DNA of 43,749 nucleotides from a virus. Shown here piece by piece: positions 1 through 43,749 of this stretch; positions within the stretch are counted from its first letter, which is position 1, and the number at the start of each line of letters is the position of its first letter. The notes under the pieces were generated by a model. The model saw only the letters and a list, made by a program, of their open reading frames with translations. It had not been told where the DNA came from and made no database searches. A program made the position numbers and the translations under genes. The stretch lies in IMG/VR virus record IMGVR_UViG_3300025952_000007, positions 1 to 43,749 of that record; one strand, given 5' to 3'.

Positions 1-127
1 AAATTTATTAAATCAATATATCAAAAATATTTAAATTGGAAAAAAAAGAGAGCAGTATTTAAGAGAGTCCCATATAGTAAATAGAGATTCATAAATACTG
101 CTCTCAAATATTACCAATTAAATGTAA
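1..127. repeat. Terminal direct repeat marking a circular molecule
   Basis: Bases 1-127 are identical to 43623-43749. The repeat contains the 3' end of the helicase gene (last 34 bases), its stop codon and the first downstream hairpin. A repeat of exactly 127 bases that cuts a gene end is what a de Bruijn assembler with k=127 leaves on a circular contig, so this is probably an assembly overlap and not a biological terminal repeat. The unique genome is then 43,622 bp. Confidence 0.93.
48..105 (+). other. Perfect 14-bp stem with a long loop after the helicase gene
   Basis: The arm GAGAGCAGTATTTA (48-61) pairs perfectly with 92-105 around a 30-base loop. The loop holds a copy of an 18-base sequence (56-73) that recurs at 144-161 as the left arm of the next hairpin. 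It lies 14 bases after the helicase stop codon (32-34, equivalent to 43654-43656). There is no T-tract, so it may be a processing, replication or regulatory structure and not a simple terminator. Confidence 0.7.
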
Positions 128-146
128 ATAAAAATGTAAATAATAT

Positions 147-181
147 TTAAGAGAGTCCCATTAATCATGGGACTCTCTTAA
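147..181. terminator. Perfect 15-bp hairpin, 5-base loop
   Basis: TTAAGAGAGTCCCAT (147-161) pairs perfectly with 167-181 around a 5-base loop. The hairpin lies between the plus-strand helicase and the convergent minus-strand gene at 271-411, where a bidirectional terminator is expected. It lacks a clear T-tract, so termination activity is inferred. Its left arm repeats part of the loop of the preceding hairpin, so the two structures could compete. Confidence 0.6.
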
Positions 182-208
182 TATAAGTTAACATGTGTAT
201 ATGTTTTT

Positions 209-233
209 CTTCCAATTTTTTTGGAAGTTTTTA
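209..233 (+). terminator. Rho-independent terminator
   Basis: The stem CTTCCAA/TTGGAAG (209-215 with 221-227) has a 5-base T loop and is followed by TTTTT. It ends rightward transcription from the SF2 helicase before it meets the minus-strand gene at 271-411. Confidence 0.65.
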
Positions 234-270
234 TATATAGGTTTTGGGTCCGACCAGAAAGAGATTATTT

Positions 271-411
271 TTATTTTTTCTTCTTTTTTTTAGACTTTCC
301 GGCTTTACTTAATGCGATTGCAATAGCCTGTTTACGAGACTTTCCGTGTTTTATTTCTGTTTTAATATTAGATGATATTGTTTTTTTTGAACTACCTTTT
401 TTTAATGGCAT
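271..411 (-). CDS. Small lysine-rich basic phage protein, DUF6496-like
   Basis: This is a 46-residue protein read on the minus strand. It starts [20 protein letters not shown], has a middle [15 protein letters not shown] and ends in six lysines. This matches from memory the small phage family annotated DUF6496, whose members share the MPLKKG start and the [13 protein letters not shown] segment. The function is not known; the extreme positive charge suggests nucleic-acid contact, which is inference. A ribosome site AGGGGTG lies 8 bases before the ATG. It stands alone, convergent with the helicase on the circular map and divergent from the LPXTG unit. Confidence 0.82.
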
Positions 412-608
412 ATAAATCACCCCTTTTATTTATTATATAAATTTAGATCCTAAAAAGAGAAGATTTAATATTTTCTTTCTGGTTGGATATCTTGCTAAAT
501 TTAAAAACATACTATAAAATTAATTCGTGATGATGTTAAGCGTAAAAGCAGAAAATTTGTTATTAAGAAATTATCCTTTTAAATTTAATGATTAACGTAT
601 TTTGGTAG

Positions 609-650
609 CAAAAAATAAAAGGCGTTCGACCACTTACCTTTTATTTTTTG
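609..650. terminator. Bidirectional terminator
   Basis: A perfect 14-bp stem pairs CAAAAAATAAAAGG (609-622) with 637-650 around a 14-base loop. An A-tract in the left arm and a T-tract in the right arm let it work in either direction. It insulates the region upstream of the LPXTG unit. Confidence 0.75.
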
Positions 651-744
651 TTTTATGGTGTTATAATTGCATATAGGTATTTTTTTATTTTTTGAAATTC
701 TGTTTACTTTTAGTTCTCCTAATGAATTAAGGTTGATTTAAGGT

Positions 745-777
745 AAAAAAGGCCCTTATCTGGTTAGGGTCTTTTTT
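745..777 (+). terminator. Rho-independent terminator
   Basis: The stem AAAAAAGGCCCT (745-756) pairs with 766-777 with one G-T wobble and ends in six T. It is a classic intrinsic terminator upstream of the LPXTG gene, so that gene needs its own promoter. Confidence 0.85.
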
Positions 778-902
778 ATGTTATAATATGTTTAGTGGAA
801 ACCAATTGTCAATTTATTATAGTATTATTGATTTATTTCTATTTATTTTGTGCCTATAATCGGAAAAATGCTTATGTCCTTTTTCCTAATACATTTTGTA
901 AC

Positions 903-942
903 ATATTTCCCTAATATTGTTATCTATTGGGGAAATATTTTT
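903..942 (+). other. 9-bp hairpin upstream of the LPXTG gene
   Basis: ATATTTCCC (903-911) pairs with 930-938 around an 18-base loop and is followed by a short T run. It may be a weak terminator or an operator overlapping the likely promoter of the gene at 1005. Confidence 0.4.
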
Positions 943-1004
943 ATATGTCATTTTTGCATATCATGTTATATAATTAGGCTAAAATTAAAAAGGGGAGTAA
1001 CTAT

Positions 1005-1421
1005 ATGATAAAGAAATTTTTAGTAATAATTTTAGTTCTATGTATAATTTTTATGGTTGGAAGTATTGTTTTTGCCGGTGGAGATTGTGAAGAAGAGACG
1101 CCCACACCATCTATTGATGCAACTGAAATACCCACTCCGTCAGTAGATAGTTCAACACCGACACCAAGTGAAGAAACAACTGCTACACCATCGGAAGAAA
1201 CCACGCCAGAAACTAGCGCCACAAGTGAAGTTTCAAATAGTCCAGAAAATACGCCAGGGCAAGAAACGGCGCAAACCAGTGTTAATCCTACCTCTACAAA
1301 AACAGGTTCTACACTTCCAAAAACTGGTGAATCTAGCAGCGTCTTAATTTATGTCGGAATTGTGTTATTGCTGGCCGGATTGAGTATATCTATTATTTTC
1401 AGGAAAAAACTTTTTAACTAA
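1005..1421 (+). CDS. LPXTG cell-wall-anchored surface protein carried by the phage
   Basis: The 138-residue protein has every part of a sortase substrate. It has a basic, hydrophobic signal peptide (residues 1-24, likely cleaved after VFA). A Thr/Pro/Ser/Glu-rich stalk (about 29-103) contains repeated TPTPS and TPSEET units. LPKTG lies at 104-108, followed by a hydrophobic segment (113-132) and a basic tail RKK. Host sortase would cut between T and G and join the protein to peptidoglycan. There is no folded ligand domain, so it looks like a short, probably extended wall stalk. The ribosome site AGGGGAG lies 7 bases before the ATG. The gene forms a transcription unit with the next gene, bounded by terminators at 745-777 and 1711-1757, the layout of a moron expressed independently of the lytic genes. 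Receptor masking or superinfection exclusion is a plausible role but is inference. Confidence 0.9.
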   Translation: MIKKFLVIILVLCIIFMVGSIVFAGGDCEEETPTPSIDATEIPTPSVDSSTPTPSEETTATPSEETTPETSATSEVSNSPENTPGQETAQTSVNPTSTKTGSTLPKTGESSSVLIYVGIVLLLAGLSISIIFRKKLFN

Positions 1422-1446
1422 AAAATAAACTAAGGAGATTAAATCA

Positions 1447-1701
1447 ATGAAAAGTTATATAGGATCAAAAATAATTAAAGCCGAATCGTCTAATTTAGAA
1501 ATTTTCAAGCGAATGAAATATGGTGATGCCGCTTTATGTAAGTCAGGAGATAAAGATATTTTAGGTTATATAATAAAATACCCGCCAATTGGTGACGAGG
1601 AAGAACCATATATATCATGGAGCCCTCAAAAAGTTTTTGAAAAAGCTTACAGGGAAATTGATCAATCTGAGATTGAATTATTATATGGTAAGTGGGATTA
1701 A
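1447..1701 (+). CDS. Small conserved-looking phage protein with a YISWSP segment
   Basis: The 84-residue protein starts MKSYIGSKIIKAE and ends with YISWSPQKVFEKAYREI. Small phage proteins sharing an N-terminal xYIGxKxIxA and a C-terminal GYxSWSPxxVFExAYR are familiar to me as hypothetical proteins, but I know no assigned function. No membrane segment or signal is present. It follows the LPXTG gene by 25 bases, has its own AAGGAG site and precedes the terminator at 1711, so the two are probably co-transcribed. Confidence 0.75.
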   Translation: MKSYIGSKIIKAESSNLEIFKRMKYGDAALCKSGDKDILGYIIKYPPIGDEEEPYISWSPQKVFEKAYREIDQSEIELLYGKWD

Positions 1702-1710
1702 ATTTTGATC

Positions 1711-1757
1711 AAAAATAAGGGCCTTGAAACCTGCATAAACAGGGCCTTTATTTTTTT
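1711..1757 (+). terminator. Rho-independent terminator closing the LPXTG unit
   Basis: A 14-bp stem (1711-1724 with 1742-1755, two G-T wobbles) has GGGCC at its core and is followed by seven T. It separates the surface-protein unit from the early operon. Confidence 0.85.
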
Positions 1758-1996
1758 ACGCTCATTTGTAGACAATAGAAATTTATTTAGTGATTAATTG
1801 GTTGTCAAACTAAAATAAAATTGCTCTAAAACATCGTAGTCAAAAAATAGGCCTGTAACCCGCTTAAAACCTGGATTTCTTAGCTTCCTTGTAGCCCAGT
1901 ATTGGCGCGGCTTTCAGATTTAATTAAAAATCATTTTGAAAATAGGTATAAATTTTTTAGAGTTCAAAAACTTTATAAAAATAATCTTAAAAGGCG
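1758..1996. other. Intergenic stretch without a gene; holds one AAGGAAGCTAAGAAA copy
   Basis: No coding frame with a ribosome site was seen. The one clear signal is the 15-base motif at 1876-1890, on the minus strand, matching five copies elsewhere in the genome. The stretch ends at the first early promoter. Confidence 0.6.
1876..1890 (-). repeat. Dispersed 15-base motif, copy 1 (intergenic, minus orientation)
   Basis: An exact copy of AAGGAAGCTAAGAAA read on the minus strand. It is the only copy outside a gene and the only one in this orientation. See the finding on the dispersed motif. Confidence 0.85.
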
Positions 1997-2025
1997 TTGA
2001 CAAATCTTAAAAAGAGTGATAATAT
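1997..2025 (+). promoter_or_regulatory. Early promoter P1
   Basis: TTGACA (1997-2002), a 17-base spacer ending GAGTGA, and TAATAT (2020-2025). The spacer and the upstream GCG resemble those of the promoters at 2848 and 5228. It would drive the gene at 2067. Confidence 0.75.
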
Positions 2026-2066
2026 ATAGATAGTTAATTAAATCAATTTTTGGGGAGGCCAATAAT

Positions 2067-2795
2067 ATGAATAAAAAAGTAACATTTAGTAAAAAGATCG
2101 AAAAGTTATACATAAGAGATTGCTTAACAAATGAAAGAGAATTAAATTATCCTTTGGGTTATAGAGGTATTGTTATAACTGTTAAAAATCACGAAGATGG
2201 CGAAGGAATTTTGTTAAGTTTAGAAAGATATTTAAACGAATATGATTTAATAGACTTTACACAATACGACGCAAGTTTAAGCAGTTGGGACAACAAGGCC
2301 GAAATTACATTTGTTGTAAATGATCAACATTTAGATGTTTTCTTTGAAGTTTATGAAGATTACAAAAAAAATTATAAAACAATTACCGAAAGACATATCA
2401 AAGAGAATAAAGAACTCGAATTTGATGAAATGAGTTGCGATGATGAAATGTTTGACGATGATGAAATAAAGGTTACTCCAGTAATTAGACCCAGTAACCA
2501 TGCCGAATATGAGGAGGCCAAAAGGGAATTAAGACTAGAATTTGATAAGTTGATTTGTAGAAATGATGAATACCAAAGGGAAATTTTAGCAGTATCAAAG
2601 AAATATAATTTAATGATTTCAGAAATGCACGACGTTTTATTTTTGGCTCATATTGACCAATTAGCGCCGATTTGGGTTGAATATAATGTCCATCAAAAAG
2701 ATCAATGGGACTATTCCGACTTAATTATCAAGTGGGAAAGAATGGCCGAAACCGGCAAATATCAATTAAGTAAACAAATCATATATAAATTTTAG
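2067..2795 (+). CDS. First early-operon protein, unknown, acidic middle
   Basis: The 242-residue protein was not recognised. It has a basic N-terminus and a mixed alpha/beta-like first half with GYRGIVITVKNH and ITFVVNDQHLDVFFEVYEDYKK. An acidic stretch near residues 118-133 (EMSCDDEMFDDDEIK) follows, then a charged, probably helical C-terminal half. There is no signal peptide or membrane segment. It sits directly behind promoter P1 and a strong GGGGAGG site. That ribosome-site context is nearly identical to the one before the RecD2-type helicase at 41041, so the two may share translational control. First position after an early promoter suggests host takeover or regulation, which is inference. 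Confidence 0.8.
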   Translation: MNKKVTFSKKIEKLYIRDCLTNERELNYPLGYRGIVITVKNHEDGEGILLSLERYLNEYDLIDFTQYDASLSSWDNKAEITFVVNDQHLDVFFEVYEDYKKNYKTITERHIKENKELEFDEMSCDDEMFDDDEIKVTPVIRPSNHAEYEEAKRELRLEFDKLICRNDEYQREILAVSKKYNLMISEMHDVLFLAHIDQLAPIWVEYNVHQKDQWDYSDLIIKWERMAETGKYQLSKQIIYKF

Positions 2796-2822
2796 AGGCG
2801 GACTGCGGGCCTCTCAAAAAAA
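2794..2822 (+). terminator. Weak hairpin followed by A-run after first early gene
   Basis: AGAGGC and GCCTCT can form a 6-bp stem just after the stop codon, with CTGCGGGCCTC in the loop and right arm. The same CTGCGGGCCTC occurs after the Erf gene (5990-6000). The following bases are A, not T, so attenuation is only possible. Confidence 0.35.
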
Positions 2823-2847
2823 AAATAAAAAATAATCATAAAAAGCG

Positions 2848-2876
2848 TTGACAAATCATTAAAAAAGTTATATAAT
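2848..2876 (+). promoter_or_regulatory. Early promoter P2, perfect sigma-A consensus
   Basis: TTGACA (2848-2853), a 17-base spacer and TATAAT (2871-2876). Apart from a few bases it matches P4 at 5228-5256, including upstream AAAAGCG and the ATCATTAAAAAAGT spacer. It drives 2922. Confidence 0.92.
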
Positions 2877-2921
2877 TATTTTAGAGTTAATTATTAAATT
2901 TTTTACGGGGAGGCCGTTAGT

Positions 2922-3218
2922 ATGACAGTTAAACAAGCGAAGTTATTAAAGGAAATGTATGAGGTTATGGATTTTGGGATGGACTTTGGAAAGATCGGCA
3001 AAAAGAAACAATATACAAATTGGGAAGCAAGCCAATTAATCAGTTTAAACCAAGACATTTATTATTTAATTACAAGTGAGGGGCAATGTACATTTAGACA
3101 ATATAAAAAACTTTGGGTTTTAGCTGGAAGACAACCAAAATTAGAAAGACATATGATTACTTACAATCAAGCGCAAAAATGGATTGATGAATACTCAAAA
3201 AAACAATTAGCGGTTTAG
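2922..3218 (+). CDS. Small early protein, unknown
   Basis: The 98-residue protein was not recognised. It is basic and rich in aromatic residues (MDFGMDFG, NWEASQLISL, WVLAGRQPKLERHMITYNQ). Its C-terminal TYNQAQKWIDEY has the look of a short helix used in DNA- or protein-binding phage proteins. It has its own promoter (P2) and the ribosome context GGGGAGGCC also found at 2067 and 41041. The role cannot be assigned. Confidence 0.75.
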   Translation: MTVKQAKLLKEMYEVMDFGMDFGKIGKKKQYTNWEASQLISLNQDIYYLITSEGQCTFRQYKKLWVLAGRQPKLERHMITYNQAQKWIDEYSKKQLAV

Positions 3219-3260
3219 ACCGCTTGACATAAATATTTCATTAGGAGAGGGGGTTTTTGA

Positions 3261-3386
3261 ATGGGTTGGCCATGGGATAAACCATCAATACCAACTGGGA
3301 GCGACGGAACAAAGAACACTAACGATAACGACATAATCGGCAACATGGAAACTGAACCGGAAGACGGAGAAGAACAAGTTTATTAA
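3261..3386 (+). CDS. Short acidic peptide with WPWD start
   Basis: A 41-residue reading frame begins MGWPWDKPSIPTGSDG and ends with an acidic stretch rich in N, D and E and a final VY. A GGAGAGGGGG site lies about 8 bases upstream. It is hydrophilic and probably disordered. The strong ribosome site and location inside the early operon support it as real, but no family was recognised. Confidence 0.6.
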   Translation: MGWPWDKPSIPTGSDGTKNTNDNDIIGNMETEPEDGEEQVY

Positions 3387-3420
3387 AATAAACTACCTCT
3401 AAAATACATCTACTAGGCCC

Positions 3421-3451
3421 GCGGCCGGCCTTAATCGGCCGCAATCTTTTT
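3421..3451 (+). terminator. GC-rich hairpin with T-tail
   Basis: GCGGCCG (3421-3427) pairs with CGGCCGC (3436-3442) and is followed by CTTTTT. It is an intrinsic terminator or attenuator between 3386 and 3471; no new promoter was identified before 3471, so read-through is likely needed. Confidence 0.65.
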
Positions 3452-3470
3452 AAATTCTAGGAGGTAACAA

Positions 3471-3827
3471 ATGGCATTAAGTAAAGAAGATGATATCAAA
3501 ATGGCTATTCATAGGGAATTTGAATTTATAAATGATTCAAAAAACCGGCCAAAATATCATACATTATTTGAATTTATTGGCGTTTTATTCGCTGAATACC
3601 AGGAAAGTAAAGACGAATTAATAAATGTGCGTAATGATATAGATATTCTTTGGAATAAGATCAGAACTCATGATTTTATCAAGGATGAGGATATATCAAG
3701 AATTTATGATGATACATTTGATTATATCATGGAGTTGGTCCAAGTGGCCGCAGTTGTTAGAAAGATGATAGAAACTAGAAAAGCCGCAGAAATAATGTCT
3801 ATGAATGAAGAGGTAAAAAAAATATGA
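3471..3827 (+). CDS. Unknown helical protein
   Basis: The 118-residue protein was not recognised. It is mostly predicted helix with alternating charged and hydrophobic residues (ELINVRNDIDILWNKIRTHDFI, ELVQVAAVVRKMIETRKAAEIM), suggesting a small helical bundle or coiled coil. There are no cysteines or membrane segments. An AGGAGG site precedes the ATG. Its stop overlaps the start of the next gene (ATGA), so the two are translationally coupled. Confidence 0.78.
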   Translation: MALSKEDDIKMAIHREFEFINDSKNRPKYHTLFEFIGVLFAEYQESKDELINVRNDIDILWNKIRTHDFIKDEDISRIYDDTFDYIMELVQVAAVVRKMIETRKAAEIMSMNEEVKKI

Positions 3828-4015
3828 TTAGATTAATGGATTCAAAAGATATGATAATTGAAGAAATAAGCGAGGGTCATATTGATTATTCTCATGTGTT
3901 TGTTACTATATACAATGATTTCAAAAAAGAAAGAATGTATAGAATACCATATGATAATATAAAATATGTCTATGAAAATGAATATGAAACAATTGAAGTA
4001 AGATTAAAATTTTAA
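3824..4015 (+). CDS. Small acidic beta-rich protein, unknown
   Basis: The 63-residue protein has alternating strand-like segments (HVFVTIYNDFKKERMYRIPYDNIKYVYENEYETIEVRLKF). It starts inside the stop codon of the preceding gene, so it is probably coupled to it. The pattern resembles small single-domain beta folds but no family was recognised. Confidence 0.68.
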   Translation: MIRLMDSKDMIIEEISEGHIDYSHVFVTIYNDFKKERMYRIPYDNIKYVYENEYETIEVRLKF

Positions 4016-4021
4016 AAGCAA

Positions 4022-4056
4022 GGTGTTAACATGTAAAAAGTGTTGACACCGTTTTT
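4022..4056 (+). terminator. Terminator whose right arm contains the next promoter's -35 box
   Basis: GGTGTTAACA (4022-4031) pairs with TGTTGACACC (4041-4050) with one G-T wobble, followed by GTTTTT. The right arm contains the TTGACA of promoter P3, so an upstream transcript ends at the place where the next one begins. Confidence 0.72.
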
Positions 4057-4071
4057 AATGAGTGATATAAT
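4043..4071 (+). promoter_or_regulatory. Early promoter P3, perfect sigma-A consensus
   Basis: TTGACA (4043-4048), 17 bases, TATAAT (4066-4071), followed by TATTTTA as in P2. The spacer ends AGTGA like P1 and P4. It drives the gene at 4106 and the HTH/HIRAN genes behind it. Confidence 0.9.
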
Positions 4072-4105
4072 TATTTTAAGATTTAATTTATTAGGAGGAA
4101 ATTTT

Positions 4106-4327
4106 ATGGAATATAAAAAGAAAATTTTAGAAACTTCAAAAAATTATAATATTGACATTGACTTTGAAAGTCTTTTAAATCCAGAGATTGAAGAACAAAA
4201 AACATGTCATCACTGTATATCAAATGAACGCGGATATTGTTTAATGTTTGGTGGCCGAATATTAAATGAGGTTAAAAGCCTATGTTATAAAAAGGAGAGT
4301 GGACAAAATGAAAATAAAAAAGACTAA
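4106..4327 (+). CDS. Small cysteine-containing early protein
   Basis: The 73-residue protein begins MEYKKKILETSKNYNIDIDF. It carries CHHC at residues 34-37, a further C near 46 and a C near 61, enough ligands for one zinc site, though spacing matches no family I can name. The ATG at 4106 is chosen because AGGAGG lies 8 bases upstream and promoter P3 fits just before it; an in-frame ATG at 4040 lies inside the promoter and is rejected. It overlaps the next gene by 20 bases. Confidence 0.75.
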   Translation: MEYKKKILETSKNYNIDIDFESLLNPEIEEQKTCHHCISNERGYCLMFGGRILNEVKSLCYKKESGQNENKKD

Positions 4328-4535
4328 ATCAAGAATCTTTGATAGTGCTTATTTTAGGTATGTAATGGCTAGTAACAATGTAGATACACAATATTTAGCC
4401 AACCTTTTAGATGTAAGCCGCAATCATATGGACAAAAAAATTAAAAGAGGTATTTTTGATATTGACGAAGCAAAAGTCTTAATGGACCTTTTCGGCAGTT
4501 CATTTGATGAAATATTTAAATTTAAGGGGGAATAG
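4308..4535 (+). CDS. HTH protein, XRE-like
   Basis: The 75-residue protein has a helix-turn-helix-like core VDTQYLANLLDVSRNHMDKK (about residues 24-43) followed by DIDEAKVLMDLFGSSFDEIFKF, the usual closing helices of Cro/CI-type domains. The ATG at 4308 has GGAGAG upstream and is preferred to the earlier in-frame ATG at 4266. It is a likely DNA-binding regulator acting as a dimer in the cytoplasm. It is paired with another HTH gene at 4538, two bases downstream. The operator is not known; the P1-P4 promoter family is the obvious candidate. Confidence 0.78.
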   Translation: MKIKKTKSRIFDSAYFRYVMASNNVDTQYLANLLDVSRNHMDKKIKRGIFDIDEAKVLMDLFGSSFDEIFKFKGE

Positions 4536-4537
4536 TT

Positions 4538-4834
4538 GTGAAGTTGACTAAAAAGATAGTAGATAATAATCTTTTAAAATATCGTATATGGAAGAATTGG
4601 ACACAAGAAGAAGTCGCCGCAAAATTAAGATTATCAGTCAATAAATATCGACAAATTGAGGTTAATAAAAGATATCCAAGGGCTGATATTGTTAGAAGAA
4701 TACTTAATTTATTTGATGTAAGTTTAGATCAAATGTTTGTAATTGAAAAACCAATTTATGCTAATTATGAAAGTTTAGCAATTCCAAAAGATAGGCCAAA
4801 TAATAGTCGTTTTTCTGGCCGGATGGAGGTATGA
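4538..4834 (+). CDS. XRE-family transcriptional regulator
   Basis: The 98-residue protein has a clear Cro/CI HTH domain at about residues 12-66: LKYRIWKNWTQEEVAAKL, then LSVNKYRQIEVNKRYPRADI as recognition helix region and ILNLFDVSLDQMF closing it. The C-terminal 30 residues are polar. GTG start with AAGGGGG upstream. It lies between another HTH gene and the HIRAN gene, all behind promoter P3. It probably tunes early transcription. It is on the same strand as the lytic genes and has no divergent partner, unlike a classical lysogeny switch. Confidence 0.88.
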   Translation: MKLTKKIVDNNLLKYRIWKNWTQEEVAAKLRLSVNKYRQIEVNKRYPRADIVRRILNLFDVSLDQMFVIEKPIYANYESLAIPKDRPNNSRFSGRMEV

Positions 4835-4835
4835 A

Positions 4836-5231
4836 ATGGGGCGTTTATTTACAGTAGTGGGAATAAAATATTATGATTATGAAAGTCATAAAGATATGAT
4901 TCAAGAGGGAGATATAGTTTATTTAGAACCGGAACCGGAAAACAAATTTGATAAAAATGCGACTGTAGTTTATTTCCCTTTTGATAACTTAAAAATTGGC
5001 TATGTATCAGCCAAAGAAACCGATTATTTATTTGATGACCTGAAAAATTGTACTTTTAAAATACATTCATTTTATAAAAATGTAATCTTAATTGAAGAAA
5101 ATATCATAACTCCTTTTGATTTTGATAAATTAAAAAAGTCATCAAATGAACTATTATCACAGGGCGAAATCGAGGAAGCGTCAATTATTGAAACTGTTAA
5201 AAATTTTTTCGCAAAGCTTAAAAAGCGTTGA
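4836..5231 (+). CDS. HIRAN-domain protein
   Basis: The 131-residue protein has a stand-alone HIRAN domain at about residues 4-72. It has FTVVGIKYYDY, then EGDIVYLEPEPENKFDKNA, the hallmark Gly-Asp followed by E-P-x-N-x-x-D-x-N-A, and LKIGYVSAK. HIRAN domains bind DNA ends or unusual DNA and usually sit beside helicase or nuclease domains in SNF2-like enzymes such as HLTF. Here the domain is alone, with a helical, charged C-terminal tail (IEEASIIETVKNFFAKLKKR). The next gene is an Erf-type annealing protein, so a role at recombination intermediates is reasonable inference. The stop codon overlaps the -35 of promoter P4. Confidence 0.85.
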   Translation: MGRLFTVVGIKYYDYESHKDMIQEGDIVYLEPEPENKFDKNATVVYFPFDNLKIGYVSAKETDYLFDDLKNCTFKIHSFYKNVILIEENIITPFDFDKLKKSSNELLSQGEIEEASIIETVKNFFAKLKKR

Positions 5232-5256
5232 CAACTCATTAAAAAAGTGATATAAT
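5228..5256 (+). promoter_or_regulatory. Early promoter P4, perfect sigma-A consensus
   Basis: TTGACA (5228-5233), 17-base spacer, TATAAT (5251-5256). It is nearly identical to P2 over about 36 bases. It overlaps the stop codon of the HIRAN gene and drives the Erf-type gene. Confidence 0.92.
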
Positions 5257-5286
5257 TATTATATAATTTATTAGGAGGTCATATCA

Positions 5287-5985
5287 ATGGAAAATAAGGA
5301 ATTATCATTTTTTAAAAGAATTGCTTTAGCTAAAAAAGAAGTTTTCGAGGGTGTTCAATCTGAGGACCTAGACAAGGCCGGGAATAATAAATCGGGTTAT
5401 TACAGTATAAAAACCATAGTAACACATTTGAATCCAGCAATGGATAAGTATGATTTAGATTGTGATATAGTCATGACTGATAATTTAGCGACTTTCATTT
5501 GGCTTGATTGCAACTCAGATAAAACCAGGACTATTACACTTGAATTAAGGCCGATGTCAAGTATTGAAAGATTGGCAAGTATGCAAAATATTGTCCAATC
5601 GGCGGGAGCGGTTTTGTCTTATTATAAAAGATATTTATTAACAACTGTTTTGAATTTAAATTCAACTGACTTAATCGAAAATTCACCCAGTAACCAAAAT
5701 AAGAACCAAAATCAAAAAAGTGGACAAACCGGCCAGAATAAAACAGAACAAACCGAAAAGCCGCCAAAATTAGTAAATGATAACTTATTAAAGGCCATGT
5801 TTGCATTGATGAATCAAAAAGGTGTGTCTAAGGAAACAATGAAGAAATCAATTGAAAAGCAATATAATATTACATCTAGTAAACAACTTAATGTCAGACA
5901 ATATGATAGTATAATGGCTTACTTTAGAGGTTTGCCAGATAAAACAAAGGAAGCTAAGAAACCGGAGGAAAAAATTCAAAGATAG
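5287..5985 (+). CDS. ERF-family single-strand annealing protein
   Basis: The 232-residue protein matches the Erf family of phage recombinases. The N-terminal domain (1-125) includes GYYSIKTIVTHLNPAMDKYDLDC, an ELRPMSSIERLASMQ region, and the conserved end IVQSAGAVLSYYKRYLLTTVL, equivalent to the G-x-x-x-x-Y-x-x-R-Y segment of the family. A polar linker rich in N, Q and K follows (about 130-160), then a C-terminal helical domain (165-225). Erf proteins form rings that anneal complementary single strands in phage recombination and genome circularisation. An ERCC4 nuclease, HIRAN protein and methyltransferase lie close by. The KEAKK codons near the 3' end contain one copy of the dispersed 15-base motif. 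Confidence 0.88.
   Translation: MENKELSFFKRIALAKKEVFEGVQSEDLDKAGNNKSGYYSIKTIVTHLNPAMDKYDLDCDIVMTDNLATFIWLDCNSDKTRTITLELRPMSSIERLASMQNIVQSAGAVLSYYKRYLLTTVLNLNSTDLIENSPSNQNKNQNQKSGQTGQNKTEQTEKPPKLVNDNLLKAMFALMNQKGVSKETMKKSIEKQYNITSSKQLNVRQYDSIMAYFRGLPDKTKEAKKPEEKIQR
5947..5961 (+). repeat. Dispersed 15-base motif, copy 2
   Basis: An exact copy of AAGGAAGCTAAGAAA inside the 3' end of the Erf gene, read there as K-E-A-K-K. Confidence 0.85.
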
Positions 5986-6001
5986 GGGCCTGCGGGCCTC
6001 A
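5986..6001 (+). other. Short GC-rich hairpin after the Erf gene
   Basis: GGGGCC and GGCCTC-type arms can form a 6-bp stem with a TGCG loop. It shares CTGCGGGCCTC with the element after the first early gene. There is no T-tract, so it may stabilise mRNA ends and not terminate. Confidence 0.35.
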
Positions 6002-6068
6002 AAGATTTTGATAGTTTATATTAGAACAATTAAAACTAAAGATAATACTATATATTGGAGGAAATATT

Positions 6069-6368
6069 ATGGTAACGATTGATTTAACGAAAGATGAAGT
6101 TTGCAAGTTTTTAAAGACTAAGGAAGTTCTAACAATTATGGACCTTCTTCAAGATCAGGAAAATGTTCTAATTGCTAAAATGGTTAAAACAAATAATGAT
6201 ATTCATGTAAGTGCAGTTGTTATGGATAGTGGTGATGCAAAGTCAGAGTTTTTATTATTTTCAGCCACGGCCAAAGTCGAATTAATAGATTATACAATGA
6301 AATTAAGAAATGAATTGAGGGAGTGTGCAAAAATACCAGGAGAAAAGGAGGAGGAAATTAAGTCATGA
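6069..6368 (+). CDS. Unknown early/middle protein
   Basis: The 99-residue protein was not recognised. The N-terminal part (TIDLTKDEVCKFLKTKEVLTIMDLLQDQENVLIAKMVKTNN) is charged and helical. A strand-rich part (IHVSAVVMDSGDAKSEFLLFSATAKVELIDYTMKL) and an acidic, Lys/Glu-rich tail follow. A GGAGG site lies 7 bases before the ATG. Its stop overlaps the start of the next small membrane gene. Confidence 0.72.
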   Translation: MVTIDLTKDEVCKFLKTKEVLTIMDLLQDQENVLIAKMVKTNNDIHVSAVVMDSGDAKSEFLLFSATAKVELIDYTMKLRNELRECAKIPGEKEEEIKS

Positions 6369-6520
6369 TGTTAACAGTCGTGTTAATTATTTACCTCTTA
6401 GTTGGCTTAATTATAGACATTAAAATAAAATTTTCTTCAAGGTCTTGGAAATTATATTTTACATTATTATGCATTCTAATTTTTATCACGACTATTGATT
6501 GGTTGGCAATTATTTTTTGA
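6365..6520 (+). CDS. Small two-helix membrane protein
   Basis: A 51-residue frame starts in the stop codon of the preceding gene and has an AGGAGGAGG site. It has two hydrophobic segments, LTVVLIIYLLVGLII (about 3-18) and LYFTLLCILIFITTI (about 30-45), separated by the basic loop DIKIKFSSRSWK. Location and topology suggest an early membrane protein. It does not resemble the late holin and the function is unknown. Confidence 0.7.
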   Translation: MMLTVVLIIYLLVGLIIDIKIKFSSRSWKLYFTLLCILIFITTIDWLAIIF

Positions 6521-6532
6521 GGAGGTTAGGAA

Positions 6533-7096
6533 ATGGCTAAAATATTAACTTTTGACGAATGGTTAAAAAAAATAGAGATAATTATAGATACTAGAGAAAA
6601 GAAAAATGATCATATTGTAAGTGTATTTAATAAAATGGGCATTAAATATATTAGTCGTAAACTTGATATTGGTGATTATTCTTTTAAATATAATTATTAT
6701 GATTCAAATGAAATTTCTAAATGTATTATTGAGCGTAAAAATTCATTAGATGAACTATCGCAAAATTTCACTAAGAACCGCGCACGGTTTAAAAGAGAAT
6801 TTGATAAATTGTCAGAGGATAATTGTATTCATTTAGTTATTGAAAATAATACCCTCGATGATTTAATTAAGGGAAATTATTCCAGTAGTATAAGCCGCAA
6901 TTCTTTTATTGCTTCATTGTTAAGCTTTGAATATAGATATAATATTAAGGTCCATTTTGTAAGCGGAAAATATACAGCTTTTATAATAGCCAGATTATTC
7001 TATGGATATTATTATGCTAGTAAAAAAAGATTAGAATATAAAGGAAATGACTTTTTAGTTTGTTGTATTAATGAAAATATTAAAAAAGCTAATTAA
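6533..7096 (+). CDS. ERCC4-type DNA nuclease
   Basis: The 187-residue protein carries the XPF/Mus81/ERCC4 nuclease motif set. It has IIIDTRE (residues 16-22), LDIGDYSF (44-51) with conserved Gly-Asp, and CIIERKNSLDEL (64-75) with the catalytic ERK, followed by a basic helix with R-A-R-F-K-R-E-F-D. Such nucleases cut branched or flapped DNA with two metal ions. It lacks an obvious HhH pair, so it is the minimal catalytic domain often found in phages. It is likely involved in recombination or replication-fork processing with the Erf protein two genes upstream. The ribosome site GAGGAGG lies upstream. Confidence 0.9.
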   Translation: MAKILTFDEWLKKIEIIIDTREKKNDHIVSVFNKMGIKYISRKLDIGDYSFKYNYYDSNEISKCIIERKNSLDELSQNFTKNRARFKREFDKLSEDNCIHLVIENNTLDDLIKGNYSSSISRNSFIASLLSFEYRYNIKVHFVSGKYTAFIIARLFYGYYYASKKRLEYKGNDFLVCCINENIKKAN

Positions 7097-7120
7097 TTAA
7101 AGGGCCAATTGGTCCTTTAA
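7097..7120 (+). other. Palindromic hairpin after the nuclease gene
   Basis: AAAGGGCC (7099-7106) pairs with GGTCCTTT (7111-7118) with one wobble, loop AATT. It is followed by A and not T, so it could be an mRNA-end stabiliser or a weak terminator. Confidence 0.4.
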
Positions 7121-7144
7121 AAAGAATGAGAGGAGAAAATATAA

Positions 7145-8470
7145 ATGATGGAATGTAAAAATCTTTTGAAAGTTGATGAAGAATTTAAAAAACTTATACC
7201 ACCTTTAACGGCTGAGGAGTTAACCTTATTGGAAAATAATATTTTAGAAGTAGGAATATTAAGCCCACTTATTACCTGGAATGGGATTATAATTGATGGT
7301 CACAATCGTTATAATATCATGATGAAAAACGATATTGAAATAACTAATAAAAATGTTTTTGATATGGAAAACATTTTAAAAGACCGGGAGTCCGTGGTTG
7401 AATGGATTTTAAAAAATCAAATGGGCCGCCGCAATTTAAATAATGATCAAATGTCGATTATCAGGGGAAAATTATATTTATTATATAAGCGACAAGGCCG
7501 GAGGACTGACTTAGAGGATCAATCTTCCAATCAAACTGATGGAAAGTCAGAGGAAAAGAAAGAGACAAGGAAAGAAAAGCAAGAAACGGCGGCAAAGATA
7601 GGCCAGGAGTTCGGTGTTAGTAAGCCCACTATTGAAAGAGATGCGCGTTTTGTTAGAGAAACCCCACCGGAAATATTACAAAAAATTCAAAATGGTGAAA
7701 TATCAAAACTGCAGGCAAAAAATGAGATTAGAACTCAAAAACAAACTGCAAAAATTGAGGAAGGCCAAAAAATGGAATTACCAACTGATATTTTATTATG
7801 GGAGGGTGAAACTTTGGAACAATTAGACAAGATCAAAGATGAAACAATTGATTTATTATGTACTGATCCTCCATATTATATTTTGGGAGATCAGGAATGG
7901 GACCAATTCATTGATAGACAATCGTATTTTAGTTTTATTTCTATCTGGCTGGAAAAGGTCGCCAAGAAAATGAAAAGGACTGGCCGCATGTATATTTCTT
8001 TTGCTCATGATTATATGTTTGATATCTATCAAATTTTTAAAGAAAATGATTTCTATGGTTTTACATTTGGTAATGTTTTAATTTGGAACATGAAGAATAA
8101 CGTTAAACCATTTGATAAAAAAAGATATAGAATAAGTTATGAACCAATATTTTATTTATATGGGCCAGAAGCGGCTGAAATGAATTTTGATGATAATCCT
8201 AAAGTATTGCCATTTGGTGTGTGGGATATAGCTGTGCCACAAAGTAACTTCGATGAAGGAAAATTTCATCCATGTCAAAAGCCTTTGGAACTTTATAGGA
8301 GAATTATTCAGTCGGGTTCAACTGCAGGAGATTTAATACTTGATTGTTTTGCCGGTTCTGGGACAACTGGCGTAGCTTGTAAAGAATTAAATAGAAGTGC
8401 TATATTGATAGATAAAAATCCCGAATATATAAAATTGGCCAAAGGTCGAATAAATTCAGTAGATATATAG
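7145..8470 (+). CDS. ParB-like domain fused to DNA methyltransferase
   Basis: The 441-residue protein has three parts. A ParB/Srx-like N-terminal domain (about 1-120) has PLITWNGIIIDGHNRY, the last six residues being the conserved nucleotide-binding segment. An HTH follows (148-166, TAAKIGQEFGVSKPTIERD) after a charged linker. The methyltransferase (from about 212) has motif IV DPPY at 241-244 before SAM motif I FAGSGTTG at 402-409, with HPCQKP at 375-380. Motif IV before motif I is the beta-class order, and DPPY indicates amino methylation (N6-adenine or N4-cytosine). No restriction endonuclease lies nearby, so it is an orphan enzyme that may protect phage DNA or mark regulatory sites. The ParB part does not make it a partition gene: no ParA was found. 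Confidence 0.9.
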   Translation: MMECKNLLKVDEEFKKLIPPLTAEELTLLENNILEVGILSPLITWNGIIIDGHNRYNIMMKNDIEITNKNVFDMENILKDRESVVEWILKNQMGRRNLNNDQMSIIRGKLYLLYKRQGRRTDLEDQSSNQTDGKSEEKKETRKEKQETAAKIGQEFGVSKPTIERDARFVRETPPEILQKIQNGEISKLQAKNEIRTQKQTAKIEEGQKMELPTDILLWEGETLEQLDKIKDETIDLLCTDPPYYILGDQEWDQFIDRQSYFSFISIWLEKVAKKMKRTGRMYISFAHDYMFDIYQIFKENDFYGFTFGNVLIWNMKNNVKPFDKKRYRISYEPIFYLYGPEAAEMNFDDNPKVLPFGVWDIAVPQSNFDEGKFHPCQKPLELYRRIIQSGSTAGDLILDCFAGSGTTGVACKELNRSAILIDKNPEYIKLAKGRINSVDI

Positions 8471-8511
8471 TTTAAACTATAATATTTGAAATTATATATT
8501 TTACAAATGTG

Positions 8512-8551
8512 CCTCAATGACATATAATCAAATTAATATATGTTATTGAGG
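8512..8551 (+). promoter_or_regulatory. Hairpin covering the ribosome site of the RHH gene
   Basis: CCTCAATGACATATA (8512-8526) pairs with 8537-8551 over 15 bp with one wobble. The right arm ends in TTGAGG, the ribosome site of the ATG at 8559. In RNA it would hide the site. In DNA it is a dyad that the RHH protein could bind. Either would allow autoregulation. Confidence 0.65.
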
Positions 8552-8558
8552 TAAACTT

Positions 8559-8708
8559 ATGAAAAACAATACATCAAGATATAGTATGATTTTAACTAAA
8601 GAAATGATTGAAAAATTGGAAAAAATCAAAAAAGAAAAAGGATTTAAACATAGGTCTGATGCTATTTTGTATTTATTAAATATAGCTTTGGATTTTTTAA
8701 TAAAATAA
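8559..8708 (+). CDS. Ribbon-helix-helix regulator
   Basis: The 49-residue protein has the CopG/Arc pattern: a short strand (SRYSMILTKEM, about 6-16), helix 1 (IEKLEKIKKEKG), the turn FKHRSDAI, and helix 2 (LYLLNIALDFL). Dimers place the paired strands in the major groove and usually repress their own promoter or plasmid-copy genes. The start has a TTGAGG site masked by the hairpin just upstream. A divergent antitoxin-toxin pair is not present; the next gene is unrelated. Confidence 0.85.
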   Translation: MKNNTSRYSMILTKEMIEKLEKIKKEKGFKHRSDAILYLLNIALDFLIK

Positions 8709-8726
8709 TTTTAGGAGGAATATTTA

Positions 8727-9236
8727 ATGAAATATGATGATATTAACAAAGTTATAAAATCTTTAGACGGACTTTATAATGATCGAAGGTTGGGACCTTT
8801 AATCAAATTAAGTTTAATCAAATTTATGCGTGAATTAGTAAAGCAAATGCAAGACTTGGCAATTATAGTTAATAATATTTATCTTGTTGATGCGATAAAA
8901 GATAATAATGGAAACAATGTTATTCATGATTTCAAAATGGAATATGCTATGAATAAAACTTTTAAAGATGAGGAAAAAACAATTATATTAATTCCAATAA
9001 CCAATGATAAAGAGCAATATGCTATTGAAATGTTTTATAATGATTATATAATTGCACATAAAGAAGCCCTTGAATTTATGGCTAATGAATACCAACCAGA
9101 AAATGTATTTAAATTATCTATAGATGAGGCCCTTAAATTTAATTTGTCAGCTAATGAAATCGGATATTTAGAATCAATTGGTCTAATATATGATGGCAGT
9201 AATAATCAAATTATAAGGCCAAAGATATTAAAATAA
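8727..9236 (+). CDS. Unknown phage protein
   Basis: The 169-residue protein was not recognised. A helical first part (MKYDDINKVIKSLDGLYNDRRLGPLIKLSLIKFMRELVKQMQ) is followed by a mixed region with HDFKMEYAMNKTFKDEEKTIILIPI and a helical, acidic C-terminus. No catalytic motif, cysteine pair or membrane segment stands out. It follows the RHH gene by 18 bases with an AGGAGG site and belongs to the middle operon. Confidence 0.75.
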   Translation: MKYDDINKVIKSLDGLYNDRRLGPLIKLSLIKFMRELVKQMQDLAIIVNNIYLVDAIKDNNGNNVIHDFKMEYAMNKTFKDEEKTIILIPITNDKEQYAIEMFYNDYIIAHKEALEFMANEYQPENVFKLSIDEALKFNLSANEIGYLESIGLIYDGSNNQIIRPKILK

Positions 9237-9246
9237 AGGTGATAAT

Positions 9247-9552
9247 ATGATTAAAAATGTTAAAGTAGGTTGTTATGAATTTGAAGTTATTGAAACCGAA
9301 GATCCTATTATAATTGAAAATAATAGTAATTATTCTGGTTGTGTTGATTATCACGATATAAAAATAAAAATAATGTCTAAGTTGGCAAATAGTTATAAAT
9401 ACCAAATATTATGGCATGAATTATTACATGTATTAATAAGTTATTTTGATATTGATTTTAAAAATGATAATGAAGAAAAAATAATTGATTGTTTAGCACG
9501 AGGAATATTAATGATTTTAAAAGATAATGAATTTAAAATGAAGGAGGATTAA
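9247..9552 (+). CDS. HExxH metallopeptidase-like phage protein
   Basis: The 101-residue protein has WHELLHVL at about residues 57-64, a canonical HExxH zinc-binding motif, preceded by CVDYHDIKIKIM and followed by NEEKIIDCLARGILMILKDN, where the glutamate and aspartate near 79-84 could supply the third ligand. This layout is found in small phage proteins related to ImmA/IrrE-type peptidases. ImmA cleaves phage repressors, so repressor inactivation is possible, but substrate and activity are inference. It lacks the DNA-binding partner domain seen in some relatives. The ribosome site AAAGGTG lies 7 bases upstream. Confidence 0.78.
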   Translation: MIKNVKVGCYEFEVIETEDPIIIENNSNYSGCVDYHDIKIKIMSKLANSYKYQILWHELLHVLISYFDIDFKNDNEEKIIDCLARGILMILKDNEFKMKED

Positions 9553-9557
9553 TTATT

Positions 9558-9920
9558 ATGGCTAAAAATATTCAGGAAAGTATAATACAAGATAGTTTAA
9601 ATGAATTAGGTGAAAAAAAACAAGTTGAATCTCCTCTTAAAAAAAGAACTATTAATTTGGGATTTATTAACTTAGAAGAAACAATTATTGAAGATGAAAG
9701 AGAATTTAGAAAAAGTGAAATTTCTATTAATAATACTATTTTTGGGACAGAAATTCAATATGATGAGGGCCGCGACTCTTTTTTAGCATCATTTACTCAT
9801 GAAGGTAAAAGAACTAGTTTATCATTCTTCAATCAAAGAATAGTAGCTTACAAGGCAATAATTAAGTCCATTTGTTCTTTGGTCGGACTTCAAATCAATA
9901 ATGTAAATGTAAAATTGTAA
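9558..9920 (+). CDS. Unknown protein of the middle operon
   Basis: The 120-residue protein was not recognised. A charged N-terminal third (IQESIIQDSLNELGEKKQVESPLKKR) precedes a strand-rich part (RTINLGFINLEETIIEDEREF; TIFGTEIQYDEGRDSFLASF). The end is IVAYKAIIKSICSLVGLQINNVNVKL. There are no membrane segments. It is the last gene before the holin, with an AGGAGG site. Confidence 0.72.
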   Translation: MAKNIQESIIQDSLNELGEKKQVESPLKKRTINLGFINLEETIIEDEREFRKSEISINNTIFGTEIQYDEGRDSFLASFTHEGKRTSLSFFNQRIVAYKAIIKSICSLVGLQINNVNVKL

Positions 9921-9932
9921 GAAGGTGATTTC

Positions 9933-10124
9933 GTGAAGTATTTAAAAAGATTAAGTAATAAGATCATTTTATTATCTACTATAGGAAATATCATTACAAT
10001 ATTAACCCTATTAGGCGTCATTGATGCAGTAAAGGCCGACACTATAACAAAGGTTGCCGGCCTTGTTGTTTTGTCTTTGGTCCAAATAGGAATTTTAACT
10101 AATCCAGAAGGGGCGACTAATTAA
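9933..10124 (+). CDS. Holin, small two-helix type
   Basis: The 63-residue protein has a basic start (MKYLKRLSNK), a hydrophobic helix (about 11-30), a short polar turn with D-A-V-K-A-D, a second hydrophobic helix (about 38-56) and a polar TNPEGATN end. Short Gram-positive phage holins commonly end with an N-P-T/E rich tail. It would form membrane lesions that release the amidase encoded one gene away. GTG start with GAAGGTG upstream. Unusually, the small terminase gene lies between holin and amidase, overlapping the holin stop by one base. Confidence 0.75.
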   Translation: MKYLKRLSNKIILLSTIGNIITILTLLGVIDAVKADTITKVAGLVVLSLVQIGILTNPEGATN

Positions 10125-10585
10125 TGGAAGATAATAACATTATAACTTTATATGAACTTCATCCACAAGAAGAAATTTTTTGCCAGTACTATTTACAAAC
10201 TGGCTCAGCTGGGCGCAGCGCTTTTTTTTCCTGTATGTGTAACAATGTCAAAGAAAATATAAAAAGTTATGATGATCTAACTTTAAGGCAACAAAAAGAT
10301 TTATCCACCATGGGAAACAAGGCCCTTAAAAAGCCAGCTATTAGAAAGCGTATTTCACAAATGGCAGAATCGGCGGCCAAGGCTTACAGTATATGCGGAC
10401 TTGATGAATTATTGCAATATTTGACAATGGTCGTAAGAGAGAGTAAAGAAAATATAAGAAATGTACCTTTAGCAAATAGCGCAATAAAGGCAATAGAAAT
10501 GCTATTAAAAAGATATCCCGAATTTGGTAGTAAAGGTAATAACGAAGCTGAGAAATATAACTTTTCTCGCTTTAGTAAAGAATAA
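10124..10585 (+). CDS. terS: Terminase small subunit
   Basis: The 153-residue protein has the small-terminase signature LHPQEEIFCQYYLQTGSAGRSAFFS (residues 12-36, HTH) followed by GNKALKKPAIRKRISQM (about 68-84). In the Terminase_2 family this is the N-terminal DNA-binding part. The C-terminal half (DELLQYLTMVV..., IKAIEMLLKRYPEF) is the oligomerisation region. It selects phage DNA for packaging and activates the large subunit, which lies 2.5 kb downstream and is separated by amidase and minor capsid genes. Extra residues (CMCNNVKENIKSYDDL) sit between the two conserved parts. Confidence 0.85.
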   Translation: MEDNNIITLYELHPQEEIFCQYYLQTGSAGRSAFFSCMCNNVKENIKSYDDLTLRQQKDLSTMGNKALKKPAIRKRISQMAESAAKAYSICGLDELLQYLTMVVRESKENIRNVPLANSAIKAIEMLLKRYPEFGSKGNNEAEKYNFSRFSKE

Positions 10586-10597
10586 GGAGGCTTAAAT

Positions 10598-11311
10598 ATG
10601 TTACATGTATATGTAAGCCCATCGACCCAAGAAAATAACCAGGGTGTTAATGGGTATGGAACAGAAGAGTATCAAATGAATAGAATTGCAGATATTGTAA
10701 TTAACACTTTAGCTCGCCATGGAATAGCAACTTACAGAAATGATCCTAAAATGAATTTAAGCCAGATTGTCAATGATAGTAATAGTAAGCCGGTTGACTT
10801 GCATTTGGCAATTCATTCCAATGCTGGCGGTGGCCATGGTTGCGAGGTTTTTTGTTGGAAAAAGGACGGAACGGCCAGCCATAAAATAGGGCAGATTATT
10901 TATGATGATATGGCGGCAATTACGCCAGGAAGTGACAGAGGTTTAAAACAAGCTTTTAATTATTATGGAACAGGCGTTCATATGTATGAAGTAGCTTATA
11001 CTAATGCGCCGGCGGTCTTAATTGAAATTGCTTTTCATGATAACGCTAATGATGCCAGTTGGATTATGAATAATATTACTTTAATTGGTGAAACCTTGGC
11101 AAAGTCTATATTAAAATATTATAGTATAGCCTATATACCGGTAACTCCGCCAACTCCTACACCAACGCCAACCAGTGAACGTGAGAAAGCAATTGAAAGA
11201 ATGAAACAAGTAAGTCAATGGTGGGATAAATATGTAGCCGCTTTTGATGGCTTACAAAAGAATAACTTAAATGTCTATGGCTTAATTAACAAGCTATGGG
11301 ATCATAAATAG
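10598..11311 (+). CDS. Endolysin: N-acetylmuramoyl-L-alanine amidase (Amidase_3)
   Basis: The 237-residue protein cleaves the bond between muramic acid and the stem peptide. The catalytic domain (1-178) shows SPSTQENN (7-14), GTEEYQMN (21-28) with the zinc-binding glutamate, HLAIHSNAGG with zinc ligand His73, and VLIEIAFHDN with catalytic Glu143. The first histidine of the usual GHGG motif is replaced by the S-P-S-T-Q sequence, as in a familiar clostridial phage subgroup. A TPPTPTPTPT linker (about 184-195) leads to a 40-residue C-terminal part with WWDKYVAAFDG, likely a wall-binding or oligomerisation tail, shorter than most. There is no signal peptide, so a holin is needed; one lies just upstream. 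Confidence 0.92.
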   Translation: MLHVYVSPSTQENNQGVNGYGTEEYQMNRIADIVINTLARHGIATYRNDPKMNLSQIVNDSNSKPVDLHLAIHSNAGGGHGCEVFCWKKDGTASHKIGQIIYDDMAAITPGSDRGLKQAFNYYGTGVHMYEVAYTNAPAVLIEIAFHDNANDASWIMNNITLIGETLAKSILKYYSIAYIPVTPPTPTPTPTSEREKAIERMKQVSQWWDKYVAAFDGLQKNNLNVYGLINKLWDHK

Positions 11312-11320
11312 GAGGCTAAA

Positions 11321-11518
11321 ATGTTAGAGTTAGACGATATTAAAGAATGTATTCAAGAAAGTAAAATTGTAATGCCAGAAATTGAGGAAGTAAGAAATGA
11401 ATTGTATCATACACAAAAACAGAATGAAGAATTAAAGATGAATAATAAAATGTTAAGCCAAAGAATTAGTGATTTACACGAACAGTTAAATATGATTAGG
11501 TATATTTTAAAAAGATAG
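11321..11518 (+). CDS. Small coiled-coil protein
   Basis: The 65-residue protein has a heptad-like helix over most of its length (EVRNELYHTQKQNEELKMNN, then KMLSQRISDLHEQLNMIRYIL). It is likely a short coiled-coil dimer. Position between endolysin and head genes suggests a structural accessory or regulator; no family was recognised. It starts nine bases after the amidase stop, with AGGAGG in the overlap region. Confidence 0.68.
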   Translation: MLELDDIKECIQESKIVMPEIEEVRNELYHTQKQNEELKMNNKMLSQRISDLHEQLNMIRYILKR

Positions 11519-11528
11519 GAGTGGACTT

Positions 11529-11879
11529 ATGAAAAAACTGGAAGATACTTTAAGCACTTGTGAAAATACTTTTATAGAGTTTGAGGAAAATTGTAAATAT
11601 GCGCCAACTGATTACCAAATATTAAATGTAAAAAATTTATGTACTTTATGTAATATTCATTTTCAAGATGGCGGGATTAAAGATGTTGGCCTAAATGGGA
11701 TATTCATGGAAGACCTCTTAAATATTGTTAGACATAGGCTTTTAGAGTTTCAAAAAACTATTTTTGCCTGTGATATGAATGCGGAGGCTATTTCAGGAAT
11801 AGAAGTGGCTATAAACGCCTTAAGGGATAGGACTAACGACCGCAAAATTAGAGGTGTCCAGGGAACTTATGAGGTGTAA
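11529..11879 (+). CDS. Unknown protein upstream of the head genes
   Basis: The 116-residue protein contains five cysteines in its first half (STCENTF, ENCKYAP, LCTLCNIHF), of which CTLC could form half of a metal site. The rest is helical and acidic. It was not recognised. The next gene starts one base after its stop, so coupling is likely. Confidence 0.68.
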   Translation: MKKLEDTLSTCENTFIEFEENCKYAPTDYQILNVKNLCTLCNIHFQDGGIKDVGLNGIFMEDLLNIVRHRLLEFQKTIFACDMNAEAISGIEVAINALRDRTNDRKIRGVQGTYEV

Positions 11880-11880
11880 A

Positions 11881-12039
11881 ATGACTTTGCTTAATGTTGA
11901 GATAACTGTAAAAGATATGGAAATATTTAAAAAGTTGACTGACTTAACTAAAGAATTAATTGACAAGTTGCCAGAAAATGAACAAAATATTTACATTAAA
12001 AGAATTGACAAAATAATAAATGATAATACGAAATTATAG
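11881..12039 (+). CDS. Small helical protein
   Basis: The 52-residue protein (MTLLNVEITVKDMEIFKKLT...) is chosen from the ATG at 11881 because GAGGTG lies seven bases upstream, inside the previous gene; an ATG at 11854 would have no site. A strand followed by two helices is likely. The function is unknown. Confidence 0.65.
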   Translation: MTLLNVEITVKDMEIFKKLTDLTKELIDKLPENEQNIYIKRIDKIINDNTKL

Positions 12040-12048
12040 AGGTGTAAA

Positions 12049-12663
12049 ATGCAGGCTAATATAATCAATTATTATAGTAAAATAACTGATCTGGCTTTAA
12101 TTAATTTGGCCCAGGAGAAACAATTCAGATTTAAATCTAAATTGAATAATAACATTATTATCAATCAATCTGAGGACCATTTAATTAAGCAATTTAAAAA
12201 GGCCTCTGGTAATAATATGTTAACTGAGGACGCCAAAAAAGCCATTGAGGACTATAAAACGTCAATTAAGAAAATGAATATATTAGCCAGCAAAAAATAT
12301 AATGATACTCTGGCAAAACTAAAAAATGCCAAAACCGACGAAGAAAAGAAAAAAATATTATATGATTTGGCTGGTAGAGGTTTTGCCGGTCATAAAACTA
12401 AAGATGGTAAAATTTATAATATCGAGACTTACACTAATATGTATTTTACTTATTTAAATAATGAAATGGTAAGACTTGGCGTGTTAAGTCGTATCACTAA
12501 TAATAAAGTGAAAATATCTGAACATCATACAATCTGTGATATTTGTAAAGAATATGAAGGGAAAATATTAACCTTTGAAGAATTGGAAAGGGCCAAAGAA
12601 AATGGCCTTTTTCATCCTTATTGTAAACATTTTATAGTTGAGGTTAAAGATGATGAAAACTGA
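12049..12663 (+). CDS. Minor capsid protein (Phage_min_cap2 / MuF-type)
   Basis: The 204-residue protein ends with the features of the phage minor head protein family. These are YNIETYTNMYFTYLNNEMVRLGV (about 124-147), then ISEHHTICDICKEYEGKILTFEEL with CDIC, and LFHPYCKHFIVEV. In relatives this protein lies right after the portal and enters the prohead. Here it precedes the large terminase and portal genes, and the N-terminal region is short (about 110 residues), so it may be the C-terminal part of a longer ancestral protein. It probably sits inside or at the portal vertex. Confidence 0.82.
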   Translation: MQANIINYYSKITDLALINLAQEKQFRFKSKLNNNIIINQSEDHLIKQFKKASGNNMLTEDAKKAIEDYKTSIKKMNILASKKYNDTLAKLKNAKTDEEKKKILYDLAGRGFAGHKTKDGKIYNIETYTNMYFTYLNNEMVRLGVLSRITNNKVKISEHHTICDICKEYEGKILTFEELERAKENGLFHPYCKHFIVEVKDDEN

Positions 12664-12781
12664 AAAGGAATTAGAAAAATTAATTATTGCTCCGGTTAGG
12701 ACCGAAACTCCGGCAAGGAAGCTAAGAAGAAAAAGAATCGTAGATAAATATTTTAAAAAGGGGAAAAGTGAAAATGTGTAA
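12650..12781 (+). CDS. Small basic protein overlapping the minor capsid gene
   Basis: A 43-residue frame starts at 12650 with GAGG six bases upstream. It overlaps the minor capsid gene by 14 bases and the next gene by 8. It is strongly basic in the middle (ARKLRRKRIVDKYFKKGK). Coupled overlaps on both sides support it. It contains a copy of the dispersed 15-base motif, read here as R-K-L-R-R. Confidence 0.65.
   Translation: MMKTEKELEKLIIAPVRTETPARKLRRKRIVDKYFKKGKSENV
12715..12729 (+). repeat. Dispersed 15-base motif, copy 3 (one change)
   Basis: AAGGAAGCTAAGAAG, one base different from the other copies. It lies in the small basic gene in the reading frame R-K-L-R, not K-E-A-K-K. Confidence 0.8.
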
Positions 12782-13067
12782 ACCTGATAAAATTAAAAAT
12801 TATGTTGAAGTTGAATTCCCAGACGGCAGAAAGGCAATTCTTGGCGAATTGGCGCCGGAACCGACTCCAACAGTTGAAGATTGTAAAAATGAATTTGCTG
12901 AGGCCATGAACGTTATAGCCAAGTATATGTTAGAAGATCAATCTCCAGGAAGTATTTTTTTTGTTTGGCAAAGTGGCTTAGCTTGCTTACTTAAAGATAA
13001 TACCGATTTGAGTATGGGAAAATGTAATGAATTGGCTATTAAGTGGCTTAATAGGTTATTTGAATAA
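12774..13067 (+). CDS. Unknown protein before the large terminase
   Basis: The 97-residue protein starts MCKPDKIKNYVEVEFPDGRKAILGELAPEP and continues into a helical region with KWLNRLF at the end. Its GRKAILGEL segment and acidic P-rich turn were not matched to a family. The ATG at 12774 is chosen, with AAGGGG ten bases upstream; a GTG at 12768 is possible. Its stop overlaps the ATG of the large terminase by one base, so it is translated with the packaging genes. Confidence 0.7.
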   Translation: MCKPDKIKNYVEVEFPDGRKAILGELAPEPTPTVEDCKNEFAEAMNVIAKYMLEDQSPGSIFFVWQSGLACLLKDNTDLSMGKCNELAIKWLNRLFE

Positions 13068-14335
13068 TGGATGTTTGTCTAGAGAAAATAATTTCCCCTT
13101 CTTTTGTGCCTATTTTAAATCCGATTCTTGACGGCGAAGTTGACGAAGTAGTTTTAACCGGTGGCCGTGGTTCAACAAAAAGTTCTTTCTATAGTGAAAT
13201 AGTTTTATATGGAATGCTGGAAGATTGGAAAGTTAGGGGCGAAATAACACATGCTGTATGTATTAGAAAAGTTGCCAATACTTTATCAAAGTCGATTTAT
13301 AACCAATTTAAATGGGGTCAATATACTTTAGGAATAGATAAAGATTTCCATAATACAAAAAGCCCTATGGAAATGACATTTAAGCCGTCCGGGCAACAAA
13401 TATTATTTTTTGGTTGTGATGACCCTTTAAAAATGAAATCAACTATTTTGCCAAAAGGTTATATAAAATATATTATTTTTGAAGAATTTGACCAGTTTGA
13501 CGGAATGAAAGAGATAAGAAATGTTATTCAATCTTTTGCCCGCGGAGATAGTGCTTTAATATTTTTTATATTTAATCCACCGCCTGAAAATGACCATTGG
13601 GCAAATATAGAGGCCGACACTGAAAAAGAAGGTCGTATTCATTTACATACTGATTATACTAAAGTTAATCCAAAATGGTTAGGACCAAAGTTTTTTAAAG
13701 AGGCTGAATACTTGAAAAAAGCCAATTTTATAGCTTATCAAAATGAATACTTAGGAATTGTTACCGGTATTGGTGGAAATATTTTTAAAAATGTATACAA
13801 TACGCCATTTACAGACTTACAATGTATGCAATTTGAAAAAGTCCGCCAAGGTCTTGATTTTGGTTTTGCGCTTCATCCGGCCGCTTGGGTTAAACTTAAT
13901 TTCAATACTACCAGACAATCAATTGACATATTTGATCAAGTTTTTGGTATTGGAATTTCTAATGTAATGTTAGCAGAAGAAATAAATAGCCGGTCAAACT
14001 TCTTTGTTACAACTAAGGCTGATAGTGAGGAACCAAGGGCAATACATGCCCTTAATAGTACTTATGGTTGTAATCTTATTAAATGTGTAAAAGGAAAAGA
14101 TTCGGTCCATTGGGGAATTAAATATTTACAAGATTTAAGCGCAATTAATATTGACAAAGAAAGATGCCCTGATGTTTATCGGCAATTTAAGTTTTATGCT
14201 CATAAGAAAAATAAACAAGGTGATTGGATAAAAGACTATCCAGATATAGAAGATGATTCCATTGACGCAACTCGTTATAGTTTAGATGATATAATTATGT
14301 CAAAAGGTTGGCGAGTTCCGAAAAAGAAAGTATAA
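13067..14335 (+). CDS. terL: Terminase large subunit, PBSX/Terminase_3 type
   Basis: The 422-residue protein powers DNA packaging. The ATPase domain has the Walker A GGRGSTKS (32-39) and Walker B IIFEE (136-140), with SFARGDSALIFFIFNPP as coupling region near 156-172. The RNase H-like nuclease domain has the three acidic sites D264 (GLDFGF), D319 (ADSEE) and D400 (DDSIDATRYSL). Length and motif set fit the PBSX-like Terminase_3 family. This group mostly uses headful packaging from a pac site, in line with the circular assembly. It precedes the portal, as usual. Confidence 0.96.
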   Translation: MDVCLEKIISPSFVPILNPILDGEVDEVVLTGGRGSTKSSFYSEIVLYGMLEDWKVRGEITHAVCIRKVANTLSKSIYNQFKWGQYTLGIDKDFHNTKSPMEMTFKPSGQQILFFGCDDPLKMKSTILPKGYIKYIIFEEFDQFDGMKEIRNVIQSFARGDSALIFFIFNPPPENDHWANIEADTEKEGRIHLHTDYTKVNPKWLGPKFFKEAEYLKKANFIAYQNEYLGIVTGIGGNIFKNVYNTPFTDLQCMQFEKVRQGLDFGFALHPAAWVKLNFNTTRQSIDIFDQVFGIGISNVMLAEEINSRSNFFVTTKADSEEPRAIHALNSTYGCNLIKCVKGKDSVHWGIKYLQDLSAINIDKERCPDVYRQFKFYAHKKNKQGDWIKDYPDIEDDSIDATRYSLDDIIMSKGWRVPKKKV

Positions 14336-14356
14336 TGTTTTAAAGAGGTGATAATT

Positions 14357-15670
14357 TTGGACGGTTCTGAAATTTTTAAATTAATAAACAATTGGCTAGA
14401 ATCGGATTTATATAAAAGAATGATTAGTGGCCAAAGATATTTTAAATGTCAAAATGATATTTTAAATAGAAAATTTTATTATTATAATTTGGGCCAAAAG
14501 CTTGAAGATGATTTTAGGTCCAATATTAAAATTGCAAATGATTTTTTGGGAATTATAATTAATCAAAAGGTTGCTTATTGCCTGGCTAAAGATGTAATTA
14601 TTGATAATGTTACCGATTTGCCATTTGATGTAAATGACGAAATTGATTACGTCGCAGAAGATGCCAGCCAAAAAAGTCAAAGTTGGTGTTTTGTTTGGAT
14701 TGATCAGGAAGGTCTATTTAAGCAAAAACAAGTAGATTCAGAAACAATTATACCTCTGTATGATGGAAGTATTGAAGAAAAATTAACTGGTTTAATTAGA
14801 ACTTATCATTTGAATGACGATGATTATGCAGAATATTGGGACGAAAATTATAAGACTTTATATAAGAAAGATGGTTCTAAATATGTTAAAATATCACAGA
14901 CAACCCATCTCAATAATGGTATTGGTTGGGGTAGAATTCCCTTTATAAGACTACTCAATAATAAATATGGGATGACTGATTTAGATAATATAAAAGGCTT
15001 AATTGACGCTTATGACTTTACTATAAGTGATTTTGCAAATAATTTTATAGATTTTCAAGAAGTAATTTATAAATTAGTGAATTATGCTGAGTCTTTAAAA
15101 GATGAACAATCATTAAGTGAATTAATTGATTTTTTGAAAAAATATAAAATAATATCGGTTGATGAAAATGGTGATTTTGAAGTTATTGTTAATGAGGTTC
15201 CTTATGAAGCCAGGAGCCAATTTCTTGAAATTCTAAGAAAAAATATTTTTTTGATGGCTCATTCGGTTGACACTGAAAAGTTATCAGGTGGCGACTTAAC
15301 TAATGTTACAATTAAAGCTTATTTTGATAATCTTGATAAAAAATGTAATAAATTTATTAAAGAATGTAAAAGGTATATTATGGATATGCTTTATTTCTCT
15401 AATAAATATAAAGAATTTAATCAATTGCCTACAGATAATTTGACCAAGGTAAATATTAAATTCAATAAGTCTATGATAGTAAATGAAACTGAAATTATTG
15501 ACGTTTTAATTTCATTAGGTTTACAGATTTCAAAAGAAACTTTGATAAAACTTTGCCCTTGGATTGATGATCCAGAGGAAGAAATGAAGAAAATTGAAAA
15601 TGAGGAGCCGATAATTGACCCAAATAACCCGCCACCACAACAAAAAAACTTTAATAATTTATTAACATAA
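14357..15670 (+). CDS. Portal protein, SPP1 gp6-like
   Basis: The protein of about 437 residues fits the SPP1 gp6 portal family. It shows Y-x-x-x-Q-x-Y-F-K-C-Q-N near the start (GQRYFKCQND), KIANDFLGIIINQKVAYCLAKD, a DLDNIKGLIDAYDFTISDFANN clip/wing region, and a long C-terminal helix domain ending in a proline-rich tail (EPIIDPNNPPPQQ). It forms the 12-subunit ring at the vertex through which DNA enters. I choose the TTG at 14357 because AGAGGTG lies six bases upstream; the GTG at 14348 overlaps that ribosome site. Confidence 0.92.
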   Translation: MDGSEIFKLINNWLESDLYKRMISGQRYFKCQNDILNRKFYYYNLGQKLEDDFRSNIKIANDFLGIIINQKVAYCLAKDVIIDNVTDLPFDVNDEIDYVAEDASQKSQSWCFVWIDQEGLFKQKQVDSETIIPLYDGSIEEKLTGLIRTYHLNDDDYAEYWDENYKTLYKKDGSKYVKISQTTHLNNGIGWGRIPFIRLLNNKYGMTDLDNIKGLIDAYDFTISDFANNFIDFQEVIYKLVNYAESLKDEQSLSELIDFLKKYKIISVDENGDFEVIVNEVPYEARSQFLEILRKNIFLMAHSVDTEKLSGGDLTNVTIKAYFDNLDKKCNKFIKECKRYIMDMLYFSNKYKEFNQLPTDNLTKVNIKFNKSMIVNETEIIDVLISLGLQISKETLIKLCPWIDDPEEEMKKIENEEPIIDPNNPPPQQKNFNNLLT

Positions 15671-15754
15671 ATATTCTAGTGATAAAACACTATAAAATAA
15701 TTAAGTGGAAACACTATAAAATTTAGTCTAAGGACTATAAACGGAGGAATTATT
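15671..15754 (+). other. Leader before scaffold gene with a doubled ACACTATAAAAT element
   Basis: AACACTATAAAAT occurs twice, at about 15687-15699 and 15710-15722, followed by GGACTATAAACGG. The repeats do not form a hairpin and could mark a weak promoter or binding site for late expression of scaffold and capsid. Confidence 0.4.
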
Positions 15755-16423
15755 ATGGATTGGTTAAAGAAACTATTGGGCGAAGATAATTATAAGAAGT
15801 TGGAAGAGGCAGGAATGATTGAAATTCTTAAAAATAGTTTAGGTGATGTGGAATACATTCCTAATGACCCGACTAAGATTATTCCCAAACATGTTTTTAA
15901 TCAAAAAAATGACGAAGTGAAATTACTTAAAGAACAAATTACAGGCTATGAGGAACAAATTAAAGGCATCTCTGGTATGGTCACTGATAAGACTATGAAA
16001 GAAGAACTTGCCAAACAAGCGGCAAAATTTAGTTTAGAACTTAAAAACCAGGAGACAATATTTAATAGCCAAATAGATAAGAAAAACAAAGAATTTTTGT
16101 TGACTAATTTATTGGTAAAAGAAGGTTGTAAACATCCTGATTTAGTTATTAAAACTATTGACATGGAATCGGTGATAGTAGCTGATAATACTATTGTAAA
16201 TCATGAAAAAATAATGGCGCCGGTTAAAGAATCTTACAAAGTATTATTTGGCCCTGCTGTGGTTACTGGCCAGACACCACCAAAGGGAACTACTACTCCT
16301 CCAGCCAGCAATAGAGAAGAATTAGTAAAACAATATAATGAATATCAGAAAAATGCTGATCCTCGTATGTTCCAAATACAAAGACAATTACAAGCCTTAA
16401 AGGCTGAGGAAAATAAAACTTAA
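15755..16423 (+). CDS. Scaffolding protein (GP20-like)
   Basis: The 222-residue protein has a short N-terminal helix with WLKKLLGEDNYKKLEEAG and I-P-K-H-V-F-N-Q-K-N-D-E, typical of phage scaffold proteins of the GP20 group. A long coiled coil follows (about 48-125), then a T/P-rich hinge (TPPKGTTTPPA) and a C-terminal helix. It lies between portal and capsid with a strong GGAGG. It would nucleate and shape the prohead and then leave or be cleaved. No protease gene was found nearby. Confidence 0.87.
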   Translation: MDWLKKLLGEDNYKKLEEAGMIEILKNSLGDVEYIPNDPTKIIPKHVFNQKNDEVKLLKEQITGYEEQIKGISGMVTDKTMKEELAKQAAKFSLELKNQETIFNSQIDKKNKEFLLTNLLVKEGCKHPDLVIKTIDMESVIVADNTIVNHEKIMAPVKESYKVLFGPAVVTGQTPPKGTTTPPASNREELVKQYNEYQKNADPRMFQIQRQLQALKAEENKT

Positions 16424-16437
16424 AGGAGTGAATTTTA

Positions 16438-17436
16438 ATGGCATATACAGATAGTGAAGACCTTAATTATTTAGGGACCTTATTCGCAATGGGTAATAGA
16501 ATTACCCCATTTTTAAACGCCATTGGAGCGCCTATTGATGATCAAGGTAATATCAATAGTGCTGTTTTGAAAACTGTTAATTCTTTTGAATTTCCAGTTG
16601 CCCAGCCCTATGATACCGGATCGGGAGCTATTCCGAATATAGATGAGACATCATCTGTAACTGGTGTAGCGGCTGTTACAATTACTAGAGGCCAGGACCT
16701 TCAAACATGTCAAATATTTATGCAAAAAGCGGAAGTTTCATATAAAAAATTATCTACAACTGGAACTATCAACATGGGAACTCCTCCAGAAGGCGCACAC
16801 AATGTTGATGGTGTGGCAATGGGTATATCAACAAATGTTGCCGGTAATCCGGTTATGAATGAATTAGATTTCCAATTGATGGGAAGATTAAGAAAAATGG
16901 CTACTGATCTTGATTATACCATTCTTAATGGTGTATATCAGGGAGCGGCAACTGTCGCAACTGCGGCAAAAATGAGGGGTATTAAATCAGCAATTACAAC
17001 TAATGCAACCGCGGCCGGATCTGCTTATTTATCTACTTCTTTAATAAATGCTACTCTTAAGAAAATGGTTGATGCTGGAGCCCCATTAAATAATATTATT
17101 ATGGTGTGTAACTCATTCCAAAGGCAAAAAGTTGGCGCATTATATGAATATGTTCCAATGTCAAGGACTGAGGGTGGTTCTTCAATTCAAAGGGTTTATA
17201 CTGATTTTTGCGAATTTGGTATATTATATGATCCTAACTGTTCAGTTAGTGAGGTTTATTTTGTAGAAATGAGTATGTTAAGAATTGTTGCCTGCCCGGT
17301 AACAGGAAGATACATAATTATAGAAGACAAGGCAACGGACGGAGCTTCATTCGCTAAGCAAATTTATGGACAATTCAGTTTAGATTACGGCCCGGAAGAA
17401 TATCACGGTAAAATAACCGGATTGCTTTATTCTTAA
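16438..17436 (+). CDS. Major capsid protein, SU10/DUF5309-like
   Basis: The 332-residue protein fits the major head protein family often annotated DUF5309/SU10 capsid (HK97 fold). Features seen are EFPVAQPYDTGSGAIPNIDE, the E-L-D-F-Q-L segment before LRKMATDLDYTILNG, MRGIKSAITTNAT, and the late QIYGQFSLDYGPEEYHGKITGL. It would build the icosahedral shell. There is no obvious N-terminal pro-region, in keeping with a separate scaffold. A terminator hairpin follows at 17467, so this gene may be transcribed more than those behind it. Confidence 0.88.
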   Translation: MAYTDSEDLNYLGTLFAMGNRITPFLNAIGAPIDDQGNINSAVLKTVNSFEFPVAQPYDTGSGAIPNIDETSSVTGVAAVTITRGQDLQTCQIFMQKAEVSYKKLSTTGTINMGTPPEGAHNVDGVAMGISTNVAGNPVMNELDFQLMGRLRKMATDLDYTILNGVYQGAATVATAAKMRGIKSAITTNATAAGSAYLSTSLINATLKKMVDAGAPLNNIIMVCNSFQRQKVGALYEYVPMSRTEGGSSIQRVYTDFCEFGILYDPNCSVSEVYFVEMSMLRIVACPVTGRYIIIEDKATDGASFAKQIYGQFSLDYGPEEYHGKITGLLYS

Positions 17437-17441
17437 AATTC

Positions 17442-17496
17442 TCAGTTTAAACTGATTTATATAAATGGTCAGGGTAATTTATACCCTGACCTATTT
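17442..17496 (+). terminator. Terminator after the capsid gene
   Basis: A short palindrome CAGTTTAAACTG lies at about 17443-17454. It is followed by a perfect 10-bp stem GGTCAGGGTA (17467-17476) with 17482-17491, loop ATTTA, and TATTTT. It would reduce transcription of genes downstream of the capsid gene. Confidence 0.8.
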
Positions 17497-17513
17497 TAAA
17501 AGGAGTGATTATT

Positions 17514-17735
17514 ATGTCCAACCAAATAGATATTATCTTACAGATTGTAACAAATACAGAAAGAAAAATAGACGAAATGTCTAAAATTATAGTCACAAAA
17601 GAATCTTGTAATGAACATAGAACTAATTGTATATATTCAAAAAAATTTGAGTGGACAGTAAAAAAGATTATGGCTCTGGCCGGATTGATAGCCGCGTTTT
17701 TTTCCGGTATTGTGGGTTTAGCAAAATTATTATAA
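17514..17735 (+). CDS. Membrane-anchored coiled-coil protein (XhlA-like)
   Basis: The 73-residue protein has a heptad-type N-terminal helix (IDIILQIVTNTERKIDEMSK). A middle C-N-E-H-R-T-N-C element follows, then a C-terminal membrane segment (about 52-72). The layout matches the XhlA/holin-like accessory group seen in Bacillus and clostridial phages, which helps lysis. It is out of place here, between capsid and head fiber, and the main holin lies at 9933. The ATG at 17514 has AGGAGTG upstream; an earlier ATG at 17505 lacks room for a site. Confidence 0.72.
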   Translation: MSNQIDIILQIVTNTERKIDEMSKIIVTKESCNEHRTNCIYSKKFEWTVKKIMALAGLIAAFFSGIVGLAKLL

Positions 17736-17877
17736 AATAAAAGAACAAAGGAACGAATGCAATTTATTGCTACTTTGTAGATTAGAATGTAATATAGTGA
17801 AAGATTCTTGAATCTAGGTGTAAATAGTTCCAACGATTTTTTAATGAAATTAATAAAATTGAAGGGAGCTTTTTTAT

Positions 17878-19332
17878 ATGGCTGAAACTAGTTTAAAATC
17901 CAGTATAGAATTATATTGTAAAAATCCTCATCTTAGAAATTTATTCTTACTTTTATATGAAACTTCAACTGGCCACGATCATGACGGAACAAATTCAAAG
18001 GCTGTTAGTGTTGGGACTGTTAGTGATGGTACTGTAACCAATGCCAAATTGGCAACTGACGTCAAAGTCGGTAGTTTAGCAACTTTGACAACTACTGCAA
18101 ATACTAGTGTTGTTGCGGCTATTAATGAGTTAGATGCTGATATAGGTAATTTAGCGTCGTTAACGTCATCCGTAAAGACAAGTATAGTTAATGCTATAAA
18201 TAGTTTGGTTACTAATAGAGGTGATTTATCTACACTTACCACCACGGCCAAAGATAGTTTAGTTAATGCTATAAATGAAATTGATGCTGCTAATGCTGTA
18301 ATGGTCACTTTGACTGGAACTCAAACATTAACTAATAAACATTTAACAAGCCCTCATCTAACAACGCCATTGATTGAAGATGGTGACACCGGTGTTACTC
18401 TTACTAGTGATAATCAGACTCATGCATCACCGGTTATAACTATTCCTAATATTGCTGATGCGGCCGATACTTTTTGTATGATAGATACTGAACAAACTCT
18501 TACTTTGAAAACATTGACAACTCCAATAATAGCCTCAATCTATCAAGATGCCGGCAAAACTAAGTTAATGACTATTCCTGATACAGCAAGCGACACGTTA
18601 TGCGCTATTGCCGCAACTCAAACATTAACTAATAAAACTCTTACAACCCCAATAATAGCAAGTTTTTATCAAGATGCTGGTAAAACTCAATTAATGACTG
18701 TTCCAAATACTGCAAGTGATACGCTGGCCGCAATTGCCGCAGAGCAAACTTTGACTAACAAAACGCTTACTACGCCAATAATTGCAAGCCTCTATCAAGA
18801 TGCTGGTAAAACTAAGTTAATGACTATTCCTAATGTAGCTAGTGATACATTAGCAGTTTTAGCCGGTGAACAAACATTTACTAATAAAACATTAACTACT
18901 CCAATAATTGCCTCAATGTATCAAGATGCTGGAAAGACTAAACTTATGTCTTTGCCTGACACTGCGAGTGATACTTTAGTTAGTTTAGCCGCAACTCAAA
19001 CATTAACAAATAAAACATTGACGGCTCCATCAATAACCAGTCCAGATTTAACAATGGGTGTATCGACTCATGATTATGGAGCCGGAGCCGATGATTGGAC
19101 CTTATCAGCAAGCGAATTAAAAAGTTTAATATTAAGTGTCTCTAATAGTTCAGGGGCTACAAATATTATAGCGCCTACAACTAATGGAAAAGTATATGTC
19201 TTATATAATGCTAGTGCTTCCAATTGTACAATAAAAACAGCGGCCGGCACTGGTATAGCTGTAGCAACAACTAAAACCGCGATAGTAAGATGTGATGGAA
19301 CAAATTATGTAAGGGTAACGGCCGATGCTTAA
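17878..19332 (+). CDS. Head fiber protein with 42-residue repeats
   Basis: The 484-residue protein resembles the head fiber proteins found beside capsid genes of phi29-like and related Gram-positive phages. The N-terminal anchor (1-60) includes VGTVSDGTVTNAKLATDVKVG. Then three T/S/N-rich segments recur with (V)VAAINELDADIGNL-type sequence. Four 42-residue repeats with QTLTNKTLTTPIIAS and YQDAGKTKLM follow (residues 206-373), and a globular C-terminal domain with DDWTLSASELKSLILSV and CTIKTAAGTGIAV. Such fibers project from the capsid and help attachment to surfaces or mucus. It is codon-regular and shows no frameshift. Decoration of the head, not the tail, is inferred from position. Confidence 0.8.
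   Translation: MAETSLKSSIELYCKNPHLRNLFLLLYETSTGHDHDGTNSKAVSVGTVSDGTVTNAKLATDVKVGSLATLTTTANTSVVAAINELDADIGNLASLTSSVKTSIVNAINSLVTNRGDLSTLTTTAKDSLVNAINEIDAANAVMVTLTGTQTLTNKHLTSPHLTTPLIEDGDTGVTLTSDNQTHASPVITIPNIADAADTFCMIDTEQTLTLKTLTTPIIASIYQDAGKTKLMTIPDTASDTLCAIAATQTLTNKTLTTPIIASFYQDAGKTQLMTVPNTASDTLAAIAAEQTLTNKTLTTPIIASLYQDAGKTKLMTIPNVASDTLAVLAGEQTFTNKTLTTPIIASMYQDAGKTKLMSLPDTASDTLVSLAATQTLTNKTLTAPSITSPDLTMGVSTHDYGAGADDWTLSASELKSLILSVSNSSGATNIIAPTTNGKVYVLYNASASNCTIKTAAGTGIAVATTKTAIVRCDGTNYVRVTADA
18493..18996 (+). repeat. Four 126-base coding tandem repeats
   Basis: Four 126-base units start at 18493, 18619, 18745 and 18871 and encode 42-residue repeats of the head fiber; a partial fifth begins at 18997. 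Protein identity is higher than DNA identity, so the units have been kept by selection and drift and are not a recent expansion. Confidence 0.88.
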
Positions 19333-19344
19333 GGGGGTATTTAA

Positions 19345-19698
19345 ATGTCAAATATAGTAAATGAAACATTTGAACCATTATATGCAAGCCCAGCCAACCA
19401 AACAACGACCGGCTCTTATGTTGATGTAGCTGATAGCAAGATTGATACTTATAGTAAAACAAAAGTTTGTTATACTTGTAAAAATGTTCATGTTGCAAAT
19501 AGTATTAATTGGAAGGTCCTATGCTCTAATGATGATTCAAGTTATGTTGAAGCACAAGCAGAGGCAACTTTAACGGCTGGCTCAATTGGAAATTATACTA
19601 ATACCTTGGCGACTTATAGATATTATAAGGTCCAAGTATTAACAACCTCCGGGACCGACCACGGAACCGCACAAGTAAGAGGATTTTCCAAGGCTTAA
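19345..19698 (+). CDS. Possible head decoration protein
   Basis: The 117-residue protein is strand-rich with no helices obvious: SPANQTTTGSYVDVADSKIDTYSKTK, then WKVLCSNDDSSYVEAQAEATLTAGS and YRYYKVQVLTTSG. This beta-sandwich pattern suits a capsid decoration or carbohydrate-contact protein. It follows the head fiber closely and precedes the neck genes. I did not recognise a named family. Confidence 0.68.
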   Translation: MSNIVNETFEPLYASPANQTTTGSYVDVADSKIDTYSKTKVCYTCKNVHVANSINWKVLCSNDDSSYVEAQAEATLTAGSIGNYTNTLATYRYYKVQVLTTSGTDHGTAQVRGFSKA

Positions 19699-19710
19699 GG
19701 GGTTGATTTT

Positions 19711-20025
19711 ATGATTCAAATAGTTAATATGACTGGAAAATTTATGAGGGAATTAAGTCAAAAGATGGAAGCGGCTAAACATAATGTTGGGCGGTTTTGT
19801 GTTGAGAAAATGCGTTATTATGTAGCGGTTGATACTGGTTATTTGCAAAGTAGATGCGAATATGTAGTTGTCAGAAATGAATTATTTCTGCAAAATGACG
19901 CTCCATATGCGTTATTTCAAGAAAAAGGAACATCAAAGATGAACGCTCACCCCTTTATGTATCCGGCTGTTTATAATCATAAATCAGAGATTGAATTAAT
20001 TGTATTTCAAACTTTGCGGATGTGA
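19711..20025 (+). CDS. HK97 gp10-like neck protein
   Basis: The 104-residue protein shows the gp10-like pattern: AVDTGYLQSRCEY (about 46-58), then APYALFQEKGTSKMNAHPFMYPA (about 70-92) with the conserved Y-x-x-x-x-E-x-G-T and PF-x-x-P-A. Proteins of this family join the head-completion ring to the tail. It lies directly before the tail-terminator-like gene. Confidence 0.88.
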   Translation: MIQIVNMTGKFMRELSQKMEAAKHNVGRFCVEKMRYYVAVDTGYLQSRCEYVVVRNELFLQNDAPYALFQEKGTSKMNAHPFMYPAVYNHKSEIELIVFQTLRM

Positions 20026-20036
20026 GGTGATTTATT

Positions 20037-20423
20037 ATGATGTCTTTTGAAAAATTTAAAGGTTACATAGGGGCAAAAATTGATGCGGCTGTATCAATGG
20101 GTGTTTATGGAACTAAACCAGCAAATGATGCCGGTTCCATTTATTGTGTATTTAAATTAACTAATATTGATAATCCAAGTTTAATTAAACAAGTTTGGAC
20201 ATGTGAAATAGATTACTGGAATAAAGCCGCAAATAATGAGGATGAAATTGATAGCACGGCGGTATTGACCGCGGTTGAAGCTGTGAAAGCTGTTATGAAT
20301 GGTGGTTATCAGGTAGAATCAGAAGGATTTTTTAGAAGTTATTTAGATTTTGCTAGTGAAATACCTGATCCATTGCCTGGCGTTTATAGATTTCAACAAA
20401 GATATATTATTGAATTAAGATAG
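20037..20423 (+). CDS. Tail terminator / neck protein
   Basis: The 128-residue protein has a mixed alpha/beta pattern. It has WTCEIDYWNKAANNEDEIDSTAVLTAVEAVKAVM in the middle and YRFQQRYIIELR at the end, close to the gp11/DUF3168 type of tail-terminator proteins that cap the finished tail tube. Identity rests on fold pattern and gene order between gp10-like and tail-tube genes. Confidence 0.75.
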   Translation: MMSFEKFKGYIGAKIDAAVSMGVYGTKPANDAGSIYCVFKLTNIDNPSLIKQVWTCEIDYWNKAANNEDEIDSTAVLTAVEAVKAVMNGGYQVESEGFFRSYLDFASEIPDPLPGVYRFQQRYIIELR

Positions 20424-20438
20424 AAAGGAGTTGTTTAT

Positions 20439-21530
20439 ATGTCAAGTGGTGTAGTAACCCCGGTTATACCAGCGGCCGATGATATTATATTAGGTGAATG
20501 TGCTTTGTATGCAAATTATGAATTGCCGAATCAATTATCTTTAGGCGGATTACAAGGTGGGGTTAAGGTCCAACTAGCAAGAAAAATTGAAGATATTAAA
20601 ATTGATGGGACTTATGGCGGTCAATTAGATGCCAATGGCGTACCATTAAAAAGATATCGAGAATTTCTTGTTAAATTAAGTATTGAGGCTCTATGTCTTA
20701 AATATATGAATAATAAAAATATTTCAAAATGTGATTCGACCGACCTTTGGGAATCTCAAGACTGGGCGGCAACTGGAGGGACTTTTACAGCCGAAACTAG
20801 TATTGTTCTGGCTGGAGATCAAGCCGCTAAGTGTGTCGGAAATACGGATGGATATGGAATACATGAAGTTTTTGCCACTTCAAAAAATTTGACGGTTTTT
20901 GATAATTCAGAAGTAAGCACAACTGCCGATTATATAGCTTTTGCGATTTATATAACAACGGCTGAAATTGCAAAATTAGGAACAGGAATCAAGATATTAT
21001 TTCATAACGATATTGAGGGAACTAAAACAAATTATCTACATTATACAGTTGCAAAAGCAACTTTAGTTAATGGATGGAATGCCTTTAAAATTGCAAAATC
21101 ATCATTTACAACTGTAGCCTCTGGCGCGTGGACTAGTGTAACTGGTGTAAGCTTTGAATTGTCTGGAAGTCCAAGCAGTTCTACAACTTTTTATGTAGAT
21201 TGTATATCATTATTACAAAATCAAAGTAAGTCTACAATGGTTCCATTAAATGGCGCTTTTTTCTCTATGACTGATGAAGGAGACTATAGACAAATAATTG
21301 GTAATTTTGAGGTTAACGATAATAACTATTATGAAAATATTGCCGTGGTAGGTAAAAAGCATAGTGGGAAAAATTTTATAGTAATTATTCGCCATGTCGC
21401 TAACGATGGAAAAATAGAAAGAGCTTTAAAAGAAAAGTCCGAAGTTGTAGCCGGTACGGAATTTTTAGGCCATTATACATCATATTCACCTTTGACGGTC
21501 CCGGTTACTATCAGAGATTATGATGTCTAA
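20439..21530 (+). CDS. Major tail protein with an inserted beta-sandwich domain
   Basis: The 363-residue protein begins SSGVVTPVIPAADDIILGEC and ends YSPLTVPVTIRDYDV, closely related at both ends to the following gene, so the two are tandem paralogs. Between the shared tube halves lies an extra block at about residues 91-263 (20709-21228). Its sequence (FTAETSIVLAGDQAAKCVG, YIAFAIYI, LVNGWNAFKIAKSSF, TTFYVDCISLL) resembles a jelly-roll or carbohydrate-binding module. The insert would stick out from the tail tube. Which copy builds the bulk of the tube cannot be told from sequence alone; the shorter copy is the simpler tube protein. Confidence 0.85.
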   Translation: MSSGVVTPVIPAADDIILGECALYANYELPNQLSLGGLQGGVKVQLARKIEDIKIDGTYGGQLDANGVPLKRYREFLVKLSIEALCLKYMNNKNISKCDSTDLWESQDWAATGGTFTAETSIVLAGDQAAKCVGNTDGYGIHEVFATSKNLTVFDNSEVSTTADYIAFAIYITTAEIAKLGTGIKILFHNDIEGTKTNYLHYTVAKATLVNGWNAFKIAKSSFTTVASGAWTSVTGVSFELSGSPSSSTTFYVDCISLLQNQSKSTMVPLNGAFFSMTDEGDYRQIIGNFEVNDNNYYENIAVVGKKHSGKNFIVIIRHVANDGKIERALKEKSEVVAGTEFLGHYTSYSPLTVPVTIRDYDV

Positions 21531-21549
21531 TGGAAAGGAAGTGATTTAA

Positions 21550-22095
21550 ATGTCAAGTGGTATTGTAACACCAATTATCCCAGTAGCTAATGATATTTTA
21601 TTGGGTGAGGGTACTGTTTACGCTAATTATGGCGAATCTGGCGAGGCAATTATTGGCGCTACACAAGGAGGAAGCAAAGTTGTTTTTGATATAAAAACTA
21701 TTGATCCCAAAGTTGATGGAACTTATGGACCAATTAAAGGCTTAAAAAGAATTAATCAATTTATACCTCATTTAATAGTTAATTTTTTAAAATTAACATA
21801 TGTATCTTTAGCTTATGGCGTACCTTGTACAGTTACGGACATGGGAGATTATCACCAAATAGATTTTAACTTAAACATTGAGGCGGCCGATGTCTTAAAG
21901 AATGTTGCTTTTGTTGGTTATAAACATGATGGAAAGGCGTGTATAGTTATAGTAGAAAATGCCTTAAATGTTGGAAATATTGATCTTAATTTTAAAGAAA
22001 AAACCGAAGTAGTGGGCGAAATGGACTATGAAGGTCTTTATCCACAAGCGACTCCAACCGTACCACCATTTAAAATAAAAGAATACGATGTTTAA
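21550..22095 (+). CDS. Major tail protein, short paralog
   Basis: The 181-residue protein begins SSGIVTPIIPVANDILLGEG, shares GTYGPIKGLKR and the end FKIKEYDV with the preceding gene, and lacks its inserted domain. It is the size of ordinary siphophage tube proteins. It lies directly before the tail chaperones. With its longer paralog upstream it suggests a tube of two related subunits, as known for a few phages with minor decorated copies made by frameshift or duplication. Confidence 0.85.
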   Translation: MSSGIVTPIIPVANDILLGEGTVYANYGESGEAIIGATQGGSKVVFDIKTIDPKVDGTYGPIKGLKRINQFIPHLIVNFLKLTYVSLAYGVPCTVTDMGDYHQIDFNLNIEAADVLKNVAFVGYKHDGKACIVIVENALNVGNIDLNFKEKTEVVGEMDYEGLYPQATPTVPPFKIKEYDV

Positions 22096-22097
22096 AA

Positions 22098-22535
22098 ATG
22101 GCTCAGGCGAGCAATAGAAAGGATTTAGTAAATATGAGGAAATTAAATTTTAATGAAATCTTACTAGTTAGTAAGATTTTAAGGGAAATGGGGACAAAAG
22201 CATATGTTGAATATGCTATTAGAATGAATGAAAGATTAACAGAAAAAATGAAAAAAGATGTTTCAAAATCTGATGAAGAAAAAAAGAAGGCTAAAGATGA
22301 CGCAATAGGAATTGACGTGGCTATTTTTGTATTAGAAAACATGGATTTAGCCAGAGATTCATTATTTGAATTATTTGCATCTTATAATGAGATTTCAGCT
22401 GAGGAAGCTAAGAAACTTGATTTTGATAAAATAGTGGAAACTGTTCAAAATATAATTAAAGCTGGTTTACCTGATGCCCTTATGAAAATATTAAAGAAAA
22501 CTGGTATAAATTTTTTAGCAAAGGCGAATGTATAG
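22098..22535 (+). CDS. Tail assembly chaperone, upstream part (G-like)
   Basis: The 145-residue acidic, helical protein sits between tail-tube and tape-measure genes. A TTTTTTA slippery heptamer (22511-22517) occurs six codons before its stop. A -1 slip there continues into the following frame, giving a longer protein of about 266 residues. This is the G/GT arrangement of lambda and many siphophages, which chaperone the tape measure during tail assembly. The ATG at 22098 lacks a strong ribosome site (the tube stop is 2 bases upstream), suggesting translational coupling. Confidence 0.85.
   Translation: MAQASNRKDLVNMRKLNFNEILLVSKILREMGTKAYVEYAIRMNERLTEKMKKDVSKSDEEKKKAKDDAIGIDVAIFVLENMDLARDSLFELFASYNEISAEEAKKLDFDKIVETVQNIIKAGLPDALMKILKKTGINFLAKANV
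22402..22415 (+). repeat. Dispersed motif, copy 4 (first base differs)
   Basis: AGGAAGCTAAGAAA preceded by G and not A, in the tail chaperone gene, read as E-E-A-K-K. Confidence 0.8.
22511..22517 (+). other. Programmed -1 frameshift site TTTTTTA
   Basis: The codons AAT TTT TTA place the heptamer T TTT TTA in frame 0, as required for tandem slippage. After a -1 shift the frame reads AGC AAA GGC and remains open through 22897. The downstream frame has no ribosome site of its own. TTTTTTA is also the slippery sequence used by HIV-1. Confidence 0.85.
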
Positions 22536-22543
22536 AAAATTTA

Positions 22544-22897
22544 ATGTATATTTATCATGACTATAGTTATGTTGAATATATATTAAATTCTGAAGCAAAT
22601 AAAGGTTTGTTATTATATTCTAAATGTCTTGATAGAATAAATGATGAAATCAGCAAGCATCATGATGATAGATTATGGCAAGCCTTTATTAATTCAGGAA
22701 TTGAGGGGCAGACATTCGATGAATTTAAGGCCTCTATGAAATATAGAAGTAATAAAATGAATTTATCTCATTCTGAAAAAGTTAATGAAGAAACAAGAAT
22801 TATTAAAAATAGTGAAGACTTAAGAAAAATTATTGAAGCTAAAGACAAGGAAATGAGTTTAAAAAAAATAGCTAAATTAAATGTAGAGGAGGGATAA
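22544..22897 (+). CDS. Tail assembly chaperone, -1 frame extension (GT-like)
   Basis: The part from 22544 codes for 117 residues; with the frameshift the extension runs from 22517 and adds 126 residues to the upstream chaperone. Sequence is helical and charged with DRLWQAFINSGIEGQTFDEFK. No Shine-Dalgarno precedes the ATG at 22544 (AGAAAATTTA), so separate initiation is unlikely. The real product is the fusion with 22098-22516. Confidence 0.82.
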   Translation: MYIYHDYSYVEYILNSEANKGLLLYSKCLDRINDEISKHHDDRLWQAFINSGIEGQTFDEFKASMKYRSNKMNLSHSEKVNEETRIIKNSEDLRKIIEAKDKEMSLKKIAKLNVEEG

Positions 22898-22899
22898 AC

Positions 22900-23544
22900 T
22901 TGATTGCAACATTAACAGAAATCAAGGCCCTTTTAGGTATATCGGTATCTACTTATGATACTCAAATAAAATCTTATATTCCAGTAGTGGAGGAGGTTAT
23001 TTGTGGCCATTGTAGAAATGACTTTATTGATTATCGACCAAATGGTTATACTGGTATTAATGAGGTAACAGTTTACGCAAATAGGGCCACGCTTTCATTT
23101 GTGGCCTCGACAAATTCTGTAAACGATTCTGCTAGTGGTTTGGCTGGATTAAACTTTAAGGTTGGCGATTCTGTAAGGGTTTATAATAGCCTCCACAATA
23201 ATCAAATATTTACTATTAAAACCGTGGCCGCAGGATCTATTGTTTTTGAAGATATTGATACCGTAAAAGATGAAGCGGCAGGATTTATGGTCTTAATGGT
23301 TAGATTAAATTGGCCAAGGGCTTTAAAAGATACGGTTGCAAATATGATTAAATTTAAACTTGATAAAAAGATAAATATGGCCGTTAAAGCAGAAAGTTTT
23401 GACGATTATAGTTATTCAACAACCGACCAAAAAGAATATATTAATGGTTATCCAAAAAGCATTATGTCTAATTTAAAAGATTATAAATGTTTAATTAAAA
23501 AACAATACCCTTTGATTGAACTATATAACAAGCAAGGGGGTTAA
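22900..23544 (+). CDS. Head-tail connector, gp6-like, with an insert
   Basis: The 214-residue protein starts MIATLTEIKALLGIS and YDTQIKSYIPVVEEVICGHCRNDF, the standard opening of gp6-like connectors. A strand-rich insert of about 75 residues follows (VTVYANRATLSFVAS to AAGFMVLMV), then the usual PRALKDTVANMIKFKLDKK helix. Family members are typically near 100 residues, so this one is enlarged. TTG start with GAGGAGGG. It is unusual that connector genes come after the chaperones and not next to the capsid gene. Confidence 0.82.
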   Translation: MIATLTEIKALLGISVSTYDTQIKSYIPVVEEVICGHCRNDFIDYRPNGYTGINEVTVYANRATLSFVASTNSVNDSASGLAGLNFKVGDSVRVYNSLHNNQIFTIKTVAAGSIVFEDIDTVKDEAAGFMVLMVRLNWPRALKDTVANMIKFKLDKKINMAVKAESFDDYSYSTTDQKEYINGYPKSIMSNLKDYKCLIKKQYPLIELYNKQGG

Positions 23545-23546
23545 TT

Positions 23547-23870
23547 ATGATTGAAGATTATTATATACCTTGTGTAAGAAAAAGGGCCGCGGCGTCAACA
23601 CAAAATACTAAATATGAATATCAAACAACTTATACCAATACAAATATAAATGGTTATGTTGGTCGTCGTACAAATATGGAACAAAATACAGCTGAAAAAA
23701 ATACAGTTAAATCACAATATAATTTTTATTGTGATGATCTTGCTTTGACTTATGGAGATTTAATTGTTTATAATTTGAAAAATTATCGAGTTATATCAGA
23801 GCCCCAAAATACGGTTAATGCAAATCATCATATAAAGGCCATTGTTGAATATATTTCAAATGTAAACTAA
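23547..23870 (+). CDS. Head closure / head-tail stopper protein
   Basis: The 107-residue protein is strand-rich, basic at the start (IPCVRKRAAAS), and has DDLALTYGDLIVYNLKNYRVISEP, a pattern of the SPP1 gp16 / head-tail joining fold. It follows the gp6-like connector with 2 bases between. It would close the portal channel after packaging. Confidence 0.72.
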   Translation: MIEDYYIPCVRKRAAASTQNTKYEYQTTYTNTNINGYVGRRTNMEQNTAEKNTVKSQYNFYCDDLALTYGDLIVYNLKNYRVISEPQNTVNANHHIKAIVEYISNVN

Positions 23871-23887
23871 AGGAGGTGAATAGATAA

Positions 23888-25711
23888 ATGTCTTTTCAGA
23901 TTTTTGATGTATTTGGTGATATAAGATTCGAAGGAATAGACCAAGTCATGAGTCAAATATCAAATCTAGGTAATGGATTAACAAGTTTAGGAAGTCAAAT
24001 AACTGGTTTTGGCCAAAGATTAATTAATGGTATGACAAAACCAATTATGGGACTTATTGAACAAGGCGTAACCTATAATTCAACAATTGAAGACCTCCAA
24101 ACATCTTTTGAGGTAATGTTAGGTAGTGAGGAAAAAGCTATTAAAATGACCGAAAATTTAAAAGAGATGGGAGCCAAAACGCCGTTTGAAGTTGTGGGAC
24201 TAGCCCAGGCTACGAAGACGTTATTAAATTATGGCTATACAAATGAAAATGTATTACCCATTATGAGTAGACTTGGGGATGTAGCTTTAGGAAATAATGA
24301 ACGTTTTCAAGGCTTATCCGTGGTTATGGGCCAAATTAATAGTTTAGGAAGATTACAAGCTGGCGACCTTAATCAATTAATTAATCGTGGTTGGAACCCA
24401 TTAAATGAAATTAGTAAGAGAACTGGCGAAACCATGAATCAATTAAGGGAAAGAATGAAAGAAGGTAAATTAACTTATGCAGAGGTTCAACAAGCCTTAG
24501 AAGATGCAACGAATGCGGGCGGAAAATTTTATCAAGGAATGGCAAAAGGCTCCGAAACTTTAAGCGGTAAGTTATCAACATTAAAAGACAATTTTAATGA
24601 ATTTTTAGGTCAAGCCGTAAAGCCAATAAGTGACTGGTTAAGTAATGTCTTAATTCCGAAATTAACCGAATTAACGGCCTGGTTTGCTAATTTGTCTCAA
24701 GAAACCAAAACCGCTATTTTAGTTTTTGCTGGTTTATTGGCTGGGGCTGGCCCTGTAGTGCTAATTCTTGGTTTAATGGTAACTGCGCTAGGATCATTAT
24801 TAAGTCCTTTAGGTTTAGTAATTGGCGCTGTCGGTTTATTAACTGGAGGTTTTATATTAAATTACATTCATACAGAAAGCTTACAAGGGGCTTTTACTAT
24901 GTTAGTTTTTTATATGGGTGAAATAAAGAATTTTATTATGGACACTTTAGTTCCAGCACTTAAATATTTAGCTACTGGCGAAGGTTTAGAAAAGGTCCAG
25001 AATGCGGCCGGAATAACCAGGACAAAAGTAGAAGAATTAAGAACCAAGATGCACGAATTTAAGGAAAAATTAATGGATGTTTGGGACTGGCTAATAAAAG
25101 TTAAAGATATTTGCGAAAAAGAACTGCCGCCGGTAATAGAATCTTTAAAAAAACTTTGGGGTGAATTAAAAACGGCTGGCGACAATGTTTCTAAGGTTCT
25201 TAAAGTTATAAGGGACGATTCCGGTGATGCTAAAACGCAAATATCAGGAACGGCCAAAGCTGTAAAAGATTTAGTTGATGCCTTTTCCACAATTATTGGA
25301 TGGGGTAATAAAGTAGTTAGCGTAATTATAAGTATTGATACATGGTTTAAAAATGTTAATAAATCAATGGATAAATTTTTAAATAAAATACCTGGTATAT
25401 CTAATATAAATAAGGGTGTAAATTCTTTATTAGGTTTAGCCAGTGGAACCGATAATGCCTCCCGTGGTTTTGCTATAGTTGGCGAGGAAGGGCCAGAAAT
25501 AGTCCAATTTGCGGGTGGTGAAAAAGTTTATACAGCTAGTGAAACCAGAAGGATTCTTAATAATAGAACTACAGGAAGTTATAACACAAGCAATGTTACA
25601 AATATAACTTTGAATGTTGAAGCTAGAAATTTTCAAGATATTGTAAATTTAAATCAATTTTTAGAAATGATTAAGACTGAGAGCGTAACAAGGGGAGGAG
25701 GTGATTTCTAA
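23888..25711 (+). CDS. Tape measure protein
   Basis: The 607-residue protein sets tail length. It has the tape-measure N-domain pattern: GLTSLGSQITGFGQRLING, then STIEDLQTSFEVMLGSEEKAIKM, KTPFEVVGLAQATKTLLNYG and LQAGDLNQLINRGWNPLNEI (within about 30-190). A strongly hydrophobic segment (about 275-325) follows, then coiled-coil-like helices with several Lys/Glu heptads. RGFAIVGEEGPEIVQFAGGEKVYTA near the C-terminus is a common tape-measure ending. At about 1.5 angstrom per residue the helix predicts a tail near 90 nm (family rule, inference). Ribosome site GGAGG, then the next gene starts in its stop codon. Confidence 0.92.
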   Translation: MSFQIFDVFGDIRFEGIDQVMSQISNLGNGLTSLGSQITGFGQRLINGMTKPIMGLIEQGVTYNSTIEDLQTSFEVMLGSEEKAIKMTENLKEMGAKTPFEVVGLAQATKTLLNYGYTNENVLPIMSRLGDVALGNNERFQGLSVVMGQINSLGRLQAGDLNQLINRGWNPLNEISKRTGETMNQLRERMKEGKLTYAEVQQALEDATNAGGKFYQGMAKGSETLSGKLSTLKDNFNEFLGQAVKPISDWLSNVLIPKLTELTAWFANLSQETKTAILVFAGLLAGAGPVVLILGLMVTALGSLLSPLGLVIGAVGLLTGGFILNYIHTESLQGAFTMLVFYMGEIKNFIMDTLVPALKYLATGEGLEKVQNAAGITRTKVEELRTKMHEFKEKLMDVWDWLIKVKDICEKELPPVIESLKKLWGELKTAGDNVSKVLKVIRDDSGDAKTQISGTAKAVKDLVDAFSTIIGWGNKVVSVIISIDTWFKNVNKSMDKFLNKIPGISNINKGVNSLLGLASGTDNASRGFAIVGEEGPEIVQFAGGEKVYTASETRRILNNRTTGSYNTSNVTNITLNVEARNFQDIVNLNQFLEMIKTESVTRGGGDF

Positions 25712-28023
25712 TGGCTTGGTATTACAATGTAACAAATAATTCTACGCCACCGACACCCAATGATTATCATTGGTATGGATTGAATACATATAATCAGGAA
25801 GCGGCCTTAATATATATTGGTGGAACATATGCCGTAACTAAAATTAGTGTATTAGTTAATGCTCGTACATCTAGTTGTTATGCTAGACTGGCTATGTGGT
25901 TAGAAAGTAATGGTTATGTAGTTGCGGAAACTGCAACATTTACAATGACGGCCGGTTATGAATCGGTTGGCGGTCAAGCTTGGCAAGAAATTACTTTACC
26001 CGCGCCGGTAGTTGTTAATGCGGCAAATTATTATGTTGGTGTTTATCGTAATCCTAGCGGTGGTCATATTTCAGGAACTCATACCAGTATAGACAGTTAC
26101 ATAAAAACCAATACAAGTGGATTTCCTTATCTTGTTGGTATGGCTGGTTATTCAATGGATACCGGAGAAGGTATTTTGGTAGGTGTATTTTTAATTAGTG
26201 CGCCGTTAACACCGTCAAACTTAGTTGCAACTAGAAATAGTGATACAAATATTAGTATGACATTTACAAATCCAACTACAGCCGATAATCCCTATGATTC
26301 AATAACAGTTAGAAGATGGGACAATGTAACAAATGGCTGGTATACTGTGGCTGTTATATCTGGAAGTGCAACAAGTTATACAGATACAACTGTAAGTAGT
26401 GATAGACTTTATCGTTATGCTGTCATTGGTTATAATACATTAGGATATAGTCCTGATTATGCATATTCTAATTATATTCAAACAACTCCAGCCGCGCCAA
26501 GTGGTGTGGTTTGTTATAGTTCTGGGGCTAGTGTTATTGTTGATTGGACTGATAACTCACATAATGAAGATCATTTTTATATTCAATCAAGTGAATACAC
26601 TGGGGGAACATGGCAAGCATGGACAAATGAAGCGGAGGTCAGTGCCGGGACTACTTCATGGACTGATACATCTCCTCCAAATATAGTAAAATATCGTGTT
26701 AAAGCTTTAACTGATGTATATAATAGTCTATCTAGTAGTTATTCAGAAAGTAATGAGTTAACAATATTACAAGCGCCAAGCGCTCCAACAAATATGTCGC
26801 CTGATAATATTTATTTTGATGCAACTGCTAGTAAGATTTTTACTTGGCAACATAATCCATTAGACGGCTCATTACAAACTAAATATAGTATTCAATATAA
26901 AGTTGATGGGGGAAGTTATCCGGGAACACCACAAATTGACCAGCAAGCAAGTGGAACTTCAAGTCATACTTTTGCGGCTGATACCTTTAGTAATGCAACT
27001 ACTTATAAATATCAGGTAAAAACCTGGGGAGCTTATTCGACTGGCTCAGATTGGAGCGTAGAAAAAACTTTTTATTGTGCCGCCGTGCCTGTGGGTACAA
27101 TTACAAGTCCGACTGCGGTTAGTGATTATACTACTAGTTTATTGACTATGACATGGAGTTTTGTTGGTAATACACAAATTGAATATCTTGCTAAATTATA
27201 TGATTCAAATGATGTATTAATTGAAACTAAATCCGGTTCCGGTGATGCGGAAACTGTTAATTTTGACTATTTATTATTAAATAATCAGACTTATACAGTA
27301 ACATTACAAGTTAAGGATAATACTAATTTATGGAGTGTTGAAACTAATGTTGAATTTGATACTGCTTTTTCAGTACCGCCAACGCCAACATTTACATTAA
27401 CTAAAAATGAAACAACTGGAACGGTAAATATAGCAATTACAAATCCAAGTCCAGAAGGAGCAGAAATTGAGGCGATAACAAATAATATTTATAGGTCCAT
27501 TGATGGAGAAAATTATGATTTAATATTAGAAGATGTTACATTAAATAGTTCGGTTACTGACTATATACCAGCTTTAGGAATACCAACTTATTATATAGTC
27601 GAGGCTGTAAGCGCTACACCTACAGTCGCAAGAGCTACATATGATGATATTACATTGACTTGTAATGGTATGTATTTTTTAAATACTGGTAGTAATTACC
27701 TTACATATGTAATTTTTAATGAAAATGTAGAATTAACAGAAAAATCTGAAAGAAAAACCGTTCTACAACAATTTGAGGGAAGAAATTATCCAGTAAAATA
27801 TCAAAGTGAAGAATTAGCCGAAGAAATTAGTTTTTTATGTGATGTTAAATCAGAGGATTTAAATGATGTTAAAGCCATGGTCCAAAGTTTAGACGATTTA
27901 TTTTATCGTGACTATTCTGGTCGGTGGTTTGATTGTGCAATTACAAATCCTAATTTTTCTAAGCAGGAAAATGGAAGAATTTATAATTTTAGATGTAATA
28001 TAATACAAATTGAAAAGGAGTGA
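25711..28023 (+). CDS. Distal tail protein with fibronectin-type domains
   Basis: The 770-residue protein has an N-terminal beta-sandwich (1-165, with AALIYIGGTYAVTKISVLVNA, NYYVGVYRNPSG). Several fibronectin type III-like domains follow (from about 168: PLTPSNLVATRNSDTNISM, TPAAPSGVVCYSSGASVIVDW, APSAPTNMSPDN). The C-terminal domain has NYLTYVIFNENVELTEKSERKTVLQQFEGRN and DYSGRWFDCAITNPNF, resembling the baseplate/Dit part. It would form the tail tip and bind weakly to the cell surface. The gene starts in the stop codon of the tape measure. The high number of beta domains is typical of phages that attach to wall carbohydrates. Confidence 0.8.
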   Translation: MAWYYNVTNNSTPPTPNDYHWYGLNTYNQEAALIYIGGTYAVTKISVLVNARTSSCYARLAMWLESNGYVVAETATFTMTAGYESVGGQAWQEITLPAPVVVNAANYYVGVYRNPSGGHISGTHTSIDSYIKTNTSGFPYLVGMAGYSMDTGEGILVGVFLISAPLTPSNLVATRNSDTNISMTFTNPTTADNPYDSITVRRWDNVTNGWYTVAVISGSATSYTDTTVSSDRLYRYAVIGYNTLGYSPDYAYSNYIQTTPAAPSGVVCYSSGASVIVDWTDNSHNEDHFYIQSSEYTGGTWQAWTNEAEVSAGTTSWTDTSPPNIVKYRVKALTDVYNSLSSSYSESNELTILQAPSAPTNMSPDNIYFDATASKIFTWQHNPLDGSLQTKYSIQYKVDGGSYPGTPQIDQQASGTSSHTFAADTFSNATTYKYQVKTWGAYSTGSDWSVEKTFYCAAVPVGTITSPTAVSDYTTSLLTMTWSFVGNTQIEYLAKLYDSNDVLIETKSGSGDAETVNFDYLLLNNQTYTVTLQVKDNTNLWSVETNVEFDTAFSVPPTPTFTLTKNETTGTVNIAITNPSPEGAEIEAITNNIYRSIDGENYDLILEDVTLNSSVTDYIPALGIPTYYIVEAVSATPTVARATYDDITLTCNGMYFLNTGSNYLTYVIFNENVELTEKSERKTVLQQFEGRNYPVKYQSEELAEEISFLCDVKSEDLNDVKAMVQSLDDLFYRDYSGRWFDCAITNPNFSKQENGRIYNFRCNIIQIEKE

Positions 28024-28028
28024 TTTAG

Positions 28029-28472
28029 ATGGCTGTTAGTGCTAAATTGTATGGTAATTTTGTAAAAAATCTTTTAGATAAGAAAATTGATTTTAATAGT
28101 GATACTATTAAATTAGCTTTATGTACTTCTAGCTATACGCCCGACCAGGATGCGCATGAATTTATGGACGACATAACAAATGAAGTTAGTGACTCCGGGA
28201 CTAATTACACAACTGGCGGAAATACTATTGCCAATAGTAGTATTACTTATACAGGAGCGACAAATATTTGTAAAATTGATGGTGATGATGTAACATTTAC
28301 AAATGTTACATTGACGGCAAGGTACGGAATTATTTATGATTCAACGCCAGGAAGTGCCGCAACTAATCCATTAATTGCTTATATTGATTTTGGGTCAGAT
28401 CAAAGTCCTGCCGGTGTTGATTTTATTTGTTCGTTTAATGCTGATGGAATAGCAACATTTACAGTAGCATAG
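28029..28472 (+). CDS. Small tail-tip beta protein
   Basis: The 147-residue protein shows a familiar pattern: SDTIKLALCTSSYTPDQDAHEFMDDITNEVSDSG, then NYTTGGNTIANSSITY, ICKIDGDDVTFTNVTLTARYGIIYD and PLIAYIDFGSDQSP. Proteins of this type are widespread in phage tail modules and appear to be a conserved beta domain of unclear role. It lies between the distal tail and tail-associated proteins, so it is probably a component or lid of the tail tip. Confidence 0.7.
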   Translation: MAVSAKLYGNFVKNLLDKKIDFNSDTIKLALCTSSYTPDQDAHEFMDDITNEVSDSGTNYTTGGNTIANSSITYTGATNICKIDGDDVTFTNVTLTARYGIIYDSTPGSAATNPLIAYIDFGSDQSPAGVDFICSFNADGIATFTVA

Positions 28473-28486
28473 GGGTGTGATAAAAG

Positions 28487-30616
28487 ATGTCTACTTTACT
28501 TGATAGTTATAGCGAATCGAATTATACTGCGAGTTCGACCGCGGCGGCAACGGAATCAAGGGGGCAAAGTTTTACTTCGCCCTCCACACAATATAATTTA
28601 GTGTCGTGTAAATTTTATGTTTATACAGACACTGGAAATGTTACTACGCGGGCAAAATTATATGCTCATAGTGGAACTTATGGGACTAATGGAGTCCCAA
28701 CCGGATCAGTCTTAGCAACTTCAAGTGATGTAGTTGTAAACCAAGCTTCATCTACTTTAATAACTTATACTTTTGGCACACCTTATTTATTAAGCGCTGA
28801 TACTTATTATTTTATAGTTCTTGAAGCTGAGGGAGGCGAAAGTAATAACTTTAAATTTGGATATGACGGAACTCCAGAACATAGCGGAAATTATGCATCA
28901 TATACTGGGTCTAGTTGGTCAGCTAGTTCAGCGCGTGATTTAATTTTTTATGTTTACGGCGATCCTAATAATGTTACTGTTAATGTTCCAACAATTAATA
29001 TTAGTTGCGCGGCAAAAAACCCAACATTACAAGAAAAATCAAATATACCGGTTATTAATATTACTTGTGAGGCTAAAACGCCATTATTACAAGAAAAATC
29101 AAATATACCGGCTATTAATATAAATTGTGAGGCTAAAATTCCAACATTAATATATCCCGTTAAAATTGATGTTCCTTTAATTAATATAAGTTGTGAGGCT
29201 AAAGTTCCGACATTGCAAGAAAAATTAAATATACCAGTTGTCAATATAAGTTGTGAGGCTAAAGTACCAGAAATAACATATAATATTAGAACATATATTC
29301 CGACTATTAATATTAATTGTGAAGCTAAAGTCCCAGAAATAACATATAACATTAAAATACATGTTCCGGTTATTAATATTAGTTGTGAGGCTAAAGTTCC
29401 AGAAATAACATTAAAAGAAGATATAGTAATTAATTGTCCTCTTATAGAGGTAATTTGTGAAGCTTTGACACCAAGAATAAGAATTATTTATCCAGTAATT
29501 ATATCAGAAAGCCAAGGAAATATTTTTACAAGAAATAGATATGAAAAATTTGAGTATGAATTATTATCATTGAGTAATGAAAGATATGAAAATGCTGGTT
29601 GGATAACTGACTATGTAAAAAAAGATTCTGGAAATATTACAATGGATTTTTCCAGAGATGTAATTGGAACAGCTAGTTTTTTAATTAGAAATAATGAAGA
29701 TATTAATTATTTATCCGATCTAGTAAGACCATGGTATGTTTTAAATGATACTTATCGTTATCCATTAGGGACTTATATGTTATCATCACCAAGCAAAAAA
29801 TTAGATGGAAAATATGTATCAAGATATGTCCAGGGTTATGATTTGTTATTAGCTATGGACCAAGATAAAATGATTACATCCTATACAATTGAAGCCGGAA
29901 CAAATATCGTAACAGCAATTGAAACTATAATATATAGTTATACGACTTTATGGACAGAAGCAGACATTACACCTAGTGACGAAGTATTGGCAGTAGATGT
30001 AAGTTATGAATTAGGAAAAAGTAAATTATTTATCATAAATAGTCTTTTAAATATGATAAATTATTACCCGCTTTGGTGTGATGGTTACGGTGTTTTTAGG
30101 TCTATTCCCTGGTCGGCTGAAAAAAATACTACTTATGAGTTTATTGATAATAACCTATCAATTTATACGCCAAATGTTGATTTAGTCCTTGATTATACTG
30201 GAATTTATAATCGAGTAGTTATTATAAATAATCAATTAGAACAGGATACTGCTCCATTATATAAAGTTTGGACTTTTGAAAATGAAGGTTTAGAAGATCA
30301 TCCTTTTAGTTATGCGACTTTAGGAAGATACATAACTAAAATATTTCAAAGTGAAGCCGTTAGCCAAGATTATGTCGATTTAAGAGCGCGACGCGAATTA
30401 TTGAAAATGTTAGAAATAGAGGAAGCTGTAAATTATAATCATGCTTATATATCAGCTAGAGAAAATGACGGTTTACCCTGGCAAGGTGATAGTTACAGAT
30501 TTGTTAATAGTAAATTAAATATAGATAGTATTTATAAAATAGAATTATTTAGTTTTAATTTAAAAGTTGGCGGCCTTGTAAATAGCAAAATTAAAAGGAT
30601 AAGGAGTACATATTGA
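28487..30616 (+). CDS. Tail-associated protein with cysteine-repeat spacer
   Basis: The 709-residue protein has three parts. An N-terminal beta domain (1-160, AAATESRGQSFTSP, ADTYYFIVLEAEGG) resembles carbohydrate-contacting tail domains. The spacer (about 166-331) holds eight repeats of 20-23 residues with core P-x-I-N-I-x-C-E-A-K-x-P, one cysteine each. The C-terminal part (about 340-709) has YEKFEYELLSLSNERYENAGW, RPWYVLNDTYRYPLGTYML and YVSRYVQGYDLLLAM, typical of tail-associated baseplate proteins. Such proteins normally have this C-terminal part alone, so domain shuffling is likely. The cysteine spacer may form a disulfide-rich stalk after release from the cell (inference). Confidence 0.8.
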   Translation: MSTLLDSYSESNYTASSTAAATESRGQSFTSPSTQYNLVSCKFYVYTDTGNVTTRAKLYAHSGTYGTNGVPTGSVLATSSDVVVNQASSTLITYTFGTPYLLSADTYYFIVLEAEGGESNNFKFGYDGTPEHSGNYASYTGSSWSASSARDLIFYVYGDPNNVTVNVPTINISCAAKNPTLQEKSNIPVINITCEAKTPLLQEKSNIPAININCEAKIPTLIYPVKIDVPLINISCEAKVPTLQEKLNIPVVNISCEAKVPEITYNIRTYIPTININCEAKVPEITYNIKIHVPVINISCEAKVPEITLKEDIVINCPLIEVICEALTPRIRIIYPVIISESQGNIFTRNRYEKFEYELLSLSNERYENAGWITDYVKKDSGNITMDFSRDVIGTASFLIRNNEDINYLSDLVRPWYVLNDTYRYPLGTYMLSSPSKKLDGKYVSRYVQGYDLLLAMDQDKMITSYTIEAGTNIVTAIETIIYSYTTLWTEADITPSDEVLAVDVSYELGKSKLFIINSLLNMINYYPLWCDGYGVFRSIPWSAEKNTTYEFIDNNLSIYTPNVDLVLDYTGIYNRVVIINNQLEQDTAPLYKVWTFENEGLEDHPFSYATLGRYITKIFQSEAVSQDYVDLRARRELLKMLEIEEAVNYNHAYISARENDGLPWQGDSYRFVNSKLNIDSIYKIELFSFNLKVGGLVNSKIKRIRSTY
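28984..29480 (+). repeat. Eight cysteine-bearing coding repeats of 20-23 residues
   Basis: Eight units of about 60-69 bases encode P-x-I-N-I-S/N-C-E-A-K-V-P repeats; the first and last are degenerate. The DNA motif TTGTGAGGCTAAAGT recurs. It is part of the tail-associated gene. Confidence 0.85.
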
Positions 30617-30617
30617 C

Positions 30618-31280
30618 ATGAATACTAATTATCTTAGTTTAATATTAAATAAAAATCCAGATAGACAATTTTTTACTGGTATTGTCTATGATTTAGATCC
30701 TTTACAAGTAAAAATATATCCAGACGATTCAGCTATTAATTGTAAAGCAACAAATGGATTATTAGGATTAAGCGTGGGAAGTAATGTTGTATTATTAAAA
30801 ATTGGTAATCAATTTATTATCACTCAAATAATAGGTAATCCTTTTAATGATTCAATTATACTAAATAGAAATTCAACACAAACAGTAACCGATACTAATC
30901 AGGCCAAAGTTGAGTTTAATAACCAAAAATTATTAATAGGTAGTCGGTTAAGTTATGATAGTACTAACAAAGCTGTTAAAATTGGTAAAGGTGTAAATTC
31001 TGTTTTTGTTGTGACTGATTTATGGACACAAATGGACGCTGGTAGTTATTGCAGTATACATATAAAAAAGAATAGCACTCAATTAACATATAGTATTAGA
31101 CCATGTCCGCAAGCTGGGGATCAAGTTTGGCAAACAATGCATAGCCATACTATTGCCGAAGTAGTTGAAAATGATTTAATATATGTTTATGTTCGTTTTA
31201 GTGTGGCTCATGCTAGTTATAATGAAGTATCTGGCGGTTATGCCGATTCATGTAATTTAATTGTTAAAGTAAGAGGATAG
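30618..31280 (+). CDS. Tail-tip receptor-binding candidate
   Basis: The 220-residue protein has an OB-like N-terminal domain (about 18-78: FFTGIVYDLDPLQVKIYPDDSA, GSNVVLLKIGNQFIITQIIGN). A short linker and a C-terminal jelly-roll-like domain (about 104-220) follow, with NQKLLIGSRLSYDSTNKAVKIG, SYCSIHIKKNS and VENDLIYVYVRFSVAHASYNEVSGGYADSCN. This arrangement of small hub domain plus trimeric head suits a receptor-binding protein. It starts two bases after the upstream stop. Specific ligand unknown. Confidence 0.7.
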   Translation: MNTNYLSLILNKNPDRQFFTGIVYDLDPLQVKIYPDDSAINCKATNGLLGLSVGSNVVLLKIGNQFIITQIIGNPFNDSIILNRNSTQTVTDTNQAKVEFNNQKLLIGSRLSYDSTNKAVKIGKGVNSVFVVTDLWTQMDAGSYCSIHIKKNSTQLTYSIRPCPQAGDQVWQTMHSHTIAEVVENDLIYVYVRFSVAHASYNEVSGGYADSCNLIVKVRG

Positions 31281-31289
31281 GAGGTTTAT

Positions 31290-31730
31290 ATGAATAATAA
31301 TACTATTTTAAAAAGATTTTTAATTAAAGTAATCATGATTATATTAATTATGATTACAATATCATTGGTTTTTTCAACTCTAAATAATGGAAAAAAAATA
31401 AAAGAAAGCCGGCCAGTAAAGACTATGAAAATAAAAACAATTAAAACATATAATTTTGATGGAAAATATAAAAATCAATATGGAGCGGTAATTGAAATTA
31501 AAGGCAACAAGGCTTTATTATATGCCAGTGCGGAAAAAGGCGAAATATCTATTGAAGATGATTTTATAGAATCTATTTTGTCCAATGATGGACAAACCAA
31601 GACTTTAAGATATCGTTATATTGATGATACTGGCGGGTATACTATAATAATCTGTGGTAAAAGTTTAAAAGTGACTTATGAAAAACCGGAGGAAAATGAT
31701 CTAATTGCTAATCAGTATAAAAAATTTTAA
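31290..31730 (+). CDS. Membrane-anchored extracytoplasmic protein after the tail genes
   Basis: The 146-residue protein has a basic start, one hydrophobic segment (about 12-29, VIMIILIMITISLVFS) and a hydrophilic, strand-rich outer part (YNFDGKYKNQYGAVIEIKGN, YRYIDDTGGYTIIICGK). The segment could be an uncleaved anchor or signal peptide; no lipobox or LPXTG was found. Being last in the late operon, it may act at the envelope during or after infection. It ends at the strong bidirectional terminator. Confidence 0.75.
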   Translation: MNNNTILKRFLIKVIMIILIMITISLVFSTLNNGKKIKESRPVKTMKIKTIKTYNFDGKYKNQYGAVIEIKGNKALLYASAEKGEISIEDDFIESILSNDGQTKTLRYRYIDDTGGYTIIICGKSLKVTYEKPEENDLIANQYKKF

Positions 31731-31749
31731 AGTGTCCAAAGGTGTCCAA

Positions 31750-31801
31750 AAAAATAATGCTATTAAAATTTTTTGAATATTATTTTAATAGCATTATTTT
31801 T
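31750..31801. terminator. Bidirectional terminator between late and FtsK-type operons
   Basis: A perfect 20-bp stem (31750-31769 with 31782-31801) with AAAATAATGCTATTAAAAT and its complement ends both the plus-strand tail operon and the minus-strand operon. A tandem GTGTCCAAA lies just before it (31733-31750). Confidence 0.93.
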
Positions 31802-31802
31802 A

Positions 31803-32849
31803 TTAAAATGAACTTTCTTTAATATATTTTAAACTGGTCCCGGAACTTTGAAAACAATTTAACTCATTTTTAATTTTTTTCCACTGCCCCTCTGTCAAGT
31901 CAAATATTTGTCTAATTTTCCCACTTGGTATTGTGTCCCCATCTTTGAAATTTTCATTTAAGTAAGTTGCAATTTCATTTTTTAAAATAGTTAAGTCCTT
32001 TTCTTTTAGTAAAATTACATTCTTAACTTTTCCTAACTCTTGACTTAACTTTTTATTTTCTTGACTTAACTCTGACTTAACTTTTCCTAACTCTTGACTT
32101 AACTCATTTTCTAACTCTGTCTTAACTTGTCCTAACTCTGTAATAGCTTCATTCTCATTAGATGTCTTAGTTACGATTTTAAATGTCTCTTGACATTTTT
32201 TAAATGTCTCTTGATTGTCACTTAAGTCAAAAGTTAAGTCATTCAAGTTATTATTATATTTGTTAAAAGTATCCATTCTTAACTTATGCAATTTATTAAA
32301 CATCATCATGCGAATTATTGAAAATAGGCCAACACTTTCAATTCTTTTTATCTTATTTTCTTGATAATTTAATAATCTAAAGTCACCGCCCATTGCTGTG
32401 GTTAACAATATTGAACCTTCTAAAAGTATGGATAATGCTAAATTCCATAAACTTTTTTCTTCAAAGAATTTATAATTATAATTTATGGATATTGCAAAAA
32501 GGCCCATTTGAAATATTTTAGCAATTAAATAATACCTAGAAAATTTATTTTTTATAGTTGATTCCTTGATGCATATGCTATACACTGACAGTTGACAAAA
32601 AATAATACCAATTATAAAGCCTGTTAATCCAAGGGTTGTTTTATGGGTTTTAAGTCCGCCAACAATGGTCATAATTGTGGAAGCTGTAAAGCCCATAAAA
32701 CCAATTAAGCCAAAAATATAACCCCAAAGTTTAGTTGAATTATCATATTTAATTTCATTTTTTAAATGGCTCATAGTCCTTTTTACACTTATAAGATTAT
32801 AATCCATCTTTATTTTTTTAATATTTTCTTTCATTTTTTCAATAGTCAT
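31803..32849 (-). CDS. Membrane protein with coiled coil and C-terminal DNA-binding-like domain
   Basis: The 348-residue protein has a charged N-terminus and membrane segments at about 42-63, 72-92, 105-122 and 137-153. A long coiled coil follows (about 215-300) with a repeated S-Q-E-L-G-K-V-K unit. The C-terminal domain (about 305-348) has IPSGKIRQIFDLTEGQWKKIKNEL, like a winged-helix or HTH fold, and ends GTSLKYIKESSF. A membrane anchor joined to a DNA-binding head by a stalk suggests a protein that ties DNA to the membrane. It is last of the operon with the FtsK-type ATPase. No known family was recognised; segregation or transfer is inference. Confidence 0.75.
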   Translation of the reverse strand: MTIEKMKENIKKIKMDYNLISVKRTMSHLKNEIKYDNSTKLWGYIFGLIGFMGFTASTIMTIVGGLKTHKTTLGLTGFIIGIIFCQLSVYSICIKESTIKNKFSRYYLIAKIFQMGLFAISINYNYKFFEEKSLWNLALSILLEGSILLTTAMGGDFRLLNYQENKIKRIESVGLFSIIRMMMFNKLHKLRMDTFNKYNNNLNDLTFDLSDNQETFKKCQETFKIVTKTSNENEAITELGQVKTELENELSQELGKVKSELSQENKKLSQELGKVKNVILLKEKDLTILKNEIATYLNENFKDGDTIPSGKIRQIFDLTEGQWKKIKNELNCFQSSGTSLKYIKESSF

Positions 32850-33332
32850 CTAATTATCCTCCCTTATCAATTTATATTTTCGATTCATTTCTATTATTTC
32901 ACTTATCCAACCAAGATTTAATAAATCATTAAATCTTTCTGATATTAAGTCCTTTCCACAATTAAAGTAATTTGCAATTAATCTATTACCTTCTTTTGTA
33001 TAAATATTATCTATTGCTTTATCTTTCATGTAAATATATAACATTTCAAATTGACATTGTTTACTAAGCTTTTTAAAGTTTTGGCGGTTATTTTCATTAA
33101 AATTTGGCTCATTTTCTGGGAAAATAACATCACCTTTTCCGCCGCCGCCACCTTGATAATATATAATAGTTGTTTTACCTTCTAAAAAATTCTTTAAATG
33201 TATTTCACTAAAATGACTATTGTAAGGAGGCTTTATCGGGTAAAGCGGGTTTATCAAGATTGGCTTTGATTCTGGTTGGTTTTGAATAGCCAACTGCTTT
33301 AATTGCTTCAAAAACTCTGTTATGATTATCAT
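32850..33332 (-). CDS. Winged-helix-like protein overlapping the ATPase gene
   Basis: The 160-residue protein starts 116 bases inside the 3' end of the ATPase gene in another frame. The ATG at 33332 is supported by AGGGGGTG seven bases upstream. N-terminal part is P/L/Q-rich; a GGGGGKGD turn occurs near residue 61; the C-terminal half (about 90-158) has CQFEMLYIYMKDKAIDNIYTKEGNRLIANYFNCGKDLISERFNDLLNLGW, typical of a replication-initiator or winged-helix DNA-binding domain. It is next to the membrane translocase, as initiator or relaxosome proteins are in mobile plasmids. Function inferred only. Confidence 0.72.
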   Translation of the reverse strand: MIIITEFLKQLKQLAIQNQPESKPILINPLYPIKPPYNSHFSEIHLKNFLEGKTTIIYYQGGGGGKGDVIFPENEPNFNENNRQNFKKLSKQCQFEMLYIYMKDKAIDNIYTKEGNRLIANYFNCGKDLISERFNDLLNLGWISEIIEMNRKYKLIREDN

Positions 33333-34983
33333 CTATAAACACCCCCTTTAATTTATAAACTTCGCCTTTTTCATTCTTGAAGCAAAAATATCCCTGCTCT
33401 TGATTCATTGCATAATTGTAATAATCTGGACTTTCTAACATGTATTTTATTTCCGATGATTCAGCAAATTTATGTATTAATCGGCCATCTGCTGAAACTC
33501 TCCAAGTCTTATAATATTGGTCATCGGTGGCTTTTTGTATAATGTCTATGAGATGAAATCCTGCCGATCGTGATTTTGTAAATAAATAAGTCCTTATATC
33601 CTTATAATTCATTTCCTGAGTTTCATTCCCAAAGTCAATTGTGTATTCTCTTTTATAATTCATTTGGACAGGAGTATTAATTTCATCACTTACAATTAAA
33701 AAAAATGGTAATGGATTATCCGGGAACATTTTATTATATTGGATTATGTCCCTGCATTCGATGCCAGTATCAAAAGTAACATCTTCAAATAGTTTATTTC
33801 TTCTCTTAAATTCGCCAATAAGATTAATATAAAATTCCATTTGGGCCGATTCGCTATCCTCTACCATATAAATATTTTTGATGCCTCGATATCTATTCAT
33901 AGCGGACCTTTTAAAATCGGTTATGAATACAACTAATTTATCGTAACTATAATAAATCATTCCATCAATACAACTTATGGCCGTGCAACTTTTTCCAGTA
34001 TTAGTCATACCACCAATTACCGCATGCGTTAATTTAGTCATATCAGAAAATATTACTTTTCCATTGGTAGGATCTATTCCTACGATAAACGGCAAAATCA
34101 TATCTTTAGGCGGTTTAACTGTCTCAATAACTTCATCTAAATAATACACTTTATTGTCCAACTTTTTGATTTTAAACTCATAATTTCCTTCGTTTGTTGT
34201 GATTTCTAATTTTCCAGATTTTAATCCTAATTTATGAGTTATTTCGGCTAATTCCCGGTTTAAAAATTTAAGTTTAATTTTGGATTGATAAATATATATA
34301 TCTTGATATTTGTCAGTAATTGAACTTATATAATATGGTATTCCTTTCATATCTTTTAAAATTTGTTCTAATCGTTCACGGCTACCAGGTTCCATTTTTG
34401 AATATCTATCGTCAAGACCTTTTTTATATTTGATATAAAACTTATTTCTATTTACAATATCATTTGTTATACTGGTAACAGTTGCATTTGTTATAATAGA
34501 AAATAGTATTTTGTGCTTTTCGTCTAGTGGTACATTGGACCTGACCTCCAATGTACCATTTACATTTTCAACAAGCCTTACTTTATTGTCATATTCTTCA
34601 TTAAGCCGCTCAATTATTTTATCTGTTATATATAAGGACCATAAAACAAATCTTATTAAGTCCAATGGATAACTTATTACCAAAGGCAAAAATAATATTT
34701 TAAGGGAAAAATTGAAGTAGTGAATAACTAATCCAGCCAGAACAATACCAATTATCATAATAGCTATAACTCCCCTAAAATCAAGTTTTTTGACATAACT
34801 CTTTGTTAGTCTCATAAATGAAAATAATTTATTTCTTTTTTTTTGCTTTACCATGGCCAGTTTAAAACCATGGGAAACCAAAATAAAAAGAAAGCCAAAC
34901 AATGGATTGATTTTAAAATATTGAAGTATACCAGCTAACACAATACTTGCAATTACTTCAAATTTTGTTACTAAAATCTTCAT
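33217..34983 (-). CDS. Membrane FtsK/SpoIIIE-type DNA translocase
   Basis: The 588-residue protein has two pairs of N-terminal membrane segments (about 8-45 and 71-118). A cytoplasmic linker region follows, then an FtsK-type motor with Walker A GGMTNTGKS (324-332), Walker B FFLIVSDE (427-434) and arginine/sensor region FTKSRSAGFHLIDIIQKA (about 463-480). There is no gamma DNA-orienting domain at the C-terminus. Size and layout are closer to Gram-positive conjugation coupling proteins such as TcpA and to ICE FtsK-like proteins than to bacterial FtsK (which is larger). It would pump double- or single-stranded DNA at the membrane. It heads the minus-strand operon behind a perfect promoter, divergent from an AbrB-like gene. 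Such genes are unusual in siphophages. Confidence 0.86.
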   Translation of the reverse strand: MKILVTKFEVIASIVLAGILQYFKINPLFGFLFILVSHGFKLAMVKQKKRNKLFSFMRLTKSYVKKLDFRGVIAIMIIGIVLAGLVIHYFNFSLKILFLPLVISYPLDLIRFVLWSLYITDKIIERLNEEYDNKVRLVENVNGTLEVRSNVPLDEKHKILFSIITNATVTSITNDIVNRNKFYIKYKKGLDDRYSKMEPGSRERLEQILKDMKGIPYYISSITDKYQDIYIYQSKIKLKFLNRELAEITHKLGLKSGKLEITTNEGNYEFKIKKLDNKVYYLDEVIETVKPPKDMILPFIVGIDPTNGKVIFSDMTKLTHAVIGGMTNTGKSCTAISCIDGMIYYSYDKLVVFITDFKRSAMNRYRGIKNIYMVEDSESAQMEFYINLIGEFKRRNKLFEDVTFDTGIECRDIIQYNKMFPDNPLPFFLIVSDEINTPVQMNYKREYTIDFGNETQEMNYKDIRTYLFTKSRSAGFHLIDIIQKATDDQYYKTWRVSADGRLIHKFAESSEIKYMLESPDYYNYAMNQEQGYFCFKNEKGEVYKLKGVFIDDNHNRVFEAIKAVGYSKPTRIKANLDKPALPDKASLQ

Positions 34984-34998
34984 ATTCTTTTTACCTCC

Positions 34999-35027
34999 TT
35001 GCTTTTTTTTAGTAATTATATTATACT
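34999..35027 (+). promoter_or_regulatory. Promoter of the AbrB-like gene, overlapping the opposing promoter
   Basis: TTGCTT (34999-35004), 17 bases, TATACT (35022-35027). Its -10 overlaps the -10 of the minus-strand promoter. TTAGTA (35009-35014) and TACTAA (35024-35029) form a dyad over both -10 regions, a candidate operator. Confidence 0.72.
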
Positions 35028-35048
35028 AACATTGTAAGTACATGTCAA
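35020..35048 (-). promoter_or_regulatory. Promoter of the FtsK-type operon
   Basis: On the minus strand TTGACA (plus coordinates 35043-35048), 17 bases, TATAAT (35020-35025): perfect consensus. The -10 box shares four positions with that of the opposing promoter, so the two cannot easily fire together. Confidence 0.9.
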
Positions 35049-35070
35049 GATAGGAAGGAGTTTACATAAT

Positions 35071-35244
35071 ATGGAAATTATAAAGAACCTGCAAAAGCAT
35101 GGAAATAGTAAATGTATAGTAATTGATTCCTGGATTTTAAAGCAATTAGGAATTTTTAAGAAATTTAAAATGATCATAGAGCAAAAAAGAATAATAATTG
35201 AAAGGGTGGAGGAAAATGAAGTTACCAAGCGAAATGACGAATAA
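35071..35244 (+). CDS. AbrB/MazE-like DNA-binding protein 1
   Basis: The 57-residue protein MEIIKNLQKHGNSKCIVIDS continues WILKQLGI and ends in a hydrophobic strand IIEQKRIIIERV. The HGNSxxIxI...LxxLGI...xRIII pattern is that of swapped-hairpin AbrB/MazE domains, which bind DNA as dimers. The gene is divergent from the FtsK-type operon with overlapping promoters, so it is the likely regulator of both. It is paralogous in layout to the AbrB-like gene at 41155. A toxin gene of MazF type was not found beside it. Confidence 0.83.
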   Translation: MEIIKNLQKHGNSKCIVIDSWILKQLGIFKKFKMIIEQKRIIIERVEENEVTKRNDE

Positions 35245-35752
35245 TAACAAGATTTTTGAACTTTTAAGAGACTTACAAAAAGAGGTCGAAGATTTTAGAA
35301 ATAAATCAATTTTATTAGTATTTATTGATGATAAATGTTCAAATAATTTTTGTAACATTATTGATCAATATATTAATGAAATTAGATTAGTTTTAAATGG
35401 TGAAGAAAATGAAACAAAAGGATTATCAATAGCTAAAGAAATGTTAAACAACAATATACCTATTCCAGAACTTAAAAGATGTATAATGTGTGACAAAATA
35501 TTATCTAATCAAAAAGATTCATATCCAACAAATCATTATCTTTGTGGCAGTGAATGTACTCAATATTATTTGAGTCTATCTAAATGGAGCAAAAAGGATA
35601 AAATATTTATTTTAAATGAAGATATGCTTAACAATTTTAGGGAACTTCACGGAATAAATCCTATTGACGATATTGAAATTGGAAAAAGAATTGATAACAA
35701 GGACCGGAAAGAAATATTTAAAATTTTTGGAGTTGATGAAGATGAAAGTTAA
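35216..35752 (+). CDS. Unknown protein with a zinc-ribbon-like segment
   Basis: The 178-residue protein has a helical N-terminal half (NKIFELLRDLQKEVEDFRNK) and a cysteine set at about residues 83-110 (KRCIMCDKILSN...HYLCGSECTQYY), CxxC plus CxxxC, likely one zinc site. The ATG at 35216 is chosen for the GGTGGAGG site upstream; it overlaps the AbrB-like gene by 29 bases in another frame. It belongs to the AbrB-led operon. No family recognised. Confidence 0.75.
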   Translation: MKLPSEMTNNNKIFELLRDLQKEVEDFRNKSILLVFIDDKCSNNFCNIIDQYINEIRLVLNGEENETKGLSIAKEMLNNNIPIPELKRCIMCDKILSNQKDSYPTNHYLCGSECTQYYLSLSKWSKKDKIFILNEDMLNNFRELHGINPIDDIEIGKRIDNKDRKEIFKIFGVDEDES

Positions 35753-35957
35753 AATTGATTGGCCCTTAGTATGTAAATTAACTTATCAAATTGACAATGA
35801 ATTATTACAGACATTGGAAAGACATTATATTAAAGGTAAAGGCCAAAATGATCATGTCATTATAAGGGCAGAAGAATTTAAAAGAATCATATATATGATC
35901 TTGGATTCTACAAAAAATATAAGGAGGTGTCGGACTTATGAACAAAAAAGGCCATAG
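35742..35957 (+). CDS. Small unknown protein
   Basis: A 71-residue protein (MKVKIDWPLVCKLTYQIDNE...) starts in the last codons of the preceding gene, with GGAG nine bases upstream. It contains an acidic helix LLQTLERHYIKG and VIIRAEEFKRIIYMILDS, and it overlaps the next gene's start by 20 bases. It was not recognised. Confidence 0.65.
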   Translation: MKVKIDWPLVCKLTYQIDNELLQTLERHYIKGKGQNDHVIIRAEEFKRIIYMILDSTKNIRRCRTYEQKRP

Positions 35958-36357
35958 TGTGGGAGCGGCTATAGCATCGGGGTTAACAATTTATTACTTA
36001 AAAGATTCATATTTTGTTGAAGCCATTACAGTTGGTGGAGTTGTTATTGGTTCATTCTGGCCGGATCTTGATGCTGAGTATTCATATATCAAGTCAAAAT
36101 TGCCAATAATCCCAAATGTAATTGAATTTATTCAAAAAGTTTTACCAGAAAATAATATTACTTGCCATCGTGGCGCGTTATTTCATTCGATTTTGACCTT
36201 AATTCCCTTTGCAATATTTTATAAGGTCCCATTTGTTTTAGGGATGGGAATAGGTATTCTAGGCCACCATTTATTAGATATGACAACTCCGGCCGGCCTA
36301 AGATATTTTTACCCTTATAAAGTAAAAGTTCATGTTTGGAGGCGAATAAAAAAATGA
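35938..36357 (+). CDS. YdjM/DUF457-like membrane metal-dependent hydrolase family protein
   Basis: The 139-residue protein has hydrophobic segments around 8-22, 32-46, 85-103 and a short one near 105-120. Charged, conserved-looking motifs lie between them: KGHSVGAAIASG, GSFWPDLDAEYSYIK, CHRGALFHSILTL and GILGHHLLDMTTPAGLRYFYP. The repeated H, D and E pattern near membrane segments matches the YdjM (DUF457) group. E. coli YdjM is LexA-regulated; an enzymatic role is uncertain. In a phage, it could modify the membrane or aid persistence (inference). AAGGAGGTG ribosome site. Confidence 0.84.
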   Translation: MNKKGHSVGAAIASGLTIYYLKDSYFVEAITVGGVVIGSFWPDLDAEYSYIKSKLPIIPNVIEFIQKVLPENNITCHRGALFHSILTLIPFAIFYKVPFVLGMGIGILGHHLLDMTTPAGLRYFYPYKVKVHVWRRIKK

Positions 36358-36605
36358 TGGAATTAGTTATTAAGTTAAAAAATGATTGTAAATTAGATAG
36401 TTTAAATAGTTTACATAATTATGTAAATTGTAATTTCGAAAAACAAATTAAAAACGCATTTATAAACCACTTGAAAAAGGATGATAGTGAATATGTGTTT
36501 GTTTTGGATAATGTAACTATTGATAGCCTATTTTTAACACCATTATTGAATTTTGAGCCTGTAAATAGTTTTTATATTTTAGAAAGGTTGGAAAAAATAG
36601 TATGA
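36354..36605 (+). CDS. Small unknown protein
   Basis: The 83-residue protein begins M-M-E-L-V-I-K-L-K-N-D. Start ATG at 36354 overlaps the preceding stop (ATGA). It has a helical, basic first half and an acidic strand-rich second half (YVFVLDNVTIDSLFLTPLLNF). Its stop overlaps the next start. No family recognised. Confidence 0.65.
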   Translation: MMELVIKLKNDCKLDSLNSLHNYVNCNFEKQIKNAFINHLKKDDSEYVFVLDNVTIDSLFLTPLLNFEPVNSFYILERLEKIV

Positions 36606-36901
36606 ATAATGAAATTATTGGAAATTGTGGATTATTTGAAAAACATCTTAAAACTATGATTCAAAATATGAATGAACAAATGAGAATATTTAATGAATTT
36701 AATGCAATTATAGGAATGGATATTTACTCATTCTTAGAGTTATATAAGGCTGGAATAATTATAATTCCTAAATTATCGGAATTAGCAAAATGTTGTAATG
36801 AAATTGGGGCCAATACTATTATTAATATTTTCAGAGTATTTGATAAAGATACCAGCCAATTAATGAAAGAATTAAAGGAGTTGAATAATGATGATGGGTG
36901 A
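36602..36901 (+). CDS. Small helical protein
   Basis: The 99-residue protein has amphipathic helices (LFEKHLKTMIQNMNEQMRIFNEFNAIIG; YKAGIIIIPKLSELAKCC) and an acidic tail KELNNDDG. It is translationally coupled to the previous gene by ATGA overlap. No family recognised. Confidence 0.68.
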   Translation: MNNEIIGNCGLFEKHLKTMIQNMNEQMRIFNEFNAIIGMDIYSFLELYKAGIIIIPKLSELAKCCNEIGANTIINIFRVFDKDTSQLMKELKELNNDDG

Positions 36902-37022
36902 TGAAACGTTAATAAAAATTATATTTGGTTATATTTGTATCATAATTTTTATTACAATAATTGTAAACATCCTAAGGAAGCTAAGAAAACGACTAACTAT
37001 AAAGAATTTTAATAGAAGGTGA
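36888..37022 (+). CDS. Small membrane protein with basic tail
   Basis: A 44-residue frame starts with three ATG codons after GGAG, overlapping the preceding stop. One hydrophobic segment (about 8-29, IKIIFGYICIIIFITIIVNI) is followed by LRKLRKRLTIKNFNRR. It would sit with its basic tail in the cytoplasm. The 15-base dispersed motif encodes L-R-K-L-R-K here. Confidence 0.68.
   Translation: MMMGDETLIKIIFGYICIIIFITIIVNILRKLRKRLTIKNFNRR
36974..36988 (+). repeat. Dispersed 15-base motif, copy 5
   Basis: Exact AAGGAAGCTAAGAAA in the small membrane gene, in the L-R-K-L-R-K frame. Confidence 0.85.
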
Positions 37023-37026
37023 TTCA

Positions 37027-37296
37027 ATGCAAAAAAATGGTCCAAATGATGATATTGGATGGATAATTGGAGGAATAATTAAAACATTTGGTTATTCCTT
37101 CATAGGAATTTTTAATATTTTGCTTCATCCAATTAAATTTATTTTAAATATTATAATTTTAATAATAATCGGCTTTTTAATCTGGCAAAGAATTAATAAT
37201 AGATGTGTAGTCAATTGGATAGATTTGATCTTACTAATATCCTTTTTTAAATTACTAGGCTATACAGGGGAAAGGGGGAGTTTAGTTAAAAAATAA
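37027..37296 (+). CDS. Small membrane protein
   Basis: The 89-residue protein has a polar start (QKNGPNDDIGW), two or three membrane segments (IIGGIIKTFGYSFIGIF; IKFILNIIILIIIGFLIW; IDLILLISFFKLL), and a basic end (ERGSLVKK). It is the last plus-strand gene of the AbrB-led operon before a terminator. The function is unknown; position with YdjM-like and other small membrane proteins suggests an envelope-directed cluster. Confidence 0.72.
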   Translation: MQKNGPNDDIGWIIGGIIKTFGYSFIGIFNILLHPIKFILNIIILIIIGFLIWQRINNRCVVNWIDLILLISFFKLLGYTGERGSLVKK

Positions 37297-37313
37297 CTAA
37301 GCTCTTCCCTTTT
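37271..37313. terminator. Terminator after the membrane operon
   Basis: TTAGTTA (37282-37288) pairs with TAACTAA (37294-37300), extended by AAAGGG and CCCTTT after a small internal loop. It is followed by TTTTGATTTTA. It stops plus-strand transcription and could also serve the convergent minus-strand operon. Confidence 0.7.
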
Positions 37314-37332
37314 GATTTTAGAATTTTCGATA

Positions 37333-37503
37333 TCAATTCTTATCATATATTACATTATTCATCTCTAAAAGTAAATATTCGTAGTCTGCATTATATAATT
37401 TTACAATATCTTTAATTCTATTGATAATATCTAGTCCATTCTTGGGATAATCTTCTAGCAATTTTCTTTCAAAGTCATTCAAAAAGATAAATGGTTTATC
37501 CAT
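37333..37503 (-). CDS. Small acidic/helical protein
   Basis: The 56-residue protein (MDKPFIFLNDFERKLLEDYP...) is helical and charged, ending NNVIYDKN. The ATG at 37503 has GGAGG upstream and overlaps the preceding gene by 8 bases. It is the last gene of the minus-strand primase operon. The function is unknown. Confidence 0.68.
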   Translation of the reverse strand: MDKPFIFLNDFERKLLEDYPKNGLDIINRIKDIVKLYNADYEYLLLEMNNVIYDKN

Positions 37504-37846
37504 ATGAATCCTCCGCCCTTTTATATAAAATTTCCCATGATGACATTAGTAATTCCATATCTTGGCATAGCGTGACTTTAGTAACTTTTAAATTTTCTTT
37601 TACCCATTTGGCCATACCCTTTCTATCTTCAATATAGACCATCTTTAAAAGATCAATAATATCATTCTGTATATTTTCCACCGGGTTATATAAAACATGT
37701 CTTGTATGAGCCTTTTCGTCACACTCAGTACAATAAAAATCAATTATAGCCTCTTTATAGTTGTATAAGCATTTCATTTTAAGGCCACCACAAGCACATT
37801 TTATATATTTATAGGTATCTGTTTGTAAAAAATTATCATACTTCAT
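37496..37846 (-). CDS. Zinc-ribbon-like protein
   Basis: The 116-residue protein has CACGG at about 17-21, CLYN at 26 and FYCTECDEKAHTRH at about 37-50: two C-x-C / C-x-x-C knuckles that would hold one zinc. The C-terminal half is helical. It overlaps the CHC2 gene by 11 bases and may act with it in DNA binding. No exact family recognised. Confidence 0.72.
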   Translation of the reverse strand: MKYDNFLQTDTYKYIKCACGGLKMKCLYNYKEAIIDFYCTECDEKAHTRHVLYNPVENIQNDIIDLLKMVYIEDRKGMAKWVKENLKVTKVTLCQDMELLMSSWEILYKRAEDSYG

Positions 37847-38354
37847 AATAACCCACCGCCTTTAAATCATAAATATAACTAATCAGTCTTTTATCATCAT
37901 CTAAAAGACTTTCTATTTTTAAGTTTAATTTCTCATTATTCTTTTTACAGGCCCAGCCAATAAAATCATTAATTTCCTGGGCAATTCTTTTATTTTCTTG
38001 CCATTCTAATATTGCCAAAATTTGGTTTTCACGTTTACAAGCAAAACTTTGTTCGGTTTGAGTGAGGTTGAATCGTTCGCCTAGGTGTTTACATGCTTCA
38101 TTAAAATTCATATGATTCATTTCCATTATAAAATCAATGACACTGCCACCCTGGCAACACTTTGAATGTGAAGTGTATAAATTTAACTTAGTGTTTACCT
38201 GGAAGTGATTCAAGTGTTGGCAGAATGGACAATATTTAAATATATAACCTACATCAATGCGGGTTTTTTGAGTATTAACCATGTAAAGGTTTAGTAAGTC
38301 CAGGATTTTAACTCTGGACTTGATTTCTGCGGCGCTATAACTTTTATACTTCAT
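37836..38354 (-). CDS. CHC2-type zinc-finger protein (primase-like)
   Basis: The 172-residue protein fits the N-terminal zinc domain of DnaG-type primases. Features are IKSRVKILDLLNLY, KYCPFCQHLNHFQVNTKLNLYTSHSKCCQGGSVIDF with metal-binding residues around C42, C45, H48 or H50 and C66/C67, then IMEMNHMNFNEACKHLGERF. No TOPRIM catalytic domain follows, and none was found elsewhere. It may recognise primer sites for host primase or a split enzyme. Start at 38354 is chosen, after GGTGG; an earlier ATG at 38375 would overlap more of the upstream gene. Confidence 0.85.
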   Translation of the reverse strand: MKYKSYSAAEIKSRVKILDLLNLYMVNTQKTRIDVGYIFKYCPFCQHLNHFQVNTKLNLYTSHSKCCQGGSVIDFIMEMNHMNFNEACKHLGERFNLTQTEQSFACKRENQILAILEWQENKRIAQEINDFIGWACKKNNEKLNLKIESLLDDDKRLISYIYDLKAVGYYEV

Positions 38355-38566
38355 ATTTCCACCATCCAAACACATTTTAAAATTTCTAATTTACAACAAT
38401 CTTTAAAATTAAGTGTTTCTTTTAATATTATTGCAACATGAGACTCCATTAAATACTCAGGATCTTCATCACTTTCTAAGTTGGCCACTACTATGCAATT
38501 TTGATGTATTGAACCATAAATCGAATTTGTAATTTTGTAATTTACCTTATATTTGGCAATTTTCAT
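38351..38566 (-). CDS. Small unknown protein
   Basis: The 71-residue protein (MKIAKYKVNYKITNSIYGSI...) is strand-rich at the start (IHQNCIVVANLES) and helical at the end. It starts in the stop of the upstream gene and overlaps the next by four bases, so it is tightly coupled. No family recognised. Confidence 0.68.
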   Translation of the reverse strand: MKIAKYKVNYKITNSIYGSIHQNCIVVANLESDEDPEYLMESHVAIILKETLNFKDCCKLEILKCVWMVEI

Positions 38567-38742
38567 GATTTTACATCTCCTTCCAATTCTAAATATTTTT
38601 TAATTGCTTGACTTCTACACTTTTCACAATCCATTGAGCAGTCCTGATCTTCTAAGCCTAACAATGAAGGGCAGCGGCCATGGCCATAATTTACAAAAAA
38701 TAGTATTAATTTTTCTAATAATTCCTTTTCCTTATTTTTCAT
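38563..38742 (-). CDS. Small four-cysteine protein
   Basis: The 59-residue protein starts MKNKEKELLEKLILFFVNYG and carries RCPSLLGLEDQDCSMDCEKC (about 23-42), four cysteines with C-x3-C-x2-C at the end, likely one zinc. Similar small C-S-x-D-C-E-x-C proteins occur in phages. AGGAGG lies before the ATG. It leads the minus-strand primase operon behind the promoter at 38776. Confidence 0.75.
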   Translation of the reverse strand: MKNKEKELLEKLILFFVNYGHGRCPSLLGLEDQDCSMDCEKCRSQAIKKYLELEGDVKS

Positions 38743-38759
38743 AATTTCATCCTCCTAAA

Positions 38760-38804
38760 GACTAATCATAATATAATTATATCAATCATATTATGATTAG
38801 TCAA
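38760..38804 (-). promoter_or_regulatory. Promoter inside a 15-bp inverted repeat
   Basis: On the minus strand TTGACT (38799-38804), 17 bases and TATAAT (38776-38781). The promoter lies within a perfect 15-bp inverted repeat, GACTAATCATAATAT (38760-38774) with 38788-38802. The dyad could be the operator. As RNA it could also terminate the RecD2-type helicase transcript that ends at 38813. Confidence 0.8.
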
Positions 38805-38812
38805 ATCTTTTT

Positions 38813-41041
38813 TTAATTTATTTCCATCTTTTCAACTAGTAATGTTTTCCTTTTGCTAGAAAGTTTGTTCCTTACTATCTTATTGATAGTATCTTTACTA
38901 TTTGAGATTAAAGCGAATAATTTTTTGGCCCTAGTTATTGCTGTATATAACAATCTTGAATCGGTTATCATATTAAATTCTGATAAATCACAAACCACGG
39001 TTTCAAACTCACTGCCTTGTAATTTGTGAATAGTGCAACAATAAGCCAGTTTTAAATTTTCTAATTCATCCCAATTTAAATCATAACTTACATGTTTATC
39101 GAGGCCAAAATAATAGACAACTATTTGAATATCTTTCTTTTTTTCAGTGCTATTATAAAACTTTTCTAGTTGTTCATTAGTTTTAACTACTTGTATCATG
39201 TCTAAGTAATCAGTATATTTAATAGAATCAATGCGGCCAAATTCGCCGTTATAAACATCATTCATATAGTCATTTTTAGTATTCATTATTTTATCGTTTA
39301 AATGAAATCCGGTCGGTTTTGTGCCTATAAAAATTGAAGTATTTTCGTTTTTTTCTGAAATAATTAAATTAATTTCGTTACATCTCCTGCGGCTTGATGT
39401 ACAAATTTGAAATTCATTATAAAAAGTATCTAAGCTTCCTTTATTTGTAAGGTCAATATCTTTAGTTTTAGCGGCCCAACACTTTAAAATATAATCAGTT
39501 GGGTTGTTTTGGATTGTACTAAAAAAGTCTTTTGATTTGATCATATCGAATGATTTATTTTCCCGGACTAAATTTGCCACGTTTAAAATATTGCTATCAC
39601 CGGCTTGACGAAATGTGTTAGTCAAGGTTATTACATTGATTTTGCCTGATGTTATTAAATCAGCTTGAACAGAACCGGCGCCAACGCTTGGCAATTGGCC
39701 AGGGTCGCCGACTAAGATCAATTTAACATAATTTGTTAGACTGTTAACCATGGCTTTTAATACTTTATGGAATAAAACTGTATCAACCATACTAAATTCA
39801 TCAATGATCATACAATAGGGACGGCTTGAAATGTTGTCATTCTGGCCGGATTCTTCACTATAATAAAATCTATGACATGTGACTGCATCGTGATTCGTTG
39901 CTTCTGACATGCGGCGCGCGGCTTTGCCAGTTGGGGCAATACAAGTCATTCTATAATTTAATTTTTCCAAAATAAAGATTATACATTTTATTATTGTTGT
40001 TTTACCAGTTCCGGCGCCACCGCAAATCATTGATACATTGCCAGTAACCCCACTAATAACGGCCTCTTTTTGGACTACATGTAATCTAATTTTATTCTCA
40101 TGTTCATATTGTCTAATTAGGACCTCTATATTAGATTTTTCATATTCTGACATTTGATCTAAATTAGAAATAAGTTTCAAATTAGTTGGAATCATTTTTT
40201 CTGCTTCATTCATGGCCTTAGTTTGAATTTTTCCATTTTCATTTACAACTTTTGCGTCATCACAATTAATAAAATCATTTACATTTTCAATACCAAGATT
40301 GTAATTACTGATTTCATCAACAAAGGTGTCTATTTCAACATATGTTGAGCCAAAACCAGTAATTTTATTTGTTATTTGCTCAGTTAAATATAAAATCCTG
40401 CTTCTTAAGTTCTTAGGACATTTAAACTTTTCTTGTGCTAAATAATCAACTTTTTTGAAATTCATTTCTAAGTCATTTATCAAAATCTCGTACGGATCAG
40501 CCTTAAATTGATCCACTGATATATTTTTTTCATTTAAAAACCCTACCAATTTATGTATTTTCTTATTGGTTATACTTTGACCAGCCAAGGCAATGACTTT
40601 TCTTAAAGTTTCATTTGATTTTAAGAAGTTCAGGCCCTCGAATATTTTTTCTATTGTGGCCGGTCCAACTCCCTTTATTTTTGGACATTCTTTAGAATAG
40701 AATATTGATAAATCATGATTTGGTATTCCGTCCAATACTTTTTTAGCTGTTCCGTCTTTTATTCCTTTTATTGAGCAAAGTAAATTAAATTTTGCGTTAT
40801 ATGAAGTTGTATCAAATATTTCATATGATGCCTTAAATGATGGACTACCACGGTATAAGGTTTTGACTCCGACGAGAGTCGTGATGCCTGGCCTTAACAT
40901 AAAACCATTGCAATTGACTGTTAATTCTCCTAAAAAGTTGCCGTGTTCCTTGCTGTCAGCTACATAAACAGTAAAATCATCCTTTGTATAAATTTCTTTG
41001 ATAATGTCAACTTTGATTTCAATTTCCTTTAAATTATTCAT
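38813..41041 (-). CDS. RecD2-type helicase
   Basis: The 742-residue protein is an SF1B helicase of the RecD2/TraA group. An N-terminal OB-like part is followed by helix-hairpin-helix segments (about 89-136, CSIKGIKDGTAKKVLDG, KIKGVGPATIEKIF). The motor has GGAGTGKTT (341-349), DEFSMVD (414-420), GDPGQLPSVG (445-454), LTNTFRQ and the C-terminal AYCCTIHKLQGSEFETVV with LLYTAITRAK. These enzymes unwind 5'-3'. It likely supports DNA replication from the nearby origin, since the phage has no polymerase of its own. Promoter at 41090-41118 is divergent from an AbrB-like gene. GGGGAGGCC ribosome context shared with 2067. Confidence 0.94.
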   Translation of the reverse strand: MNNLKEIEIKVDIIKEIYTKDDFTVYVADSKEHGNFLGELTVNCNGFMLRPGITTLVGVKTLYRGSPSFKASYEIFDTTSYNAKFNLLCSIKGIKDGTAKKVLDGIPNHDLSIFYSKECPKIKGVGPATIEKIFEGLNFLKSNETLRKVIALAGQSITNKKIHKLVGFLNEKNISVDQFKADPYEILINDLEMNFKKVDYLAQEKFKCPKNLRSRILYLTEQITNKITGFGSTYVEIDTFVDEISNYNLGIENVNDFINCDDAKVVNENGKIQTKAMNEAEKMIPTNLKLISNLDQMSEYEKSNIEVLIRQYEHENKIRLHVVQKEAVISGVTGNVSMICGGAGTGKTTIIKCIIFILEKLNYRMTCIAPTGKAARRMSEATNHDAVTCHRFYYSEESGQNDNISSRPYCMIIDEFSMVDTVLFHKVLKAMVNSLTNYVKLILVGDPGQLPSVGAGSVQADLITSGKINVITLTNTFRQAGDSNILNVANLVRENKSFDMIKSKDFFSTIQNNPTDYILKCWAAKTKDIDLTNKGSLDTFYNEFQICTSSRRRCNEINLIISEKNENTSIFIGTKPTGFHLNDKIMNTKNDYMNDVYNGEFGRIDSIKYTDYLDMIQVVKTNEQLEKFYNSTEKKKDIQIVVYYFGLDKHVSYDLNWDELENLKLAYCCTIHKLQGSEFETVVCDLSEFNMITDSRLLYTAITRAKKLFALISNSKDTINKIVRNKLSSKRKTLLVEKMEIN

Positions 41042-41075
41042 ATTGGCCTCCCCAAAAATTTTATTTAAATTTATA

Positions 41076-41104
41076 TTGCTTATATATATATTGTATAGTA
41101 TAAT
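41076..41104 (+). promoter_or_regulatory. Promoter of the second AbrB-like gene
   Basis: TTGCTT (41076-41081), 17 bases, TATAAT (41099-41104). It uses the same TTGCTT as the first AbrB-like gene and overlaps the opposing promoter at 41090. Confidence 0.78.
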
Positions 41105-41118
41105 GACTATATAGTCAA
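41090..41118 (-). promoter_or_regulatory. Promoter of the RecD2-type helicase with palindromic operator
   Basis: On the minus strand TTGACT (41113-41118), 17 bases and TACAAT (41090-41095). A perfect palindrome TGACTATATAGTCA (41104-41117) overlaps its -35 region and abuts the -10 of the opposite promoter: a clear candidate operator. Confidence 0.8.
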
Positions 41119-41154
41119 GTATATATTTTATTTTAAATTTAGGGGGAAAATGAT

Positions 41155-41319
41155 ATGAAAATAAAACTAAGGATATTAAATGGATCGGCTTATATGTTAA
41201 TTAATAAAGAAGTAAAAGAAATGTTGGAAATTGGAGATTTTGTTGATGCAAAAATAGTTGATGGGAAAATAATTGTTGATAAAGTTATTGATAAATCTGT
41301 GGATAAAATCACAAAATAA
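41155..41319 (+). CDS. AbrB/SpoVT-like DNA-binding protein 2
   Basis: The 54-residue protein (MKIKLRILNGSAYMLINKEV, then KEMLEIGDFVDAKIVDGKII) follows the swapped-hairpin AbrB/SpoVT pattern: short strands, a helix with KEVKEMLEIG, and VDAKIVDGKIIV. It is divergent from the RecD2-type helicase, with overlapping promoters and a palindromic operator between them, so it likely represses the helicase and itself. The last 20 codons contain DnaA box 1, so the gene runs into the origin. GGGGG ribosome site seven bases upstream. Confidence 0.84.
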   Translation: MKIKLRILNGSAYMLINKEVKEMLEIGDFVDAKIVDGKIIVDKVIDKSVDKITK

Positions 41320-41435
41320 ATACTTAATCTGTGGATAACTTTTAATACTGTGGATAAGTCTGTGGATAAAATTCTGTGGATATGTGGACAACTTTGTTGA
41401 ATAATTTATATTAAAACTATCATATAATAAAAAAA
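41298..41435 (+). other. Probable replication origin: six DnaA boxes plus AT-rich region
   Basis: TGTGGATAA, the complement of TTATCCACA, occurs exactly at 41298, 41330, 41349 and 41361; TGTGGATAT at 41375 and TGTGGACAA at 41383 differ by one base. All lie on the same strand within 94 bases. They are followed by about 45 AT-rich bases (41392-41435) suitable as an unwinding region. A helicase gene follows directly and a RecD2-type helicase lies on the other side. This is the layout of a DnaA-dependent origin. Host DnaA would bind here. Confidence 0.9.
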
Positions 41436-41466
41436 TAGCCCTTGTCATAAATTTATGACTTGGCTA
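41436..41466. promoter_or_regulatory. Palindrome at the origin/helicase boundary
   Basis: GTCATAAATTTATGAC (41444-41459) is a perfect 16-base palindrome, and outer arms TAGCC (41436-41440) and GGCTA (41462-41466) extend it. A TATAAT lies just upstream at about 41423-41428. It may be an operator for the helicase gene or a part of the origin. Confidence 0.65.
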
Positions 41467-41493
41467 AATTTTTCAATATCTAGGAGGTATTAT

Positions 41494-43656
41494 ATGACAA
41501 AAAGGGAAAAAAATCAAGTCAATTGGTTTGAGGAGGTAAAAAATAATATCAGACTTGAAAACAATGAAAGTTTTTTCATTGGAGAAATTCCCGCTCCTGC
41601 TGGAACTAAAAAAGCTATGAGATATGGAACTGGCGAAGGAAAAACTTACAATGCCGCTTATTTTGCTTTGTATAATTTATTTTATACCAGCAGAAAAATA
41701 ATAATTTCCACAACTAAAAATGAAAATGTTGAGGATCTTTTAAATGAAATTTTTGATATTTTAAAGAAAAATATATCAATTACAGAAAATTTACAACAAT
41801 TTTTAGATGATGGAATTAAAAAAAGTGTAGGGAAACAACTTTTAAAAAAGTTAGGGATTAATAAAATGGTAAGTTATAATCAAATTGCAAAAGAAAATTT
41901 ATCAATGGCCAGGGTTATTATAACAAATCATTCCTATTTTTACCCAAATGGTCATTCTAGTTACTACTTCAAAAATATTCTCAAACTTATGGAGGTCATT
42001 GGTCCTGATGATATATTTATCATTGACGAGGCCGACGAGTTTGAAAAAATGGCAGAAACTTCAATACAATTGAATGACTATTTAAAAACCGTTAAGTCAA
42101 GTACTGATAATATTTTAAGGCCTGCTAAAAATTGCTTTGCCAGTCGGAGCAAAGATCAATTTATTAAGGCAATGGACGAATACCGGTATGAACTACCAGT
42201 TGAAAACACCAATATAAGATTTACAAAAGAGGGGGATTTTGATACGCCTACTTATGTTTTGGACCAAACAAACAATAATTTGGACCTAGACCAATTAATT
42301 AATGAGTTTTATTTTGAAAAACATACCTTTGAAGATACTGGCCGGCGTGTTGGAATGACAATTGATGCTTTCGATAATAAATTCAAATTGCTCCGGGTAT
42401 TTAAAGGCGAATATCTAAGCCCAAATAATATCAATCATTACCATTTGGAAACTAATGATATTTTAAGGTTAATTCAAAATTCAATCGGCGCAACTAAAGT
42501 TGAGCAAATAATTAGACTTTTAGATCCACTCACTGAGGAGCCAATTATTGATTTTGATACTAGAGAAGAATTTATATCATGGTGTCAAAAAAATATGACT
42601 ATCAATCAATATGATAAAATGATCAAAAAGTTGATGAATGAGGCAAAATTACTTTATAAGAGATTTTTAACAGTCAAAAGAAAGCCTATCATTAATAAAT
42701 GCAATACAGTATATTATATTACGGCAACTCCTTACAATCTTAATCAATTAGGTTATTTTGTAGAAAATGGTAAATCAAAAAAAGTAAATACAATTGAAAA
42801 TATTGATATGTTCTTTATAAATAGGGATATATCAGTTGACAACTTAGTTATCAACTTGGCAACTGAATGCTTACTTAATTATAAAGATGATATCAATTGT
42901 CTTAGCTTCGCCGCAGAGAAAAGAAATGTTGAGAAGTTAATAAAATCCAAAAAATATCTTTACAAAGATAAAAAATATTCTGGCGTAAAGGTTAAAACTT
43001 CGATTAATGATGATTATCTGGTTGATTTAAAAGGTGTTACTGCAGTATTAGGTGAGGCCGATAATTATGAATGTATTAAAGACTATTCTTATATAACATA
43101 TTTGAATAGCCCAGAATCAACTGGGAAAAATTATAAGGTATCAAATCTTTGTATCATTAACACCCAGCCAGAAATTAATGCCCTGGGTCGTCAATTAATA
43201 ACAGATAAATATGCCAAGTTTATTGATATTGAAGTTGCTAGTTTTAGGACCATTCTGCAAGCTTGCGGCCGAATTGAGAGAGCAGACAGCGAAAAGTATA
43301 AAGCCATTATTTTTATTGGAAAAGATGAAAACATTGTTAATAATTACATTGAAGAAAAAAAAGGAAATGGCATAATTTATAATTTTATGAGTGACAAAAC
43401 CATTAAATTAGGTGAAAAAAACCTAAAACATAAGATTATAAAAATATTTGACCATATCAAAGCTAATATTAACAGTGATTTCGAAGAAATGCAATTAAGT
43501 TTTCAAGATTCAAGAAAAAAATACAATAAATCCGAAATAATTCAATACTATTTAAACTTATTATCTAATAATTTAGATAAGGAAGCTAAGAAACAAACAA
43601 TTTATAAATTTGGCATTGCTAGAAATTTATTAAATCAATATATCAAAAATATTTAA
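41494..43656 (+). CDS. SF2 DEAD-box-type helicase
   Basis: The 720-residue protein has Walker A GTGEGKT (45-51), motif Ia IIISTTKN (69-76), motif II IIDEADEF (176-183), motif III YYITATPY and motif VI QACGRIERADS near residue 600. It is an SF2 helicase; the four cysteines of DinG/XPD enzymes are not present. The ATG at 41494 is chosen because AGGAGG lies 7 bases upstream. The gene directly follows the DnaA-box array, so it may unwind or load at the origin. The end crosses the circular join. A copy of the dispersed motif lies near the 3' end. Confidence 0.9.
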   Translation: MTKREKNQVNWFEEVKNNIRLENNESFFIGEIPAPAGTKKAMRYGTGEGKTYNAAYFALYNLFYTSRKIIISTTKNENVEDLLNEIFDILKKNISITENLQQFLDDGIKKSVGKQLLKKLGINKMVSYNQIAKENLSMARVIITNHSYFYPNGHSSYYFKNILKLMEVIGPDDIFIIDEADEFEKMAETSIQLNDYLKTVKSSTDNILRPAKNCFASRSKDQFIKAMDEYRYELPVENTNIRFTKEGDFDTPTYVLDQTNNNLDLDQLINEFYFEKHTFEDTGRRVGMTIDAFDNKFKLLRVFKGEYLSPNNINHYHLETNDILRLIQNSIGATKVEQIIRLLDPLTEEPIIDFDTREEFISWCQKNMTINQYDKMIKKLMNEAKLLYKRFLTVKRKPIINKCNTVYYITATPYNLNQLGYFVENGKSKKVNTIENIDMFFINRDISVDNLVINLATECLLNYKDDINCLSFAAEKRNVEKLIKSKKYLYKDKKYSGVKVKTSINDDYLVDLKGVTAVLGEADNYECIKDYSYITYLNSPESTGKNYKVSNLCIINTQPEINALGRQLITDKYAKFIDIEVASFRTILQACGRIERADSEKYKAIIFIGKDENIVNNYIEEKKGNGIIYNFMSDKTIKLGEKNLKHKIIKIFDHIKANINSDFEEMQLSFQDSRKKYNKSEIIQYYLNLLSNNLDKEAKKQTIYKFGIARNLLNQYIKNI
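43579..43593 (+). repeat. Dispersed 15-base motif, copy 6
   Basis: Exact AAGGAAGCTAAGAAA near the 3' end of the SF2 helicase gene, in the K-E-A-K-K frame. Confidence 0.85.
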
Positions 43657-43749
43657 ATTGGAAAAAAAAGAGAGCAGTATTTAAGAGAGTCCCATATAGT
43701 AAATAGAGATTCATAAATACTGCTCTCAAATATTACCAATTAAATGTAA
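43623..43749. repeat. Second copy of the terminal repeat
   Basis: Identical to 1-127. It holds the end of the SF2 helicase gene and the first downstream hairpin. It should be counted once on the circular map. Confidence 0.93.

Follow-up and report, generated by a model that had tools for sequence, protein, structure and literature searches.

The window is the whole of IMG/VR record IMGVR_UViG_3300025952_000007 (43,749 nt; here W), a phage genome that is circular and complete (43,622 bp, plus a 127-bp end repeat). W carries a 15-base word, AAGGAAGCTAAGAAA, in four exact copies and two one-base variants scattered over the genome (Table 1), none of the six within the end repeat. The first-pass annotation had listed these copies with their strands and variant bases, and had read K/E-E-A-K-K from three of them, R-K-L-R in a different frame from two others and no peptide from the intergenic one; all of these assignments were confirmed. 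An Rfam search of W returned no match, so the motif corresponds to no known structured RNA family, and a tRNA search of W likewise found none.

Table 1. Copies of the word and the FtsK-type module in W, with the state of each site in the relatives G1 and G2.
Feature	Position	Strand	Context in W	State in relatives
Exact copy	1876..1890	-	Intergenic region 1702-2066, strand opposite to the flanking genes	15/15 bases kept in G1, where the counterpart lies within the loop of a 15-bp inverted repeat
Exact copy	5947..5961	+	Erf-like ssDNA-annealing gene, close to its 3' end; reads KEAKK in frame 0	Kept in G1; the tail beyond the copy diverges, with insertions
One-base variant (last base G)	12715..12729	+	Conserved 47-codon ORF; other frame, RKLR	AAGGAAGTTAAAAAG in G1; not conserved
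One-base variant (first base G)	22401..22415	+	Tail-region gene; EEAKK	Two changes in G1; AAGGAAGCTGAGAAC in G2
Exact copy	36974..36988	+	Small ORF 36888-37022 with a hydrophobic stretch; different frame, LRKLRK; next start codon ~40 nt downstream	Identical in G1
Exact copy	43579..43593	+	733-codon gene, 41455-43656, close to its 3' end; reads KEAKK	Identical in G1; one change in G2
Two-mismatch match AACGAAGCTGAGAAA	10541..10555	+	Terminase small subunit gene; weak member	Conserved in G1
Two-mismatch match AAGGAAGCTTAGATA	39427..39441	-	Sense to a RecD-like helicase gene; encodes KGSLD	
FtsK-type module	31803..34983	-	348-aa, 160-aa and 588-aa genes	

With up to two mismatches allowed, W contains eight copies against 0.34 expected from dinucleotide shuffles, a number reached in none of 100 shuffles, and the reversed pattern, used as a control, gave zero copies. 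The motif is the top dispersed word of W at every length from 11 to 15. The sole other 15-mer with four copies, ATGGGACTCTCTTAA, lies only in the first 200 bp and their terminal duplicate, while TTGTGAGGCTAAA, with five copies, was rejected as a dispersed word, being a repeat inside one gene. No other dispersed 15-mer in W is equally frequent, and the earlier claim of recurrence beyond chance stands.

We compared W with a series of relatives. Searches with TerL and the helicase gave G1 (IMGVR_UViG_3300027675_000013, TerL 86% versus W) and G2 (IMGVR_UViG_3300038431_000007, 75%); G4 is IMGVR_UViG_3300004063_000012 (65%). G13 and G14 (TerL about 50%), along with fragments, came from a capsid alignment, as did G11, which bears hairpin pairs. 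G19 and G20 are further motif-rich relatives.

Protein coding does not account for the motif. In synonymous-codon shuffles of the coding DNA of W, the exact motif was seen twice against 0.02 expected and a relaxed core four times against 0.07; in G1 the count was five against 0.06. For GGAAGCTAAGA, observed and expected numbers in coding DNA were 3/0.04 in W, 5/0.05 in G1, 7/0.07 in G13 and 5/0.09 in G14, and for GGAAGCTNAGA in G2 they were 5/0.1. Both occurrences of the peptide KEAKK in W, and all four in G1, are written AAG GAA GCT AAG AAA, with AAG making up just 22% of lysine codons. Three coding copies common to W and G1 span two reading frames and keep every codon, which has a probability of 1e-4 given the residues. 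That the word is a by-product of protein sequence or composition, as in lysine/glutamate-rich peptides, is scarcely credible. Many copies do encode K/E-E-A-K/E-K, a plausible peptide, but the shuffles, the two frames and the conservation beyond the residues contradict this explanation, as do copies at ribosome-binding sites and in intergenic DNA. It is refuted for the set as a whole, in keeping with the first-pass view that protein sequence leaves the signal unexplained; it may hold for single weak matches, and for the one at 39427, with its KGSLD, it probably does.

The motif extends across the phage family. G1 has six exact copies, G2 nine near copies, and G13 and G14 have 10 and 13 GAAGCTNAGA sites, with zero hits for reversed-word controls in the relatives. 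All four exact copies of W keep their 15 bases in G1 amid diverging flanks, so the persistence in relatives by which the motif was to be checked holds for these, but neither one-base variant is fully conserved. G4, although nearer to W by TerL than the phages of the G13, G19 and G20 type, has one motif copy only and is treated here as motif-less. As a blind test, IMG/VR was scanned for the exact 15-mer. Among the 120 stretches returned, mostly single chance matches, two contigs held many copies, IMGVR_UViG_3300025563_000008 (11-13) and IMGVR_UViG_3300035138_000024 (8), the counts of 13 and 8 being for GGAAGCTNAGA. Both have terminase, portal and tail genes in common with W at low identity (TerL 34-37%) and prove to be distant family members; the word thus finds the phage family, and is a practical marker with which a plain text search recovered two remote relatives. 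It is nearly constant across TerL identities down to 33-34%. The motif is a real nucleotide-level signal under selection throughout the family.

Related terminase or capsid genes also occur farther afield in Lactobacillaceae and Clostridia, in phage-plasmids among others; apart from one copy in L158, these more remote carriers are without the motif. No enrichment was found in six bacterial genomes with related capsid genes, or in 399 genomes of the phylum, which were searched for one ribosome-binding-site form and may not include the true host. A literature search for the word gave no match. Other candidate words were set aside. A parallel G4 motif, CTGGCTGGGG, has two copies that pair into a terminator-like hairpin, and its remaining copies are too scarce and too variable in direction for a verdict; ACACCTAGTGATAG in G4, like AATTAGCATCGGAA and CATGTATCCATGTA in plasmids of Subdoligranulum and Apilactobacillus, repeats within a gene or in a cluster and is not dispersed.

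Independent sites across the relatives resolve a core, RAGGAAGCTRAGA, with little information in the flanks. The six copies first described are therefore real, but their 15-mer is the W/G1 form of this 13-base core. On the sense strand of seven genomes, GGAAGCTAAGA occurs 39 times against 0.22 expected. The single-substitution spectrum is very sharp: A>G at core position 8 (9 copies, 127-fold) is the one change that is freely accepted.

The single dominant orientation noted in W is borne out across the family. With orthologous duplicates removed by hand, independent copies number about 40 in sense and 7 in antisense (p = 1e-6), or 32:7 without the copies at ribosome-binding sites. Genes on the minority strand carry the motif in their own sense (G2 15813, G13 6762, G19 19942). 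A start codon follows the core after 0-1 nt in 10 of 59 non-antisense copies, against 0.5% expected, as scored in a window of -2 to +6 with gene starts from a simple heuristic; examples are G13 11798, 15386 and 16968, G14 8839, G19 37920, G20 32143 and G2 26246. About one-sixth of copies lie exactly at the ribosome-binding site, as AGGAGGAAGCTAAGA(A)ATG, and others are found in 5' leaders, inside genes and near gene ends. At a generous base rate of 5% the start-codon enrichment has p = 0.002. In its 5' purine half the motif looks like a Shine-Dalgarno sequence, and the ribosome-binding site would thus be a pre-adapted place for a motif selected for another reason; given this likeness and the heuristic gene starts, the placement counts as support rather than proof.

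These observations bear on the roles offered in the first-pass annotation, namely a polarity signal for the FtsK-type translocase, a Chi-like recombination site, a centromere-like partition site or a packaging site. An asymmetric word with one dominant orientation would suit such roles, and the FtsK module accompanies the motif in W, G1 and G2 and is missing from the motif-less G4. However, orientation follows the transcribed strand of genes on both strands, not the replichore or genome position, and the copies are dispersed rather than clustered, some of them precisely at start codons. PF01580 was absent from G11, G13, G14, G19 and G20, the last four of which are motif-rich (8-13 copies), so the module is not required for the motif. 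The ParB-fusion is missing from G19 and G20, with only its methylase part in G13 and G14, and a related terminase small subunit occurs also in G4. All four roles are largely refuted, and we consider them very improbable.

Antisense copies, seven of them independent, likewise far exceed the chance expectation. One to three occur in most genomes with dispersed copies, mostly in hairpins (W 1876, G1 8849, G2 27013, G13 11505, G19 300), whereas those at G1 39873 and G19 2680 are not accounted for by hairpins, and G20 has eight sense copies and zero antisense. Strong RNA hairpins are formed by the inverted pairs in G2, G11 (two pairs) and G19, whose loops vary (z = -6.5 in G2 and -4.6 in G11), and by short inverted repeats in G13. 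In the two G11 pairs there is a C-G to U-A double change as well as a U.G wobble, and the loop of a 15-bp G1 hairpin (z = -5.7) contains an antisense copy. The intergenic hairpin of W is no more stable than its shuffles and shows no double compensatory changes against G1. The predicted accessibility of the sites is indistinguishable from that of the word planted at random.

Such copies might suggest an antisense small RNA, in which a phage transcript over the intergenic copy, reading UUUCUUAGCUUCCUU on the + strand, would pair with the sense copies in mRNAs. The recurrence of antisense copies, mostly in hairpins, and the strong G1 loop are what this proposal would lead one to expect. Against it, the lack of an antisense copy in G20 means that a complementary RNA is not encoded by each carrier, and no convincing promoter-terminator unit surrounds the W copy, which also lacks an Rfam match. 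Of the positions where an A>G change would be compatible with wobble pairing, just 8 and 9 admit it, and its exclusion at positions 3, 4 and 11 indicates that pairing to an antisense RNA is not the whole story. We regard a phage-encoded antisense RNA as distinctly unlikely; a host-encoded sRNA is a possible reader.

No regulator or reader gene common to all motif carriers was found among the candidates compared. Only one small HTH family is widely found in motif-bearing phages, and it was rejected as the reader, as it occurs in the motif-less G4 too and is variable in its recognition-helix region, whereas the motif stays the same. W itself encodes HTH proteins at 4266-4535 and 4538-4834. W-type phages and those of the G13, G19 and G20 type have structural genes in common and hardly any non-structural ones; in particular, the replication and regulation genes of W barely overlap those of G13, G14, G19 and G20. 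With so few shared non-structural genes and no common regulator, a host factor is the simplest reader, and the motif is probably read by one.

The reading we favour, tentatively, is that the motif is a regulatory site acting in transcripts and read by a factor that the host encodes. A transcript-borne site is favoured by the bias towards sense, the hairpins and the exact placement at start codons. We infer recognition on RNA, by a reader supplied by the host, with a post-transcriptional effect. The core would be carried, mostly in sense, in phage transcripts, at ribosome-binding sites, in 5' leaders and within or near the ends of genes. An RNA-binding protein or small RNA of the host, acting in trans, would bind it and adjust the translation or stability of several phage mRNAs together. 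Hairpin copies, such as the intergenic ones of W and G1 and the inverted pairs of G2, G11 and G19, may represent the same site in a decoy or sequestered state. Unless hairpins explain them, antisense copies above chance are not expected of a purely sense RNA site.

The main rival places recognition on DNA. The motif would be an asymmetric 13-bp duplex, akin to the stoperators of Cluster A mycobacteriophages or the dispersed operators of P1 C1, at which a repressor-like protein, host-encoded or undetected, blocks initiation or elongation. Its length, asymmetry, scatter and single orientation relative to transcription all match those of stoperators (PMC6550527; PMC9283540), the sharp position-specific recognition looks protein-like, and antisense and inverted-pair copies come naturally to a DNA site. 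The turnover of copies by single bases between G13 and G14 also counts in its favour. The motif-bearing phages have no repressor-like protein in common, however, and the HTH family fails as a candidate on the grounds given above. None of the six listed W copies lies on the four repeated sigma-70-like promoters (near 2000, 2850, 4046 and 5230) to which the promoter comparison in W was limited, and the inverted pairs vary in spacing and retain RNA-type pairing. We judge DNA operators of this kind somewhat unlikely. The antisense copies are the main fact that neither the transcript-borne site nor the stoperator model explains cleanly.

The site is nearly invariant even though the non-structural genes of its carriers barely overlap, and G4, a close relative, has lost it; together these features point to a host factor that the phages rely on or answer to. 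It is conceivable, if doubtful, that a nearly invariant 13-base transcript site would be a regulon-wide handle for a new host RNA-binding factor, in phages whose regulatory genes turn over completely. The motif is a defined sequence that could serve to isolate such a factor.

To our knowledge, the dispersed regulatory sites known in phages have readers encoded by the same phage. The operators of P1 C1 are asymmetric, dispersed through the phage genome and overlap promoters, and their reader is phage-encoded; the motif described here is likewise asymmetric and dispersed, but no promoter overlap was seen. Stoperators of the L5 gp71 type in Cluster A mycobacteriophages are about 13 bp long, asymmetric, present in many copies and predominantly in one orientation (PMC6550527). 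The motif shares this size, asymmetry, copy number and orientation bias relative to transcription. Whereas each stoperator-bearing phage encodes its cognate repressor and the sites drift with it, here no common phage reader was found, the motif hardly changes even where TerL identity falls to 33-34%, and in several cases the motif itself makes up the ribosome-binding site.

Sites for CsrA/RsmA overlap the Shine-Dalgarno sequence of target mRNAs, a GGA core suffices for them, and decoy RNAs exist. Our motif resembles them in its Shine-Dalgarno overlap and its hairpin copy in a non-coding region, and it contains AGGA; a CsrA-type ANGGA core lies over the Shine-Dalgarno sequence at about 10 copies. 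The conserved core is far longer: eleven to thirteen bases are strictly retained, and these include GCTRAGA, a stretch outside what CsrA reads. The ops element, finally, is a 12-base, transcription-oriented site read by the host factor RfaH, a NusG paralogue, and occurs once per operon in the early leader. The motif is similarly oriented with transcription and, as proposed here, would be read by a host factor, but unlike ops it is present in 5-13 copies, many of them inside genes.

The three-gene FtsK-type module, which the first-pass annotation named among the possible readers of the dispersed motif, is kept in the relatives G1 and G2 and is absent from G4, G11, G13, G14, G19 and G20; phage and plasmid collections yielded no close match to it. 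The 49-aa ORF retains 88% identity in G2, with no conservation in the neighbouring region. Another repeated word, CTGGCCGGAT, occurs five times against about 0.1 copies expected in this AT-rich genome, and most of its copies are not conserved in G1.

The inverted repeats built from ATGGGACTCTCTTAA and GAGAGCAGTATTTA lie in a non-coding region of about 800 bp and are a candidate origin, resolution or attachment site. The hairpins of genome G004 have near-identical loops (AGGTTTATATATACGATTTTCC) and differing stems, each self-complementary, and are followed by a strong terminator.

Upstream of the early genes lie four promoter blocks with a mutual likeness of 65-87%. The GTTTTAGAGCAATTTTATTTTAGTTTGACAACC element, well conserved in G1, is flanked by the intergenic motif copy on one side and a terminator-like inverted repeat on the other. 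It shows a likeness to a type II CRISPR repeat, but might just as well be a promoter, of the form TTGACA-17-TAAATT.

Positions of the features (window coordinates except for G004)
Feature	Position	Strand	Remark
Related promoter blocks	1983-2042, 2834-2893, 4029-4088, 5214-5273		GTTGACA then TATAAT type
CTGGCCGGAT, exact copies	1371, 4815, 17676, 36057, 39842		Mixed frames
Basic ORF	271-420	-	
FtsK-type module	31803-34983	-	Apparent membrane segments
GTTTTAGAGCAATTTTATTTTAGTTTGACAACC element	1803-1848	-	
TTGACA-17-TAAATT	1808-1780		
Terminator-like inverted repeat	near 1716-1750		
Nested inverted repeats, ATGGGACTCTCTTAA and GAGAGCAGTATTTA	29-200, 43651-43749		
Large hairpins, G004 (L162)	32040-32560 (record coordinates)

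Follow-up and report, generated by a model that had tools for sequence, protein, structure and literature searches.

The operon and the phages that carry it

The viral contig IMGVR_UViG_3300025952_000007 (43,749 bases, analysed at full length and called the window here) carries three adjoining minus-strand genes at 31803–34983, which encode an FtsK/SpoIIIE-class protein, a small protein that starts inside the first gene, and a predicted membrane protein (genes 1, 2 and 3, respectively; Table 1). The preliminary description of this DNA had recognized a three-gene operon here, and the conservation of all three reading frames in two related phages bears this out.

Table 1 Features of the operon and its immediate flanks in the window
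Feature	Position	Strand	Description
Terminator	31750–31801	−	A+T-rich hairpin between the operon and convergent late genes; −17.8 kcal/mol, z −5.4
Gene 3	31803–32849	−	348 aa; membrane segments (residues about 45–155), coiled coil (about 205–283), predicted C-terminal winged helix (about 284–345)
Gene 2	32850–33332	−	160 aa
Gene 1	33217–34983	−	FtsK/SpoIIIE-class membrane dsDNA translocase by sequence; 588 aa, without gamma domain
Ribosome-binding site	33340–33349	−	AAAGGGGGTG; strong, inside gene 1, upstream of the gene 2 ATG
Walker B of gene 1	33682–33705	−	FFLIVSDE, residues 427–434; DE invariant
Walker A of gene 1	33988–34014	−	GGMTNTGKS, residues 324–332; invariant in three orthologues
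Operon promoter	35020–35048	−	TTGACA-17-TATAAT; 12/12 sigma-A consensus
Operator-like inverted repeat	35024–35040	−	TACTTACAATGTTAGTA; between −35 and −10
Divergent small gene	35071–35244	+	57 aa; AbrB/MazE-like by eye

Siphophage genes in the window include those for the terminase large subunit, an SPP1-type portal, scaffold, an SU10-type capsid, tape measure, an amidase endolysin and an ERF recombinase. An IMG/VR search returned two relatives as the sole matches, G001 (43,079 bases) and G002 (40,763 bases). Mapping of all window proteins on both showed the genomes to be collinear with contig ends at different positions on the circle (in window coordinates, near 35.8 kb in G001 and near 21.5 kb in G002). 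All three are therefore probably circularly permuted genomes that are complete or nearly so. No tyrosine integrase or serine recombinase domain was detected in any of them, and no resolvase family was found.

Genes 1–3 have the same order, orientation and place in each phage. The proteins of genes 1, 2 and 3 are, respectively, 76, 80 and 80% identical to those of G001 and 54, 66 and 57% identical to those of G002, within the range of the other core genes of the phage, and the dN/dS values (0.14–0.20 against G001 and 0.20–0.32 against G002) indicate that purifying selection acts on all three. Given orthologues in both relatives, an unchanged order and dN/dS of 0.14–0.32, the operon is a real, conserved unit and not a product of chance. 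In the G001 operon, genes 2 and 3 are separated by an extra 80-amino-acid gene, the homologue of which stands apart in the window, on the plus strand (36336–36605). A peptide-pattern scan of 84,980 species genomes found no relatives, and a Walker A pattern scan gave 18 contigs, with related FtsK, gene 2 and gene 3 proteins in G001 and G002 only. Searches of genes 2 and 3 against phages and plasmids returned no match. Two faecal records matched in the FtsK search (MT835804 and MT835518) have the appearance of bacterial FtsK and EccC-like contigs and were not considered further.

The operon has a promoter and a terminator of its own and is self-contained in the manner of morons, as might be expected of a superinfection-exclusion or other defence system in which a membrane ATPase blocks or clears incoming DNA, and PADLOC matched the ATPase part to SspH (E = 5.8e-10). 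That match, however, is confined to the generic FtsK/HerA-type motor, no PADLOC defence model was matched by gene 2 or gene 3, and the operon occurs in three of three group members, as expected of a core gene; we regard defence as very improbable.

Elsewhere in the window, a small secreted Thr/Pro-rich protein (1005–1421) ends in an LPKTGE sortase-type anchor, which is unusual in a phage, and has a related gene in G001. An N6/N4 DNA methyltransferase (7145–8470) has an N-terminal ParB-like part. The 733-amino-acid helicase-like protein at 41455–43656 is conserved in the group, its nearest model being the type IV CRISPR-associated DinG (E = 2.7e-7), and a tail protein (28487–30616) has a VPxINISCEAKxP-type repeat whose copy number varies between phages. 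Accessory genes encode a HIRAN-domain protein (4836–5231), an ERCC4-type nuclease (6533–7096) and a YdjM-like membrane protein (35938–36357).

The motor and its two partner proteins

Gene 1 matches the Pfam family FtsK_SpoIIIE above cut-off (E = 2.5e-7), PHROG_1358 (FtsK/SpoIIIE-like; E = 2.5e-23, residues 42–555) and the solved FtsK structure 2ius (E = 2.9e-9); by its motor domain and its Walker A and B motifs, the protein is a member of the FtsK/SpoIIIE translocase superfamily. Hydropathy alone marks four N-terminal hydrophobic segments (residues 3–21, 27–45, 72–90 and 96–114), which recur in the G001 protein and are weaker in that of G002. Pfam FtsK_gamma was found neither in the gene 1 protein nor anywhere in the window, G001 or G002, and the chain has no winged helix C-terminal to the motor. 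Without a gamma domain in its chain, gene 1 is not a canonical chromosomal FtsK/SpoIIIE, and the preliminary description of a membrane FtsK/SpoIIIE-type ATPase with N-terminal helices and no gamma domain holds.

A profile of the gene 1 motor was scored on reference motors. Bacillus-type plasmid and phage FtsKs received 67 to 39 bits, including those of a Niallia plasmid (67 bits), Paenibacillus plasmids (64 and 40 bits), the Herelleviridae phage Eldridge (51 bits) and phage SpaA1 (51 bits), and chromosomal FtsK received 37 and 28 bits; Orf21 of Tn925 (Tn916 family) scored 5.0 bits, and for VirD4 and Streptomyces Tra the score was close to zero or negative, with a maximum of 4 bits. Because the profile scores high on plasmid and phage FtsKs and near zero on Orf21, VirD4 and Tra, gene 1 is best classified by sequence as a mobile-element FtsK, with no recognizable TcpA/Orf21/ConQ coupling protein in it. 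The likeness to conjugation machinery that had been suggested for it goes, for TcpA, ConQ and Orf21, as far as membership of the FtsK/HerA superfamily and N-terminal membrane segments; the match to solved TcpA reaches only E = 3e-4, and gene 1, unlike those proteins, has no relaxase beside it.

Gene 2 begins 116 nt inside gene 1, out of frame (overlap 33217–33332), and 122 nt inside it in G002. In all three genomes AAAGGGGGTG or a near copy precedes gene 2, and this conserved overlap and ribosome-binding site couple the two genes. Fusion of FtsK and gene 2 through a +1 frameshift was considered and is disfavoured, the conserved strong ribosome-binding site pointing to separate initiation. In related phage and plasmid FtsKs, a winged helix lies at the C-terminal end of the same chain as the motor, and the C terminus of gene 2 (about 33059–32859) aligns weakly to it (LLNLGWISE...KYKLI in gene 2 against LVEEGWL...GYELI in the FtsKs). 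The hhalign score of 21.2 was reached by 0 of 100 column shuffles (maximum 16.6), for a match that is itself weak (hhalign probability 10%; about 5 bits in hmmsearch); gene 3 gave no such alignment to the same winged helix. The winged-helix-like character first noted for gene 2 thus draws its support from this profile match and none from structure prediction, which reached a mean pLDDT of only 41 with AF2 on a three-row alignment. As gene 1 lacks a gamma domain, related motors end in a winged helix and the C terminus of gene 2 matches that winged helix, the data are suggestive of a split-off DNA-reading subunit that would supply in trans the domain missing from gene 1.

The preliminary description had also pointed to the initiator protein that accompanies FtsK-type coupling ATPases in Gram-positive conjugative elements. 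Domain searches and alignment assign gene 2 to neither the Rep_trans nor the Replic_Relax initiators, and that part of the comparison falls. Replic_Relax was rejected for gene 2 because the protein does not align to P28 of phage SpaA1 and PF13814 is absent.

Gene 3 has three clear hydrophobic segments (residues 45–63, 76–94 and 137–155) and one weak one, followed by a coiled-coil-like stretch that, in sequence, most closely matches the VASP coiled coil and ATP-synthase b. Structure prediction from a three-row alignment gave a mean pLDDT of 49 with only the C terminus usable; this part forms an H-E-H-H-E-E unit (pLDDT about 70) that aligns best in structure to winged helices, and a C-terminal winged helix is predicted. 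The earlier portrayal of gene 3 as a membrane, coiled-coil and DNA-binding protein therefore stands at the level of prediction. VIA-align matches of the helical part (Sec3, STAT3 and MukF) were treated as common helical arrangements.

An architecture of this kind could also serve a membrane centre for replication or DNA organization. The phi29 protein p16.7 tethers replicating phage DNA to the membrane; gene 3, a membrane, coiled-coil and DNA-binding protein by prediction, may do likewise, with gene 2 as a site-binding accessory and the motor resolving or arranging concatemers instead of passing DNA through a septum. The early-type operator of G001 (see below) fits replication timing. Against this, the operon lies apart from the replication genes at 37.3–41 kb and tethering does not need a pump with four membrane segments, and we consider such a centre unlikely.

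Promoter, operator and timing of expression

The sigma-A promoter of the operon is conserved in the relatives. In G001, its operator (ACTTA-N5-TAAGT) is the same as that of the early promoters; the exact sequence occurs at five sites in the genome against 0.05 expected, four at early promoters and one in the operon promoter. G002 has the exact site at one early promoter and one-mismatch sites at others and at the operon. From these sites we infer that the operon is part of the early, repressible gene set of G001 and probably also of that of G002. The repeat at the window operon is TACTTA-N5-TTAGTA, and the early promoters of the window bear a different one.

Near-perfect early promoters of the window (2848, 4043 and 5228 on the plus strand and 38804 on the minus strand) have inverted repeats between −35 and −10, as do their counterparts at 8947–12249 in G001 and 15512–24225 in G002. 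The early-promoter repeat of the window differs from that of the two relatives, a difference that heteroimmune repressors would be expected to show. In each of the three phages the divergent 57-amino-acid gene lies upstream of the operon; it has no significant Pfam match, and its AbrB-like product is a candidate for an alternative, local regulator of the operon. Neither the early-type operator of a relative nor the 116-nt overlap had figured in the preliminary description.

A strong sigma-A promoter should need no phage factor, which would suit a pump that is made from the first DNA to enter the cell and pulls in the remainder. A role of this kind has been proposed for the SpoIIIE/FtsK protein of the Bacillus megaterium phage Pony (PMC3853050). 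Such a motor, however, would have to be synthesized and to assemble on DNA whose entry is under way, and the G001 operator suggests repression by a phage regulator; a role in DNA entry appears improbable.

Known systems, conjugation and the proposed role

The three genomes lack the relaxase families PF03432 and PF02486 (Rep_trans/MobT; the control was detected in B. subtilis) as well as Replic_Relax (PF13814), which is not found next to FtsK either, and no VirB4-type or other mating-channel gene was recognized among the proteins scanned, a set short of every small ORF. The absence of a relaxase noted at the outset is thereby upheld. The closest motors nevertheless sit in conjugation-like surroundings: the FtsK of the Niallia plasmid is preceded by a TrbC/VirB2-like pilin (E = 2.9e-7) and by a polytopic membrane protein that Herelleviridae phages also encode, and a Paenibacillus plasmid FtsK lies near a TraG-type ATPase and an M23 peptidase. 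Both are from non-mobilizable plasmids and have the winged helix C-terminal to the motor; unlike the window proteins, they are single-chain.

The conjugation reading is thus partly supported, in that an FtsK-class translocase does stand with two accessory proteins and its closest relatives have such neighbours, whereas likeness to coupling of the Tn916/ICEBs1 type is not supported. A remnant or minimal device for cell-to-cell DNA transfer, descended from conjugative plasmids, would account for those neighbours, and Streptomyces TraB, an FtsK-like motor, transfers dsDNA as a single motor without a relaxase (PMC12857230). No relaxase family and, among the proteins scanned, no channel gene was recognized, however, gene 3 is unrelated to the plasmid membrane protein, and Orf21, VirD4 and TraB score near zero on the motor profile, so that we think this origin and function quite improbable.

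Reports of SpoIIIE/FtsK homologues in Bacillus phages go back to at least 2013 and call their role unknown (PMC3853046, PMC4559737), and one survey counted 21 Bastille-like phages with an FtsK/SpoIIIE homologue (PMC4528723). The FtsK/SpoIIIE proteins of Bacillus Herelleviridae (Eldridge, Troll, Grass and others; PHROG_1358) resemble gene 1 as FtsK-class motors of phages of Gram-positive bacteria, and adjoin a gene for a polytopic membrane protein as gene 1 has a membrane partner. In contrast to gene 1, they are about 750 amino acids long, contain the winged helix in the same chain and have few membrane segments of their own; their membrane partner is unrelated to gene 3, and the phages measure 150–165 kb. 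The polytopic membrane proteins next to FtsK in these phages and in the Niallia plasmid are homologous (about 31% identity, E about 1e-50), making FtsK plus this protein a DNA-translocation unit common to virulent phages and a plasmid; no relation of gene 3 to it was found. The SpaA1/BceA1 module, in a 42.8-kb phage, likewise combines a membrane protein (P26), an FtsK (P27; motor profile E = 4.8e-13) and a small protein (P28), but P27 has 388 amino acids and no membrane segments, P28 is a Replic_Relax protein unrelated to gene 2, and the phage has integrases.

The order of motor, small gene and membrane protein is also that of TraB(Tra), SpdA and SpdB in Streptomyces, and SpdB of pIJ101, with four membrane segments and a helical/coiled part, is built like gene 3. 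Similarity between gene 3 and SpdB is nevertheless undetectable (hhalign probability 0.1%, no homology), that of the motors is weak, and TraB carries its own winged helix. Spd membrane proteins help TraB; one of them, SpdB2, interacts with TraB and is itself a dsDNA-binding protein, and plasmid SLP2 showed enhanced instability when spdB2 was mutated (PMC4170104).

Given the FtsK class of gene 1, its membrane segments, the operon's own strong promoter, the early operator in G001, the lack of a relaxase and purifying selection, our preferred explanation, with a probability of roughly 0.45, is that the operon encodes an early-expressed, membrane-anchored FtsK/SpoIIIE-class dsDNA pump whose substrate, at the membrane or septum, is the DNA of the phage itself. 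The difference between the operon operator and the early operators in the window counts against it. In the proposed mechanism, gene 3 would provide a membrane platform and tether DNA through its winged helix, gene 2 would be the DNA-reading winged helix, made from an overlapping gene rather than as part of the motor chain as in related FtsKs, and a hexameric gene 1 motor would then move or hold phage dsDNA at the membrane. By analogy with SpoIIIE for chromosomes and TraB with Spd proteins for Streptomyces plasmids, the pump would most likely serve phage genomes that meet a division or sporulation septum or another fused membrane, either by preventing their entrapment there or by taking them across; whether the destination is a septum, a forespore or a neighbouring cell is likewise suggested by analogy.

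The preliminary description had raised the possibility of a new system; the help with segregation or DNA injection that it also suggested may apply. FtsK motors of phages and plasmids were already known; what is new is the split arrangement, the gene 3 partner, the phage group and the link to an operator. Because the motor, the likely DNA-reading subunit and the membrane partner each have a gene of their own that can be removed, in a phage of 43 kb, the role of a phage membrane DNA pump would be easy to test genetically, and if gene 2 is a split-off winged helix, the pair would offer a natural two-part FtsK for biochemical study. A bolder version of the pump, which we hold to be a long shot, is a TraB/Spd-like device without a relaxase, in which the split FtsK motor, the DNA-reading subunit and the membrane tether together pass the dsDNA genome, still unpackaged, across septa to sister cells, chained neighbours or forespores; if true, this would be a second, particle-free route of phage spread.

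Follow-up and report, generated by a model that had tools for sequence, protein, structure and literature searches.

The genome analysed here has two divergent gene junctions, each holding a gene for a very small AbrB-like protein, which raises the question of whether these junctions form a switch between two fates or a simpler kind of control. The sequence was IMG/VR record IMGVR_UViG_3300025952_000007, positions 1-43,749 (43,749 nucleotides, the window). It is the small, circular-mapping, AT-rich genome of a bacterial virus, a tailed phage of an AT-rich, probably Gram-positive host. Repeated viral contig searches found two relatives only, and all conservation comparisons cover these three genomes; a search for host or prophage copies among genome contigs, using two protein families, found no relative.

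Layout of the two divergent junctions

Gene orientation, by inspection, gives only two divergent junctions in the genome, P1 and P2, and both share one layout, a two-way promoter of sigma-A-like type with a small AbrB-type gene. The first-pass annotation had placed these genes opposite minus-strand FtsK and RecD2 operons, which was borne out, and all the boxes and 17-base spacers it named are present at P1 and P2, with TTGCTT as the plus -35 in both. The features at P1 are as follows.

34999-35048, both strands: P1, interlocked divergent promoters between the ftsK-like gene and AbrB1; spacing kept in L004 and L003
34999-35027, plus strand: P1 plus promoter, to AbrB1 (TTGCTT 34999-35004, 17 bp, TATACT 35022-35027)
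35020-35048, minus strand: P1 minus promoter, to the ftsK-like operon (TTGACA 35048-35043, 17 bp, TATAAT 35025-35020)
33217-34983, minus strand: FtsK/SpoIIIE-like ATPase, whose gene opens the P1 minus operon
31803-33332, minus strand: two more genes of this operon (160 and 348 aa), without family match
35071-35244, plus strand: AbrB1, 57-aa AbrB/MazE-like protein (phrog_4324 at E=5e-5, profile, predicted fold)
35216-37296, plus strand: genes that follow AbrB1, one of them for a YdjM-family protein (35938-36357)

The features at P2 are as follows.

41076-41118, both strands: P2, interlocked divergent promoters between the recD2-like gene and AbrB2; 9-bp offset and 17/17 spacers kept in L002 and L003
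38813-41041, minus strand: RecD2-type SF1 helicase, whose gene opens the P2 minus operon
37836-38375, minus strand: DnaG-type zinc-ribbon (primase N-domain) protein, P2 minus operon
41155-41319, plus strand: AbrB2, 54-aa AbrB/MazE-like protein (beta-beta-alpha-beta-beta)
41298-41369, minus strand: array of four exact DnaA boxes (TTATCCACA), all oriented alike, that overlaps AbrB2 at its 3' end
41455-43656, plus strand: 733-aa protein downstream of AbrB2, with Walker A (GTGEGKT) and DEAD-like (IIDEADE) boxes

The P1 minus promoter matches the consensus perfectly (0 mismatches) and the P1 plus promoter has 4 mismatches; perfect promoters number 4 in the window, against 0.1 expected per shuffled genome. 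At P2, the plus promoter reads TTGCTT (41076-41081), 17 bp, TATAAT (41099-41104), and the minus promoter reads TTGACT (41118-41113), 17 bp, TACAAT (41095-41090) with 2 mismatches, so that a near-perfect minus promoter, claimed for both, applies to P1 but not to P2. The plus -35 is weak at both junctions in the window (3 mismatches). The -10 elements, described earlier as overlapping or interlocking, have 4 bp in common at P1 (offset 2 bp), but at P2 they do not overlap and lie 3 bp apart (offset 9 bp). Start sites are predicted at ~35034 (+) and ~35013 (-) for P1, 21 bp apart, and at ~41111 (+) and ~41083 (-) for P2, 28 bp apart.

The 733-aa protein is probably an SF2 helicase, a call based on Pfam DEAD at E=0.025 only and on motifs read by eye, and a PDB search gave no match for it. 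Replication-type genes lie on both sides of P2, RecD2 and the primase zinc ribbon facing the helicase-like protein. Exact DnaA boxes number 5 in the window versus 0.65 expected, and each relative has one exact box at the corresponding place; the boxes after AbrB2 are likely to mark a putative replication origin. No structured RNA family was matched in the searches.

Conservation of the promoter pairs and nature of the AbrB-like proteins

In shuffled genomes, a mean of 2.0 divergent pairs had a total mismatch of at most 4 (P1 has 4), and 13.7 had at most 5 (P2 has 5), the latter being an approximate yardstick since the count took -10 offsets of up to 8 bp and that of P2 is 9 bp. Such promoter pairs are therefore expected by chance in an AT-rich genome, and their sequence alone is weak evidence. 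Within the real intergenic regions, an equally good pair arose in 2 of 1500 shuffles for P1 and 121 of 1500 for P2, and the observed offset together with 17/17 spacers in 0 and 1 of 1500, respectively. Both relatives keep the 17/17 spacers and the exact offsets, 2 bp for P1 and 9 bp for P2, although flanking proteins are 54-85% identical and fourfold sites are 34-57% identical across the three genomes, i.e., nearly randomised. A layout base-exact in two relatives indicates a real control element; sequence comparison thus identifies both as conserved, predicted bidirectional promoters, and conservation is the decisive evidence.

The counterpart of the P1 plus promoter is TTGATT-17-TATACT in L004 and TTGCTT-17-TATACT in L003, where the -35 is retained although the adjoining ftsK ribosome site is shifted by ~10 bp, and that of the P1 minus promoter is perfect in L003 and has one mismatch in L004. 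Across the three genomes, 18 of 20 hexamer positions and 18 of 30 spacer positions of P1 are invariant, and conserved spacers of this kind suggest that a protein binds there.

Both small genes encode AbrB/MazE-like proteins, as judged from profile matches and predicted folds. A sequence match to the AbrB/MazE/SpoVT superfamily was found for the AbrB2 set, whose profile matches MazE (E 7e-7) and AbrB (E 0.003); AbrB2 of relative A scores 34.1 bits against PF04014, above the cut-off, which neither window protein reaches. AbrB1 is tied to the superfamily solely via profile comparison with the AbrB2 set (96% probability), and a PDB sequence search with AbrB1 alone gave no match. AlphaFold monomer models of modest confidence (pLDDT 64 and 71) have the order beta-beta-alpha-beta-beta, and in a fold search MazE was the top match of both monomers (E 0.15-0.25, prob 0.87-0.99). 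This order and a GNS-type N-terminal motif are shared with the swapped-hairpin proteins AbrB, MazE and SpoVT, but the proteins here are only 54-57 aa long, without a C-terminal domain and without a recognised toxin partner. AbrB1 homologues in the relatives are 68% and 39% identical, and the counterparts of AbrB2 only 34-35%. A tblastn search of phages and plasmids found no AbrB1 homologue, and no AbrB-like neighbour is annotated beside distant FtsK relatives (Niallia and Paenibacillus plasmids, phage Goe25), where many neighbours are labelled 'hypothetical'.

Candidate operators and proposed control of the promoters

Both operators proposed earlier, the dyad TTAGTATAATATAATTACTAA at P1 and the palindrome TGACTATATAGTCA at P2, exist in the window, but the TTAGTA/TACTAA dyad is not conserved in the relatives and was dropped. 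The candidate sites now considered are as follows.

35013-35040: candidate AbrB1 operator, dyad TACTTA-N14/15-ATAAKTA with a middle (A/T)TAGTA-like box, spanning both P1 -10 elements
41104-41117: candidate AbrB2 operator, palindrome TGACTATATAGTCA, with no further site in the window when up to 2 mismatches are allowed

TACTTA-N14/15-ATAAKTA is the better candidate on sequence criteria, fitting all three genomes better than TTAGTA/TACTAA, with mismatches in the window; its boxes are 10-11 bp apart, the spacer bases are conserved, and the pattern has one site in the window versus 0.10 expected by chance. For TGACTATATAGTCA, 0.25 matches are expected by chance in the window, and the relatives carry other short palindromes in its place (TATGTACATA and ATGTATACAT). 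A single protein cross-regulating P1 and P2 was considered and dropped, as the two promoters have no operator-like motif in common. Both candidate operators sit between the two -35 elements and cover the -10/+1 region of each promoter, so that transcription either way should be blocked once a repressor is bound.

Bidirectional promoters carry one polymerase at a time (PMC12825309, PMC4207663), and C68, an AbrB-type viral protein from pSSVx, binds the DNA that separates its gene from a divergently oriented one (PMC5569661). Starting from the sequence, geometry, conservation and AbrB-like relationship given above, we consider it reasonably probable that each bidirectional promoter is under repression by the AbrB-like protein it expresses, and that competition between polymerases sets the direction. 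RNA polymerase would hold one orientation at a time, and at P1 the default winner would be the perfect minus promoter (ftsK-like operon), leaving the weak plus promoter short of polymerase. The plus-side AbrB protein would then bind operator half-sites between the -35 elements, cover both start regions and repress both directions, and with both directions repressed each module would settle by negative feedback, an early burst being followed by homeostasis. At P2, beside the DnaA boxes, replication-gene expression and transcription through the origin would be tied to the AbrB2 level.

Like the bidirectional sigma70 promoters of Warman, Grainger and colleagues (PMC12825309, PMC10268837), P1 and P2 use opposite strands of one DNA segment that would take one polymerase at a time, and P1 also has overlapping -10 elements and a predicted start distance (21 bp) within the 7-25 bp definition; the 28 bp predicted for P2 falls outside it. 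Those promoters mainly use one symmetrical -10, and 18 bp is their most frequent distance, whereas P1 and P2 have separate -35 elements and exact 17-bp spacers. The Rco/Pc-Pr conjugation switch of pLS20 (PMC4207663) also has a regulator gene on one side and a large operon on the other and, like P1 as judged from its sequence, overlapping divergent promoters of unequal strength, but its Pr needs activation by the regulator and DNA looping between two operators; here the regulator is AbrB-like and each promoter yielded a single candidate operator. C68 of pSSVx (PMC5569661) is likewise a very small AbrB-fold viral regulator at a divergent-gene control region, but it binds at one locus with archaeal promoters and a different DNA motif, one site overlapping a BRE motif and the other lying between the promoters.

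The first-pass annotation had proposed a bistable switch replacing CI/Cro. In such a switch an AbrB protein would block only the opposing promoter and polymerase release would raise its own expression, giving two stable states. Switching by overlapping divergent promoters of unequal strength with a local regulator has a precedent in pLS20 (PMC4207663), and searches found no integrase, no serine recombinase and no divergent CI gene. As in lambda, a regulator gene lies at a divergent control region and transcription runs towards an origin-like DnaA array, but the fold is AbrB rather than HTH and each region has one regulator and interlocked promoters, without an opposed second repressor; two opposed divergent HTH repressors were not found, the divergent junctions holding AbrB-like genes. 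A minimal occupancy model was bistable in 4.7% of cases when only the opposing promoter was blocked, but in 0 of 20,000 random parameter sets when both directions were blocked, as the candidate sites over both start regions would have it. At any given moment, firing in one direction alone is plausible, but for published bidirectional promoters competition is measurable only under strong transcription (PMC12825309). The replication genes on both sides of P2 argue against opposed fates there, and one clear Cro/CI-type HTH_3 gene (4538-4834, plus strand, within the early gene run) against the absence of such a regulator. The looping operator that pLS20 needs besides activation has no second site here, the P1 pattern having one match in the window, where a divergent second site could escape; overall, this switch seems very unlikely.

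The AbrB genes might instead be minor autoregulated early genes, the promoter overlap reflecting compact layout with polymerase competition of no regulatory consequence. Bidirectional promoters are common, five that were tested did not compete at basal activity (PMC12825309), and such pairs arise easily in AT-rich DNA; against this, the offset is exact at both loci in three genomes, even at P2 despite replacement of the operator bases next to it, and the perfect P1 minus promoter is the case where competition is expected, which makes this reading unlikely. That the genes are antitoxins beside an unrecognised toxin is highly improbable: MazE is the best match by fold and profile, but no MazF/PemK-type toxin (PF02452) was matched in the three genomes, against matches in 3 of 14 control genomes, the gene after AbrB2 encodes the helicase-like 733-aa protein, and the gene that follows AbrB1 shows poor conservation over the compared part. 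Returning to repression of each pair by its own AbrB-like protein, bidirectional promoters are widespread and their control is little known, and P1 and P2 offer a compact natural pair whose spacing is base-exact in three phages; a tiny candidate regulator accompanies each, and both are tractable in vitro.

Divergence of the AbrB2 region

DNA identity between relative A and the window is ~45% over the P2 operator half, AbrB2 and the following region, and near 80% in the flanks. Immunity repressors often show such local divergence, and from sequence comparison the AbrB2/operator cassette may be diversifying like an immunity specificity. A larger and decidedly speculative claim is that the main decision circuit of the lineage consists of its two AbrB-type repressors and the interlocked bidirectional promoters they act on, and that relatives exchange the AbrB2-operator-origin cassette as an immunity specificity, AbrB2 thereby deciding both replication and superinfection immunity. 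HTH repressors are the textbook case in phage immunity; if AbrB2 is an exchangeable immunity determinant beside the origin, an AbrB-fold repressor type would be added to it. Replacement of AbrB2 could alternatively have occurred by drift or by recombination unrelated to immunity.

Two divergent junctions and their promoters

The contig (43,749 bases) carries a 127-base exact terminal direct repeat at 1-127 and 43623-43749 and therefore maps as a circle. Matches to portal, large and small terminase, minor head protein, endolysin and Erf recombinase indicate a tailed phage, and the portal relatives (~30% identical) were mostly Firmicutes phages. Minus-strand genes are present only at 31803-34983 and 37496-41041, the remainder being on the plus strand, so that the circle has no divergent junctions other than P1 and P2.

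34999-35048, both strands: P1, interlocked divergent promoters between the ftsK-like gene and AbrB1
35071-35244, plus: AbrB1, 57 aa
41076-41118, both strands: P2, interlocked divergent promoters between the recD2-like gene and AbrB2
41155-41319, plus: AbrB2, 54 aa
41298-41369, one orientation: four exact DnaA boxes

A secreted threonine-rich 138-aa protein with an LPKTG-type wall anchor (1005-1421) suggests a Gram-positive host and a phage surface function. At 7145-8470, a fusion-like protein combines a ParB-like N-part with an N6/N4 DNA methyltransferase C-part.

The promoter boxes of the first-pass annotation were confirmed as written, with mismatches to TTGACA/TATAAT of 0 (minus) and 4 (plus) at P1, and 2 (minus) and 3 (plus) at P2. 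The P2 minus promoter, described as near-perfect, reads TTGACT/TACAAT, and the P2 -10 regions, said to overlap or interlock, lie 3 bp apart without overlap. Shuffled genomes, scanned at offsets of up to 8 bp (that of P2 is 9), held on average 2.0 equally good pairs at the P1 level and 13.7 at the P2 level, so the promoter-pair sequence alone is unremarkable. In intergenic shuffles, an equally good pair matching the observed offset and both 17-base spacers arose in 0/1500 (P1) and 1/1500 (P2), and at any offset in 2/1500 and 121/1500. In the whole-genome scan, the best divergent pair (total mismatch 1) is at 5228-5286. There a TTGACA-17-TATAAT promoter free of mismatches (-10 at 5251-5256), immediately 5' of the Erf-like gene, opposes a one-mismatch promoter (-10 at 5258-5263) facing no leftward gene.

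Conservation of promoters and of putative regulators and operators

Viral-contig searches gave two related contigs, IMGVR_UViG_3300027675_000013 (A) and IMGVR_UViG_3300038431_000007 (B), with identities to the window, in that order, of 76% and 54% for the FtsK-like, 83% and 63% for the RecD2-like, and 85% and 59% for the 733-aa SF2-like protein, and with 54-57% (A) and 34-50% (B) of fourfold-degenerate sites in these genes identical. Both keep P1 (offset 2 bp) and P2 (offset 9 bp) with all spacers of 17 bases; in B, the ftsK ribosome site is shifted off AAGCAA and the plus -35 is still in register. Invariant positions were 18/20 in hexamers vs 18/30 in spacers at P1, and 19/24 vs 8/19 at P2. 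Relative A is seemingly circularly permuted, with ftsK and recD2 near opposite contig ends.

AbrB1 and AbrB2 are taken as AbrB/MazE-fold proteins and putative DNA binders. The AbrB2 set matched MazE (E 7e-7) and AbrB (E 0.003) in PDB, and AbrB2 of A exceeds the PF04014 cut-off. No direct match was found for AbrB1, but alignment of its set to that of AbrB2 had a probability of 96%; P0001 gave a 53% match to AbrB2 of B over 30 residues. Both predicted structures are beta-beta-alpha-beta-beta with MazE as top fold match, at modest confidence.

The proposed TTAGTA/TACTAA operator lacked conservation. The candidate P1 operator dyad TACTTA-N14/15-ATAAKTA, with arms 21 bp apart and a similar middle box, spans both -10s, and the candidate P2 operator is the palindrome TGACTATATAGTCA; each occurs once in the window, and the relatives carry other palindromes in place of the latter. 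Identity to A is ~80% in P2-adjoining RecD2 and in the SF2 gene and 42-57% over 41101-41400 (P2 operator half, AbrB2 and the region after), which resembles the way in which phage repressors exchange their immunity specificities; alternatively, this may be fast drift of a small gene. The low-identity island between two of the phages (41101-41450) includes AbrB2 and the DnaA-box region, with flanking proteins 83-85% identical.

The four DnaA boxes and one elsewhere are the only exact ones genome-wide, vs 0.65 expected in all; A and B have one exact box each in the same place. GC skew alone gives no origin mark there. Plus transcripts from P2 would run through the array.

Predicted action and the proposed bistability

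In their predicted action, P1 and P2 resemble bidirectional promoters that are served by a local autoregulator. Judged by predicted start sites, P1 would be within the published definition of this class, whereas the predicted start distance of P2 is beyond it (PMC10268837). The nearest switch is pLS20 (PMC4207663) and the nearest AbrB-type viral regulator is C68 (PMC5569661); a tailed-phage case uniting these features was not found in the literature searched, which does not prove its absence. Polymerases on opposite strands would exclude each other, as published for the class (PMC12825309, PMC4207663). The P1 minus promoter would prevail by default, and bound AbrB would cover both start regions, repressing both directions.

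A bistable switch replacing CI/Cro had been proposed. In a minimal occupancy model (20,000 random draws), symmetric repression gave two stable states in 0/20,000 draws, and blocking of the opposing promoter alone gave them in 4.7%. Bistability therefore requires an asymmetry, which the anatomy of P1 and P2 does not suggest, and the gene content at P2 speaks against a choice there between lysis and lysogeny. An HTH_3 gene at 4538-4834, with matches in B (above cut-off) and A (weak), leaves room for a classical repressor. The early gene run includes small HTH_26-like and HTH_3 genes (4266-4834), and a HIRAN-domain gene comes next.
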